Positions 1 through 64,000 of a stretch of 64,000 nucleotides of DNA are shown here, in pieces. Every line of letters starts with the position of its first letter. The stretch's first letter is position 1. The notes under the pieces were generated by a model. That model was given only the letters and a program-made list of their open reading frames with translations. It did not search any database and had not been told where the DNA came from. The position numbers and the translations under genes were made by a program. This DNA is from Ceratodon purpureus (taxonomy: Eukaryota; Streptophyta; Bryopsida; Pseudoditrichales; Ditrichaceae): contig CM026426.1 in assembly GCA_014871385.1 (NCBI GenBank), forward strand, positions 16,368,183 to 16,432,182, written 5' to 3'.

Positions 1-2
1 CA

Positions 3-983
3 GGTCACCATAACGGTCAGGAACACCATCTTCGGAGCGTACACGAGGAACGTCCGGTGAATTGGGCCGCGCTCATAGCGGAAACCGTTCAGAAGATGGT
101 GCCATCGATCGGAAAGAAGCCAACCCCGATCGCCCCTTTCCTCTACCACCTTTACCACTCGTATGGTTTGCTGAGGGAGAAGGAGGAGGAGGATTATACA
201 ACGTCAAAGAACTTCCTCACCTTTGCTGAGATTCCGCCAGGGATGGATGTCGAACCGCACGGAGAAACCTCGGATACAGCGTCCACGGAACGGGATGACG
301 ATACGGCGATCATTCCAAATCCCGGCGCTACAAAGGCTAAGTCCAAGTCACGATCGGAACGCGCTGCGTCGCAGCACGCGGAGCCCTCCACGGCCCGGGG
401 AGATACGGAACGGAAGGAGGTCAGTTCCGAGCGGGGATTTCCGATTGAACTATTCCGGGGAATTCGGGAGGAGACTCATCGTGCGCAGGCCTCTTACGAT
501 CGGATCGAGACACTGTTCCGGAGGGTCTGTACGTCTCTCGGGGGCTGTTTACCGGAGGAGGTGATCCGAGAGGTGGAGCTTTTGAAGGACGCCTCGAAAC
601 TTCGAAGTGAGAAGAAGCAGTTGGAGCTTCAGTTGCAGGAGCTTAGGAGGGAACTGGCGACGAAGAGCGAGGAGATCCGGAAGTTCCATGCCGAGCACGA
701 GCAGACCTTGGGGGAGCTTCGGAAGTTGGTAGGGAATTCAGGTGCTGTAGTCAACAAGGCCCGGTTGTTCGACGAGAATGTATTACAGCCTGCAGATTTG
801 GAGAACAAGCAGAAGATCATCACGATCCTCTCCAAATGTGAGCACTCGATGGACCAGATTCTGAAGAAGGTTCGGCAGCTGCTCAATCCGGGAGTCGGAA
901 GTCCTAGCGTCGGAACCGTTTGTCGGAACCATCCGTTTCCCGGATCTCCCTCTCGGACCGTTGTAGGGAATCTCGTGGGGTAG
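3..983 (+). CDS. 5'-partial coiled-coil protein of an unidentified element
   Basis: The reading frame is open from the left edge of the window, so the true start lies outside. The first readable part contains a globular stretch with the tryptophan-containing segment VNWAALIAETVQKM, followed by PTPIAPFLYHLYHSYGLL. An acidic, charged linker follows, then a long heptad-rich coiled coil (roughly residues 170-290), and the frame ends in a Pro/Ser tail. I do not recognise the family. Coiled-coil frames of similar style precede the 3' LTR of the LTR element at 13.7 kb, so this may be the 3' gene of a related element. CGGAAC and GTTCCG are unusually frequent in it. No function is proposed. Confidence 0.5.
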   Translation, partial: GHHNGQEHHLRSVHEERPVNWAALIAETVQKMVPSIGKKPTPIAPFLYHLYHSYGLLREKEEEDYTTSKNFLTFAEIPPGMDVEPHGETSDTASTERDDDTAIIPNPGATKAKSKSRSERAASQHAEPSTARGDTERKEVSSERGFPIELFRGIREETHRAQASYDRIETLFRRVCTSLGGCLPEEVIREVELLKDASKLRSEKKQLELQLQELRRELATKSEEIRKFHAEHEQTLGELRKLVGNSGAVVNKARLFDENVLQPADLENKQKIITILSKCEHSMDQILKKVRQLLNPGVGSPSVGTVCRNHPFPGSPSRTVVGNLVG

Positions 984-1027
984 GGTTCCGGACCCCGATA
1001 GAGCGCAACCTCCAGCTTGAGGAGCAG

Positions 1028-1885
1028 ATGACGGTTGACGCGGATATCTTCAAACCGGTCCGGACGATCGCGGAGATGATTCGGGAACACCAAGGACAGG
1101 TGGCGTCACCCGGAGCTAGCACGGTTCAGCAAGGCTGCGCGATCCCCACCGGTCAGGCGGAGGTGATAGGGACTACAGTCACCGTTAGGCGATCCGAAGA
1201 GCGGACGATTACGGAAGAGGTAACCCAGCCCGTGCAGCCGGTTGTTCTTCCAACACTCGGATCGTCGGTAATCATGCCGGCTTATCAAGGGGAGGTAGCA
1301 GGAGCGGAATGGGGATGGGCCATTTCACCAACCGGACGGACCCGAGTGACTCAGGAGGGGGCATTTACTCCTTCACCCACAGCCCAGACCGGAACGGTGA
1401 CTCCTACACCCACCGGAACGCCAGTGGTGGACTCCCCTGCTGACAGTTTCGGTGCTCGGAGAGTTTTAAGGAAGAGGAAGGAGCCGGCGGAGAAGGGACC
1501 CATTACAATTTCCGGGTCCGACTCGGAAACCTATGCGAGCTCCCCGGTTGGGACAGCCGGAACTGGGACTCGGACCCCTACGTCCGGAACCCCTCCCGCG
1601 CATATGTTGCCGAAGTCTCCCAAGTCTCCCAAGAACCGAGTCGTTACCCGGCTTTCCTTGGAGGCCCAGACGAAGGAGTCAAAAGCGGAACGGAGTGCTA
1701 GGCGTCAGGCGGAGCGGGCAGCGAGGGCAGAAGGATCCGAGCCACGTCCAAGGAGAAGGACCGCGAGCAGGAGAGCCACAAGAAGACGAAGATGGGGTAG
1801 ATTCCTCTCGCTGCAACTGGCCGTCACTTTCCGGATTTATAGGAGTAGGTTTTGGATCGGGAGATCCGGATTATTCGTAAAGTAG
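1028..1885 (+). CDS. Hypothetical Ser/Thr/Pro-rich protein with Arg-rich tail
   Basis: An open frame starts at an ATG (MTVDADIFKPVRTIAEM) and is about 285 codons long. After a short ordered N-terminus it becomes low in complexity: PTPTGTP-type Thr/Pro runs, a basic patch (VLRKRKEP), repeated KSPKSPK, and a strongly arginine-rich end (ERSARRQAERAARAE, then RRRTASRRATRRRR). The tail looks like a nucleic-acid-binding or nuclear-localising segment. The open frame extends upstream of the ATG and overlaps the end of the preceding coiled-coil frame in another phase, so the two may be joined by frameshifting or splicing that I cannot resolve. No family is recognised. Confidence 0.35.
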   Translation: MTVDADIFKPVRTIAEMIREHQGQVASPGASTVQQGCAIPTGQAEVIGTTVTVRRSEERTITEEVTQPVQPVVLPTLGSSVIMPAYQGEVAGAEWGWAISPTGRTRVTQEGAFTPSPTAQTGTVTPTPTGTPVVDSPADSFGARRVLRKRKEPAEKGPITISGSDSETYASSPVGTAGTGTRTPTSGTPPAHMLPKSPKSPKNRVVTRLSLEAQTKESKAERSARRQAERAARAEGSEPRPRRRTASRRATRRRRWGRFLSLQLAVTFRIYRSRFWIGRSGLFVK

Positions 1886-2735
1886 GATTCTAGATAGATA
1901 ACTAGGGATTAGGGTTTTTGATTGAACTGCCGGCGCCGCCGCTTTTGTGGAAGCCCTTGCTTACTTAAACGGGGAAGGCGATGCAGTCCGGGTCTTCGTT
2001 TTGCATGATTTCTCCCTATATTCCTTATCAGTAAAGTATTCGTGTTTTGCAAGTACTATGCATGGTTTCGAGTTAAGTGTGAATGATCCGGGAAGGATAT
2101 GAGAGTTCCACTGTAGCTCGGATAGGAAGGTGATGGGAGTTGTGACGAGACCCGAACCGGAAAGGTAATGGGATTGAGCGGAAAGATTTAGTGGATTGTC
2201 GTAGGAGTGAAGCCTCACTGTTCCGTCCCCAACCCAACCTCACGCGGAGTAGCCGTCGCTAGGGTCGAAGTGGATTGAGGAGTACTTGATCGGGCTCCCT
2301 GAACTTCTGAAGAGGTTCCGTACACTGTGAGAGGGGGATTCGGAACGTGGTACGGGTCGCCTAGGGATAATCGGATCCTAGTTCTCCCAAATCCAGATTG
2401 GTTTGTCGTTGTAGTGTCACGGATCGGAAGGGATCGTCTGTGTGACCTGCTGGCCAGAGTTCTCTAGGATAGTTGTGAGACGGTAGCTGTTCCGAGACGT
2501 TGGGGTTTGAGGAGGAAACACCTGATGAGAGAGAGAGAAAGTGATAGAGAGATAGTTGAGGAGTTACGTTCCGAAGAGACTATCTGAGCTGTGGCAAGGT
2601 TCGGAACAATTAGAAGTAACTACTTGGTGAAATACTATTGAATCTCTGGACGATACTCGGAACCTAGTGACAATACAGAAGTTTACGATCAATTAGGGTG
2701 CTATCCGGATGTTAGTTGCGTTTCCGTGTTCCAAC
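1886..2735. other. Non-coding stretch, possible 3' LTR of the 5' element
   Basis: No credible coding frame is seen here. The stretch continues to show GTTCCG/CGGAAC hexamers and has one GA-rich microsatellite-like run near 2527-2560. It ends at a good 3' splice acceptor (gtgttccaacag) in front of the first recognisable exon of element A at about 2736. Its position after the coiled-coil frames suggests the 3' LTR or trailer of an LTR-type element, but only one copy is in the window, so terminal repeats and a target duplication cannot be tested. Confidence 0.3.
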
Positions 2736-4239
2736 AGAATAGAGGCGGCCGCAAGTCTGCTGTAGAAGCGGGCACTGGTACAGTCACCCCCGAGACCGGA
2801 GAGACACAGGCGATAGGGGAGTCATCGAGAAAGAAGAAGGGAAAGGCAGCGGCTGCGGAGGGCGAGGGTGGAAGACAGAAGAAAGGTGGGAAGGAGGAAG
2901 AGAAAAAGCAGACTGTGGCGGAAGCTCTCATACTCGCCAACAATCTCACTTCCAAAACAAAGGACACCGACGTCCTTGCTATGTACCAGACGTTGGAGGA
3001 GGGACTTGGGCACTGCTTCCCCAACGGGCAACGTGCCCTTCCTTGTCAGATTCCATATGACAGGATACACATAGCTCTCGACAAATTTTAGTACAGAGCG
3101 ATATTTAGGAAGAGGTAGGATCAGATAAGTCTTTTCTACAAAGGACTTGGAGCAATCCGGAAGAAGCCCGAGCTGTACTGCCTTCCTATGAGTAGTGACC
3201 CCAGAGTAAAGGATCCAGTGACGGGCGTGATTATTAAGCTTAAAGGCTTGGAAGCAATTCTTAGACCTATGCCAGCCCTAAATATCAAGTATTCGTATAA
3301 ACAGGCTGACGGCACACAGAAGGAGGTACCTCGGTATGAAGATGAGCTCATCCATTGGTACATAATTAAGGGCCAGCACACGTTTGAGGCTTGTCGAGAA
3401 CAGGGAGAGAAGGAACCACTGGACTTTCCTATGCGGCAGTATTACCTTAACCACGATATCATTCCTGTATGGTCTGATGACAAGGATACCCTCATTAAGG
3501 TCTCTAACGCATTAAACATCGAGGTGAAGGATAAAGTCGCCGAAGTAAGTTTTAGGTCCCAGCTGGAGAAGATGCGCGCCAAATGGATTGAGAGGGGGAG
3601 GATCGACAAGAAAGATGACTTCAGCGCATGGAAGGTAAGTCACATCTTCCTCTTTTCTTGTTGTTTACATGTAGTTGAAAGTCGTCGGCGGCCCGCCGAC
3701 GCTCAGGTGGTTCTCCGTATTGTAGAAGTGAGATTGATTTATCGATTTCATTTTCTTCTTCCTTACAGGAGTTCTGCAAGGAGTACCTCAGTCCGATTCT
3801 CGGAAAGTCCCCTATGTCCCAAACCATCAAGCTGCCCTTAGTCTTCGTTTCTGACAAAACATACAACGAGTGGCAACTGGTCTTCAACGCATGGGAGGAG
3901 GGGAGGATCATTGGGGAGGACGGTTTAAAACCAGGATTTCCCCTAAAGCCAGCCCGCCGGGACATAACACTCAACGACATGGAGTACGTGATCGGTCTTT
4001 GGGACCACGAATGCAAGAGGCTGGCCAAGGAAATTCTGGACCTTAAAGTGTACGTCAAGGTCAGTGGGAAAGAGGTGGTTCAACGGGACAGAACATCATT
4101 GGAGAATTGGTGTAAGCATGTGAAATACGAGTATGTTGTCCGAAACGAGCTTATGTGCATTTACAGAGGCTTCGCACTTAAGAAACGAGGGACTGGGAAG
4201 CATATTGAGTGGAGCATGGATGACTCGAATTCTCTTTAA
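2736..4239 (+). pseudogene. Element A ParB-like gene, N-terminal half
   Basis: Two exons (about 2736-3634 and 3769-4239) are joined by a GT-AG intron. The first begins with a Lys/Glu-rich low-complexity region. It then contains a ParB-like segment, WYIIKGQHTFEACREQG, followed some 20 residues later by HDIIPVWSDDKDTLIKVSNALN. Both match the 'IIdGxxRlxA ... ipVivr ... a..DN' layout of the ParB/Sulfiredoxin fold, with GQHT replacing the usual G-x-R-R. The same signature and the same downstream intron position occur in element B (44.0-45.3 kb). The frame is interrupted by a few in-frame stops, so this copy looks inactive. The intron carries the element A palindrome at 3684-3700. Assignment to ParB is by motif only. 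Confidence 0.5.
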
Positions 4240-4287
4240 GTCGAGAAAGGGTTCGATTAAACGATAATTAGTAATATTCGTGCTGAC

Positions 4288-5669
4288 TTGGAAGATAGTC
4301 CTGAGGGGAAGGAGTGGCTTAAGGGACGAAATCATCCGCTCACGCCGTCGCACGGGGCAACACCCGAATTCTTCAAGGACATTGTGCAGAAATACTGGAA
4401 GTCGGATGTGGATCACTCTTCGCAGTCGTTTGTACAATTCGATGCCCGGATTGCACAGGACCTGGGTGAAGTGTGCACAACTCTTGACGTTCGCGGAGCG
4501 TTCTCCTTCGACAAGGCGCAGTATTAGATGTTCGTAGTCTTTGGCTACGATCCAGTGGGAAAGGAGATGCCGAACTTGCGACAAAGAGACATTCTAAGCG
4601 TCGCTGAGAGGATTCACCGTGAGGTGGAGGAGGAGGTCATTCAGGTGGATGGGGAGGGAGAAACAATTAAGGTGAATAAGCTTGTCACCCCATCCTTGTG
4701 GCTACTCGATGCTGAGTCCAATTACATTCTTGAAGGCGTGTCAAGGCTGACGGGTAGTTCGTGGACGGTGCATACTATGCAAATATACTTCCCCGATAGT
4801 CCCGCCGGGTTTCAAAGGAGTTCTCTCATTGACTCTAGGCCCAAGGTTCGTGTGTCCGTTATGTATCCAAAAACAACGCCCGGGGATGCATGGAATACCT
4901 TCTCGGACTTCACTGGTTTGAAACGTCCGCTTCCTCCCTCTGTGGACGAAGGAGAAGACGGTCTTGGGGAGGATTGGTCTAATGGAGACTGCCACGCTAG
5001 TTACTCTTACCTCCAATCTCTTCTGGAGAAAGCGATGCAGTTAGACGACGTTCGGGTGATCAATTGTTGGGGAGGGGGGAAAGTCACGGCCCTCGCTCTG
5101 GTAAGTCACTACTGTCTCTTCTAGTGCCTTCGCTGTTTGCTCACCGATCGTCGGCGGCCAGCCGACGCTCATTGCATCCTTTGTGTTTCTTGGGTACAAG
5201 ATTTCCTTAACCGTTTCGTCTTGTTCTTCTGCAGAAAAACCATTTGACTGTAATTGAGATCGTGCGTATCGAGGAAGAGAGATTCCAAGCGCACTGTCGG
5301 GTTCGGAATATGACGTTCATTCCAGGCGTTTATAACGTGCCCCTCGAAGCTCCAGTTCAGACCACGCAGTCTGGGACCGGGCCGTCTGTCTCCGCCTCTG
5401 CTAGAGCCAGGACTAGCACTCTCAAGCCTGTCGTCTTCGGTGTGAATGCGGAGGAGGCCCATTTGGTCAGAAAGGGTGGATGTATGGGTTCAGGGAAGAC
5501 TGCAGGGGTTCCTTCACAGAATATTGAGGACTCCGACGAGGTTCCACCAGATGTACCCGACCCAGACGTTGAAGGTGAAGCTTACCTTCCAACTGGAGAT
5601 GCTTATGAACAGGCAAGAAACGAGGACGACCAAGCAGAGGCTCGCATTCCACTGGAGATGCAGAGGTAG
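4288..5669 (+). pseudogene. Element A degenerate DNA-methyltransferase-like half
   Basis: This continues the ParB-like gene in the same frame, with an intron at about 5101-5234. Just before the intron is DDVRVINCWGGGKVTALAL, and after it KNHLTVIEIVRIEEERFQAH. Together they resemble motif I of N4/N6 DNA methyltransferases (VlDpFaGSGTT..aA followed by igiE....ya). The upstream LWLLDAESN lies where DPPY would be. The catalytic DPPY and FxGxG residues are altered, so enzymatic activity is unlikely. Element B has the homologous segment with the intron at the same place. The intron contains a palindrome at 5150-5166. The methyltransferase reading is inference from spacing and hydrophobic pattern, not from intact catalytic motifs. 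Confidence 0.4.
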
Positions 5670-5721
5670 AGGAGAGATACACGGAGGACTAAGACTATGA
5701 GTCTATGAACCAGAACCCGAC

Positions 5722-6220
5722 ATGGTACCACTGAAAGGTTTGAATCCTCGTTACCTGAACCCACCGCTGTCGCAAGTTACAAGGGAGCAAGGAACTGACT
5801 CCCTCGGCTTCGGTAATAATTTTCCTACAATACATGAGCAGGAGACTCCTCTCGCCGAGCCAGTTAGTGACCTAGACCAGGCAGGGCCTCCAAGGAAGAT
5901 GCAGGTTCCTCTAGCATCGAGGCCTGACGAAGAAGTGGTTGTCCGTGTCCATAAACCAATCCAGGAGCCTGCAGTGAGCAATGAAGGGCCTCTTCCTCCT
6001 GCTGCCGTCGGCGGGCAGCCGACGACAGACGAGCAAACCTCATCTAACCCCTCTGCCAAGTCCAAGTTGACAGGGAAGTCAATCACATTTGTCACTCAGG
6101 GTGTGAAGGGCGCAACTCGGATGATTGGCCCAGATGAGAACCCTCTGGGCAAGACACGAGCATTGAAGAGAAGTAAGACCGATGGTACTGCTCAGGATTC
6201 CTCTCTTGTGGGTAACTTAT
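5722..6220 (+). CDS. Element A low-complexity linker exon, cut by LTR insertion
   Basis: The frame starts MVPLKGLNPRYLNPPLSQV and is rich in Pro, Gln, Glu and Ser with no domain. It corresponds in position to the low-complexity linker of element B (48168-49289). The element A palindrome at 6007-6023 lies in frame and is translated as VGGQPT, the same peptide that the palindrome encodes at the end of the HAD frame at 18.08 kb. The exon is interrupted at 6220 by the LTR retroelement, whose target duplication is CTTAT. More element A sequence resumes at 15532. Confidence 0.45.
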
Positions 6221-7022
6221 TGTTAACTGGGGATTTAAGGTAATAGAATAGAGGGGCAGTAAAACTGTAGGGGAGCAGTAAAACTGCTGTTACTAGGGGG
6301 GGGGCAGTAAACTGTTAAGTTACTGTCCTACCCTCTAGTAACTCTGTTGGATGAAAACTGCCTGTTTTGGATGAAAACTGTCAGATGGATGAAAACTGTC
6401 AAATGGATGAAATCTGGTGGTCGGATGAAAACTGTTGGCAGTTAGGGTTTTGGGGGTGGCGGCTAGGGTTTTGGATGGGGTTGTGGGAGAGGGGGCTGCG
6501 AAGCTCATTCTCTCTCTCTCCCTCTCAGTTCTGAGCTCTCAGATGGTAGTTTGTGTGTAGGACATGTTGTAGGACTGTATGAGGATGTTGTTAGAGCAGT
6601 TTTCAGGACCCTGGGGGGTCCAGATAGTGATATCAGTAGAGGGCAGAATCATGTACGGATTTTATAGTGAGTAAAGGGAAGGAATTGACTACATTGGGTG
6701 TAAATGTCTGAAATTGCAGTTATGAGTGCTTGAGGGACCAGGTTAGTGGATTCACCTGGTGGGTCCAGTAGATCTGGTGTTTAAATGAGTGGGTATTGTA
6801 GATCAGACCAAGGAGAGTAGAAAAATGTATCAGATCTAGGAAAATACTATCAGGATTTGAGTAGATCTAAATTGGCAGTTTCAGATCTAGGACTCGGATT
6901 TTGGACAGTTTCAGGGCAGTTTCAGGGCAGTTTCAGGGGGCACTACAGAATTTTTCGCAGGATTTCAGAGAGCTTTAGGACAGTATTCATTTTTGAAGGA
7001 GTACGAAAAAATTCCTTTCACA
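6221..7022 (+). repeat. 5' LTR (802 bp)
   Basis: It starts TGTTAACTGG and ends CTTTCACA. It contains GCAGTAAAACTG motifs, several GGATGAAAACTG tandem units near 6350-6430, a TC-rich run near 6510, and a triplicated GGCAGTTTCA near 6906. It is almost identical to the copy at 14729-15526 apart from a few substitutions and one extra short segment near its end. Confidence 0.95.
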
Positions 7023-8213
7023 TTGGCGACCATGCAACAGTTCAAACCATGTGGCTCTAGCTGCACACACCAGGATAGTACCAGATCCGTACTGTTCCAG
7101 GGGTGACTGGCACAGTGGCGATCCACGGTCTGGGGGGAGCAGATCTGACAGTTCTAGGGAGCAGATCTGATTGTTCCAGGGAGCAGATCTGCACCAGTGG
7201 CAGTCACAGTGACCAGATCTGTGACAGTCAGGTTACTGTGACCAGATCTGGAACAGTAAGAGTTTTTAAATAGTCATAGGAGGTGTTTCATCAGTGACAC
7301 CAGGAGCAGTGCAGACAGGATCAGTCGGGACCAGTCAACAGCCAGCTGGATAGGAGGCGCATCTCTGGAGCTGAGGGCAGCTCTACATCAAAAGGGGGAT
7401 AGTTAGCCAGGACCAGGTAAGTTGCTGTTTCCCGCTAATTTGAGGTTGCATTGCAAGGAACAATAGGCTGAATGTATGACCAGCGGTAAAAAACGGAGCA
7501 GTCAGTAAAAAACAGTCATAGATCTACTGTCTACGTAAATGGGCAGAGAGTAAAAATGTCGCAGTAAAAAAAAAATGAGGTAAAAAAAAACAAAGCAGTC
7601 AAAAAATCGCAGTAAAAAACGATGCAGTAAAAAATTGAGGTAAAAAATGGAGCAGTAAAAAATTAAGATAAAAATGTGGCAGTAAAAATGAACACCAGGG
7701 AAAAGGAAGGAAAGGAACCTAGGGACGAGTGATAGGAGTCTGGGAAGGAAACTAGACCTAAAAATCACTAGATCTAGGAAAAAACAGTCAAACTGGACCA
7801 GGACAGTGAAAAACTGGACCAGTTTCACTGAAAACTGTAAAGGCAGTACTGGAGGGTCCAGGACAGACCTTTTGGAAAACACTGTAAAACTGTATTGCTA
7901 AGAAATCTGGTATAATTCTAGACTAAGGATAACCTTGAAAACCTAAAAGGCAGTTAGGGCCAACCTAAGTAGGAGCAGTTGCTACTGACAGATCCACAAA
8001 GGACCAGGCTGGGGTGGCAGACGGTTGTACTGACAGGGACCAGGAGTACGAAGGACTAGTACCGGCAGGGACCAGAGGAGGACTGGGACAGAGATCCACA
8101 GTACCTACCCAAGAGATCACCTGGAGGGGCAGACTCGGCTTACTGGAGAAGCAGACAGATCAGAAGACCACCAGCAGGAAGGACCAAGAGGGAGGAGCAG
8201 TAACTGCCCTATC
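7023..8213 (+). other. Leader of the LTR element
   Basis: This untranslated leader begins with the primer-binding-like TTGGCGACCATG. It is rich in GACCAGATCTG and CAGATCTG units and then in purine-rich GCAGTAAAAAA runs (7500-7700). No convincing gene is present; the long minus-strand frame at 7502-7882 is a low-complexity Phe/Leu shadow of the A-rich tract. A second purine run (AAAAGGGGGATAG) near 7390 resembles the polypurine tract before the 3' LTR. Confidence 0.6.
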
Positions 8214-9143
8214 ATGGAAGGCGACTACCAAGGGTGGGATAAGGAAGAATTAGCTAGAAGACAAGCAGCAGAGAGGCTGGCCAGATACGAGCTTAGGGAG
8301 CAGCAGAGAGCGGCAGTTGAACCAGGCAGGAACATGGGGGGGCAGCCCAGTTCTGAGGAGAGCATTGCCAAAGGAAAGACCAGGGACTTGATTGACATGG
8401 ACCTGGTGGGCGAAAATTCAAGCCAGGAGACACTGCTTGGAGTAAGCAGGAGGACCGGATCAGCTAAGGGCGAACCTGGTCCCAGTTTCAAGAATTGGCA
8501 GGAGGATGAAGAGATCAGGAAGTATGATGGCACAATGCCATCACCAAGGACCAGCAGAAGGGAGTTTCCAAGACCAAGAGGTGGAGACGTCCATCACAGT
8601 TGGAATCCTCAACTGGAAACAGCAGTAGCATATGACCAGTTTGAAGAGGAGCAGAGGAGAAACACCAGCCGACCTAATACACCAAGACCAGGGATACAGA
8701 CACCAGGAGACTTGGGGGAGACGCTGGAGACACTGAGGAAGAAACTGGACCAGGTCAGGAGTGAGGACAGGGCCTCAGGAGAGGCAGTACCCAATTCAGA
8801 CCCGACCAGGACCAGCAGACAAGGACAGCAGACCACCAGGAAGCAGACAGTCCAGTTCGTCCAGGACCAGTTCCAAGGACCAGAGCAGGATGAAGAAGAG
8901 GAAGACAAGAGGCAACTGGAGCAGTTCAAAGCCCAACAGCAAGCTAGGAGACAGGCTGAGAGGGCCAGAAGGGACCAACAGACCATGGAAGAGGTGTACA
9001 GACACCAGATGGAGGAGCTAGGACAAGCCACCAGGTTCAAGGAAACCATGCAGACTTGGGAGCAGAAGAACTGGGAAGAAATTCAAATGAAGGAAGCCAT
9101 GAGGTTATGGCAGGAGACCAAGAGGATAGAAGAGCAGGACTAG
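8214..9143 (+). CDS. LTR element coiled-coil frame upstream of Gag
   Basis: A frame of about 309 codons starts MEGDYQGWDKEELARRQAAE and is rich in Gln, Glu and Arg. Its second half is an almost continuous helical/coiled-coil repeat (RRQAERARRDQQTMEEVYRH; MQTWEQKNWEEIQMKEAMRL). The same Gln/Glu-rich style continues at the start of the Gag frame just downstream, so both probably belong to one long N-terminal extension of Gag. GACCAG heptamers recur in it in more than one phase. It is part of a fossil LTR element, and its separation from Gag reflects decay. Confidence 0.55.
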   Translation: MEGDYQGWDKEELARRQAAERLARYELREQQRAAVEPGRNMGGQPSSEESIAKGKTRDLIDMDLVGENSSQETLLGVSRRTGSAKGEPGPSFKNWQEDEEIRKYDGTMPSPRTSRREFPRPRGGDVHHSWNPQLETAVAYDQFEEEQRRNTSRPNTPRPGIQTPGDLGETLETLRKKLDQVRSEDRASGEAVPNSDPTRTSRQGQQTTRKQTVQFVQDQFQGPEQDEEEEDKRQLEQFKAQQQARRQAERARRDQQTMEEVYRHQMEELGQATRFKETMQTWEQKNWEEIQMKEAMRLWQETKRIEEQD

Positions 9144-9230
9144 GAGGGACAGAGGCAGGAAGCCCTTAGATCCTGGCAGGAAGCTCAAAGGAGGGAAGAA
9201 ATCAAGCAGGCAGCAGAGAAGCAGGAGGCC

Positions 9231-12200
9231 ATGCAGCAGGACCTGCTACGCCAGGAGGCCATGCGTCTATGGCAGGAGGCCCAGAGACTGGAGGACCAGA
9301 AGAAAAAGGAGGAAGAGAGACAAGAAGCAACCCGCCAGTCTACCATGTACAGGTGGCAAGAGGTGTTGAGGGAGGAAAGTCAGAGATTACAGGCCCAGCA
9401 GAAGGACATGTGGCCAGGATATGAACAGTGTGAGGTACCAGGTGGAAGATCTGGTCCAGGAAAATCAGCAGAAGTGATGGGGGTACCAGTACCAGCAACT
9501 GCTATACCCCAGGGACCAGCAGAGAGCCATTTCCATCACCAGACAAGACCAGCAGGTCCATCGGGAGGAGGAGGAGCATCAACAACCTATGTGGACCACC
9601 TGACTGGTGATCTATACCAGCCAGAGGCACCACAGTTAGTGTACTGGCCAGGTGGGGGAGCAGAGGGGGGAGCAGGAGCCACCAATCCAGGGACAGGATT
9701 CCGAAGACCAGCAGAGGCAGTTGGAGGAACATCATATGGGCCCAGTCCACCAGTGGGGGGTGGAGTACCAGTGGCAACAGCAGCCAGCAGTTATCCAGAC
9801 CGGCCGGTACCACCAGTTTACCCACCAGTTGGAAGGCCAGGTATACCACTAGTATACCCACCAGATGGAAGGCCAGGTATAGGACCAGTGTTCCTACCAG
9901 TTGGAGGACCAGTGTACCCACCAGTAGGAGGACCAGTCTACCCACCAGTTGGAGGACCAGCCTACCCACCAGCTACAGGACCAGTCTACCCACCAGTCGG
10001 AGGACCAGTATACCCACCAACTACAGGACCAGGCTACCCACCAGCTACAGGACCAGGCTACCCACCAGCTACAGGATCAGGCTACCCACCAGCTATAGGA
10101 CCCGGCTATCCACCAGCTACAGGACCAGTATACCCAGCAGTTGGAGGACCAGTCGGACTACCAGCATCGGGACCAGTAAGTATGGCACATCGGAAGCCAC
10201 TGCCATACTCCAAGTACAAGGAAGGTACAAATCCTGATGCTCATATTCGTCAGTTTGAGCGTACTTTGTGGCACAATGGGGAAACTGATGAGCAGGTTAT
10301 CATTAACCTGATGGGTACCACCTTACTGGATAAGGTCGGGGCCTGGTATGAGAATTTTCTGGAGAGTCACCTTTACTGCTCATGGGAAGAAGTCAAGGCA
10401 GCCTTCAGGAGAAGATATAGGGACCAGACAACTGATGAAGCAGTTTACAGGGAGCTGAAGTCTTTCAAGCAGGCAGATAGGGAGAAGGTGCAGGATTACT
10501 ATGACAGGTTTATGACCCTGATCAAGTGTCTGCAGTCAGACCCTGGAGAAGGATTTCGGATTACTAATTTCAGGGCAGGTTTAGTGGAGTACATCAAGAT
10601 TACGACCAGTGTAGCACCAGTCAAGACTCTGACAGAGTTGGTGGATGCTGCTCTGAGGTGTGAAGAAAACTGCACTGATTCAAGTGGCAAGCCAACCAAG
10701 ATTGAAGTCAAGAAAGTGGAGACCACCAGTAAGCCAACGACTGTGACCAGGAAGGAACTAGGTCAGGATGCTCCTAGGCGAATCTGTGGCACATGCAAGA
10801 AACTGGGCCATGAAGATCGAGACTGCTGGTACAACCCAGCAAACGAGAGGGGACCAGGTGTTGAGAAAGATGGAGATGTACCAGTAGGAGTGAATGTGGT
10901 GTCTGCTCAGAATCCTGCTGTAGTCTACACTCCTCGATACCAGAGGTCACCAAACACCAGAGCAGGTAATGGCCAGCAGGGAAGTTATGGTGACAAGCCA
11001 GAATGTTGTTTTTTGTGTGGTGGATCAGGGCACAGGAGCTGGAACTGCCCCCTGAAGGCCCAGTGGGACCAGTTCCGAGCACAAGGGGACCAGTTTCGGG
11101 CACAAGGGGACCAGTTTCGAGCAGAAGGGGACCAGGCAATGAAGAAGCAGGACCACCATGTGACGAATGTGGAAATTGAATGGCTGGATGAGCCACAGGA
11201 CCCAGTGGACGTGGCCAGTATGACCAGGGCCCAAAGGAAGAAGGCAGGATTACCTCCGATTGAAGACCAGTCCAAGGAACCAGAACCAAGGAAGGTCCAG
11301 ACCAAGGAAGATGAACGGCTCAGGGATTCTACGCTAGAAGCTTTGAAAGAGATTCAGCTCAAGGAGGAGCAGGAGGCCAGAGCAGCAGAGCAGACCAAGA
11401 CTGTTCACTCACCTGAAGCTCAAGAGACGGCTGAAGCAGAGATACAAGACAGTGAGTGGGCAGGATTTCCAGATTCTGACGTCTTCAATTACAGCTTAAA
11501 GACTGCTCAACAGGGACCAGGAGTACTTGCAGGGACCAGTACAAGGGAAGACCAGGAGCAGTATTATGCAAACCTGGTGGGTAGGAGGATATTGGCCAGT
11601 CCAGTCACTGTGCCTTTGGGTCAGCTACTACAGCTAGCTCCAAACCTGACTGAGATTGTCAAGGCTCATGTATTTCCGGAGTTAAGGGCCAGTAAGGATT
11701 CAGGTCAAGGAGAAACGGCTGGGGTGGAGCAAATGACCAGAACAGCAGGTCAACCATGTCTGATACCCAGCTTGGCAGTAGATGTTGACACGGAATTACC
11801 TATGTTAGCTGTGCAGATTGGCAACGGGACCCTGGACAAGGTATTGCTGGACAGTGGATCTGGTGTCAATCTCATTACTGAAGAGGAGCAGAAGCGTTTA
11901 GGACTGAAGGACCCACAACCTGCTCCCTACAAATTGAGGATGGCAGACCAGACAGTGGTGGAACCGGTAGGGATAATCAGAAATGTTAAGGTATACATCC
12001 ATAGCATTCCTTATCTGATTACACTGACTGTCATCAAGAATAAGGAAGTGAATGAGGAGTATAGCATGCTGTTAGGTCGTCCTTGGTTGATCGATGCAAA
12101 AGTCAATCATGACTGGGGTAGAAATCTGGTCACAATTCGAGGCAACGGGACAGTCAAGACAGTTTCAGTGAGCCAGAAGAAGGGGTCTGGACCAGATTTA

Positions 12201-13376
12201 CCTGAGGTACTGGTCTGCTACAACCTTACTGAAGGACTCATAGATGAAGAGGAGGAACGTTGGCTGGACACCAAGCAGGATGTACTGGTTGTTGAGACAG
12301 TAGCACTGCCCCAAAAATATGGAGACCAGGAGCCGGTGGCAGGAGCAGAAAGGGCCTATCTGGACCAGTTTCTGACAACCATACCAGAGTACTCGACCAA
12401 GGGACTGGTCGAACAGCAAAAGGGGGATAGTGGGCAAGTAGGCCAGGAAGGGACCAGTTTGGGTGACCAAGCAGGCCAGGAAGGGACCAGTTCGGGTGAC
12501 CAAGCAGGACAGGAAGGGACCAGTTCGGGTGACCATGACAGCACCAGCACCAGAGGGGACCAGCAGAACAAGACAAGAGGGGACCAGGGAGAAGACCAAG
12601 ACCAGCAGAACAAGACAAGAGAGGACCATGGAGAAGACCAAGACCAGCAGAACAAGACAAGTGGGGACCAGGGAGAAGACCAAGACCAACAGAACAAGAG
12701 AAGAGAGGACCAGGGAGAAGACCAAGACAAGCAGAACAAGACAAGAGAGGACCTGGAGGCAGACCAAGACAGTGCAGGCCTTAAGGACCAGGACCAAGAC
12801 CAGGACAACAATTTTTTCAAGGATCAGGAAGCAGACCAAGATGAGCGGAGCAGGAATAGACAGGACCAGGACAGCAAAAATGAAGAAGGACAGAACAAAG
12901 ATCAGAAGCAGCAGAATAGGTGGGAAGAGGGCCAGAGTTCAGAAAAAAGATATGAGGGCGAAATAGAGGAAAAAATAATAGAAAAAAGAGAAAAAAAAGA
13001 TGAAGTAATCAAAAAAGAAGCAGGAGAGAAAGAAAGGAAGCAGCTAGCAGTATTGTGCGGGGTAGAGGGAATCAGCCCTCTAAAACATGAACAAGATATA
13101 GGACAGCAGGAGGAGCTCTGTGAGCCAAGAGGAGGAGGTTGCCAAGGTTACAGTAGGAGCAGTTGCCAAGGCAGAGAACAGCAAGAGCTTGGAGACCAGG
13201 AGCAAGAGCATGAAGACCAGAAGAAAGAGGTTGGAGACCAAGAAGATGAGGCAGCAGCCAAGATAGAGGACCAGAAGAACGGGAGTCTGAAGAAGGACCA
13301 GCAGGACACCATTCCAAATGACCAGGAAAAGAGAGTGGATAGGTTGGACCAGGAAAACAGGGACCAGCCAAGATAG
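9231..13376 (+). CDS. LTR element Gag-aspartic protease with GDQ-rich tail
   Basis: This frame of about 1381 codons has several parts in order: a Gln/Glu-rich helical region; a proline repeat at about residues 185-315 built of YPPVGGP/YPPATGP units; a retrotransposon Gag domain at about 317-460 (MAHRKPLPYSKYKEG, then EEVKAAFRRRYRDQ); zinc knuckles near 518 (CGTCKKLGHEDRDC) and 590 (CCFLCGGSGHRSWNC); a retropepsin near 865-965 with LLDSGSGVNLI and MLLGRPWL; and a long charged tail of GDQ/EDQ repeats. No polymerase follows. The heptamer GGACCAG is read as GP(V/A), DQ and TS in different parts of the same frame, which points to selection on DNA rather than on peptide. Treated as a fossil; no functional claim is made. 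Confidence 0.88.
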   Translation: MQQDLLRQEAMRLWQEAQRLEDQKKKEEERQEATRQSTMYRWQEVLREESQRLQAQQKDMWPGYEQCEVPGGRSGPGKSAEVMGVPVPATAIPQGPAESHFHHQTRPAGPSGGGGASTTYVDHLTGDLYQPEAPQLVYWPGGGAEGGAGATNPGTGFRRPAEAVGGTSYGPSPPVGGGVPVATAASSYPDRPVPPVYPPVGRPGIPLVYPPDGRPGIGPVFLPVGGPVYPPVGGPVYPPVGGPAYPPATGPVYPPVGGPVYPPTTGPGYPPATGPGYPPATGSGYPPAIGPGYPPATGPVYPAVGGPVGLPASGPVSMAHRKPLPYSKYKEGTNPDAHIRQFERTLWHNGETDEQVIINLMGTTLLDKVGAWYENFLESHLYCSWEEVKAAFRRRYRDQTTDEAVYRELKSFKQADREKVQDYYDRFMTLIKCLQSDPGEGFRITNFRAGLVEYIKITTSVAPVKTLTELVDAALRCEENCTDSSGKPTKIEVKKVETTSKPTTVTRKELGQDAPRRICGTCKKLGHEDRDCWYNPANERGPGVEKDGDVPVGVNVVSAQNPAVVYTPRYQRSPNTRAGNGQQGSYGDKPECCFLCGGSGHRSWNCPLKAQWDQFRAQGDQFRAQGDQFRAEGDQAMKKQDHHVTNVEIEWLDEPQDPVDVASMTRAQRKKAGLPPIEDQSKEPEPRKVQTKEDERLRDSTLEALKEIQLKEEQEARAAEQTKTVHSPEAQETAEAEIQDSEWAGFPDSDVFNYSLKTAQQGPGVLAGTSTREDQEQYYANLVGRRILASPVTVPLGQLLQLAPNLTEIVKAHVFPELRASKDSGQGETAGVEQMTRTAGQPCLIPSLAVDVDTELPMLAVQIGNGTLDKVLLDSGSGVNLITEEEQKRLGLKDPQPAPYKLRMADQTVVEPVGIIRNVKVYIHSIPYLITLTVIKNKEVNEEYSMLLGRPWLIDAKVNHDWGRNLVTIRGNGTVKTVSVSQKKGSGPDLPEVLVCYNLTEGLIDEEEERWLDTKQDVLVVETVALPQKYGDQEPVAGAERAYLDQFLTTIPEYSTKGLVEQQKGDSGQVGQEGTSLGDQAGQEGTSSGDQAGQEGTSSGDHDSTSTRGDQQNKTRGDQGEDQDQQNKTREDHGEDQDQQNKTSGDQGEDQDQQNKRREDQGEDQDKQNKTREDLEADQDSAGLKDQDQDQDNNFFKDQEADQDERSRNRQDQDSKNEEGQNKDQKQQNRWEEGQSSEKRYEGEIEEKIIEKREKKDEVIKKEAGEKERKQLAVLCGVEGISPLKHEQDIGQQEELCEPRGGGCQGYSRSSCQGREQQELGDQEQEHEDQKKEVGDQEDEAAAKIEDQKNGSLKKDQQDTIPNDQEKRVDRLDQENRDQPR

Positions 13377-13724
13377 ACCAAAGATGGAGGAGGTGAGAAA
13401 AATAAAAAAGAGAAAAATGAAGGAACAGACCAAGAGAAATGGGACCAGCAAGAGGTAGAACAAGAGCAGCAAAGATCCAAAGACCAGGCTAGGATGCCAC
13501 AGGAATCTAGAAGAGGACATCAAGGGAGGAGGATGCGGGGCCAGGTGAGCAGTCCAGTACTGATCTCCAATAGTCCAGAGTTGGTGTTAGTATCGACATC
13601 CACCGGGGAGCGGTCAGTTTCAGAGGGCCAGCACCAGGACTAGTACCAGGACCAGCCCTAGGAGCAGCCTCAGGAGCAGCACGAAGGCCAGGATGTGGGG
13701 GACCAGGTACAGGAGTAGGATCCC

Positions 13725-14588
13725 ATGGACCACCAGGAGGAGCTAGTTGTGGATTTTTCCACAGGCTCGGTAGGGACCAGGATTCGGCTAGGACCAGTAG
13801 TGATGGGGGACCAGGAGGATGTCACCAAGGAGGTGGACCAGTTGGTCCAGCAGTTGCAGGTGGCATTGGCCCAAGCATCTCGGGTGCAGATGTTACAGGG
13901 GCAGGAGGACAGGTCTGGACCGACTTACCAAGTGTTGTTGACCACCAGACAGGCCCAGGAGGAGCAGATTCGGCAGTTGACTGACCAGCTGCAGCAGGCT
14001 CAGCACCAGCTGGTAGTACTCCAGGAGGACCAGGACAGGGAGAGGCGGATTTGGGTGGATCAGGGGGTCCAGGCAGAGGCAGTCAGGGCCCGGAGATTGG
14101 ATTTGGAGGCCAAAACCAGTGCCAGGTTCACGGACTTTGATCGGCTGGCCAGGGAGAACCAGCAGCTCAGGCAGAGGGTGGAGTTGGCTGAGGCCAGTTC
14201 TACTCAGGCTTCTAGAGGGTTGACCAGGCATCTACTGTCTACCTCCAAGAAGCAGGTACTGGACCAGATTCAGGCCTACTCAGAGGACCAGGCCAGGTAT
14301 TCCAGGTATTTGATGAGGTTTACTGAGGCTTACCCATCTTTTGTGTACTGGTCTGAGGATGACCAGGATGAGGGGGACCAGGATATGCCGGATGGGGGGC
14401 AGTCTGTGGATGATGAGGGGGCTTCCAGCAGTGGCCTGGGGACCACTTCGGGTATTGGATCTCAGTCAGGTGATGGACCAGCAGGTACCGCTCCTGCTGT
14501 ACCACCAGTACCAGCACCACCAGGACCAGAGGCAGCACCAGAGGGACCAGCATCAGCAGCAGGAGGGGCGGCACCAGTTAGTGGCTAG
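13725..14588 (+). CDS. LTR element 3' coiled-coil frame
   Basis: A frame of about 287 codons lies between the Gag-protease frame and the 3' LTR, where pol would normally sit. It is largely a heptad coiled coil (VDQLVQQLQVALAQA; DQLQQAQHQLVVLQEDQD; ENQQLRQRVELAEA), followed by STSKKQVLDQIQAYSEDQAR and an acidic then Pro/Ala-rich tail. No enzymatic motif is visible. The coiled-coil frame at the left edge of the window occupies a similar 3' position in another element. GGACCAG units remain frequent. Confidence 0.6.
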   Translation: MDHQEELVVDFSTGSVGTRIRLGPVVMGDQEDVTKEVDQLVQQLQVALAQASRVQMLQGQEDRSGPTYQVLLTTRQAQEEQIRQLTDQLQQAQHQLVVLQEDQDRERRIWVDQGVQAEAVRARRLDLEAKTSARFTDFDRLARENQQLRQRVELAEASSTQASRGLTRHLLSTSKKQVLDQIQAYSEDQARYSRYLMRFTEAYPSFVYWSEDDQDEGDQDMPDGGQSVDDEGASSSGLGTTSGIGSQSGDGPAGTAPAVPPVPAPPGPEAAPEGPASAAGGAAPVSG

Positions 14589-14714
14589 ACAGTAGATGTA
14601 GGCCAGATTATTGGTAGGATTAGTTGGACTTTCGTTTTTGATTTTTTTGATACCTTAGTTATTTTGGTTAACCCCATAAAACTTAAAACCGAGCATCTGA
14701 GGGCAGATGCAGAC

Positions 14715-14728
14715 TAAAAGGGGGATAA
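14715..14728 (+). promoter_or_regulatory. Polypurine tract of the LTR element
   Basis: The run CTAAAAGGGGGATAA directly precedes the TG of the 3' LTR, where a plus-strand primer is expected. This supports the 14729 boundary. Confidence 0.75.
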
Positions 14729-15526
14729 TGTTAACTGGGGATTTAAGGTAATAGAATAGAGGGGCAGTAAAACTGTAGGGGAGCAGTAAAACTGCTGTTA
14801 CTGGGGGGGGGCAGTAAACTGTTAAGTTACTGTCCTGCCCTCTAGTAACTCTGTTGGATGAAAACTGCCTGTTTTGGATGAAAACTGTCAGATGGATGAA
14901 AACTGTCAAATGGATGAAATCTGGTGGTTGGATGAAATCTGGTGGTCGGATGAAAACTGTTGGCAGTTAGGGTTTTGGGGGTGGCGGCTAGGGTTTTGGA
15001 TGGGGTTGTGGGAGAGGGGGCTGCGAAGCTCATTCTCTCTCTCTCCCTCTCAGTTCAGAGCTCTCAGATGGTAGTTTGTGTGTAGGACATGTTGTAGGAC
15101 TGTATGAGGATGTTGTTAGAGCAGTTTTCAGGACCCTGGGGGGTCCAGATAGTGATATCAGTAGGGGGCAGAATCATGTACGGATTTTATAGTGAGTAAA
15201 GGGAAGGAATTGACTACATTGGGTGTAAATGTCTGAAATTGCAGTTATGAGTGCTTGAGGGACCAGGTTAGTGGATTCACCTGGTGGGTCCAGTAGATCT
15301 GGTGTTTAAATGAGTGGGTATTGTAGATCAGACCAAGGAGAGTAGAAAAATGTATCAGATCTAGGAAAATACTATCAGGATTTGAGTAGATCTAAATTGG
15401 CAGTTTCAGATCTAGGACTCGGATTTTGGACAGTTTCAGGGCAGTTTCAGGGCAGTTTCAGGGGGCACTACAGAATTTTTCGCAGGATTTCATTTTTGAA
15501 GGAGTAAGAAAAATATTCCTTTCACA
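14729..15526 (+). repeat. 3' LTR (798 bp)
   Basis: Matches the 5' LTR from TGTTAACTGG to CTTTCACA, with a handful of substitutions. It carries one extra GGATGAAATCTGGTGG-type unit near 14928 and lacks a short segment near the end that the 5' copy has. It is followed directly by the target duplication CTTAT. Confidence 0.95.
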
Positions 15527-15531
15527 CTTAT

Positions 15532-15735
15532 CCCGTGATTCCTCAGGGGTTCAGGAAGGGGAGTAGTCCTCCGGGAAGGGCAAACGGAAGGCTGCTTCGA
15601 AGAAGACTTCCCTCAAGAAGGGCACATCTGGGGAACAGCTCATGTGTCTCAAGAATGTGGACGCTGCAGAGGACGTTCTGTCACCTCCGCGGGCATCCAA
15701 ACAAGAGCCTAGGTCGAAGAAGCACAAAGGTGGAG
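15532..15735 (+). CDS. Element A lysine-rich exon after the LTR insertion
   Basis: Element A resumes here. The frame GKGKRKAASKKTSLKKG... ends in PRSKKHKGGG at a 5' splice site (GGAG|gtcagt) near 15735. It is basic and low in complexity, like the KGKGKGSGAE linker of element B (about 49.2 kb). Its splice phase fits the acceptor of the HAD exon at 15976, so the linker and the first HAD domain probably belong to one transcript. The intron between them (15736-15975) contains a palindrome at 15908-15924. Confidence 0.5.
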
Positions 15736-15975
15736 GTCAGTATATCAGGCGGTGGCCCAATCCATCTTTTAAATGCCTGCATTGATAATTTAGTGTAGTG
15801 ATCGAGCGCTAGGATTGTGTTAGATGTTTGTACTGCCAAATATGAATAGATTTTCGGTAAATGCCAAGTTGTACGCTCTCCCTTTTTCCAAATAATGTTG
15901 CTTGCAAGTCGGCTGTCCGCCGACCGTCGTCCTAACCGCCACGTTTGTCTTCTGCTTCGTTTTCTGTCACTCCAG

Positions 15976-16745
15976 AGTCCGCGGACAAGGAAGTCCATGG
16001 AAAACTTCGCGAAGACAGACCCAGTGCAGTTCTGGAGCAGGGACCTCCACCTCTGAATTCACTTCACATAGCCCCGAAACAGGCTGGTATTCAGGTATAC
16101 GATCCAGTGCTGAAGTACTTTCTGGTTCTGGATATTAACGGCCTGCTATTAGTCCAGACGAAGCAGGGCACTAGGTGGAATACTAAACTTAGACCGGGTT
16201 TAGAGAAGTTCCTAGAGTTCTGCCTGGACAATTTCGAGGTGGTCTTCTGGAGCTGCGTTCAGGAAAAGAGGTTCGAGATTCTGTGGACAGTGTTGCAGCA
16301 GCGCTGTCCTCGTCTAGATGTCGAAGTGCGCTACAAGTTCGACCAGAGTTTCTGCGAGACTTGCGTACATAAGGCTGGTAGGGAGTTTTATTTGAAGAGA
16401 CTCCAGACCCTCTTCGACCTCGATGACGGGCTGAAGGGGACGGGGGCGTCTTCAATTAACACTCTCTTGGTTGATGATTCCCCTTATAAGAATGTCGCAA
16501 ACACTCCTTGGAACGCTGTGCACCCTACACCATATACCTTTGATTTGAAGGAGTCGGAAAATAAGAGGAATTATCTGGTTGGAGAATTGATTCCTTGGCT
16601 TACCAGTTTGAAAGAATCTAAACTCCCCGTGCCCGAGTACTGCCAGAAACACTCTGAATTCGGTCAGCGTCGTCTGTTTCCGGGGGATGAAGCTTATAGT
16701 CTCTTCTCTCCACACATTGATTGCCCTAAACGAAAGAGAACATAG
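15976..16745 (+). CDS. Element A FCP/SCP-like HAD domain 1
   Basis: The acceptor TCACTCCAG opens this exon. It carries the three landmarks of the FCP1/SCP (NLI-interacting factor) phosphatase family: motif I YFLVLDINGLL, motif II VVFWSCVQEKR, and motif III TLLVDDSPYKNVANTPWNAV. Family members normally have DxDGT/E; the second aspartate is Asn here, so catalysis is doubtful. The frame ends CPKRKRT, a basic nuclear-signal-like tail. Homologues in this window lie at 17.1, 18.4, 49.9 and 51.0 kb. The role in the element is unknown; a pseudo-phosphatase or binding function is the most economical reading. Confidence 0.75.
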
Positions 16746-17116
16746 GAGAAGTAGAAACTGTTTTAGAGAACATGCACATAATTAAGTCGGATGCCCGCCG
16801 ATGGGATCTTCATGTATTTAGACTTATACAGTAAATAAAGTTTTCCTCCTTTTAACTATATAAGAACGGAACTCAGTGTCGAGACTGTATATTCTGTCGT
16901 GGGTGTCTTATTGTATCTTCTATTGTCCGCCTGAGTATGTACAAATTGTAAACACGTAATTGACCGCCGCTGTTTACTTGGAATTTGTCATTCACTGTTC
17001 AGGAGTCACTGGCGGAGGACGACGGAGTTGAAGTGCACCAGGGACCTTCCCTTTTTAGTACGCTCTTAGAGCAGTACCCAACATCTCCTGATGGTGATGC
17101 TCACAAAGAAGTCTAG

Positions 17117-18103
17117 TCTCCGGGAGCGGAAGCCGAGAACGACAGTGATGGGGAGGACGAGTACGACTATCCAGTCGGCGGGCCGCCGACGCTGTCTCCT
17201 GCACATAGCTCCGGCCGGTGTGCTATGGCTTCCACCTCGTTCGTCGAGAACAACGTTGCGATCCCGCGCACCGGTTCCCCGCGCGATGATTCCGTCAGTG
17301 TCAGCACTGATATTATTGCGCGCAATATTGAGGTACCTCTCCAACGATACTACCTTGTCCTTGACATTAAGGGATTGCTCATCGCGGAGCACCACGGGTA
17401 TATCGGTGATGACCAGAAGACAAAAATTTATATCCGGGCTAGACCAGGACTTCTTTCATTTCTAGAGTTCTGCAGGGCGAATTTTGAGGTAGTCTTTTGG
17501 TCCACGGTTTCTGAAAAGAATCTCGATCGTCACTACTAGAAGCTGTTAGCCATTCATCCTTTGCTCAGGAGCAATTACAGACGCCTTCCGGGATACTGGT
17601 GTGATATCTCGACAAGAAATAATTCTATTGAAAAACTGGAGTACTTGTTGAAGCGTCTGGATAGACTTTTCTGCGACACTAGGCTACTGGCTCGATCAGG
17701 CGCCAGTGTCCAGAATATCGTACTGGTAGACGACCGGCCTTATAGGAATGTACTTAATCATCCATTTAGCGCTGTCCATCCTAATTCTTTCTTCGGGGAA
17801 TCTGCAGAGTGCAAAGAACCTCAATCCACCCCCAATTCCTATTTAACTAGGGTAGTTACACCATTCCTTGCAGGACTTAAGCAGTCCGGATTGGATGTCC
17901 AGGAGTATTGTAAGAAGAATTCTAGCGTGGAGAAGCCACGTCTTTTTCCAGAATCTCGCGAATACCAGAAGTATAGGGAGGTTATTCCTTCTCATGCATG
18001 CGGGTTTGACGTCCTGGGTAATCCTGGATCTTGGTTTGTGAATTTACCTTGTCCTCCAGAGGCCCCTGTTAGTTCCATCGTCGGCGGGCAGCCGACTGAT
18101 TAG
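17117..18103 (+). pseudogene. Element A FCP/SCP-like HAD domain 2, interrupted
   Basis: An acidic leader (ENDSDGEDEYDYP) is followed by the in-frame palindrome at 17174 (VGGPPT). The HAD landmarks are YYLVLDIKGLL (second Asp replaced by Lys), VVFWSTVSEKN and NIVLVDDRPYRNVLNHPFSA. One in-frame stop splits the domain, so this copy is probably dead. The frame ends with a second in-frame palindrome (18080-18096) read as VGGQPT just before the stop. It is most similar to HAD domain 1 in layout, and element B lacks this third HAD copy. Confidence 0.65.
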
Positions 18104-18412
18104 AGCCTATACCAGTGGCGCCACTTGTTTTAAAAATCACATATGATACTCTACACTCTTTAGTTAAATACGCTAAGACTGTTCCCTTTCTGAACTTCCC
18201 TGCACCACACATTTGTTTCTAGTGCTGCAGTTTGGTACTTCTTTTTGTAGATCCATGCATGACATTTCCCTTGCTGCACATTTACCTTTGAGGTTTCTTC
18301 AATGCATCGTTTTGTCGGCGGGTCGCTGACGACTTTGAATATAGTCCATTTCTTTTATATACTTCCTCCTATTCCTTGATTTCCTTCACTGATTGCATTT
18401 CATATTCTTCAG

Positions 18413-19090
18413 GATTCCTCGTTTTATTTCAAATGCCTTCACGGTCCACCCCATCATGTCAAGAAATGTATTGTCCTAGGCGTCTATGGCCTTCTCTGCT
18501 ATGTGGATCCCAGGATCGAGGCTTTGCCATGGGATACGCATCGGAATGTAGTGAAGCGCCCAGATTTGAAGAAGCTTTTTGACATGCTTTTCTTGCATTT
18601 CCATGTTGGTCTGTGGTCGAAGATGCCCTTGGGAGAACTGAAGCCTTTACTCACACATATTCTGCCGGCCGGTGTAATGGAGAGGCTGTCCTTCGTGTAT
18701 AGCAGAAGTGACCTTATCGACCGGGAGAATTTCCCCTGGAGTTATAAGACGTTAGGTCAAGTTTGCTCCAAGGTACAGTCTCGTAACGTCTGCAAACTAG
18801 ATCAAGTGCTATTTGTGGATGTTGACCCGAGGTCATTGAGGAAGACACCAAACTGTATGTGCTACATTCCTTGGCCTTTTCAGGGTCATCTAAATTTTCC
18901 GAACGATGACGGCGTTATACCTAACATTGCTACAGATATCCTTCCTCTGGTTTATCCCTTGCACAAGTACGGATCTGTACCGGAGTATATGGCGCAGGCG
19001 TGGAGGCCGGGGCAAGTGCACTGGGTAATTGAAGCTGCGAGAAAGTTTGGACGTGCACGAGTGGACTGGACTGAAGTTTGCTGGAACTGA
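18413..19090 (+). CDS. Element A FCP/SCP-like HAD domain 3, motif I lost
   Basis: The exon follows the acceptor ATTCTTCAG and reads CIVLGVYGLLCYVD at motif I, where the nucleophilic aspartate is replaced by Gly. VGLWSKMPLGELK occupies motif II and VLFVDVDPRSLRKT motif III. The fold pattern is retained but not the nucleophile, so it cannot be a conventional HAD phosphatase. Its counterpart in element B (51018-51620) has the same loss (IVLSVNGVLC) and similar surrounding sequence (CYF/YIPxPWxGxxxxPN). The loss therefore predates the split of the two families. Confidence 0.65.
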   Translation, partial: DSSFYFKCLHGPPHHVKKCIVLGVYGLLCYVDPRIEALPWDTHRNVVKRPDLKKLFDMLFLHFHVGLWSKMPLGELKPLLTHILPAGVMERLSFVYSRSDLIDRENFPWSYKTLGQVCSKVQSRNVCKLDQVLFVDVDPRSLRKTPNCMCYIPWPFQGHLNFPNDDGVIPNIATDILPLVYPLHKYGSVPEYMAQAWRPGQVHWVIEAARKFGRARVDWTEVCWN

Positions 19091-19638
19091 GTTAGGCGGA
19101 CTTTTTCGCCTACAACTTGCACTTCTTCCCTCCTCCTGACCAACAGAACACCTTCCATCGGCTGCCCGCCGACTTGGTCAATCTGTTTGTGCGGCCTTCA
19201 AATATATGATTTACTCATTGACCTTACGGCTATGCTTTCAGGGAAATAGTTCCCCGAGTAGGTTATAATGTGATAGGATTTACGTCAACTTGGTACATAG
19301 TGGTGGATGTAGACTTAATGTTGTAGGATTTAATGACTCGAAGTGCTACGGGACTAGTTAGTTTAGCGTGTTCTGTTATCGGCGGGATGCCGACTCTATA
19401 TTGTACATTTCAATACTTGAATCAATATGATATTCTTTAAAGTATTCATTGTAACTCTTATTCTGCATCATATGTTGCAATCTTCGGTTTCATATATCCA
19501 TCACTGGCAAATTACGCCCATGCACATATCGATGTCCGGTTTTGCATTCCATATTCTGTGGTATTCATGTACAATGACAGTGTTCATCCGTGGTCTCCAT
19601 CCATCGGCGGTCCGCTGAGTTCGCATTGGTCATTTTTG
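19091..19638. other. 3' tail of element A
   Basis: No gene is seen. The tail holds three palindromes (19157, 19378 and 19603) at roughly 220-bp spacing, then runs into the right terminus. Confidence 0.6.
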
Positions 19639-19682
19639 AATTCTGGACTTTTTTTTGTCCAGAATTACCTAAATATCCCTTA
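19639..19682. repeat. Right terminus of element A (TIR-like)
   Basis: AATTCTGGAC, eight T's and GTCCAGAATT form a snap-back hairpin, followed by ACCTAAATATCCC. Read inward on the other strand, GATATTTAGGTAATTCTGGAC closely matches the element B terminus (ATATTTAACTATTTCTGGAC). Element B also has GTCCAGAA just inside. The left end of A is outside the window or destroyed. Confidence 0.6.
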
Positions 19683-20346
19683 ATGTGTGCTGACAGCAAC
19701 ATGTTCTACTAGAAGACTTCCATTCATCAAGGGGGAAGGTTACAGACCGTTCTAGGGATGATTGACCATATATTTAACCATACATGATGTGTCAAGCACA
19801 ATGCATAGTCCCATACAAGTCTAAAGAATCATTCTGGCATTGGTTTACTGAAACATGGAGCCATTTCAAATACTGTAGGCAGACTTGTGAAGACCCTAAT
19901 AGATCACCTTAATGCCGTGGTGAAAACGTTGTTGTCCTACACCTTGGCTATCTTGATGGTTTTGGGAACTGCCACCTCACCAAGAAGTACACGCCTCTCA
20001 TTACGTATGTTGATCTACATCAATGCTTCCAACAAAATGCGTTAGTACAATTATGCTGATACCAAGTAGGAGCACCTTGCGTATCTAAAACCAATGGAGT
20101 GATGTTGCTTACATGTACATTTTTTTCACGTGAACCGTCTGCTTCCACCAGAACCATGTTGTACTCTTTGGAATCATCATCTCCGAGCGTCATTGCAATT
20201 TCATGGCGCAAGTGGGATACAGCCCAGTCCTTGCTCACTCTCCCTATGAATTTCAAAAAACTTCGGCACTCAACCATCGTCGGTGGAGGAGGTAGGTGGG
20301 CGGACTCATAGTTTCCTCGTTCAAAGTGCTGGCGGAAAGTTTGCTG
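19683..20346. other. Intergenic DNA without a clear gene
   Basis: A minus-strand frame at 20020-20277 (about 85 codons, with HLRHEIAMTLGDDDSKEYN) has no recognised domain and no supporting splice sites. AAGGGGGAAGGTTA near 19730 resembles a polypurine tract, so degraded retroelement sequence is possible. I cannot support anything further. Confidence 0.3.
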
Positions 20347-20583
20347 ACATGAGCAGTTCGCTTGGGCGCCGGTCCTTGGTCCGCCACTCCGCTGTCAGCC
20401 CGGCACTGTAGATGTGCCCTCCACACGCCTCGCGGGGAGGTCATTGGTTCGAGCCCCCGTGGCGGTTGCTGGCACCACGGTGGCACCTTCGGTGCCATGT
20501 CAAAAAGCACGCGGGCAGCACCCATTTTTTTCTCTCACGTGCCGCTTACAGGGCCTTTTCTTGACCTGTTTTTGCACCTAATG
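20347..20583 (-). mobile_element. Truncated MITE (third copy of the 401-bp family)
   Basis: The right part matches the two 401-bp MITEs at 21285 and 26997: a shared interior (GCCCTCCACACGCC, GGTTCGAGCCCCCGTGGCGG, GTGCCACGG-type stretch), then CTCTCACGTGCCGCTTACA and the terminal TGCACCTAATG. The other end is missing. Its arm sequence differs from both full copies. Confidence 0.7.
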
Positions 20584-21284
20584 TGGGAATGGCAACCATA
20601 CCTTAACTGTCCAGAGTCCCGAAAATAGAGGCGTCGACAACGTTCCTTTCCTTGAAGATCATGCACCTAACACCAACAAGAGCCCCGGAGAAGAACTCCG
20701 CCGCAGTGTAACTGCGGAAAAGACGAGATCCGCTTCGGGGGTATCACAGGAGGCGTGGACTCGATGCAACGACAGAATGGCAGTGGGTAAACCGTCTCTT
20801 AGAACCATTCCTCTGTGTAAGCCAACCCATTTGTGTAGACAATTTGTTTCGTGTGTACGCCAGTATACTTCAGACGGAACTACCGTGCCCACGACGTGCA
20901 GATGATGGCGTTGAGTCAATGCCGAACCCCGTCGACATGGAAGTTCCATCTGACCCACTGTCCCCCAAGGCGGGCAATGTTCACCAGGAAACTGCTTCAG
21001 CGTCGGCTGCTGACGACGTCCACGACGATCACACCGTCAACTGCCCGATCCTAAGTAATGTGCTTACATTCCCGAACGCTCTGCAGGCCGCTTTTGGATC
21101 TTTTGACGACGATGACCTGATAGATCGAGAGAAAAGAAACGCTCCTGAGTCAAGTGATGTTCCTTTCCCATGCTACAGATAGCACAGAATACATTGTTTA
21201 AGAACTACCGCGACGTGCAAAAGGTAGTACTAGTGGTGCACTAGAAAAAGATGATTGTGAAGGTGAGCAAGATTTGGAGTTGTT
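20584..21284. other. Anonymous sequence between MITEs
   Basis: One plus-strand frame (20844-21182, about 112 codons, with an acidic FDDDDLIDRE segment) is open. It has no recognised domain and could be a chance frame or a remnant of an older element. Nothing else is visible. Confidence 0.3.
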
Positions 21285-21685
21285 CATTAGGTGCAAAATG
21301 GGGTCATGAAAAGGCCGTGTAAGCGGCACGTGAGAGAAAAAAATAGGCGCTGCCCGCGTACTTTACGACGTGGCACAGCACATGCCACCGTGGTGCCAGC
21401 AACCGCCACGGGGGCTCGAACCAATGACCTCCCCGCGAGGCGTGTGGAGGGCACAATCTACAGTGTCGGGCTGATATCATCTGCCCACTTGGGACCAAAC
21501 CCCGAGACAAGTCATTCATGTCTCAAGAATTATTCCTCGGAGCATTAATCAGAGTGCGCCACGCAGTTCTGTGCGGGCAGCGACTCTGGCACCCGCTGCC
21601 AACGACAGTGCAAGGGGCAGCAGGGAGTTCACCTAGAAAGGGCAGGCTTACACGGCCTTTTCATGACCCCATTTTGCACCTAATG
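21285..21685. mobile_element. MITE copy 1 (401 bp, perfect 40-bp TIRs)
   Basis: The left arm starts CATTAGGTGCAAAATGGGGT and runs 40 bp to GTGTAAGC; the right arm is its exact complement, ending ACCTAATG. The interior has no coding capacity and includes GGTTCGA-type B-box-like sequence on the minus strand. No clear target duplication is visible (flanks ...GTTGTT and TTTCAAG...). It shares its interior and length with the copy at 26997. Confidence 0.85.
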
Positions 21686-22423
21686 TTTCAAGGAGTTGAA
21701 TATTTATTGAACATATAAAGACAAAGCAAAGCAACTTTGTATAGAAGATTGATATATATTATACTTAATGCTTTGTCATTTATTATTTTATAAAATAAAA
21801 GTCTTTGTGGTGGTGGTTTTTATTTTATATAATAAAAGTCTTTGTGGTAGTGGTTTTACTACCATCCTACTATGGTTATTGTAACTTTCCAAATTGTTTA
21901 TTGAATGTAATTCCAAATTTTATGCGTTTTCTAATGATGCATTATATATAATTTTCTTAAGACAATTCAAATGTTTGTTTATTTGTCCAAGCAGATTATT
22001 CCATAAAGAAGTAATAAATTTTCAAAAATGATACTTTCAAGGTCTTTAACCGCAATACGATGGATTAATCACAATAGATACATTGAAACTATCATCTTTG
22101 AAAATCTTTAATGTATTCATGCACTTGAAGTAATAGGGAAACAAAATTTATTTACAAATTCATAAAGTTACAAATTCATTTTAATTTAAATAAATTACAA
22201 TTGTTATACGATTAACACGATTTTTTTTAATATTAAAGTGAGCATAAAGCTTCAAATGATTAATTTTTAAAAAATACACCGTCTTATGTTTGATTATATT
22301 CAAAAATAAATATCATCAAATATTTTATTAAAGAGTCATGTAAAAAAACAACAAATTTACATAACCATAAGCATAATAAAATTAATTTAAATCCCATGTC
22401 CTTGTTAATTAACCAACCCCAAA
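21686..22423. other. AT-rich intergenic DNA with a short direct repeat
   Basis: Strongly AT-rich. TAATAAAAGTCTTTGTGGT(G/A)GTGGTTTT occurs twice at about 47-bp spacing between 21790 and 21860. No gene is seen. Confidence 0.5.
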
Positions 22424-22612
22424 CCTTTCACCACAAATCCCTAGCTACCCCTTGCCCCTAACTCCAAGCCCCCAACCCCTACCCCAAGCCCTTACAGCAA
22501 GCCCCCAGCCCCCAAGCCCGCAAGCCCCCCAACCCCCTGCTCGCAAGCCTCCCAGCCCCAAGACCTAGCCCGCAAGACCCAGCCCCAAGACCTAGCCCCA
22601 TGCATGCATGCC
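22424..22612. repeat. C-rich tract, G-quadruplex-prone on the minus strand
   Basis: About 190 bp of degenerate CCCCAAGC / AAGCCCCCA units with many C3-C6 runs, in otherwise AT-rich surroundings. The complementary strand has closely spaced G runs. It is not the canonical CCCTAAA telomere repeat. Confidence 0.6.
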
Positions 22613-22913
22613 CATAGGGCCATTCTGTCAATTTGATTAAAATATATAGTAAACTGACTCTTCGCGGGCCCCCACCACTAACAAAGGTCGGACGGAGCAG
22701 ATGGCTCCTTGGAGATCGACGGCTCGGATCGCCCTAGCCAGACCTCGATTTTTGAGGCAGGCTAGTGACGAGGATTGGGGATGCTCTTACAAAACTTCAA
22801 GCGAGTGATCGGACTATGTGGCCCGCCACCGGACCGGAACTCCCGCACTTCCTTCGCTGGTGATATCGTCAAATTGCTCACGCTGTTCTTGGAAATCATC
22901 GCTATGTACCACT
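22613..22913. other. Pre-insertion flank of the MULE
   Basis: Mixed-composition sequence up to the MULE target duplication. Together with 58183 onward it would have been contiguous before the 35-kb insertion, so it is the distal upstream region of the trehalase gene. No gene is seen. Confidence 0.5.
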
Positions 22914-22922
22914 GGTGCGTGG
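22914..22922. repeat. MULE target-site duplication, left
   Basis: GGTGCGTGG, identical to 58174-58182. Confidence 0.92.
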
Positions 22923-23172
22923 GGAGAACGCTATTTGCCATGTAGTGAAGGGTAGGGTTGGTGGACCCGCGCCTCTCCACGTCAGATCCGCGGTTTCACC
23001 CGTCGGGAGGCCCTCGGGGTAACTCCGCCCGCCCGTAACTCCGCGAATCTGTAACACTGGACGCAAACACACCTACCGTCGCACCCGGAATGTGACACTT
23101 AACACTGCTCGACGGTGACACTGACCACCGAGATATTGACCGTGCCCGAATTTTTTTTTTCGCGCTGTGACG
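22923..23172 (+). repeat. MULE left terminal inverted repeat
   Basis: About 250 bp from GGAGAACGCTATTTGCC to CGCGCTGTGACG, matching the complement of 57897-58173 with few substitutions. The right copy is about 27 bp longer because of small duplications near GGTGGACCCGCGCCTC. It contains GTAACACTGG, TGTGACACTT and GGTGACACTG copies of the private motif. Confidence 0.92.
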
Positions 23173-24475
23173 TTGACTGACGTCAGTAATCGCCATCTCC
23201 GTCTAGCAACATTGGTTCCATTAGGGTTCCAGTGTTTTGTGTGTGTTTTTGCGAGAGGTTTTCGAGGTTCGGTTGGGGAGTTTTGAGATTTTCGAAGAGA
23301 GATTGATGTTTCGTATTCGTTTGGTTAGATTGTCACCCGCATTTCGATTCCCTCGTACACCATGTACAGTGGGTCCGGTTGCCAACAGAATTGATTACAT
23401 GTTAGAGGTGGAACTAATGGGGGTGCAATGAGTACCGCCCCTGCCGAAGATTTGACACTTTGGGGTTCTGGACGGGGCGGCGCCTTCATTACCATTGTTG
23501 GGTGCGTGGACGGAAGGCGCAAGAATGCAGGTAACACTAAACCTAAATACTTATACAGTTCATTTTGTCCCAATTGTGTTCAGTTGTTCTAGCGATGGAG
23601 TTCACCTTCGCGGGTGTTGCCAAATTGCTTATTTCTAGGTTTTCGGATATACAGACACCGAGGAAAACACAATTCGGGTTCTGGAGAATTCCTAGGTCTG
23701 GGACTCGAGGATGCATTTCAAATAACTATAACATATGATGTGTGTATGTTTTTTTTTTCTGTTTATACTGTAGAGTTGTATGTGGGGGTATTGCATCGTC
23801 AATGTGGGGTTCTATGTCCTAGGGTTTCGGAGCTTTGGAGCTATGTTCACTCTGATCTAGGGATTCTACTGCAATTCTTATAGTGACCGTGTTTGTACTC
23901 TCTACAGTCATTGCTTCTGTTACGCATGTTCATCTTTTCCCTCGAGACTCCATCTCATCATCCTTCCTCGTGTCCACAATGTAGAGACGTTGTGTTCTAC
24001 AAAGAGGAGGACTAGATTTACAGGAGTGTTTACTGTCAGGGTGGGTGTGGGTGCGCCGTAGGGTTGAAGAGCAAATTTCGTGGCGTATCCTACTTGGATC
24101 AGGCTTGTCCACGTTGTGGAGATAGAATAGAAGGGTTTGAGTTGGAGAAGATGGCACCTGAGCCCGTAACACTGAAGGTCATCATCTACGGGACTCGGTA
24201 CGACATCACAGTGAGCAACAGACTGTGGCAAACCTAGTGAGCAGAGAGTCTCCGACTTGATGACAGAGTTTGCGACCATGTGTAAGGGTGAAGTGAAACC
24301 AGGCAGTTCTCGAAAGTTCTTTGTGTGAATCTACTGTGGACAGAACGACTTCAGCAATAAAATAATGCTCAATCGACATCGTTTCCTTCCTGGGTGTCCT
24401 AAGGCTACCTATCCTAACAGGTAAAGGGCGTTACTGTTACCTTACCCAGATTTCAAGCAAGGTGAAGGTAAGCGA
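23173..24475 (+). other. MULE left-gene 5' region with possible first exons
   Basis: A candidate first coding exon starts at ATG 23428 (MSTAPAEDLTLWGSGRGGAF) and ends at a donor near 23530 (AATGCAG|gtaaca). Near 24326-24412 a BED-finger-like segment is visible (YCGQNDFSNKIMLNRHRFLP, then GC). The position expected for the first zinc cysteine reads as a stop, and a donor (AACAG|gtaaag) follows. How these join to the downstream exons is unclear. I see no TATA box I would defend. Confidence 0.3.
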
Positions 24476-25319
24476 GTGGAGGTTTTGGGAAGGAAAAACC
24501 TGGTGCCAGCGAGTACTGAAGGGAATAACATTGAGAATACAGATGGCGAGGATGATGGCGACGGATTAGGCGAGGAGAACAGGGGGGAAGGGGGAGGGGA
24601 ACTACAGGACGACGGTGCACTAAGGCCTAAAGGTTTAGGTGGCGAAGACTGCACTATTCAGGGAAAGCAACCCGAGCCAGCCGTGAAGAAGCTGCTGCCC
24701 CCTCGAGATATTTTCTCTAAGGGGAATGTTAAAGGAGGGGTACAAGGGAAATCGAAGAAAGTAACGAGGAAGAAAAAACAAGGATCAGTGACCACGCCTG
24801 TGAAAAAGGGCGACACTTCTGTGGCAGTTGATACTGAAGGTAGACTGCCGGGTGGAGAAGTAAAGGGGAGTGGTGAAGTCCGAGAGGATAGTGACCAACA
24901 GACTGTGGCAAACCTTCTGCTGAATGAAAAGAAGAGTAAAAGGAAATTCCCATCACCCGGAGAAGAAGTTACAGTTGTAGAGACAAGGGTCACGCGGCAG
25001 AAACAGAGTAGCAAGAAGAAGTCCGGACAGGTTGCATTTGACACGGCAAGAGCACTGGAGAAGTTGGAGAATACGTATGTAGACAACCACTGTCGTGCAC
25101 AAGACGAATTAAGGAAGGACATGGCAGAGCCTGTGTGTCCTCCAAAACCTATCATGCCCGCACCATATTACCTTAAGGAATTAGATGATTCCGCAATAAT
25201 TCCTTGGCTGTGGAATTGTGGGAGCAGGGACGAGTTCGTTAGGAACTGGGAGGCTACGGTTGAGACCAAAGAGTTTAGAAATAAACAGATGTGCTGTTTC
25301 TACTGGTGGATAATAAGGA
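24476..25319 (+). CDS. MULE left gene, charged N-terminal exon
   Basis: The frame begins with acidic low-complexity sequence (TDGEDDGDGLGEENRGEGGG). It continues with Lys-rich patches (KSKKVTRKKKQG, KKSKRKFPSPG, KQSSKKKSGQ) and ends in an ordered segment with YYLKELDDSAIIPWLWNCGS and MCCFYWWIIRK before a GT donor near 25320. The open frame continues upstream of the first start-like codon at 24476, so the exon start is uncertain. The basic patches suggest nuclear localisation. It belongs with the Ulp1-bearing gene downstream. No domain is assigned. Confidence 0.5.
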
Positions 25320-25387
25320 AGGTGTGTCATAGTGCTCCTCATAGAACATTCTAACTCTCTCCATTCTGACGTATAATAACTTTCAGC

Positions 25388-25857
25388 CTCTATACAACTG
25401 CCTTCTTTATATGTTTTGTGACACTGTAACACTGTGGGGTAGATACTTAAGTTTTCCTTTGGAAATGTGCCAGGGGGATATAAAGAAACCAGTGCCACTA
25501 GACGTCATCGAAAGTGTCACTCGGGCTATCGAGGCAGTTGTCCTGTCTGTGGAGACCGGGGTCCCATACGCAGAACTGGAGAGTCTCAGAACGTACATTC
25601 AGTGGACCATCGACTACACTCCTTTCCAGGCTGGCCTTCGGTGTCAGAGAGAACGGCTCAAAATCGCGCAGGAGGATGAGATCCGAAGGGCACGTGCGGA
25701 TTTCAAAGAGAAAAACGGCGTACTCACGGAAGAGGTGCTCTGGGATTGGTGTCCGATATTCCGTGTACTGAAGACATTCAGGGAAATGTTGTGTGGTCTC
25801 CCTCGTTATCCGTGGCGTCACGACAGTGAGAACTCTGACCGCCTCCATGTATATTGA
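25388..25857 (+). CDS. MULE left gene, middle exon
   Basis: After the acceptor AACTTTCAG the frame reads PLYNCLLYMFCDTVTLWG and continues with a helical region (DVIESVTRAIEAVVLSVE; RCQRERLKIAQEDEIRRAR) to LHVY and a stop. It is probably part of the structured region that precedes the protease domain in Ulp1-containing plant transposon proteins, but I recognise no named domain. GTGACACTG and AGTGTCACT copies are embedded in the coding sequence. Confidence 0.45.
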
Positions 25858-25944
25858 TAATTTCATACGGCCTAGTAAGTTATGCATAAGTAAACGTCGA
25901 AGTTAATGATTTGACACTAATATCGGACTCTTCGCGACTATGTT

Positions 25945-26364
25945 ATGACAGTGTCAGAGGCCAAGGAGGTTCGTAATGTGTTAAGGCAGACTCGATCACA
26001 CCATAATCCGCCACCGCCTCTGGCGTACGTTATCAGTATTCTTTTCCGTACAACATATGGAGTGTTCAGGCCTCTTTGTTGTCCAAATTATGGACTCACC
26101 GCGGAGGAGATGAGAAGGGAATGTCAATTAGGTTTCAATGTCAAGCGTTCCTTGGCACTGTTCATGGCGGAGGGACCTTACCAATTTACCCGCGTTATTC
26201 ATGGCTTCGGTGAGGACCTTAGGCAACAGGTTCTGATGGAGGTGGATCAGATATGCCTGGGGACGGGTGAGGATGTCGTTGCTAACGTGATGGGATGGGT
26301 GTACGGAGTTCAGCTACGAGCGCTGCAGGAACATGTTGTGTGCCATCCTATGGAGTTCCAGTGA
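25945..26364 (+). CDS. MULE left gene, further exon
   Basis: The frame (MTVSEAKEVRNVLRQTRSHH to HPMEFQ, about 139 codons) begins next to GACAGTGTCAG, a private-motif copy. It has a predicted globular, mixed hydrophobic pattern with no recognised signature. An acidic continuation in another frame (26580-27002) runs into the MITE at 26997, which appears to have landed in coding sequence of this gene. Confidence 0.4.
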   Translation: MTVSEAKEVRNVLRQTRSHHNPPPPLAYVISILFRTTYGVFRPLCCPNYGLTAEEMRRECQLGFNVKRSLALFMAEGPYQFTRVIHGFGEDLRQQVLMEVDQICLGTGEDVVANVMGWVYGVQLRALQEHVVCHPMEFQ

Positions 26365-26996
26365 GCTTGGGCAACTACAAATCCTATTCACTGGGAGGAA
26401 GAAGGGAGACACTGGGAGGTGACGCTGCGAACCCGCAAAGAACATGACATAGGGTGGGTCCCATGTGGATATACTCCTCCTTGGAATCCTCAACTAGCAA
26501 CATTGCGGCTTCATATCCAGGAAACTGTAGTGGAGATCGGGGAAACGATGGTATCGGAAGACAGAGTTCATAGGGATGTATGCGCAAAAGAGTTAGCCGA
26601 GATCCATCAGTACAGCCCGCGGCGGAATTGGACAGATGTGTGGCAGAAACGGCGATAGAGGATGATGGAAGTCCTATTTCAACGTCCGTGCAGCCAGATG
26701 GAGATGGCCGAACAGAAATCCGTTGCCAGAATCCGATGTCTGTAGATGAGGGTCACACTGCTGACAGATTGCAGAGTGCAGAGTTCGCAGTCGTTTCACG
26801 TACCGAGGAAGGGAAAGATAAATTAGGTGAGCCGGAGACGTCTGGAAAGGACGGGGTTGTTGTTCAAGAGGAGGAGGTGCTTTTATCAGTTGATCAGATT
26901 ACAAGTCCACCGGCGAGTAGTCTTGTAACCGAGGAAGAGAATGATGGAACTGCTACCGATTCCAGAGGTCAGGTATTTCCTGAGATTAAATCCATT

Positions 26997-27397
26997 CATT
27001 AGGTGTAATTTGGGGTCTCCAAAAGGCCGTGTAAGCGGCACGTGAGAGAAAAAAACGGGCGCTGCCCGCGTACTTTTTGACATGGCATGTGAGGTGCCAC
27101 CGTGGTGCCAACAACCGCCACGGGGGCTCGAACCAATGACCTCCGAGCAGGGCGTGTGGAGGGCACAAGCTACAGTGTCGGGCTGACACAACCTGCCCAC
27201 TTGGGACCAAAGCCCGAGCCAAGGCATTCATGTCTCAACTAATATTCCGAGGACCTTTGTTGTGAGTGCGCCACGCAGTTCTGTGTGGGCAGCAACTCTG
27301 GCATCCGCTGCCAGCGGCAGAGGTGCCCAAAGTAGGGAGTTCACCTAGAAAGGGCAGGCTTACACGGCCTTTTGGAGACCCCAAATTACACCTAATG
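26997..27397. mobile_element. MITE copy 2 (401 bp, perfect 40-bp TIRs) inside the MULE
   Basis: The left arm starts CATTAGGTGTAATTTGGGGT; the right arm is its exact complement. The length equals copy 1, and the interior is nearly the same. The arms differ from copy 1 at several positions (GTAATTT versus GCAAAAT; TCTCC versus TCATG), yet each copy is perfectly self-complementary. It splits an acidic coding stretch of the Ulp1 gene. No clear target duplication is seen. Confidence 0.85.
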
Positions 27398-27613
27398 CTT
27401 GAGAGTGAAGCACAGGAATCCCCACCGGCGGATGCACTGATTACATTGACTCAATTCTAGAACAAGGTGCACTCTGGCGGCGACCTGAATGTCGAAGGGG
27501 CTTCGTTTTCACAAGATGTTAGTTTCGTTCATTGGGTCAAGTCCAGTGTTGATGACCCTTTGTAGACGCCCACGCGGGGAGTATCTATTGTCACAAGACA
27601 GGACATCGCCACT

Positions 27614-28498
27614 GTGGAAGTGGCTGACAATGATAGCACCTGCCGTAATCTTCGACAAAAATTCGAGGAAGTAGAGCAGTTGGAGGCGGTGACACACTTA
27701 GTAAGCTTGTCCCAGGCCACCGACCGTGACACTGGAACAACCTCTGTGACACAACCTGGTGTCACTGTGTCACGATCGTCATCTGACATTAACTTAGCCC
27801 TGGCGAGTGAACCTTGGGCCGAATGTTCTCTCTTAGATATTGGTGATCTAAAAGGGATGACAATACCACAGGCGTACAGTTACCTTCACATCGAAGATCA
27901 ACTACAACGTCTAAGTGGCCGTGAAGGACGAAAGGATGGAGCGACTAAAGTAATTTTCTTCAACGAGAAGGGCAAAGAACTCGAGGTTAAATTCTCAACC
28001 ATCAGAGATTTAAAGCGTGTAAGGACACGATTGGGTAATGACGTCGTCGATCTAGTCATGTCTAGGTTGTACTTCCAGTACCTGGCCCGCACCAGACATG
28101 AAATTCAATTTCTACTCTCTAGAGTGAGTTCCTGCTTTCAGACAATGGTGCTAGGGAGGACTTCATTACTTAAGTGGGCTTCGGTTTTTTTACAGCCTTC
28201 ACCACCGGTTCAGATCCATCAGGTAAAAGAGGTAATACTGCCGTGGGTGACAAATGATCACTGGTCTCTTCTGATTTTTCAGTATGACCGTGTCATACAC
28301 ATGGATAGTGCTAAAGGGGAGCGCCATCACCCTACAGGAGCTCATCATGATCTGATCAAGTGGGTGAGTTATGCTTGGCAGTGTTTAAAGGGAGTCGAAA
28401 CATACGATGTGACGTTAGTGCAGCAGGACGTCTGTTAGCAGATTGGTAAATACGAGTGTGGTCATCACACCGTAAGAAATGCTCTCATGTATCTAAAG
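27614..28498 (+). pseudogene. MULE Ulp1/C48-like cysteine protease domain
   Basis: A C48 (Ulp1/SENP) protease signature is clear. TNDHWSLLIF holds the catalytic His near 28259, VIHMDSAKGER the Asp near 28303, VQQDV the oxyanion-hole Gln region, and YECGHHTVRNALMYL the Cys near 28457, before a donor at about 28499. Ulp1-like domains are known in some plant MULEs (KI-MULEs) and in other plant transposons, where their role is unproven. One in-frame stop lies between the Gln and Cys motifs, so this copy is probably inactive. Upstream, GTGACAC/GTGTCAC copies crowd the coding sequence around 27690-27775. Confidence 0.8.
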
Positions 28499-28662
28499 GT
28501 ATGTCGCGAGATTTCTCATTCACCTCACTTTTGTTTTTGTGTTTTATGATGGTTACTTATATGACAGTGGACGACTTCTGGAAATGCACTGCCACGGTGT
28601 GAATGAAGTGCGGTGCAAAATTCCTAACTCCTAAAAGATCCAGACGTTTGTAGTTTCGGGCA

Positions 28663-28884
28663 ATGGATCGTGATGACGGTGAGGATATGATGATTAAGAA
28701 GGCAATGGAGTCATTCAATCCGAAGGATGTGATCCTCGAGATCCTTGCTTTGATTGCCAAGGAACTTCATCCGGGACGTCGAGATAGATGGTACAAAGCC
28801 CCGTTCACAATTTCACACAAGGACGTCATAACTGAAGGCGAGGTTCAGAGCGAGGGGGAGGAAGAAGAATCCGAGGAAGACTAG
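28663..28884 (+). CDS. MULE left gene, acidic C-terminal frame
   Basis: This short frame begins MDRDDGEDMMIKKAMES. It ends in an acidic tail (EVQSEGEEEESEED) typical of a C-terminus. It lies just after the last splice-like acceptor following the Ulp1 domain (TATATGACAG), so it is probably the last exon of the same gene. Confidence 0.4.
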   Translation: MDRDDGEDMMIKKAMESFNPKDVILEILALIAKELHPGRRDRWYKAPFTISHKDVITEGEVQSEGEEEESEED

Positions 28885-29431
28885 TTGTACCTTTCATTTA
28901 GACATACTTCTTTTTTTGTAAATGCCCTTTCTCGGGTGAATGAAAGATTTTGTTTAAATTGCGGTCATATAACCGCTGTACATTGAAACGCCTTTCGTGA
29001 CACCTGCTGTAACAGTTTTGTTTCAGTGTTATAGTGTGACTCTGTGGTGGTGACACTGAGTGTGTTAGAGAATGAGGAGATACATTGCCTATTTTTAATT
29101 TTTTTTATCAAAGTCGACGAATGAATATAGTTTACGGACAGTATAGCAGACGTGTGCATTAGCCTGCCCACGTTATATTACTTGCATTCCACAGAACACC
29201 GATTTGCCTAACCTTTTCCTATCAAGTACATAAGTATTAGATGTAAGACGTTTGCATTCTGACTTTTGTGCAGAGTTTGTTAATACAGTATATTAATTTG
29301 TAAACTTCATAAGACCATGCCTCTTACATTCAATTTCATTGGTACAAAAGTAATAAACGTAATTGTTCTAAAAATAAGCATTGAACGATATTCAGAAATT
29401 AGGGATAATGACATAATTTTGAACAATAGGG
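28885..29431. other. MULE sequence left of the nested element B
   Basis: 3'-flanking MULE DNA with further private-motif copies (around 28998, 29031 and 29052), becoming AT-rich toward the element B insertion point. No gene is seen. Confidence 0.5.
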
Positions 29432-29435
29432 ATGT

Positions 29436-29461
29436 ATGCCATATTTAACTATTTCTGGACT
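29436..29461 (+). repeat. Element B left terminal inverted repeat
   Basis: Starts ATGCCATATTTAACTATTTC and ends TGGACT; exact complement at 52194-52219. Immediately inside is GTCCAGAGTCCAGAATTAAG, giving a snap-back with TTCTGGAC. Preceded by the duplication ATGT. Confidence 0.82.
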
Positions 29462-30956
29462 GTCCAGAGTCCAGAATTAAGTAATCACCCGATAATTGGT
29501 CCTCAAATTTAGAGCATAAATGTAACAATGTATGGGAAGAACCGTCGTGGACGGGAAGTATTCATCACGGGATCTCTCGACACCGAACTTGACCAAGATA
29601 TAAGTAAATTGTGAGCGAGATATTAAAGAGCAGAGGACATTTGGGCTCCAGAGTATGTGTCACGAGATCCCCCGATAGCAAACCTGACCCAGATAATTAT
29701 ACGTACATTGCAAGCAAGGAACGGAAAACAGAAGAGATTTCGGCTCTACAATATTCATCACGGGATCCCCAGCACCCAACTTGACCGAGATATACATACA
29801 TTGGGATTACGGTAATACAAATGAAAAGACCAGATGGGGGCACATAGGATCTCCGATCAGAAGGAAGAGAATTATCTCAGGAAGAGAATTAACTCAGACG
29901 GACTCGTCGTGGGATCTCCCGATGTCGTACCTAAACAGCACATAGGGTCTCCGATCAGAAACATTGTCTCCCAATACATTTGCTAATGCACATTCCATGG
30001 CTATCTTGGGAATGGTTCTACACGTCGGATCCATGATGCACGACGAAGTTGCATACACCACTGCATCAACAGTGACCAACGGAAGAGAGGAAGAGATGTG
30101 GGCTCGGAAGTACTCTACCATTCATCGGGGGATCCCGCGATGTCAGAGTAGAACCATGGATATCACATGGCAAACATACAATCAGGTACAAGGCTTGCGG
30201 CCTCAGAAGTATTTTTCACGCAATACCCCAATATCAAACATGACCGACATATTATAATGTGAAGCAGTTTTGAAACTATTCTAGATTTGCTGCTACTAAA
30301 TTTATTCCAAACCATGGAAATCTTAGAATACGAAATATACAAATATGAAAGCATCAAATGAAACTCTGTTTATTATTCAAAGCAACTCTGTTTTGAAGGC
30401 ATTCCATTCAAAAAGTAGTTCACAACCCACACAGGGGACACCTTCGACAAGAGATACAAAAAGATGAAAGTGATCTGTTTTTACATCTATGGTTACCAAA
30501 CATCGTAGGATATAACGGTCTTGCTAACTACTTGCTAAAGTCCCCTTCCGATATCTGAGCTGATTAGCAGGAAGAAGTTAAACATGTGGAAAATGCCTGC
30601 AAGTTCAGAAGCAAAGAGGAAAACAGGATCAGATGGTATGAAGTTCAGGGATTAAAACCGAGAAGTGCAGGTCTAAAGCACGGACTCATCCTCTTGACAA
30701 TCACCACGAACTGAGCATCAGGCAATGGAATTCTGCGCAAGACATACAGCGAACGTAATCTATTACTATGAGAACATGAGGAGGGCGTTCTTTAATAGAG
30801 AATGAGGAAGTCAGGTGACTCAGACGTAATCATCGAGGGATCTCCCGATGTCGTACCTAAACAGCATATACGATCTCCGATCAAAAAACTGTAAACATCT
30901 GACGGGAAGGACCCATAGACGGGAAGGATCCACAGACGGGAAGGACCCACAGAAGA
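29462..30956. repeat. Element B left subterminal region with dispersed repeats
   Basis: No gene is convincing. Degenerate palindromes occur near 29563, 29660, 29759, 29906, 30123 and 30831. A unit of about 80-100 bp (AGGTGACTCAGACGTAATCA, the palindrome, then TGTCGTACCTAAACAGCATA and GATCTCCGATC) recurs at about 30790-30897 and 31738-31818, with partial copies near 29894 and 33770. The region may be the element's subterminal binding-site area. Confidence 0.6.
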
Positions 30957-31478
30957 TCAGTCCTTCGCAGTAGACTTGGCTCGGACAACACTACACCCAG
31001 TATCGACGGATGGATGCACGGATCCAAACGACGAATACGTGGACTGCGGGCTTGCGTTCCCTCCGCACCACTGATCTTGGCCAGAGCACCGACTTCCAGC
31101 ACCCTCCGAGATGTCGTAAGCTTCGTCAACAAGGCGGAGCCACCCTGAAGTTGACATGGTTTGCGTTGACATTTCCCCTGTGTGGCTGAAGTGCACACTG
31201 CCAACACTCCCGGACTCCTCGGACTCCTCGGACTCCTCGAACGTCAGTGGGAAGGCGATGCCGGACGCGTCAGAGATCTCCAACAACTCAATGGTGTGAG
31301 CAATACTCCAAAACCACCGCGCACCTGGCTGCAGAAGGCGTGTGATGTATTTGAACTCTGGAATGGCGGTGTTGCGAGAACGGGCGACCACCGCCCTATA
31401 CCATGGCCGGAGCTCCTCGAGGTCAGCCGGTGACTCCTGATAACCCAGTGGTCTCACATTGCTACCCCGCCTCACCAT
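30957..31478 (-). CDS. Hypothetical 173-residue protein of element B
   Basis: An ATG-initiated frame (MVRRGSNVRPLGYQESPADL). The N-terminal half is mixed and probably folded (LRPWYRAVVARSR; WFWSIAHTIELLEI). The second half is Ser/Glu-rich (FEESEESEESGSVGSVHFS) and Gly/Ser-rich. No family is recognised. It is on the same strand as the transposase gene to its right. A CAGTATGCGACCTNCTTCTA minisatellite lies directly upstream. It could be an accessory gene or a remnant. Confidence 0.4.
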   Translation of the reverse strand: MVRRGSNVRPLGYQESPADLEELRPWYRAVVARSRNTAIPEFKYITRLLQPGARWFWSIAHTIELLEISDASGIAFPLTFEESEESEESGSVGSVHFSHTGEMSTQTMSTSGWLRLVDEAYDISEGAGSRCSGQDQWCGGNASPQSTYSSFGSVHPSVDTGCSVVRAKSTAKD

Positions 31479-31490
31479 AACGACAAAATA

Positions 31491-31562
31491 TTGGACAATA
31501 TGCGACTAACTTCTACAGTATGCGACCTGCTTCTACAGTATGCGACCTTCTTCTACAGTGGA
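31491..31562. repeat. 20-bp tandem repeat, 3 units
   Basis: TATGCGACYTNCTTCTACAG repeats three times in tandem just upstream of the 173-residue frame, then changes to GTGGACAGCC. Each unit ends in CTACAG, which looks like a 3' splice acceptor on the plus strand. Confidence 0.7.
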
Positions 31563-32262
31563 CAGCCGACGAGTTCGTCTAGTAAACTGGTAAACGTTCT
31601 AGTAATCCACTTCTCTAGGGTTTTCTGGACGACTAATTGCCAACGTCGACCTAGTCTAGTAGCCCCTACTCCCCTACTGGGCTGGTAGCCGACTAGGACT
31701 AGCTTACTCATCATTTGCATCATTAGGACTAGGACTTATTTACTCAGACGTAATCATCGAGGGATCTCCCGATGTCGTACCTAAACAGCATATAGGATCT
31801 CCGATCAAAAAACTGTAAACAGTTTTGGTTTAGGGCGTTATTTTCTGTGCGATGTTGGTTTGTGTTTTCTGAGGAATTCATTTATTTTAATTTTGCAATC
31901 GGTCAATTACGTCCTGCCGATCCAGTGCATTGCGATATTCACACATTCAAACCTATTTAACAAATAGGTGTAACCGTGCTCATACAACCACCATTACAGA
32001 TTGAGAATTTACAATTACGAGTACTTCATGTCATGTAGTCAAAATTCTAAACCGGGCTCAATGGCAACTAAAGTCTGTGAGAATGGACTTAAACAGAATT
32101 GTCCAGAGAACGAGAACAGTAGGAATGTTTTTACACAAACTCTCCTACGTGTCCGCTGAAACATAGAACTACAAAACCTGCCTCAATGGCACCTGAAGTC
32201 TCTGACTACAACATATCCGCTACATCAGAAGTAAAATCCTCCTCGTAAGGCATCCACCACAC
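31563..32262. other. Non-coding interior of element B
   Basis: Contains one good palindrome copy (31755-31774) inside the dispersed repeat unit described above, then AT-leaning unique sequence. No gene is seen. Confidence 0.5.
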
Positions 32263-32874
32263 TTACAAATCCTTGCGGTTTTCTTCCATTTTCTTGAGGT
32301 TTTCTTCCATTTTGTTGATGGCGGCTTGATATTTGGCGAAAGAATATCCAGTCGCTTTCGGAGTTGCCATTGTCGGAGCTGGCACTGTTGGAGCTGGAGC
32401 TGGCTCTGTCTCCATTGTCCCTTCTATCTCCATTGTCTCTTCCAGGTGCTTCATGATGGAAAGGACCTGATTCCTCATGTAGTCGAGTTGGTTCTTCTTG
32501 TTCCTTGGAGGGTGCATCACCCCAGTTGCATTTGCAACGGCCACAAATTGCCTCAAAGCAATGGAGCTCCAAGTTCCATCCCATCCTTCACAATTCATCG
32601 TAGAAACTTTGTCATAATCAGGAACTTCATACTTTGTTGTCTCTTGAAATGTCTTCAGATCCTTCAGCCAATGTCGTAGGCATGGCAGGTTGAGAGGTGC
32701 ATCTTTCATGAATTGAAACTCTCCACCTCTCCTTGCTGCTGAATCTCTCCAGACTGGAAGTTCTGGTTTCTCGCAATCTCCATTGAAGACCATATTCTGG
32801 ACTTCCCTCTGGGAGGTTGAACCATCCTCAATCATCATCATCTTCCCCTTCGTGAGAGTCGGATCCTGTTCCAT
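32263..32874 (-). CDS. Hypothetical 203-residue protein of element B
   Basis: An ATG-initiated frame (MEQDPTLTKGKMMMIEDGST). It contains an ordered middle (LPCLRHWLKDLKTFQETTKY; TWSSIALRQFVAVANATGVM), a helical stretch (LDYMRNQVLSIMKHLEETME), Pro/Ala/Thr linkers and a C-terminal coiled coil (KYQAAINKMEENLKKMEENRK). I do not recognise the family. Its minus-strand position next to the transposase gene suggests an accessory component of element B. The acceptor-like sequence just upstream (TTCCCAG|GTATGG) leaves open an additional upstream exon. Confidence 0.45.
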   Translation of the reverse strand: MEQDPTLTKGKMMMIEDGSTSQREVQNMVFNGDCEKPELPVWRDSAARRGGEFQFMKDAPLNLPCLRHWLKDLKTFQETTKYEVPDYDKVSTMNCEGWDGTWSSIALRQFVAVANATGVMHPPRNKKNQLDYMRNQVLSIMKHLEETMEIEGTMETEPAPAPTVPAPTMATPKATGYSFAKYQAAINKMEENLKKMEENRKDL

Positions 32875-33953
32875 ACCTGGGAACTGTGGAAAAAAAAATT
32901 CAAGAGAAAAAGATTAGAAAATTCTAGACCCACATGAAGTTCATAAAACCAGATCCGAAAGAACCAATAACCACAACACACTTCAAAGAAACTAAAAAAC
33001 TGATGACAAGATATGTTATCTCAAACCCTTCAACTGAAACACATGATGTATATGAATGTAAATCCACCTCCAGAGCCCTAAACCCTGAACCCTAAACAGC
33101 AAATCCTTTTTTCTACAAGTTCATCGCAGCACTTAGCCAAATTTCCACCTCAACAAAAGTACTCGATCGACAAATGCAACAACATACAGTGGGATCAGGC
33201 TGTCCACATTGTATGTCCATATGTATTAGGAAAACGACGACTCCAGTGGACCAAAACCTAATTACATGCCCCCCGTATCTGCTCAAACTAATACACCAGC
33301 TAATCTCAATGACTCGTGTTGCTAATTGCTCAAGAACCCAACAGAGTCGATACGCAACACAACCAAAAACGCAAAGAAGAGAATTTCAAGTAAAAACTAA
33401 AGTCGATTGGCCATGGCCCCTGCATGTGTGCATTGCTCTCACCTGCTCGGGAACTTGCGTTGCTTTCTACTGCAGCTGCCAAAGTCGCTCCTGAACAGAA
33501 CGCCCGGAGTTCAAGTTTATCGACACCAAATGAACTGGGCGTATGAATCTGCAGTTTCTCTCCTTCCCCCCTTGTTCTGAAAGCTTCTACTTCCTTCCTC
33601 CAGTTTCCCACTACTCCATCTGCTTCCACAACCAGTCTCCACGTTGCGCAGTCATGATCGTCATGGTTCTTAAAGTGTCACAAATCTCAGAAACAAACAT
33701 CATTGAGACGAGGAAGGATGATATTACACGGGGATGAGAAACGGTCAAGCAGTGATGACTCTTATTTCTTTAATAGAGAATGAGGAAGACAGGTGACTCA
33801 GATGTAATCATCGAGGGATGACCGTCTGTCGTGCCTAAGTGGCATAGAGGATCATGGATCAACTGCGTTAGCTCTCTCTAAGTTTGCTAAAGCAGCCTCC
33901 ATAGATTTCTTAGGAATGGTTCTAGTGGACGGGTCCTTGATTTTTGACCAATT
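32875..33953. other. Spacer between the 203-residue frame and the transposase
   Basis: Mostly unique, with a short run of degenerate telomere-type sequence (GCCCTAAACCCTGAACCCTAAAC) near 33076-33099 and a partial copy of the dispersed unit near 33770-33862 holding a broken palindrome. No gene is supported. Confidence 0.5.
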
Positions 33954-36900
33954 TTAAAACAGAGCTGCACCAACAGAGACCCACTCCGGAGCACGCGTCT
34001 CTACTACCCACTTAGCAGACCAACAGTTACGGTATTTCAATGCAAGGTCTCTTTCCGCGCTACGAGGTTCCCAAAACTGAATTAAAAATTTCCCATGGTT
34101 TACATGGCCTTCCTCTCTGCATACAGCAGTCGCTGCTCTTCCCTGCCATACAGGACAAATGATTGGATCTTCAGGTCTCAAAAGAACCCAGCTGCCAGGC
34201 CGAATATCACGCCACGGATTGAAAGGACTCTCCGGAGCTTTTTTTGCTGGGCCACAATACGCTTCTGGTTCCTCATCCTCAGGAGTCACATCCTCCAGTA
34301 AAAATTGTAAAAATCTTGGGCGCGGTACTCCGTTGGATACGTCCCTCCAGTCATGGCTTGGCCAGAAACCCTCTAACAATTCAGGATTTGTCACTGGCAA
34401 AGGCTTATCAAGCTCAGACAACAAACGAGTCCAGTAGTCAACATAAGGCCCAAACGCTGCTGCAAATCCCTCGCATTTTGCCATTCCATTTTTCCAGTAC
34501 TCAATGTACTTTTGGAGTCCGCACTTCATGAATTTCTTGTTCTCAGTAGCTTTGGCTGCGGTCTCTCTCGCCTTCACCTGATTCCCAGTAGATTTAGGAA
34601 CCTCACTTCCCCACATAGGTTTGAACGGAACCGGCTTCGGTGAGCCGTGAGGAAGTTTTGGGCCGCCATCCATGTTTTCATTCCACAATCGAATAGGGGG
34701 TCTGTTGAGGGGTAGCCATTGTGGGTCGACGGCTGACTTCTTGTACCTCATAACCGGCCAACCATCATCGTCCACATAGAACTTGAAAAGGTGCATCTCT
34801 CCAAGTCCAATAAGGCGTGCTGCACCACTACTTTGATAGCCTTTGATGAAAGACTTGAAGTCTGCAACCTCTTGAATGAACTCCGGCATGAATGACAACT
34901 CCTGGGACTGCATGAAGGCCTTCATTAGATCCGCTAGAACGAACGTATTCTTGCTTTTTAATGCCTTCGACAAATGGCTAAAATAAGCGTCAATATCTTC
35001 GTGCGTATGACCCACTAGTAGAAATCCAGCCTGAATTTCCTTGAAAACACCCCGTGCAGTCAGTAGGGAGAGAAACGCCATGAGATATTGGTTCTTGTTA
35101 TCTTTGGCGGAGTTATCCAGTTGAAGGTATAACTTCCTCGGTAAAGGTTTCGACCCTGGGACATCGGGGGATCCCTCGATACGCGGTAAAATGTCGAGGC
35201 ACCTAGACTTCCCCCTCAACAATGTCTCGAACAGTGAGTTTTGCGGGGGGTACTCAAATAGTTTCCCAGACTCCCGAAATGAGGGGCCTTCCAGTCGACG
35301 GAACAGCCTCGCCAACGACGATATTGTGGCGTTAGAATCTCCTGGCCAACAGTGAGGACAGTAATGTGCATAGGCGCCATCCCCGTGCCCATGAGAAACC
35401 ATACCAGTGACGTTCATGGGAAGTTGGCCCAAACCTTGAGTAGCCTTTGTTGTAACCCGCATCCGGGGAAGGGCGGTTTTTGCAGTATCCATCTTGTCAT
35501 GAATGATGCACAGAATCTCGCTGGGATTGCGCTTTGATTCTTCGCGCCATGCACCATACAGACGACGACAAAAGGCTTGGTGAGCAAGATGCTCCTCCCG
35601 TTGCTTCACGAAGTCAACATATTCTGGACTTCCGTTGGCTGACTTCAGAATGAATTCTTGAAGTTGGTCACATGTTGAGCATTTCGCAAAAGAACTTCCA
35701 ACCGGTTTGATTGCGATATTGTTGAAGAGTGAACTTCTAATTCTACTAATTGTAGACTGGCTCACTGTAGGCAGACCTAATGAAACATTTGTCTGCAAAG
35801 CACCGGTACGTTCAAATGGCTGGTGAGGAAAAGAAAGCGACGCACGCAAGCAAACAAGCTCGAAGTATTAGACGACAAATTCAGACAAATCACCGAAGAC
35901 GAGAAAAAGAGTTCTATATTGCATGACGTAGGTAGAGTGCAACGATTCTATAAGACAGAGAACTGACTGTCAATACGAAAGTAACCTCTATCGGGAGATC
36001 TCCCGATGCAATGACACTACAAGAAACGCGAAGCAAGGACTCATACCTCATTGGCGTCAGCCATCACCCGCTTCCAGTTGTTGCCTGCTGGAAGATATTT
36101 CAGAGTGTCCACTCGTCCATTTCCGATTCCTCGCATTTGATGGGGCATCTGATCTGCATTCTCGTCTACAATAGCAGCAATAGTACCCATGACTTGAACT
36201 GTTCCAATCCTCGGTCGCTTGTAGCCCTTGTTTCCATGCGCTGTTGATAGAACCCCTTCGTTGTATCGTTGGACATAGCTATGAAAAGTTGACTTGGGAA
36301 CTCCGTGAATAAGATACCACGCAGTTGCGCAAACTTCCGAACCATGCAGCGTCAAGTACTTCCTCCTACGGTCACCGTCGATTGAATGCATCTGTCCACC
36401 CGCCGCAATCCCGTATTCCCGTCTTCCCTGAAAGGATTTCGAATAGAATTTCTTACGCACTATTAGCGTGAGCTCCTGGGAAATGTCTGACAGCAATGCT
36501 TCGAGCAGCATCGTTCGGAGCTAACCTTCCTCACTTCCGCATCCGCTGTCTTCGTATTGTACAGCAAACGTTTTTCATGCGTTTTAGGTTTCCGCACTAT
36601 AAACCGGTAAGGTGCCTTCCGTCTGCCTCCAAGGTGCTCCTGTGGATCTACCTCCATTGGGATTCGGGAGAAGTGCTCTACTGTTGACCGAAGAGAAGGG
36701 CCGTTCGGGAATTTGCATTCAGATATCAACCAACGCTCATTACTCATTATGGCATCAGTGTCCCCGACAAAGACGTCGAGGATTGTCACTCCAATGTATC
36801 CCTCGCCCAATCTTCCGTCTCGGAAATACTCCTCCGGTTCTGAGCAGAACACTCTACCGGAGGCTATAACCGCACCCGCAAGGTCCACTTTCTGAACTTC

Positions 36901-37320
36901 CAGACCAATCCAGGATTGTTGACGAACGTATTCAACATCGTTCGTGGGAGGATCCTGCAACAATGCAATCGCATCACCTGCTCTCCAGAGGACTGTTCGA
37001 TTCAAAGCATCCCTCAAAAGGATGCAGCCTCTCTGGCGTGGTTCGAGGAAGAGGTCCTCTGCGTCCGACACGATGCTTGATGGTCGCACAAGAATAAATT
37101 CTGAAGAGCCAGGTGGAATGCAAACCCCAAGCCACTGCCCAGAAGGATTAACGTCGACAACAGATCCGATTCCAACATCTCCGAAACGGGGGACGACAAG
37201 CTTCACAGACTGCCCGGGTCGAAGCTCATCTGAGCGAGCAGTTGATTCCTGAGAGAAGTCGTGACGGGAAGGACCCACAGACGGCATCTGGGGACCGTCA
37301 CTGTCACTCTCAGAGTCCAT
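33954..37320 (-). CDS. DUF7869-type transposase of element B (spliced)
   Basis: Three exons are likely: ATG at 37320 to about 36527, about 36475-36047, and 35819-33954, about 1000 residues in all. Exon 1 (MDSESDSDGPQMPSVGPS) contains beta-rich segments (VKLVVPRFGDVGIGSVVDV; FILVRPSSIV). Exon 2 has the HTH-like ATAWYLIHGVPKSTFHSYVQ. Exon 3 carries the DUF7869 hallmarks: FAKCSTCDQL; IIHDKMDTAK at about residue 117; LQLDNSAKDNKNQ at about 244; VGHTHEDIDAYFSHLSK at about 280. The aligned acidic residues resemble a DDE/RNase-H transposase core. The reading frame is long and clean, so this copy may be intact. One palindrome lies in frame in exon 3 (35163-35180, read as IEGSPD), and a perfect one in the second intron (35990-36007). 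Confidence 0.72.
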
Positions 37321-37341
37321 TTTCACGAGAGCCAAAGAAGT

Positions 37342-37647
37342 ATCGGGGGATCTCTCGATGCGGGTCTAAATTCTATTGGATCGAGGGATCTCCCGATGAG
37401 GGTCTAAATTCGATAGGATCGGGGGATCTCCCGATGAGGATCTCCAATGAAGTATCGAGGGATCTCTCGATTATGGTCTAAATCCTTTAGGATCGGGGGA
37501 TCTCCCGATGGGGGTCTCTCGATGAGGATCTCCAAAGAAGTATCGGGGGATCTCTCGATGAGGGTCTAACTTCTATAGGATCGGGGGATCTCCCGATGAG
37601 TGTCTCTCGATTATGATCTCCAAAGCAGCATCGAAGGATCTCCCGAT
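37342..37647. promoter_or_regulatory. Dense palindrome array upstream of the transposase gene
   Basis: Eight copies of ATCGRGGGATCTCYCGAT lie at 37342, 37380, 37418, 37454, 37493, 37542, 37580 and 37630. Intervals are about 36-50 bp, and the spacers are themselves related (GAGGGTCTAAATTC..., GATGAGGATCTCCAA). The array starts 22 bp upstream of the transposase ATG and occupies its promoter/5' leader. This is the densest cluster in the element, apart from the intron cluster at 43.1-43.9 kb. A regulatory, self-recognition role is inferred. Confidence 0.65.
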
Positions 37648-37659
37648 GAGTGTAGTTGG

Positions 37660-38663
37660 GTCCACGAAGAAGCAGCCTCCACCTCGCCACCCCCTGTCCG
37701 TACAGTGAGATTCCTGTCCGTACAGAATAATTTCTACAACAACACGGAAATCACATAAGTGCAGTTCATTCCACCAATATGCAACATGCAAGGGTTGATC
37801 TTAACTAGAAATTCCCCGATACCTTTGCAAATTCTACATAATCCGCGGAGAACTACATGAACAATTCTACTTACAATAGGGGATTCCGCGATGGATCACA
37901 TGATCAGCACATGTAACGTGTACAGGAGATAGAACACACCATTCAAGAGCAATGAAATAAACCCGATTGACAAAAGATCTTCCAAGGAAAGACCGAGATC
38001 ATACCTGCGCTCCCTACAAATGTAATCGGCCGCTCTAAACACCGGAGCAGATGCTCCCTCCGCCTCCTCGAATGATTCTCCGGCACCTCAATTCCATCCT
38101 CGGTCCCCCGCAACCCTCTAATCTCAGGTTCTACCACCAGTCCAAGGTTCTACAACCCGTCTACGACATGCTATGTTGCAGGAAACTGGTACTCTGAAAC
38201 GCGCTAATGAAACAACTCTGAGGAGACTGCTCTGAATTGATGTGAATGAATCAGGAGATGGCGGTCCAGCAGAGAATTCAAACGGAGAATCCCCGCCAAT
38301 TCAGAAGGGGGAAACAAGATCGAGCCCTTCAGGTTTGAATTTGAAGGGAACATACATGTCATGATGCATAAACCATCCAGCAGTACTTTCGTGAGGGTGG
38401 TTTCCATTTCATGATGCAGCGAATCTCGATCTGTCCCCCCTACTTCTGTAGGAGTGTCCATATCATCACCTGGTCCACTACTGTACTATAGTCGCTCTCT
38501 ACGAAGGACCAAGATGTATTTATATGTCTAGATCTGTTACGTAGATAGCCACACCAGGGCATGATTTATTAGAGTCACGTACCACGACCTTTAAGCCACG
38601 TTTCTGTTCCCACACTTTTCATGGGAGTGCTGGCGTAATAGGCCATTTCTGAGTTCAAGCTTG
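37660..38663. other. Upstream spacer of the transposase gene
   Basis: One degenerate palindrome occurs near 37876. The rest is unique, with only short frames. No gene is supported. Confidence 0.4.
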
Positions 38664-38727
38664 AGGGTTCAGGGTTCAGGGTTTCAGGGATCAGGGTTTA
38701 AGGGTTACGGTTTAGGGTTTAGGGTTT
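38664..38727. repeat. Degenerate interstitial telomere-type repeats
   Basis: GGGTTCAGGGTTCAGGGTTT is followed by GGGTTTAAGGGTTACGGTTT and AGGGTTTAGGGTTT: imperfect units of the plant TTTAGGG repeat. A shorter CCCTAAA-type run in the opposite orientation lies at 33076-33099. Confidence 0.7.
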
Positions 38728-38759
38728 CTCTATTTTAGAATTTTCGAGGTCACATAAAA

Positions 38760-39545
38760 CTTTGGAGGGACTATCTAATTTACACACCATTCACATATTT
38801 TTTTATTTTTTTTTCTGTAATCACATAAGTCTCGTAAGGGTCAATTTAATTTATGGTGTCTTGAAGTAAATGACAAGCATCACCAAAATTTGCCCCCATT
38901 TTGCATTTACACACCATTCAAATGTTTTTTTTTTTTTTTTTTTTGAAGTCACATAAATCTCGTAAGGGTCAATTTAATTTATGGTGTCTTGAAGTAAATG
39001 ACAAGCATCACCAAAATTTGCCCCCATATCTAATTTACACAGCATTCACATATTTTTTTATTTTTTTTTTCTGAAATCACATAAGTCTCGTAAGGGTCAA
39101 TTTAATTTATGGTGTCTTGAAGTAAATGACAAGCATCACCAAAATTTTCCCCCATTTTGCATTTACACACCATTCAAATGTTTTTTTTTTTTTTTTTGAA
39201 GTCACATAAATCTCGTAAGGGTCAATTTAATTTATGGTGTCTTGAAGTAAATGACAAGCATCGCCAAAATTTGCCCCCATTTTGCATTTACACACCATTC
39301 AAATGTTTTTTTTTTTTTTTTTTTGAAGTCACATAAATCTCGTAAGGGTCAATTTAATTTATGGTGTCTTGAAGTAAATGACAAGCATCACCAAAATTTG
39401 CCCCCATTTTGCATTTACGCACCATTCAAATGTTTTTTTTTTTTTTTTTTTTTTGAAGTCACATAAATCTCGTAAGGGTCAATTTAATTTATGGTGTCTT
39501 GAAGTAACTGACAAGCATCACCAAAATTTGCCCCCATTTTGCATC
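38760..39545. repeat. Satellite-like tandem repeat, about 127 bp x 6
   Basis: Each unit runs CACACCATTCAAATG, a long T run (8-22), GAAGTCACATAAATCTCGTA, AGGGTCAATTTAATTTATGG, TGTCTTGAAGTAAATGACAA, and GCATCACCAAAATTTGCCCC. Units differ mainly in poly-T length. One further partial unit is at about 40547-40640. Reading frames in it are repeat artefacts. Confidence 0.9.
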
Positions 39546-42040
39546 AATTCAATAATGCTTCTTCCAATTTTGTAATAATAATTTGTAGTTATTTGCCGAA
39601 GCATCAAATTCAAATACACCACTTGCAATGATAATGAATTTTATATACGCAAATTGGAAACATATTTACGTAAATATAATAATCATCATATTCCTAAAGT
39701 ACATGTTAGGAACATAATTTAATTATAATATAATAATATAGTATAGTATACTAAGGTACTAATATATTCTTTTCCAAATTTATTTTTAGTTATTGATTAT
39801 GAAACGAGAATAATAATCTATATTCAAGTATACTCAAATCTAAAAATGATATACAAATATATTCGAAATAGTTTTGTAATTATATTACGAATGCATCAAA
39901 TATAAATACACTATTAGCAATGAAAATTTATTTACTATACTATAATTGGGAACATATTTACGCAAATGTTATCATCATATTATTCTTCTACAACTTGTTA
40001 GTTTAATTATGAATTAGAATTCTATTCCAAATATATTCCATGCAATTTTGAAGATTTTGGTAATTCAGAATTCATATACAAGCATGTATATAGATACTGC
40101 AATTTAAAAATATACTTTTCATTATATAATAATAATTTTAGTTATATCAGAATCACTGATTGGTAATATCAATATTTGTAAGAATTGCGAATTAAATATT
40201 ACTGACCCTTTTTGTATTTTATTTGTATTAACCTGATACGGGTAGTGAGGAAGTGAATAACTTTTTATAGGAAGTTACTTTAAAGATAGATAGTGCGGTT
40301 CAGTCTCCATATTGTTAACCCCATAAGGTTTGGTAAACCTGCTCTTCTTACCTTAAGAAGAATTCACCATGATGGCTCCAATAACTCACATAGAGTTGGA
40401 GAACCATGTCCCTTAATGTGTACTGTGAATGGGGTTGAGGTTGCCAACCCAATGTGAGTTCCAATGAAAACTAAACAGGATAGGGAACTCAAATTTTTTT
40501 ATTCTGATGAAAAGTATTGGTAATTTTTTATTCTGATGAAAAGTAGTGGTCAATTTAATTTATAGTGTCTTGAAGTAAATGACAAGCATCACCAAAATTT
40601 GCCCCCATTTTGCATTTACACACCATTCAAATGTTTTTTTTTTTTTTTTTTTTTTTATATTCATTACTTTTTTATATTCATTCCTGTGACCTTTCACGTT
40701 TCTGAAAATGAGTGACTCTTCAAAACGTGACTCTTCAAAACGTGAATTTTTAATCGTGACTCTTTCAAGTAATTTTCTAGGGATTTAGTGTGTTGGTATT
40801 TTAAATACGGTGCATCACAAAGTAAAAATTGAATTCAATCTCAATTATGATGTGAATGGTTTATGTAATTAAGTCACACATGTAAGTATTTTCTTTAAAA
40901 AGCGTCGAAGTAACGTTGTATAAAAATGCTATATTGTAATTAAGGTATCTTTATATCACCTAACCTTTGTTATCATTGATTTTAATTTTTAACGGGTCAT
41001 TTTCTGATAACATGGTACTCTTATTTATGACGGGAAATTTTAAGAAGATAATATAAGGGTAAAATGAATGACTTAACAGTTCGCGTGAAAGTAATTTCAA
41101 AGAAAAATGACTTGCACCATTTTCATTTTAAAAATAATGATTTCATAATGACTGTTGTTGGATAGACTACTATGAGTCTCATTTATCAAGTATGAAAACG
41201 TGAGGATGATTTATATCTTGCAATAAATCAGTAGTGGTTGCCACTATTTAAGGTATTCAAATGAAAATTATATATATAAAAAAAGTTAATGGTGGTTTTT
41301 TGAGAATGTTAGAGTTATAATCCATGCGCGGTACCATGTGGATGACGGTAGGGCAACCTATAAGGGAAACTCCATATAGGTTCTTCGAGCTCCAGGTTTA
41401 TTTATCTGGGAGTATCTATTATTGCATCTTCTAGTATGTGACATAAATCTCTTGAGGATCTACCAAATTCATGAAATCTCGAAAGGCGTACTCCATATTA
41501 GTTGTTTTTAATTTCATTTTTCTTTTTAAGTTAATTGCCGTCTCTTTTAACATGGCATTCTCTATTCCACCATTTGCATTCGCTTCTCTTTTATCTATCA
41601 TTTATTTATCTTTTATTTTTCAATGTGCGTTTTCTTTTATGCCCGTGATATCATTATTTCCTATTATGAGTTTTCTTTTAATTCTTATTGAATGTAATTC
41701 CTTCTCGTTTATATTTCATTCGGTTCTCTTTTATATTTGATTTCTTATTTTTTATTTTTAGTTTTTTTAATTTTTTTAAATTTTTAATTCTCAATTACTT
41801 TTAAAAGTTATCCCATTAAACTCTTTTATTCACTTCATTCTATTTTATATTTTTTTTTTGTCGTTATTCTGAATATCCAATTTAATTTTCTATTTTCTTT
41901 GTTCATTTCCCATCGTTCATTAATTTCCAATTTTAATTTATGGTGTCACTTCAATTGACTGCATGCACTCATGAGCCAGAGATTGGTGCACTTTAATGTA
42001 CGTCGTTCTCCTCCAAGAACGTGCTAACCCATTTTCTTTT
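39546..42040. other. AT-rich, gene-poor segment of element B
   Basis: Very AT-rich and free of the private palindrome, with one detached unit of the 127-bp satellite near 40.55 kb. It could be a further nested insertion of unknown type, but I found no ends. No gene is supported. Confidence 0.45.
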
Positions 42041-42764
42041 TTAATATGGTACTAAGTTCTCCACTGTACAGTGCAAAGACGGCGTCGCTCGAGTGTTTTT
42101 CCGCTCTACCTCGCTTTGGCGCCACCTTCCTGTAGGTCGCTCCTCTCCCGCCTTTGTTTGCTTCGCTTTCCACAACATTCTCTGTCGAGGGGCTTAGGTC
42201 GTCGTGGAAATTCGCTTCCGTGTGTCGATTTGCGAGGGAGGATTAGGGCGATTGAGAGTTGGTTCTATTGTTTAGGGCGAGTAATTCTTTTCCTCTCGAT
42301 TTAGGGCGATTGAGAGGTGTTTGAGAGGCGAGTGAGAGGTGTTTTTTTCGGCATTTGAGAGGTGTTTGGGAGTGGCATTCTCTGTCGATCGAGGCGGAGC
42401 TTTCGGAATCGGGGGGCGGACAAGGAACTCGGATCGTCGGAGCGGGATTTGAGAAGGAAGACGAAGCAGCGGATCGGGGGTTTTCCACCTGCGACTGTAC
42501 TCGCAGGTATTTCTTGCGCACATTCCTTGGTCAATTGGGTTTGTGTCTCCTCTTTTGTGTTTGCACTTGCCAATCTCTTGCATAATTGTTATTATCGTAT
42601 GCGTTGGTATGGTTACTTGCATTGTTGGAACGAGTAGAGGGAGGTGAACTTAAAATTCGTCACAATGTTTGCTCCTAAAAAAAGTTTTTTTATTTCTCAT
42701 TCTCATTTTTTGTTTGCAATTTCCCGTGCATCGTGCCATCGCCGTGCAGAGTTTGCAGGCAGCT
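42041..42764 (+). promoter_or_regulatory. 5' region of the element B ParB-like gene
   Basis: Composition shifts from AT-rich to mixed. TTGAGAGGTGTTTG-type units repeat around 42310-42370. A donor-like CTCGCAG|gtattt at about 42505 suggests a 5' untranslated exon. The acceptor GCCGTGCAG at about 42749 precedes the first ATG at 42765. No core promoter element is assigned. Confidence 0.4.
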
Positions 42765-45315
42765 ATGGCAGGGAGTTCATCCAGAGGGCCCGGGACCGCA
42801 AGAGTCTGGGAGGACCCGTAAGTTTTTTTCTTAATCTCAAATTCTGAGCTTAGTGACATTTTTCCTTTATCACATCTCGAAATGCCTACGTCCCAGTCCG
42901 GCTTAAAAATCAGCTCCACCTCTTATATACTGTAAACACTAAGGTTTGAACATAAACTGTACGGAACTGAGAACCTCTTCCAACAAAATAAACTGTACGG
43001 ACACTGTAAAAAACTTCAGTGATATCCGTTGATGCGATAATAATGTCTTTGGTCCATCGGGAGATCTCTCGATGCGTCAGTATCCCTTTCCACTCTTCCG
43101 GAACGGCATGCCATCGGGGGATCTCCCGATGACCACTCTGCACATAACCTTGGTCCATCGGAGGATCTCTCGATGCGTCAGTATCCCTTTCCACTCTCTC
43201 GGAACGGCATGCCATCGGGGGATCTCCCGATGACCTTTTTCACTTGAAATTACCATTGATGCGTCACTATCCCCTTACCAGTCTGTGGGGACGGCAAGCC
43301 ATCGGGGGATCTCCCGATGACCACTCTGCACATGTCCTTGGTCCATCGGGGGATCCCTCGATGTCTTCGAATCCCCTTCTCATCCTGTGGGTATGGCAGA
43401 ACATTGGGGGATCTCTCGATGACCCACTCAGTACAAACCATATTAATAAAACATAAACTTATAACCAGGTAACCTCACCGAGGGCAATGAACTGTATGGA
43501 CAGCGCTATTTTGATTAGGTGTCATATCGTTGGTCCATCGGGGGATCCCTCGATGACCCACTCAGTACAAACCATATTAATAAAACATAAACTTATAACC
43601 AGGTAACCTCACCGAGGGCAATGAACTGTATGGACAGCGCTATTTTGATTAGGTGTCATATCGTTGGTCCATCGGGGGATCCCTCGATGACCCACTCAGT
43701 ACAAACCATATTAATAAAACATAAACTTATAACCAGGTAACCTCACCGAGGGCAATGAACTGTATGGACAGCGCTATTTTGATTAGGTGTCATATCGTTG
43801 GTCCATCGGGGGATCCCTCGATGTGTTGGTATCCCATCTCATCCTGTAGGTATGGCAGAACATCGGGGGATCTCCCGATGACCTCAGTGCCCTTTCGTGC
43901 CTCTGATTTTTTCAATGGTACTGTGAGATAATTGTTTCTACAAATGTTAACTGATTTGGAGCAGGGATTTGACCAACAGTGATGTCTGTCTGTTCTGCAG
44001 GAATGAACAGATAATGGAGCCACCATTGGACTTCAAGCCCGTTAAGCTGTTCCCCTTTGTCGATCACTGGATCCATAGCTACAATCACGTCGGAGAATCA
44101 AATCCGTGCGCAGTTTACCGCTGCGATAAGAACGTCACCGAATGGGCCATGTCGTGGAAGGATACGGCAGGAGGCATGGCCGTCATTGTCCCCCATCTCA
44201 CCTGTGAAGGGCGGATCCATTCCCCGATTGGATTGAACGTTCTCGAACTGAAGGGCCTTGATGTGGGGACAGCTATCATGGTGGTGGAGGAGAAGATGCC
44301 GAAGTCCGATCGGACTGTAACTTATGGACTGATCCTCGACCTCGGCAAGCTCAGCCTGAATCAGTGTGCATCCCTCACTGCCAAGGGCTTGATGTACCTG
44401 CCGGAGGATAAGGCGAAGTGGACTCCGGCACAAATTGAAAACCAGTGGAACCTAATTGACGAGGCGCGAAGTGAGGTTGAAGCTGCTGCTCCTGTTCCAT
44501 CGAAGACTCCGACTGCGACTACTCCTACGAAGAGGCGGGGCACAAAAAGGAAATCTTCCTTGATCAATGACGGGGAAACTGCGGTGACGGACACAGGGAA
44601 GGGCAAGAAGGAAAAGGGTGATGACAAGCTCACTCTACAGCAGTGTGTGACAATGTCAGCTTCGGATATTGACAAGCTGGACAAGACCAAGCAGACGGAG
44701 ATGAAGAACCTGTACAGCGAGGCGTTTGAACCACTGTACAAGTGGGGCCACGAGAGGCTCAAGGATGAAAATGATGCGCCAATAACTGTGCACTTCTCAA
44801 AGCTGCACAGGGCCCCTCCAGGTTCAATCGTCTACCGAGGACTTGTTCCGGACAGGCTAAAAGCCTTGACGAACCAGGCGCGCATCGCTCCGAGGTACAG
44901 TGGAACAGATAGAGAAATCACTGTACTTCCACTGAAGAAGGGACCTTATGGACCGGATAAAAAAGTAGAGTTTTTCAGTAAACCTCCGGAGAAGAATCAG
45001 ATCAACAGCTCCACTCCATTCTTCATCATTGGGGGCCAGCATACGGTTCAGTGTTACCGAGATCTCGTTGAGAGTGGGGAAATTGCTGGGGCTGACAAAG
45101 ACAAGGCGTCTAAGTTCTCAATCATCCCAGTGTGGGCACCCAAGCCTGAGCACATCAAGCTCATGCTCCTCTCACGGGTCCTGAACCAGGATATGGCCGG
45201 GCCACAGAAGGAGCACACATTCATGATGCAGGTGCTCCACGCCAGAATCAAGTGGAAAGAGTTGAAGTGCCCGATGCCAGCCTTACAGGGACGGCAGCAC
45301 CCTATAGAGTTTCTG
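42765..45315 (+). CDS. Element B ParB-like protein, N-terminal exons
   Basis: The gene starts at ATG 42765 in a short exon (MAGSSSRGPGTARVWEDP, donor about 42820). It resumes at about 44001 after the acceptor GTTCTGCAG and runs to a donor at 45315. The N-terminus has a novel ordered region (MEPPLDFKPVKLFPFVDHW; GLILDLGKLSLNQCASL), then a Lys-rich linker (TKRRGTKRKSSL). The ParB-like core is FFIIGGQHTVQCYRDLVESG plus IIPVWAPKPEHIKLMLLSRV and LNQ. This fits the ParB 'dGxxRxxA ... ipv ... DN' order, with GQHT in the phosphate-binding position. No stops interrupt it. The first intron holds eleven palindromes and the 134-bp tandem repeat. Predicted role: DNA or nucleotide binding. Confidence 0.6.
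43421..43822. repeat. 134-bp tandem triplication carrying the palindrome
   Basis: Three near-identical head-to-tail units (43421-43554, 43555-43688, 43689-43822) start GACCCACTCAGTACAAACCA and each ends in ATCGGGGGATCCCTCGAT. Near-identity implies recent amplification. They lie in intron 1 of the ParB-like gene. Confidence 0.93.
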
Positions 45316-45669
45316 GTAAGTCTGTATTCCCCTCCTCATCGAGAGATCCCCCGATGATCTTAGTTGTATATCTGTATATATGTATCAAAGTCATCGGGAG
45401 ATCCCCCGATGATCCGAGTTGTAGAAATGTATGTGGCCCCTTAGAGTATTCCTCGTACTTCCAATCATCGGGCGATCCCCCGATGATCTTAGTCGTATGT
45501 CTGTATATATGTATCAAAGTCATCGAGAGATCCCCCGATGATCCGAGTTGTAGAAATGTCCGTGGCCCCTTAGAGTATTCCTCGTACTTCCCATCATCGG
45601 GCGATCCCCCGATGGCAACTTCCTTTGTCGGAGAGCTCTACTAACCCTCCCCCGACGTGTGGTACGCAG

Positions 45670-47766
45670 CAATTCACTCAAGCTCTGGCATCGATCTTCA
45701 CAAACGTGAAGGAATCAGAGCTAAGGGACTGCAAGATACCGCTACTGTTTCTTGAAGACGATACGGCGGTTGACCGGTGGGTGGAGATTGAGAAACAGTA
45801 CATGAAGGGAAAGCTCCCAGATGCGCAAGGGAATGTGCAGACGAACTATGACCTCAAGCGGAAGCCATTTGTCCAGAACGATTTGAAACCACTATACGGC
45901 CTGCGCTCAGAGGATATCCATCACCTTGCTGACCTCGTGGAGAAGAAAGAAATATCTGTGAAGGGATCGAAGGCCACCAAAGGTGATAAAGTGGCGAGAT
46001 TACCGTCCCTTCAAACAGCAGGGAATAGGGAAAGACTGATCATATGTATGAAGAACGAGTTGATGAACAACTATTGTGGTTGGGAGCTTCCAAGCCGTAA
46101 GAGCACATACGTAATGTATCCTGCACATGAATGGGACGAGTTTGCCGACGTGAAGAACATCACTCGCGCGGAGCTGGAGAGCTGGCTCGATAAGGCGTAT
46201 GCAACGGCTTCGGGGAAGAAGTGGCTGGACGACCGAAACAGGAACCTCAACAAGACCTGTGATCCTGCGGACGTGCCTGACTTCGTTAAGGTGATGTGGG
46301 ACGCTCACAACATGGTACAAGAGCAAGCAAGTCACTTATCGCACATCCAGAAGGGGTTCAATCAGAAGTATAAGTGCGTGGTTACGGACCGGAGTAGGCC
46401 CGAGATTTCTGTTATTTTGCGAAGTGAAGAAGTGTATAGTTGGAGAGGAGGGGCAAAACCACACATATTCATGTACTTCGGGTTTGATGCGATCGCTGAC
46501 ATGCCAGTGAAAGCTCAGGTGCTACAGGAGAACGTCCTGTCTCGGATATTCGATCCTCTATTGGGGCAGGAACTTAACAGCACGCAGGTCTTTGTTCGCT
46601 CAGGAGCAGTTGTCTTCACAGATGCGGCGGGATTCCATGCGACACTACTGCACATCGATATGCGCACGAGGACAGCGAAGAGGAGGTTGTGGAACTGGCA
46701 TGTGGTCCACTACGTCCCTTCCCGCGAGGACGGATTTCCCGAACCGGAGCTGGGTTCTTCATACGTTGTCTACATGATTTTCTGCTTCGCTTATTCGCCA
46801 ACGCAGTCTCCGAAGGAATGCTTCGGGGATTTCTTTGCGGGCAAGAGGCCATTCGACGCAGTGTACCTGGCCAAAGACATTACGGAAACCATCCAGCAAT
46901 GGAGACGACCTGGTCGACCAACGATTAAGGTGGCCGCCCTTTCTACTATCTTTCAGCAGCACATTAAAGATAACATGGTGCTCGTAAACGTCAACGGCGG
47001 GGCTCACTTCACCCTCCTTGGACTTGTAAGTACTCTGTCTGCACCCTTCGAATGTTGAAGTCATATTAGATATTTCTCTTTCACTGACTCGAATGCTTCC
47101 ACTTTAGTTCATACTTGTGCGAATACACTGTTGTTCTTGAGACTTATTATGCAGATGTCCTCCACTTATAGTACTCGCGATATATGCACTCGTTCACTCA
47201 CGTATATAGAATCTAAGTCAGAAGTCCTTCTCTGTTCTCAGCCTCAGTGTTTCCGGATATGTCCTCACGGATACAAGATTTATCGGGGGATCCCTCGATG
47301 GACGGATAACGTCTTAAAAGTCTAGGCTTAAGGGGTTCTCAAATCATCGAGGGATCCCCCGATAAATCATGCACTTCTGTCCACATTTCCCGGCACCTCT
47401 GATCCCTTACGCAATGAAATTGAAAGTGACATTTGGTTACAGTCTGCTGTTCGCATTTTATACATGTTCATATCGCCTGCATGTCTACAGGAAAACGAAG
47501 CCATGGTCCTCGAAGTTGTCTTCTGTGACGATGATGAGAAACACGCGAAGAAGACGTCGAAGCAGATATGGGACATACTTTACAAGGACGCAGTTGACCG
47601 AGATGAATTGGTAAACGATGATGCTGGTGACGATGGTGATGATGAGGCAGGCGGTGGAGAGGGTGATAATGAAGATGGTGTGCCTGCTAATGAAGATGCC
47701 CGCGAGCAATCGCCGCGTGGTGATTCCGAATCCAACTCTGACGAGGAGGAGACGGCTTGCACCTCG
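45670..47766 (+). CDS. Element B degenerate N4/N6 methyltransferase-like exons
   Basis: Exons 45670-47025 and 47491-47766. The first carries a region homologous to element A (YVVYMIFCFAYSPTQSPKEC, then FFAGKRPF). VVFTDAAGF sits where DPPY is expected. RPTIKVAALSTIFQQHI then runs into DNMVLVNVNGGAHFTLLGL, the place of motif I, and the next exon opens ENEAMVLEVVFCDDDEKHAK. This order (IV, then KP..L..I, then FxGxG, then E) is that of beta/gamma-type N4/N6 DNA methyltransferases, and ParB-methyltransferase fusions are known in phages and bacteria. Catalytic residues are not conserved, so a DNA-reading rather than modifying role is inferred. An acidic tail follows (DDAGDDGDDEAGGGEGDNED). Intron positions match element A. 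Confidence 0.45.
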
Positions 47767-48167
47767 GTAGGTTCTTGACCTTAGGCAGGCTTCCCTAATT
47801 TGGGATTCCATGTTGTTTTATCCAGTGGCGAAATCTAGCATGATTACTACCCTCGTGTAGGGGTTCTGTAAGAAACTGTACCATTCTGTAAGCATCATAA
47901 ATTGCATACCATTATGGAAAATGAGGAATTTAAATTTCTGGAAAACGCTATACCTCTCCCGACCAATTATTTCATTCCATGTAACATCCCCCTCACGACT
48001 AAATTCCCTACTCTTGTGAGCAAGGCACCTCTCTTTTGTTTGCTTAGCACTGCTCCTCGGGTCAACTTCGAAGGCATTGTAGTATTCCTGTACCATATAC
48101 TGGAACCCAATTTCTACTCCACTGCAGCTTTTCTTACCGCTAATGGTTACCTGCGCTCATATTCCAG

Positions 48168-49289
48168 GGACTGCTGAACTCCGGGCGCGTTTATGGTGGA
48201 GCTGCGTCGAGGAATCACACCGTTGACGATTCTCACGTGGGGGAGTCCTTGACGCCACGAAGCGATGTTGCCACCGTGTCGGGAAACACGAAGGACGTAG
48301 CTCGGTCGCTGCTGGATATGAGGATATTACCTGTGGATCACCAGACTCAGACTACGGAACCTGAAGGTGGCGCAGAAGACGTGGGAGAGGGTGCTGACGG
48401 GCTGGATGACTTGGACTTTAATGTCCAGAACTTCGCTGCGGTTCTGCGAATGAATGAATCCGCACCAGCAGGAGAGGAGGACGCGGGAGTTCACAGGGAT
48501 TCGGAGGGGACGGATAGGGATGCTGTGGACCCGGGAAGGATTTCTCCTCCTCAAGAGCAGGAGACGGAGGGAGGAGTAGCTGATAGTCAGCATGAACCGT
48601 GCATCCCACCATCGGGAGATATCCCGATGACAGAAGGCAGTGCACCAATTCCAAACCAACACCCCCCCGTACCTGAGGAGTGCGGTCCTCAGAGTTCGCT
48701 GTCCGTCACTCCTTATGTGATCCCTTGCAGCCCCCCGCCTCCTCTCCCATCCAGCCCCCCGCCTCCTCTCCCACGGATTACATCTCCCGGGGAGACTCAT
48801 CAGTCTCCCCCCGTGGCTCCTGACATGAACGAAGATGTTGTTGACGACACTCTGAAGGATTTAGACGCGTTCAGCCCGGAGAAGACGTCGTGCGACGCGG
48901 AAGCCCTGGTGTGCGACGATGTGAAGGCATGTGACGAGGTCAAAGACAACGACGCGGAAGTGGAGGAGTCTACCGAGGATTTATATGAAGGGCTCCCAGA
49001 CAACGCACCTACGGAGGTATCCACTGAGGTAGATGTAGTCGAGGTGGAGAAATCTAAGGACACAGATCGTGAATGTCGCTCACTTGTGCTGGAGAAGCGT
49101 TTGCAACGATCCCTTCCGCCGGAACTTCCGTCGGGAACAACATCCGGTCCCCCGGCCACACGAGGAAAGGGTAAGTCTGGGCCTAGCACCGGAACGGGGG
49201 TCAAGGGGAAGGGAAAAGGTTCCGGTGCTGAGAGAGAGCCTAAGGGAAAAAGCACTCCAGCAGGAGCTCGTGCTAGTCTGGACGAACAG
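48168..49289 (+). CDS. Element B acidic/basic low-complexity linker exon
   Basis: The exon opens after ATTCCAG (GLLNSGRVYGGAASRNHTVD) and ends near GARASLDEQ|gtaagg. It is disordered: Asp/Glu-rich, a PPPPLPSSPPPPLP proline run, then a Lys/Gly-rich end (KGKSGPSTGTGVKGKGKGSG). A palindrome variant at 48611-48628 is read in frame as PSGDIPM. The corresponding exon of element A is split by the LTR insertion. Splice phase to the next HAD exon is not perfect with the simplest boundaries, so an additional small exon is possible. Confidence 0.5.
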
Positions 49290-49855
49290 GTAAGGGATCA
49301 CATATCCCAGCGTGGGAATTACACCCCACCCTCTGGCAAGGCTAAGCATCTTGAAGCAGTTAGACAGGCTCACGAGTTCGTTTACAAGGACTATAATGAT
49401 AAAATCCCATTTACTAATGACTTTGAAAAAAAACCTTTACCAGATTCCGACGTCTAAAACGGTTGGCATTTCATCGGAAGCCGAAGATCCGAATTTGGAC
49501 GACAGTGCGAAAGGTATCTAGTCGGACTCTAATTGTAGGACTGATAGTTCTAATGTCCTCAGATTGGACATATGTAGAACGTGTAGTGTCTCCTGTAGAT
49601 GCTTGAGGAATTCAGTAAACATGTGCATCGAGGGATCTCCCGATGCTTGGATCTACTATGACATTTTTTCAGTGGACATCTATATCGAGGGATCTCCCGA
49701 TGCTGAATGTTGATCACACCTGTTCACAGTGGACATCTATATCGAGGGATCTCCCAATGTTGAATGTTGATCACACTTGTTTACAGTGGACATCTTTATC
49801 GAGGGATCTCCCGATGCTGAATTCTGATGAGACTTTTTTTGGTTGCATTTTCCAG

Positions 49856-50508
49856 GGCCCCCTCTCCCATCCTCCGTTCCAGCAAAGGTGATCGGAAAGG
49901 TACCCGGTCGAAGGTATTCGGTTGTACTAGACTTAAACGGGGTTCTCGTTCACCGTGGGATTTTTGTCAAGGGAAAAAAGCGCCCTATAATGCTCAGACC
50001 TGGATGCCAGGAATTCCTGAACTGGCTTCATACTCAGGCAACGGTAGCCTTTTGGACCAGCATCGCGCCTAGGAATATACCTGAAACTCTTCTTGTTGTT
50101 CTTCAGGGCACCTCCTTACAGCTGCGAGATGTGCAGGTTCTTAGCCAGAACGAATGCACACGTTCGTCATACGTGGAGTCGTCAAAACCAGACAAGCCGT
50201 TCTTTCTAAAGGATCTCCGTGTCTTACCTAAGTTCCTGGTATTGGAGTCCGTTGAGAAAGTCCTACTAGTGGATGATAGTCCACAGAAGAACCTTCTCAA
50301 CGACCCTCATAACGCTGTCCACCCCCCAACCTGGTCCGGGGATGGTGGTGATAGGTTTCTTACGATGACACTGAAACCGTGGCTGGAGGGTCTATTCAGC
50401 TCAGGGGAAGCTGTCCCAGAGTATGTGAAACGGGCCCCGCTTCCGTTTGGTCAGTTCCCCATGGACCGGTCGTCGGACTTGGCACTGAAGATATTGAGGG
50501 CGGTGTAG
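49856..50508 (+). CDS. Element B FCP/SCP-like HAD domain 1
   Basis: After the acceptor TTTTCCAG the exon reads YSVVLDLNGVLVHRG (motif I, second Asp replaced by Asn), TVAFWTSIAPRN (motif II Thr/Ser) and KVLLVDDSPQKNLLNDPHNA (motif III), and ends LALKILRAV. The FCP/SCP family dephosphorylates the RNA polymerase II C-terminal domain and related targets. The missing second Asp argues against normal catalysis here. Four palindromes lie in the intron just upstream (49627-49815). It is the counterpart of the element A HAD at 15976, sharing the same Asn substitution. Confidence 0.75.
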
Positions 50509-50510
50509 CT

Positions 50511-50710
50511 TAGTACAAATGACTCTGGATTTTGGAACACTCATTTTATTCACAGTTCTTTATTGTCAATACATACATTCTCTCACATGACCATGTAATG
50601 AAGCGAAGATTGTAGTTTAGTGCAAATGACTTTGGATTATGGAACACTCATTTTATTCAGAGTTCTTCATTGTCAACACATACATTCTCTCACATGACCA
50701 TGTAATGAAG
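50511..50710. repeat. 104-bp tandem duplication after HAD 1
   Basis: TAGTRCAAATGACTYTGGAT through CATGACCATGTAATGAAG occurs twice in tandem with about 8% differences, starting just after the HAD 1 stop codon. Confidence 0.85.
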
Positions 50711-51017
50711 CTGTAGCTCCCTCATGTTTGATAGCAGAATGAAACTAACCGAGTTCTTGAAAATTTGCATTTGTCTTACTGAACGCAATGGAGTTCTGGA
50801 ACTTTGAATTTGTTTTGTTTTAAAATCGCTTTGCTGTGGTAATACTCTTTCAAGACATGGTCTGACCACCTCTGTGTGCCATGGCGTTGGGAGGCGCCAT
50901 CGAGATATCCCCCGATGAACTATGTTAGCGAATTCGTCATTTACAAACATCGGGAGATCCCTCGATGTTTAGTCTCAGATGTAGAAATGTCCTGATATTT
51001 TTATTTCAACTGTGCAG

Positions 51018-51620
51018 AAGGCGATAGTTCTCTCGGTTAATGGCGTCCTGTGCTTCGAGGATTATAAAGGATTCAGCCCGCCGTTGCTGGACTTAGGGAA
51101 TGTCATTTGCCGTCCTGGAATTCGACCGTTCTTTCGAAAGCTTCTTGAAGACTTCCATGTCGGTATATGGTCATGTATGCCCCCATCCCGCTTGGACCTT
51201 GTCTTAGCGCATCTGCTTCCACTGGAGCTTAGATCGCAGTTAATTTTTGTGTATGGTCAAGACAAGTGTGTTCGACAGAAGCCTTATCCATTCTTCCAGA
51301 AGTTCCTGCAACGACTTCGTATGGATAAAAAAACTCGCAGGTTTTGCAAACCGGGTAAAGTTCTCATGGTAGATGACTGTGAATGGAAGAATGTAATGAA
51401 TGGAAATCATTCCTGCTATTTCCCGACTCCTTGGAAGGGTGAAATGCACCTACCTAATCCGCGAAACGTCATACCAGACGTCGGCACAGCCTTACTTCCA
51501 TTCATTATGGATTTGGTTCATTATGACTCCGTTACTGAGTTCCTTCAGAAAACTCCCATGGATGGGGAATTGTGTAGGAGATCACTTAGGCAATGGTACA
51601 CCAGTAGAGTAGAACAATAG
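51018..51620 (+). CDS. Element B FCP/SCP-like HAD domain 2, motif I lost
   Basis: The acceptor AACTGTGCAG opens a frame KAIVLSVNGVLCFEDYKG. The nucleophile position is Ser, followed by VGIWSCMPPSRLD (motif II) and KVLMVDDCEWKNVMNG (motif III). CYFPTPWKGEMHLPNPRNVI parallels the element A HAD 3 segment CYIPWPFQGHLNFPNDDGVI. About 200 residues, no stops. It is the ortholog-like partner of HAD 3 in A; the retained fold with lost nucleophile suggests a binding function. Two palindromes (50899 and 50949) sit in the intron before it. Confidence 0.7.
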   Translation, partial: KAIVLSVNGVLCFEDYKGFSPPLLDLGNVICRPGIRPFFRKLLEDFHVGIWSCMPPSRLDLVLAHLLPLELRSQLIFVYGQDKCVRQKPYPFFQKFLQRLRMDKKTRRFCKPGKVLMVDDCEWKNVMNGNHSCYFPTPWKGEMHLPNPRNVIPDVGTALLPFIMDLVHYDSVTEFLQKTPMDGELCRRSLRQWYTSRVEQ

Positions 51621-52193
51621 ACAGTACATGCAGTGAGTTGGTTACAATCCAGTGGCCTTGTGTACCACGATGTATTAGTGGTAATAATATGGCACCGTCC
51701 ATTCGAATGACTTTCATGACAATACCTCATATTCATGTAACTTGTTTTTGTAATGTAAATGACTATTTCACCATCATCGGTCTATGTGTATTATTTGTAA
51801 TGTTATATTACTTAGTTTGTCCATACCATTTCACTCGTGCAATTGTGAGATGGCTGTTGTTCTTCCGGAAGACACCTATAACGGGAAATCTCCTGATCCA
51901 TGCTTTTGCAAAACACACATTATTCATTACATTACTTTGTCCATACATTTGTTCTTCCGGAACAACACTATATCGGAAGATCTCCTGATCCATGGACTTG
52001 CAAATCATACAATGTTCTATACATTACTTAGTCCACACATTTCCCTCGTCTTGGAACAACTCTATATCGGAAGATCTCCTGATCCAATCATTCAAATAAT
52101 TCACTATTCATAACAGTAGGGCATGGTTTTACTAAGCCCCTTTCATTTTCCTTGGCTTTTTCTGGACGATCTACAGTCCATAACTCAATGAAT
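51621..52193. other. Element B right subterminal region
   Basis: No gene is seen. Three decayed palindromes (CGGGAAATCTCCTGATCC and two ATCGGAAGATCTCCTGAT, near 51879, 51972 and 52066) lie in related repeat units of about 90 bp. GTCCATAACTC and TTCTGGAC near 52160-52180 echo the terminal sequence. Confidence 0.6.
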
Positions 52194-52219
52194 AGTCCAG
52201 AAATAGTTAAATATGGCAT
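52194..52219 (-). repeat. Element B right terminal inverted repeat
   Basis: AGTCCAGAAATAGTTAAATA plus TGGCAT, the exact complement of 29436-29461, followed by the target duplication ATGT (52220-52223). Confidence 0.82.
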
Positions 52220-52223
52220 ATGT

Positions 52224-53197
52224 ATATTAAATATGTGTAAGACTTTGCTAATACTAAGATAACAAAATTAGTGGTTAGACATGCAATGTTCATTACTTAA
52301 GGAATAAAATAATTAAAAATTAATAGGGACTTCGAAGTTTATGTTATTTTGAAAAAAAAAATCATGACATATTTATTAAGCTATTATTCTTACAATTGAA
52401 GCATAAACGTAGCAAAAAATTATGAAGTAATTACATGTAGAATAATTTTAACGTACTCTAATAAAATATGAAATGGCATACAAAATAATATTCAAACCAA
52501 GTAACGACATTATAGTTTATACATTAAATTATATAAGATAATTAATATTAAAATATATCAATTGATGTAATTATATTTAATCTATAAAAAAAAAGTTGTA
52601 ATTATGTGAAAAGAGCTAAAATATAGAATGCGGAATAAATTATGTAATAAAATTAATAAGAAATTCTAAAAAACCATAAATTTATAATAACAAAAACATT
52701 TACAATTCTCAATATCATGATATATAATTGTTGAATACGCGCAATAAGGTATGTGGGGGAATGAATATGATAAAATGAAAGATCTAAGAATGATTACAAA
52801 CACTCAAAAATAAATTAACTGCATTTACAAAATATGAATATTCATATGTGACATTGACAATGGAAACATAAAACATTAGGACATCGCGGCAAATTTTAAT
52901 GACACTGCAAACCTATCTTAAGCGTTTAGTAGGAAACAAATTCGTTTTCCGCCTGATAATGCCTAAACCTTGAAGTATGTAGTACAGTAAATTTTTGGAT
53001 CATTAAGCGGACCTATTCAGTGTCACATAGGGTATGGTTGTTATAGTAGAACTGTCTACTTAGAGTAGACTGTAAGATTGCGACAATGCTATTGCAATAA
53101 CGATACCGTTCATTTATCGCCAAAACGGGAAGCTCAGAGGGGGCTCTTGGCGAACCGGGAGACAATGGAGTAGACGTAACTTATCGGCTATGGAACT
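52224..53197. other. MULE interior right of element B
   Basis: AT-rich, with private-motif copies near 52902 and 53017. No gene is seen. Confidence 0.5.
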
Positions 53198-53623
53198 CTA
53201 CTTTCCACTATAACAGCTAAGATTATGGAAGTCTTCGGCCTGAAGTGATCCGAAGTACTCGTTCCATATGATGGCAGCGTTGTCCGAAGCATTCTCCAAT
53301 CCGACATCAGATGAGTGATTGCGTCCTCGGGATGCGCGACGATCACGACGGAGAACCCCATTACGCTTCGCGATTGTTTCCTTGTTCTTCCCGCGACGCT
53401 TACGCCTGCTGCTAAGCATACTCTCCTGTGACACTAGTTTACTTCCAAACCTAGTGCAGGCCCTCTCAAGTCTTGCCTCTGGTACTGAAGAACTGTCGCG
53501 TCCTTCGGTTGTGGTTGGACAGTAGGTACAAATCAGGAAGAGAACGAGCAGGCCAGCAACGACTAGAGCCACAAAAACCCATCCCAATAAGTCGATACCG
53601 ACGCAAACTACCATTCTAATCAT
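53198..53623 (-). CDS. Small membrane-spanning protein within the MULE
   Basis: From ATG 53623 (MIRMVVCVGIDLLGWVFVAL) the first 35 residues form a strong hydrophobic segment (WVFVALVVAGLLVLFLICTY). A Ser/Thr stretch and a very basic region (SSRRKRRGKNKETIAKRNG; RRDRRASRGRN) follow, so a single-pass membrane protein with a basic cytosolic tail is predicted, about 141 residues. It lies downstream of the transposase on the same strand and contains a CTGTGACACTAG motif copy. Membrane proteins are not standard MULE cargo; it may be a captured host fragment or a chance frame. Confidence 0.4.
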   Translation of the reverse strand: MIRMVVCVGIDLLGWVFVALVVAGLLVLFLICTYCPTTTEGRDSSSVPEARLERACTRFGSKLVSQESMLSSRRKRRGKNKETIAKRNGVLRRDRRASRGRNHSSDVGLENASDNAAIIWNEYFGSLQAEDFHNLSCYSGK

Positions 53624-53809
53624 GCTGCACAATACTCGACTAAGGAGCTCTCTCCACAATACAATCACTACAGCATCTAACGGGCAAAGAGGAACTGGAA
53701 ACACATGTACACGACTTATATATCCGTCTGGTACGACCTATTGAACATTGCGACTCCCTCCAGAAAACCCTAGACTGATATCCGAGTACTGGTTTTAAAC
53801 GGGTATCGT

Positions 53810-56800
53810 CTATAGACGGCGTGCTACGGAAGTCTTCGGCTTCTCCAAGAAATCCTTGAACCGCCCAAGTTTAAATCCTTTCCCGTCTTTGACGGGCAAG
53901 AAGTGTGCGGACCCAGCCATCGGGTGCACATTCCCGTTCTTAATTTCTGCTTTCAATTTTTTCAGACGGCCCAATGCCTGATTAAGATCCGCAATGAGAT
54001 GCTGCATCATGAGCTCGTCTCCGTCAACCTCCTCGTGCAATAATATTATTTGTTGTTGCAGAGTCTCCGCCAAGTCATGGTCTACACGTCTAGCCGGTGT
54101 GACCCTCGGGATGGACATCGGCGTCAGCGCTTGTGACACTGGCGGAGGTTCAACTCGTCTGGGCGTCAGCAGTTGCTGTAAACCTCCGTTTACATTGCCT
54201 GCTAATCTCCCACAGTATCTCGCGATTGTACCCTCGGCCATTTCGGGGTGCATCATCATGACAACGTTGATGTGATGTTTACACAAATTTCCACGTTGAG
54301 CCCACACGCAATTGCAAACCCCCCACTCAGAACCTGGATTGTGTACAGTGTACCATAAGTGCCGATGAGCAATCGATGTCACAAGGGCAACGTCTCCGTT
54401 TTCACCTGGTAGTGTCACGTCCTCATCAGGTATATTTCTGGTTTTGAGAATGGAGTTCGCAACGGAGTCTTGAATTTTTTTATTGTCCACAAAGCCTGCT
54501 TGCTTTCTGAGGTCCTTGTACCAATAATGTTCAAGGACGTCCTCAGTAAGTGCCGTTATACACCAAGCCACTCTTCTACCCGTCATCCTACTACGTTCTG
54601 ATTTGAGAATGGATTTTGAGAATCCGTGATAGCCTTCTATAGCGGCATTCGTGTCCTGGCCGTAGTACTTTAATTTGCGGAAACCGACGACCCACATGTG
54701 CACCTTGTCCAACCACTGAAACCTCATATACTCCCAGAACTCCTCCTCTTCAGGGAATTTTTCCGCAACTCCTCTATCCGATCAACAGCCCATTGTTTGC
54801 CTTCTTCACCCTCTGGTGCTCCTAGGTCGTACATCAACAACCCCAGCTCTTTAAGGATTGCAGCACGTCTTTCCTAATTTGCAATCTTGTAGCAACAATT
54901 TTTTTGCCAAACTCTCCTAACGTGCCATAAGCACAGGAAAATGGCTGTGTTGGGCCACGTGACATTGCAGAGGAAGAGTAAACAGTGTCACATAAATACA
55001 TTTAAACTGTATAGTATAATCAGTGTCACAGGTTGAATTGACACAGTTTACTTTAACAGGGATTCCACTTCGTATATTGAAACGAAAATTGAGATAGCAA
55101 CTGCAATGGAGGAGTAAGGAAGAGGTGTTATATACTTTATTGCATTGATCTCCCCTTGGGCGCAGTCAACGATAAAGGCAGCGGGCTTCCAGTCAGGTTT
55201 CTCTGCAACCATCCTGGCATTTAGAGCCTTCATCCAAGGCGTGAGATCCTTCTCGGCACATCTAGAGGTTAAGATAAACGCCACCGGAACACCGTTATGC
55301 CACTCGTCGAACACCATAAGCATGTAGAGTGGAAACTGTACAACAAAAAATATGACATACGAATAGTCAGTGTCACAGTGAGTACATATAATGACATCCA
55401 TAAAATAAATTCCGTATGTGCCAAGAAACCTAACCTTTTTCTCGTTAGTTCCAAAAGTTGCATCGACCGATATACCGCTACGATGCCCATGCTCGAGCAT
55501 CATCTTTTTTTGCCACGGCGTTTGTATTCCTATGGTGAACGGCATGTTCTCTCCAGTCAATTCTCCGGGCACCAGTAGAGGCTTCTCCTTATTTGACTCA
55601 GTGTAGTAAAACACTTTGTCACTGTTTCTTTGCACCCACATGTGCAGAGATTGCGCATCATTTTTGTCAAGCATGTAAGTTTCTTTTGCCAGCTTTCCAG
55701 ATATGTTCCGGATATCTTTGGTGGTCAGTAACAGGTCACGTGTAATCTCTCGTCCTTCAGCCTGGTACCGCTTCAACACATCCAAATGCTTCTTCATAAT
55801 CTGGTTTGAAGTATCTTTGTTTCGAAGACACTCCTCAACGAACAAACGAATTTCAGGGGATAAATGGGCTGAAAACGCACTACGATCCCCTACTTTCATA
55901 CCACCGTGGACTACCAATCCATCACAGTTCACATGTTTCTCTTGAATGATGCAAATCTCAGATATATGTGGGAGGTGTAAGAAAGTCTTAACCGTAAACT
56001 GGGCCAGACATCCTCTTTTAACCAACGCTCCCTACTTCTTTTTCGAATCTTTTCTGAGCTTGGGTCCACTCTTTGCAGCGTTGTTTTTTACCTTTGGTTC
56101 AATGCCAATGGTGTCCGTCGGTACCGTGCCTGCGTCAATAACCTCCCCTACAACATCCTCCCCACACGGACATGCACCTGCATGTACCGCTGAAGAGCAA
56201 CCAGGGTCGATGACAGTGTCACAAAGGGCAGAAAGAAGGCTTTCCAGAGCAGTGTCCTGCGGGCCGTAATTACTGTCCTCAGTGAGGTCTGCAACTGAGT
56301 GGTTCTTGGTTCCACCATCTTTTGGACATCCGGCACTGCACTCCGAGGTAACCTTTGCCGGTGACCCTCCTCTCTTAACTGTCGTCGGAGGCATTGCAGA
56401 GTCCGGAACAGGCGGGTTAACCACCTGCCCTGCGGATTGACCACTTCCTTCTTCAATAGAACTTGTAGGCACACCCTTCTTTTTCCTAGGGGCCCGCTTT
56501 TTCACTGCCGGTGGTACATGCACTGCGACGTTATCAGGACCAGGTTCTGTGACAGTGGATTCAACTACGTCCTTCTTCTTCCTTGGAGCGCGTTTCTTAA
56601 CAATCTTCGGTGGAACTTCAGTGCTTGTGACATTATCCGTTGGCTCTGCACCGCTACAGACGCGTATGTCCTGCATCAATTTCTTCCTCGGCTGTCGTTT
56701 CTTCACAGTCTTACGGACTTCGGGAGTAGGGTCCTCCACGGTGGGAACCTCATTTAAATCAGGAATAGAAAAGGTTCCGACCTCTGTCGGCGTCGACTGA

Positions 56801-57608
56801 AGACTTCCCGTTGATTTGAAGCGACCCTTCTTTGCCCTGGTTGATTTCTTCTTGAGGGGAGGCTGAGGGGGATCCTCAAGCATCCAATCCATGGCATTGG
56901 GGGTTGAGGTCACAGTCTTCGATTTAAACTTCCTTGGAGGTTTCCTGGCGTTCGGTCCTTTTGCGCGCTTAGCTCTAGCTTTTCGAGTAGGAGCCACAAC
57001 GTTGCCCTCCGGGACTACAACGGGAGCACGTGCCTTCTTTCTGGGTTTCGGCAGGAGTTCTTCTATAATAGGTTTCACGATACGGCTGTAATCTTGAGGC
57101 CCGTATTCGCATTTGTACCTGCAGAGATCAATAAATCATGTTAGCTTGGTTATGTGGTAGTGGCCCTGTCCAGTACTTTCGTGGACATGAGGACTCTAGA
57201 TAGCGAAGAAATCAACATTGGCTACACAGTGTGCATTGCAGATCCGTATGTGACTCTAGATCTTTATGAACCCTAATTGGTGATAGTGTTATGCGGACCT
57301 AAACCTAGACGGAATCGGAAGACGTAAACGAAGTTCAACGTACCTGACGAAATTCAACGTTGTTCGAGGTCCCTCTCGCAGGTGGCTCCCCGCCCGGTTC
57401 TCCTTGTTTGCTCGGAATTTGCATTGTGCCCCTTCTCTTCCACACTGCATTCCTTCAATGAAGTCCGGAACCCTGACAGTGGGAATGTAACTCTGTTGTA
57501 TAACATGCGATTTCTTGTGTTCGCCACGAGCCGGACGATACACAACATCCCATCCCAAATCACGAGGCCCAAAAATGCCTGCAGGCGGACATTGCAAACG
57601 ATCCTCAA
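53810..57608 (-). pseudogene. MULE transposase with SWIM finger (decayed)
   Basis: Several exons are read from right to left. A Cys-containing exon (PDFIEGMQCGREGAQCKFRA; about 57608-57344) is spliced to YKCEYGPQDYSRIVKP (about 57119). Then comes a long insert with at least three KKRAPRKKK-like repeats. Next is the WRKY/GCM-like zinc domain (KRGCLAQFTVKTF ... CDGLVVHGG) and the DDE core: GISVDATFGTNEKK, LMVFDEWHNGVPVAFIL, AAFIVDCAQGEINAI. FLCLWHVRRVWQKN near 54.92 kb and NAAIEGYHGFSKSI follow, then the SWIM finger CNCVWAQRGNLCKHHI and a C-terminal coiled coil. Separate in-frame stops fall after the Lys-rich insert and after the CxxxH segment, so this copy is probably inactive. Private motifs lie in its introns and exons. 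Confidence 0.85.
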
Positions 57609-57896
57609 TTGCTAGTATGTTCAGTCTGTGAATATCGTACTAACTAATGTCTATGTCGTCCTCGACCTGATTTCCAGAACACTTCGTGTCATCTACAGTC
57701 GAGTCCATGCGACCCTGCAAAACTTTCAACAATTGTGTATGCACCCTAAAGAAGATCAACAATCGACCCTTCAAAACACATCGTTCTACATCGTTTTTCA
57801 AAAAGCATTGGAGCAAGGTAGGCGTCACGAGACCCCAAACCCTAGATTGACCCAACGACAGTCGTAGTGACATTGAACACGGATGACAGTTTTTTT

Positions 57897-58173
57897 CGTC
57901 ACAGCGCGAAAAAAAAATTTCGGGCACGGTCAGTATCTCGGTGGTCAGTGTCACCGTCGAGCAGTGTTTAGTATCACATTCCGGGTGCGACGGTAGGTGT
58001 GTTTGCGTCCAGTGTTACAGATTCGCGGAGTTACGGGCGGGCGGAGTTACCCCGAGGGCCTCCCGACGGGTGAAACCGCGGATCCGACGTGGAGAGGCGC
58101 GGGGACCGCCGAGGCGCGGGTCCACCAACCCTACCCTTCGCTACCCTTCGCTACATGGCAAATAGCGTTCTCC
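57897..58173 (-). repeat. MULE right terminal inverted repeat
   Basis: Complement of 22923-23172 with small internal duplications (CTACCCTTCG twice; GGCGCGG/CCGCGC region). It ends AATAGCGTTCTCC at 58173. Contains CAGTGTCACCG and CCAGTGTTACAG. Confidence 0.92.
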
Positions 58174-58182
58174 GGTGCGTGG
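58174..58182. repeat. MULE target-site duplication, right
   Basis: GGTGCGTGG, identical to 22914-22922. Confidence 0.92.
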
Positions 58183-58562
58183 CAGGTGCTAAGAATTTTC
58201 AATCCCCGTTGTGGATCAGTCTGACGGCAGTTAGGCTCGCCCATCCCACCACCATCATGACCCACACGGGCTGCAGATCAGTTGCCATGATGGTTGGGAG
58301 TCTTCATTCCTCAACTATAAGGGCACCTCCTTTGGCCAAGTTCTAGTAATTCGCATTTTACAGCTCGTGGTTCTTTCTTCATGAGCATGCGAGCTGCCAG
58401 TGCGCCTTTGATCCCATTCGGGATGGAGGGGGCATGTTCGGCGGCTGGTTCTACAGTCGATTGATTGATTGATCAGGGGAAAGGGGTGGTGGTGAGGGAG
58501 GGTGTGCTCTGCTGCCAAGTGCAGGAGGGGGACGAATTTGGGCTCTGGGATTGGCGCTGAAG
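58183..58562 (+). promoter_or_regulatory. Proximal upstream region of the trehalase gene
   Basis: The 380 bp between the MULE and the trehalase ATG must hold the remaining native promoter and 5' leader. TTGATTGATTGATC lies near 58460. No TATA box at a defensible position is seen. The MULE has displaced everything further upstream by 35 kb, so its TIR may now act as the distal promoter. Confidence 0.5.
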
Positions 58563-61500
58563 ATGATCTTGGGGTGTAGGGAGGCGGTGGCGACCACTGG
58601 CGTGTCCAAGCTGCTCATGCTGCTGATCGCGATCCAATCCGCAGCTCTAGCGAGCTTTGGTGAGGGGCCGGACTTCGACCCCAAATACTATGTTGACATT
58701 CCTTTGCGGTTCAATTTGAATGAGACTGCGCGAGCTTTTGATGCACTGCCACGATTTCAGAACAACACTATTGCTTCAAGTAATGCACCACGCTCCTTGC
58801 GCCGCCCCCCCACCCCCCTCGCTTGCTCTTTGTTATCGTCTCCTGCTGTCTCCTTTCTGAGCACCCTCTTGCATGCACTACAAGTTTGGCCGCCGACGCT
58901 TCTTGCATCTCTCGGTTCTTTTATTGATTGCTGCGTCCTAGTCAGGCTGTTGTGATCACTCAGTAATTTTACATCTTTTCACTCTGTCGCGATTGGAATT
59001 CGTCGTGCTCGATGGGATGTTGGTTGGCTGACTTAGAAGAGAGGTGGTATATGTTGGTTTTTCTTGTCGGTTTTCGACCTTTATCCTGGAAATTGTTCAT
59101 GCGATTGGCAAATTGGTTCGAGGAGCAAATTGTCTGTCAGGTTGGATTGGTGTAGGAAGCGGTAGAGACACTTGTGTATGTAAGTTGTTTCTATTCCGTG
59201 CGCTCAATCAATTAGAGTTCGTGTTCACGTCCGCTATTTGACGAGCTGAAAGTTTGGCAACCGGTGACAAGTCATGCAGATTTTTCGAGGTTGATCGAAA
59301 TTGGGAATTCGGTTTAGCCTAACATGTCGATTTTGTGCTGGTTTTGAGTTTCACAAGCGTTTTTCCACTGTAGACAGTGATTTCTTTGTAGGGTCTTGTT
59401 TTCATTTCTGGTATTCACCACTAGTTGATTGTCGATTTCAGATACACTCGAGCAGTTTGTGATGCAATATTTTGATACGGCAGGGAGTGACTTGATTGCG
59501 TCCACTCCAAGGGATTACAATCCAAGTCCTACAAATTTCTTGCCGCGGGTGCAGAATGTCACTGTGCGGAAGTGGGCTCTGCAGATCCACGAGCTATGGC
59601 TGGAGCTCACTCGGAAAGTGTCACCCTCGGTGGCGATGCACCCAGAGAAGCACACTCTGGTTCCGCTCAACTGCTCTGTTGTGGTCCCTGGTGCACGATT
59701 TAAAGAAGTTTACTACTGGGACAGCTATTGGGTTATCAAGTATTCCATCTAAACTCTGCACCTCTTCCTTCTTTTGTGACCGACTGTGTGACGTGAGTCG
59801 TTAGCTTGAAATGTTGCGCTTTAGCTATGAGAAAGTCCTTGAATTCCCAGGGCTGTGCTCTTGCTCAGAAAATCTTTAGCATTGTAAGGCACGGTATCAG
59901 CCCCGAATTTAAAACTGAAGTTGTGCTGCAAGTGACTGCGATGTTTTTATTGAAAAGCTGTGATCGGAAGTTTGAATGCTTTTTGGATGCATTTTGAATC
60001 CATTTGTATTTGCTGGTTTACTTCTATGGACGATGTTAAGGAATTCATTTAGTAGTGATGGCATTGTGGAATTCAGAGGTCTTCTTGTAAGTGGCATGAC
60101 GGAAACTGCACAGGGAATTGTTGAAAACTTGATGGAATTGGTGGAGAGGTATGGCTTTGTGCCCAATGGAGCCCGTGTATATTACGAGAATCGGAGGTAC
60201 AATTCCATAACCTTATTACACGTAAACTTGGGCTGTTTTGTGCTGCATTATCATTTGGCTTGTGTGAGTGGCTTTATCTGTTAAGGGTAGAAACGTTATT
60301 GTCGCTGTACTGGTTTAGTGATGCAAGTTTTTAAGAATGGGATTAGAAGCTGAGATTCCTCTCTGTTTGTACTTGTTGGACAATGCAGCCAACCTCCATT
60401 GTTGAGTCAGATGATCCGTGCTGTATACACCAAAACTCGCGACCTGACCCTTCTCAAGCGATCTCTTCCAATTCTCCTGAAGGAGTATGCATTTTGGACC
60501 TCAGGTGAGTGTCCAAGTACAATTCAGTATGAGGCTCTTTTTTATTTTAACCGAACTTAGGAACAGAATTGTTGAAGGTAGCTGTACACCTATTCTGACG
60601 GGTTGGTATCGAACACTAGAAATTTGGAGAGAAATTTTAATCCAAATCTAGTTTTGTGTATAGCGCCTCACGAGGTTAGGGTGCGGGACCACAAAGGCGA
60701 AGAGCATCGTCTCAGTCGCTTCTGGGGTCACTGGAATTCTCCACGACCTGAATCTTTTACTATTGTAGGGCTCCCCTTCTCAGTGCAAAGGTTGTGGTGA
60801 ATTCTGATAGACTTGTTGAGTTTGCGTTCCGCAAGTGTGTTATATGAGCTACAAACACGGTCGATTGTCACGAAGTTTTTGTTTTCAGGGTTTTTTGATT
60901 TGTTGGTTATTCGGGCAATGTAAGTGGTGGAATGCACTTGGATGTAAGGAAATGCATTTTATTGTAATTGATAGTAGGCTCTGGAAAGTTGAACCGATCA
61001 ACTTAGTTAACTTAATAACAGGCTCCAAGAGTAGAAGTTAATTGAACTATAAATTGTGCGAATTTTTCAGGACATAAATGTGACTCAAGGAATGAACAAG
61101 ACCAGAGCAGCACATCTCTATCACGACATTGCAACTGCTGCTGAGTCCGGCTGGGATTTCAGTTCTCGATGGATGGAGTTAAGTTCTCGTGGCCGACTAT
61201 TGGTTAATTGCAAGTTCAGATTTTGGTAGATCTAGAGCAATGTGGAAGCTCTTAAGGCGTTCTGATAGTCCTGGCTTCAGTAGGATTGGGCACATTGTTG
61301 TTGTTTTTCTGTTGACTAGAATGTTTTCCTCAATACCTCTCTCTTTATGGTGACAGGGATCAACAGAATATGGAAACTCTTCGGACATCTATGATCATCC
61401 CTGTAGACCTGAACGTCTTTCTCTTCCAGGTAAGCTTCTTCGACAATTGGCCAAGAACCGAGCTGGTTGCGTTTCAGTATTTATTTCAGAATCCTAAATT

Positions 61501-62780
61501 TGCTTTATTGTTTGGACGAGCAGATGGAGAAGAACATCGAGTACTTTGGAAAGATACTTGTCAATCAGATCGTTGAGACTCGGTTTGCGAATGCGGCTAA
61601 GGACCGCTACAGAGCGATTCAGAGAATCCTCTGGAGCAGGAAGAACGGCCAGTGGTTTGACGCTTGGTTGTCCTACGACGAATGTAGTTTGAGCGAGACA
61701 AACAAAAGAACTGTGGTACCCTGAAGCTACTTTGTTTTGTTTCTTATTTGTTTGTTGCAAAGATAATAGAATATTTTTTCCGGCTATACTTTCGAGGGAC
61801 GTCTTCCTTGCTTGCAATAGTCATTGAACAATCTACTCAGTGGAGAAACAACTTGTTTTGTTTTGTAGGTTGTGTACGAGTGGGTGCAAAAGAGGCTCAC
61901 TTATGCCTCAAATTTTGTCCCTCTATGGGCTGGGGTTCTACCTAAAGGTGTTGCAAAGATTCCAACACCATTCCTATCATTTTTTGCGCTATATATGCAA
62001 GAAAATGCTGGAATCTTACTTCGTGCTGTCATATTCATGAGCCTGAGAATACTTCACGGTGTACCAGGAGACGTGAGGAAAGAAAGGGTGGTTGAAGCAC
62101 TCCGTACCTCTGGGCTGATACAGTCAGCTAGCGTTGCGACCTCCCTTAGGAACACAGGCCAACAATGGTAAGCCCATACATTTTTTGCATTTAGATTAGG
62201 TTATTGCTTCAAAGGCTTTGTTTCCGTTGGAGGGTCAAGTGGTAGACATTGGAGCTGAAATCCTCTCTCGTGTGCAGGGACTTTCCAAATGCATGGGCGC
62301 CCTTGGTCGACATGGTCATTGAGGGATTGGATGCGAGTGGTCTTACGAGAGGCAGAAGTATGGCAAGGGAAATTTCTCGCGACTGGCTTCGCTCCAACTT
62401 TGTGGCATATCAGCAGGTCGGCAAGATGATTGAGAAATATGATGCTACGAGTTGTGGGAAGATTGGTGGTGTTGGAGAGTACAATCCCCAGGTACTATTC
62501 TTTCAAATTTCTCTTTGAAGTTATGGAGGTCGTTTTGGACGACAGTCCAGTCAGCACATTATAATTTATCATGAGGTTTAGATGTGTACAAAGCTATACC
62601 GCAATTCAGGATCTCAATGACCGTGTTGATTTGAAGAGAAAGTTTCCTCATACCTTGAATGATTGTATTTGTGATTGGCAGACTGGCTTTGGGTGGAGTA
62701 ATGGTGTTGTACTGTCTCTTTTACAAAAGTACGGGTGGCCAGCCGATGAACCCATGTTCTGTCCCGAGCCCTTGTCATAG
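58563..62780 (+). CDS. TRE1: Trehalase (GH37), 12 exons
   Basis: Hydrolyses alpha,alpha-trehalose to two glucose. Exons: 58563-58779, 59442-59739, 60077-60196, 60389-60504, 60664-60764, 61071-61177, 61357-61429, 61524-61715, 61869-61947, 62068-62167, 62278-62491 and 62682-62780. All phases join, giving 571 residues, a usual plant length. The N-terminus has a signal/anchor segment (VSKLLMLLIAIQSAALAS), so a secretory or apoplastic/plasma-membrane site is expected. Signature 1 is PGARFKEVYYWDSYW; signature 2 is QQWDFPNAWAP. The catalytic acid is in ESGWDFSSRWM and the catalytic base in GGVGEYNPQTGFGWSNGV, where the common GGGGEY is GGVGEY. The frame is intact. Start chosen at the ATG giving the signal segment. 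Exon 8 and 10 edges are the least certain. Confidence 0.96.
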
Positions 62781-63238
62781 CATAATGCCAATCTAAAAGA
62801 ATAGTTTTGCACAGGTAGAGTATAGATTGTCACTCGAAGGAAAACGGTCAGCGTTTTTGCAAATGTGGTTACCCAATCGCTGCGGATAATGTACATATGT
62901 AAGCCTGGCTCTTACGAGAGATTTCAACTGTGTTCAATTTGTCAGACAATAAATGTCAGATTCTTAGGATCTGCAAGTTTTTTCAGGATTCTAGGCAGTG
63001 TTGGGTATTGTATCTGGATTGCTGTTTGAAAGGGTTCTGCTCACTTGAAGGTCAAATTATTTAGACTCAAAATTTGCTGTTCAAGGCCACATTACCTCAT
63101 GTTGGTCACTTTGTCCAGACGCTCTTAGTAGTATACTAAAAATATTTTCATGAGACACTCGGATCCCACTCTCTTTGAAACCCTTGATTCTGGATTCCAT
63201 TGGCAGTGTTTATGGACCGAGATCTTTGTTTCATTTCC
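62781..63238 (+). terminator. Trehalase 3' region with polyadenylation signal
   Basis: AATAAA at 62948-62953 lies about 170 bp after the stop codon, in a T/G-rich context (TTTTTTCAGG downstream at about 62981). No other gene is seen until the minus-strand exon at 63239. Confidence 0.6.
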
Positions 63239-63391
63239 TCAGCTTCTTGCCAGTTTGGTGAGCTCCTTTTGCAAAGCATGAATCTCTTTCGTCAAACAGC
63301 AGATGATTACGTCGACCTGGTTTACACTAAGCGTACGATTCGACTGATTCGCTAGTTCGTCGCTGAGCTGCCCTAGTACGCTCAGATGTGC
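63239..63391 (-). CDS. Probable last coding exon of a convergent host gene
   Basis: On the minus strand, the acceptor CTGTTGCAG is followed by a clean 50-codon frame (AHLSVLGQLSDELANQSNRT ... KEIHALQKELTKLARS) ending in TGA at 63239. It is strongly amphipathic and helical, with coiled-coil character at the end. The composition looks like real coding sequence rather than chance. Upstream exons would lie beyond 63.4 kb or outside the window. Tail-to-tail with trehalase. The family is not identified; small coiled-coil complex subunits are the type of protein it resembles. Confidence 0.4.
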   Translation of the reverse strand, partial: AHLSVLGQLSDELANQSNRTLSVNQVDVIICCLTKEIHALQKELTKLARS

Positions 63392-64000
63392 CTGCAACAG
63401 TGCAATTAACAATCAGCAGGAATCAGTCAGTTCATCCTCCGACAGGATAAGGATTCTGGCAATATAAATCCATTGTCACGTGCCAATTGGCTGCCCTGAT
63501 TAACTACCAAGAGTAACTCCATAAACTGCTTCATCATGAATACAATACTGGAGGCTTATCCACCTTGACTCTTAAAACGAGACTGTAGTCCTGTTTTTGG
63601 CCTCCCTGGACTTCGGTCCGCTGAGGGCTGGCCCTTCCTTCTTGCAATGAAATTCTTCATTTGCTCCAAAAAAAAATATAAAAATATAATAAAACGAGAT
63701 AAAAAATAATACATGATTGGTGAAACAACTCTGGTTAAACAACAGGCTCAACAAGAAATTTATATGATCCAATCTGATGGAAATGTACCGGTACACCTAG
63801 TCCGACCCCTTTGTGGAAATTAGCACATGGGCCTTGCAAATTATAATTATCCAATGAATAGGGATAAACAGTTTCCCCCTCATCTTTGTCCTGCAGAAAC
63901 GGTTGATCAGCTCGTTAGCATCAAAGAACTCTAAAAAATGCTATCCCATACTCTTCATGCAAAATGGTTCAGTACCATTTTCTGTCAAAATGAAAATAAT
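63392..64000. other. Right edge, no supported gene
   Basis: Probable intron of the minus-strand gene plus AT-rich sequence (A-rich run near 63667-63720). The minus-strand frame at 63572-63796 is Phe/Tyr-rich low complexity and not credible. Confidence 0.4.

Follow-up and report, generated by a model that had tools for sequence, protein, structure and literature searches.

Apparently related DNA transposons of Ceratodon purpureus carry different dispersed palindromes in matching gene positions

The 64,000-nucleotide stretch of the Ceratodon purpureus genome analysed here (the window; contig CM026426.1, positions 16,368,183 to 16,432,182) holds two large elements, A and B, each containing many copies of a short palindrome. 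Element B is a DNA transposon of 22,784 bp (29436-52219) with perfect 25-bp terminal inverted repeats (TIRs): the left one, at 29436, reads ATGCCATATTTAACTATTTCTGGAC, and 52195-52219 is its reverse complement without a mismatch. It is flanked by a candidate 4-bp target site duplication (TSD), ATGT, at 29432-29435 and 52220-52223, which is short and only suggestive. The plus strand encodes a large protein with a GGQHT motif, P1 (42765-49289; exons 42765-42817, 44001-45315, 45670-47025, 47491-47766 and 48168-49289). Its first exon and splice sites were placed by eye, and the four exons from 44002 onward encode 1,356 amino acids with no stops. P1 is followed on the same strand by NIF-like domain 1 (49856-50508; Pfam NIF E 8.1e-17, motif I LDLNG) and NIF-like domain 2 (51019-51620; E 1.5e-4, 21.9 bits against a cut-off of 21.8). 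On the minus strand lies the gene of a presumed transposase (33957-37321; three exons placed by eye), in which 33957-35867 matches Pfam PF25273 (DUF7869) with E 2.8e-44 and 151.5 bits against a cut-off of 26 as the sole Pfam match, while the middle exon has a weak helix-turn-helix (HTH) match (HTH_psq, E 0.064, below cut-off). A literature search on DUF7869 found no paper. Between two palindrome arrays of B extends an AT-rich stretch of ~3.4 kb, possibly inserted, with 128-bp repeats of its own. The element surrounding B, a MULE, contains a MULE domain match at 55051-56031 (E 3.2e-4, 21.5 bits, below the cut-off of 27.6).

Element A is visible from 2641 to 19679. Its left border was set by eye, with different sequence in 1-2640, and its true left end lies outside the window. 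A nested LTR element (~6218-15545) interrupts it, and 7,707 bp were taken as A. All its recognised genes are on the plus strand: P1 with a GQHT motif (3119-5668; introns 3635-3768 and 5101-5234), in which at least three stops (near 4237, 4258 and 4525) interrupt the reading frame; NIF-like domain 1 (15976-16744; Pfam NIF E 5.3e-13); a second, stop-broken NIF1 copy (17117-18100; 40-43% identical to the first, Pfam NIF E 4.3e-7 on 17117-17536); and NIF-like domain 2 (18413-19090; E 3.4e-4). The NIF1 domains of both elements match the profile, while NIF2 falls just above the cut-off in B and just below it in A. NIF/CTD phosphatases have the catalytic motif DxDx(T/V), which is absent from the five NIF-like domains; these read LDLNG, LDING, LDIKG, LSVNG and LGVYG.

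P1 gave no credible family match in Pfam, NCBIfam, PHROGs or PDB sequences (best E 0.069), tblastn against phages and plasmids was negative, and the single ColabFold model (pLDDT 34) was too poor for fold comparison. A DNA methyltransferase in its C-terminal part, suspected by eye, was dropped as no profile matched. A ParB identity was kept only as a lead, all of these sequence searches and hhalign being negative or not significant. Compared with 30 ParB_N stretches, hhalign placed IIxGQHT of P1 on IIAGERR of ParB with a probability of 2% and P 0.023 (score 18.9, against 14.8 for the best of 30 column shuffles), and Pfam yielded no ParB_N match in P1 (limit E 10; filters drop most matches above 0.1).

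The symmetric consensus of A, GTCGGCKGNCMGCCGAC, occurs six times exactly and 11 times at ≤3 mismatches, and that of B, ATCGRGRGATCYCYCGAT, 29 times exactly and 44 times at ≤3 mismatches. Of 60 dinucleotide shuffles of each element, which served as the null, none had an exact copy or one at ≤2 mismatches; at ≤3 the means were 0.08 for B (maximum 2) and 0.07 for A (maximum 1). The 11 copies of GTCGGCGGnCnGCCGAC given for A in the initial annotation are reached when ≤3 mismatches are counted, but only five are exact (all within 3684-19619). Its figure of about 40 for ATCGRGGGATCYCYCGAT in B matches what we found, with 23 exact copies, 36 at ≤1 and 42 at ≤3 mismatches, all within 29564-52083. The described confinement of each palindrome to its own element was likewise seen in a whole-window scan at ≤3 mismatches, in which the nested LTR element, the MULE and the right flank had no A or B palindromes and B had a single A-like string with 3 mismatches (31677). 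Among near-perfect palindromes of the window, 22 of 35 of the 9+9 kind are B-type and 6 of 46 of the 8+1+8 kind are A-type; the other repeated kinds noticed in the list were both AT-rich, a tandem pair (21782/21819) and a set of overlapping strings around 39720. Within this window, which holds one copy each of A and B, the palindromes are genuine, depart from chance and keep to their own element.

Outside the window, the B string was found in 8 stretches of viral contigs and 49 of prokaryotic genome contigs, with one copy per stretch fetched; the chance expectation in 257 Gb is ~60 if equal base frequencies are assumed. The A string was found in 54 stretches of viral contigs, one copy each, two of these being on one contig. 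No relatives of P1 (exon 44002-45316) or of the DUF7869 protein were confirmed in viral contigs, and PF02195 had no match in one viral record.

In B, six palindromes lie on the left side (29564-31773; at 29564, 29659, 29906, 30124, 30832 and 31756) and two in the DUF7869 gene (35163-36007), at 35163 inside the reading frame and at 35990 in an intron. An array of eight (37342-37647) is found immediately upstream of the start of that gene, and the largest array, of 11 (43056-43879), occupies the first coding intron of P1. Further copies follow in P1 and beyond: five in intron 45316-45669 (45338-45613), two in intron 47026-47490 (47282-47363), one in the last exon (48611-48628), four ahead of the NIF1 acceptor (49627-49815), two ahead of the NIF2 acceptor (50899-50966) and three diverged ones in the 3' subterminal region (51880-52083). 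Three introns have no site (the 5'-UTR intron, 36428-36526 and 47767-48167). Coding DNA is avoided, with 2 of 44 sites coding (p ~1e-10 by site) or 2 of 13 clusters (p 0.013). Tandem arrays with periods of 38, 57, 88, 92, 101, 129 and 134 bp run over the sites. In A, where sites were assigned to features by eye, four palindromes are in introns or ahead of an acceptor (3684, 5150, 15908 and 18314), four are 3' or intergenic (16786, 19157, 19378 and 19603), and 3 of 11 are inside reading frames (6007, and 17174 and 18080 in the two frames of the broken NIF1 copy). The flanks of the 11 A sites are mutually unrelated, and a tandem-repeat scan showed no arrays around them.

The initial annotation had treated A and B as two unrelated elements. 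The right-end sequence of A at 19657 differs from the TIR core of B at only 3 of 20 positions, both elements have the gene order of P1 followed by NIF-like domains, and two phase-0 introns of P1 are at identical protein positions. Because these three features are common to both, A and B are, as judged from sequence, diverged members of one DNA-transposon family. NIF2 of A and NIF2 of B are 33% identical (E 1e-32). On gene models built partly by eye, six slots match between the elements, each occupied in either element by sites of that element's own type: the P1 introns 3635-3768 (A) and 45316-45669 (B), the P1 introns 5101-5234 and 47026-47490, the single sites at 6007 and 48611, the stretches ahead of NIF1 (15908 in A) and of NIF2 (18314 in A), and the 3' regions 19157-19619 and 51880-52083. 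The third pair is presumed, since the A site 6007 and the last P1 piece do not share a reading frame, and for the stretches ahead of NIF2 only the acceptor was found in either element. The slot introns have no alignable similarity between A and B. The chance of 11 random sites filling all four A stretches is 0.0014, for stretches picked after the data were seen. The half-sites are alike but distinct, RTCGGCKG in A and ATCGRGRG in B. Since A and B are one family with sites in the same gene slots, the difference between their motifs amounts to a respelling among relatives. It is this kinship, with own-type sites in shared slots, that is new here.

Most columns of the B site carry 1.5-2 bits and four R/Y columns 0.74-1.05, where variation is nearly all transitions, whereas the flanks have 0.01-0.33 bit except for the two adjoining bases (0.76 and 1.06). 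No covariation was detected at positions 5/14 and 7/12, which vary as R and Y: pairs are palindromic in 16 of 44 sites at 5/14 (expected 22.6) and 14 of 44 at 7/12 (expected 18.5). The absence of covariation is as expected if the half-sites are contacted separately, and it therefore favours a dimer site at the DNA level over an RNA hairpin. When neighbouring B sites were grouped, the site was less divergent than its own 10-bp flanks in eight of the ten groups, the exceptions being the groups labelled 129bp b and TAATC (lower with 20-bp flanks); this is a soft test, as sites were picked by consensus match, groups overlap and some flanks are not fully homologous.

We infer that an element-encoded dimeric DNA-binding protein reads the palindromes, has co-evolved with them and most likely acts in anti-silencing, an explanation to which we give an even chance. 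The reader protein, its dimeric binding and its output all belong to this inferred part; the dimeric reading, already suggested in the initial annotation, is what fits the symmetry of the sites and the absence of covariation best. Such a sequence-specific protein would bind each palindrome with one subunit per half-site, and its specificity would have changed jointly with its sites between A and B. It would coat the element that encodes it, at intronic, intergenic and near-terminal sites, and would most likely keep the element's chromatin open against host silencing, by analogy with VANC for VANDAL elements. Transcriptional self-regulation would be the nearest alternative output.

In Arabidopsis, VANC is known to counteract host silencing of VANDAL elements, which are MULEs. 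In the portions consulted of two reports (PMC5735166, PMC10398659), VANDAL elements are described as having family-specific short motifs, located in intronic, intergenic and terminal sequence and accompanied by tandem repeats, and related families as having different motifs. The comparison with VANDAL and VANC proposed earlier holds for location, as A and B motifs are mainly non-coding (introns, intergenic, terminal) if not purely so, for multiplication by tandem repeats, which is seen in B only, and for related yet distinct half-sites in relatives. It fails for the transposase, since no MULE domain was matched in B, which has a DUF7869 gene instead. Moreover, the A and B sites are palindromes of 17-18 bp, whereas the VANC21 motif has 9 bases, YAGTATTAY (PMC5735166, in whose available text no word starts with 'palindrom'), and VANC is a known reader, while for A and B both the reader and any effect on methylation are putative. 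Some DNA transposons carry additional genes that are believed to act against DNA methylation, according to the part seen of another report (PMC12730594). Those transposons carry an enzyme, whereas Pfam reported no TET/JBP domain in the scanned A and B proteins; the KDZ elements in the same part of that report have 8-bp TSDs, unlike the candidate 4-bp ATGT of B, which has DUF7869 instead of a KDZ transposase. The literature search found no description of elements like A and B among the matches listed.

It is unlikely, though worth weighing, that the sites are bound by the presumed transposase or a partner and control transposition through titration, synapsis or copy counting. The weak HTH match of the DUF7869 gene would suit this, as would the eight sites directly upstream of its start and the diverged outermost sites, 128 bp in from the left end of B and 136 bp in from the right one. 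However, transposase sites are normally clustered at element ends, and in B the best-matched and densest sites are internal, in introns of another gene, while the terminal ones are among the most degenerate.

Molecular drive, by which the palindromes would be functionless self-dispersing short sequences or by-products of tandem duplication, appears just as improbable. Many B copies are in tandem repeats (periods 38-134 bp), the R/Y positions vary almost only by transitions, and two of the ten site groups are no more conserved than their 10-bp flanks. The 11 A sites, with unrelated flanks and outside tandem arrays, speak against it, as do the identical slots occupied by different sequences in A and B.

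We consider improbable a replication or maintenance signal read by P1, after the manner of EBV oriP, where arrays of 18-bp palindromes are read by the dimeric viral protein EBNA1, or of parS, a palindrome of some 16 bp that a ParB dimer recognises. Two arrays of 18-bp palindromes do flank the AT-rich stretch of B, and the hhalign placement of P1 on ParB points the same way, GQHT of P1 standing where the ParB set has GERR. But that profile comparison was not significant, and Pfam gave no ParB match. The AT-rich stretch, with its own repeats, may be an insertion. The B sites are spread through genes and over the whole element, unlike oriP.

Binding by a host factor, for example an activator of the AP2/ERF type or a silencing protein of the host, we regard as similarly improbable. 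Each arm of the A palindrome contains GCCGAC, the DRE/CRT core, but it is absent from the B arms, and relatives with shared positions but different sequences are better explained by a reader that diverged along with them than by a host factor that stays fixed. Least probable by far are RNA hairpins serving splicing, termination or small-RNA precursors, since, although many sites are self-complementary and in introns or untranslated regions, variable pairs do not covary and are palindromic less often than expected, A-C mismatches are frequent (12 of 44 at pair 5/14), and 17-18 nt without a loop make a poor hairpin.

To return to the anti-silencing reader, sequence-specific anti-silencing by transposons is to our knowledge known mainly from VANDAL MULEs. 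That giant non-MULE plant DNA transposons have their own dimeric reader and co-diverging palindromes in kept slots, as a family-private anti-silencing system of an origin independent of VANC, is a tentative and somewhat doubtful proposal. If true, a second, unrelated family whose palindromic sites diverge jointly with their reader would point to private self-labelling as a general strategy, and its two related readers, each with its own spelling, would form a natural system in which to study switches of DNA-binding specificity.

The CpG content of A and B is only compatible with anti-silencing. The observed/expected ratio is 0.80-0.85 in both; high CpG as proof of hypomethylation was dropped because the palindrome-free MULE (0.81-0.95) and 1-2640 (1.01) are equally CpG-rich. 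Only the LTR element is CpG-depleted, at about 0.2.

A recount with the strings of the initial annotation placed both palindromes where it had put them, each dispersed through one of the two large DNA transposons of the window, elements A and B. Its figure of 11 copies in A holds only within 3 mismatches, exact copies numbering 5, and its "about 40" in B was borne out by 23 exact copies, rising to 36 when 1 mismatch is allowed and to 42 with 3. Symmetric consensuses are a better fit than those strings: the 17-bp A-type site, GTCGGCKGNCMGCCGAC, occurs 6 times exactly and 11 times within 3 mismatches in the 7,707 bp of A, and the 18-bp B-type site, ATCGRGRGATCYCYCGAT, 29 and 44 times, respectively, in the 22,784 bp of B. 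Sixty dinucleotide shuffles each of A and B yielded zero copies at ≤2 mismatches and a mean of 0.07-0.08 within 3. As had been claimed, the sites are absent (≤3 mismatches) from the LTR element inside A and the MULE-like element around B, and also from the trehalase-gene flank. B-type sites make up 22 of the 35 near-perfect 9+9 palindromes listed for the window and A-type sites 6 of the 46 near-perfect 8+1+8 palindromes; the only other recurring near-perfect palindromes in the window are AT-rich strings at 21782/21819 and near 39720. Elsewhere the B string was found in 49 stretches of genome contigs and 8 of viral contigs, and the A string in 54 of viral contigs, always with one copy per stretch; by our own arithmetic, ∼60 chance occurrences of the B string are expected in 257 Gb. 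The palindrome observation is genuine, shows more structure than the initial annotation described, and is suggestive of a function.

Element B (29436-52219) has perfect 25-bp inverted ends with ATGT on either side. It carries a minus-strand DUF7869 gene (PF25273, 2.8e-44), the large plus-strand protein gene P1, of which four exons from 44002 encode 1,356 aa without a stop, and two NIF-like domains recognized by profile and sequence comparison. Element A is partial in the window and split by the LTR element (∼6218-15545); its P1 has at least three in-frame stops, followed by NIF1 (in two copies, the second one broken) and NIF2. The right end of A differs from the core of the B TIR at 3 of 20 positions, and the proteins of A and B are 33% identical for NIF2 (E 1e-32), 34% for NIF1 (E 2e-18) and 30% over 81 aa for P1 (E 2e-4). 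This common gene order and sequence show that A and B are relatives, a kinship that is new relative to the initial annotation.

The two site types occupy matching gene positions, or slots, in gene models made partly by eye. Two P1 introns, both phase 0, lie at equal protein positions: the first holds one A-type site in A (3635-3768) and five B-type sites in B (45316-45669), the second one (5101-5234) and two (47026-47490). Sites also precede NIF1 (15908 in A, four in B) and NIF2 (18314 in A, two in B), the pre-NIF2 stretches being known by their acceptor only, and each element has three in its 3' subterminal region. A presumed P1-tail slot pairs 6007 in A with 48611 in B; 6007 follows a stop codon and lies in an open frame that differs from that of the last P1 piece. 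The chance of 11 random sites striking all four A stretches is 0.0014, an estimate for stretches picked after the data had been seen and with coordinates 1-2 bases off the final ones. No alignable similarity between the A and B intron sequences was found by blastn (best pieces 9-14 bases, E at least 0.11). Both A introns are 134 bp long, with one palindrome each. The remaining A sites (16786, 17174 and 18080) are located around the extra NIF1 copy, and the remaining B sites lie left of P1 or inside its first coding intron, with no counterpart in A within the window. Three B introns lack a site (the 5'-UTR intron, 36428-36526 and 47767-48167). Under our own gene model only 2 of 44 B sites are coding, against ∼49% of comparable DNA (P ∼1e-10 when counted per site and 0.013 when counted per cluster, 2 of 13 being coding). 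Of the 11 A sites, 3 fall in reading frames, each read as V-G-G-(Q/P)-P-T. Tandem arrays of 38-134 bp hold many of the B sites and none in A.

Most columns of the B site carry 1.5-2 bits, four R/Y columns 0.74-1.05 bits, and most flank columns ≤0.1 bit, except for adjacent C (28/44) and G (36/44), which lengthen the site to CATCG...CGATG. Positions 5/14 and 7/12 are variable, one member of each pair alternating between purines and its partner between pyrimidines. Covariation at these pairs was not detectable among the 44 sites: palindromic pairs numbered 16 (expected 22.6) and 14 (expected 18.5), with mutual-information P-values of 0.17 and 0.06, or 0.75 and 0.14 on 24 distinct rows. Such variation is consistent with two protein subunits that each recognize R at two positions, and not with a selected RNA hairpin. 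Of the 8 consensus positions of the half-site, 6 (TCGG plus two inner G) are common to A and B, which suggests one ancestral reader for both types. In neighboring B-site groups the site diverged less than its 10-bp flanks in 8 of 10 cases and its 20-bp flanks in 9 of 10, a test that is soft because sites were chosen by match to consensus.

The usual motif I of NIF/CTD phosphatases is DxDx(T/V). Its second Asp is missing in all five NIF-like domains (49831-51617 in B; 15936-19087 in A), which thus resemble inactive phosphatases that a transposon has taken along, so these proteins may bind rather than cleave. Other candidate readers are P1 and the DUF7869 protein, which in B has a weak HTH match (E 0.064). 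The structure model of P1 has a pLDDT of 34; a likeness of P1 to ParB is seen by eye only, with an hhalign probability of 2%.

As described in PMC5735166, the VANC target motif lies in introns, intergenic and terminal regions and tandem repeats, and differs between related families, a pattern that the A and B sites match. By the transposase criterion of VANDAL elements A and B fall outside that group, and therefore resemble VANDAL/VANC by pattern and not as members; the palindrome system would work in a like manner. On this VANC-like pattern we base the proposal, in line with the initial annotation, of an element-encoded dimeric protein: from the observed sites and slots we infer a reader that would be recruited by the palindromes, would mark the element for its own family, and would most likely thereby hold silencing off. 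CpG observed/expected ratios (A 0.80-0.85, B 0.83, MULE 0.81-0.95, positions 1-2640 1.01, trehalase side 0.71) are compatible with anti-silencing and non-diagnostic. The LTR element in A (∼6218-15545) is strongly CpG-depleted (0.19-0.23; measured surroundings 0.7-1.0).

Between its two divergent genes, B has an AT-rich stretch (38650-42000, 29% G+C) that adjoins telomere-like AGGGTTT runs and contains six 128-bp tandem repeats, plus a stray copy at 40487. TTTAGGG-like runs, together with the genes present, suggest a plant-like host. The MULE-like element in which B is nested has inverted ends at 22966-23172 and 57897-58103, identical at 202 of 207 positions, and an ORF (27566-28435) that is Ulp1-like by eye and had no match in a Pfam search. 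A 171-bp repeat has three copies, to the right of A and within the MULE-like element (20413-20583, 21285-21455 and 26997-27167), the first inverted relative to the others. A trehalase gene (∼58500-62750; PF01204, 3.6e-27 on 59429-59749) flanks the MULE-like element on its right.
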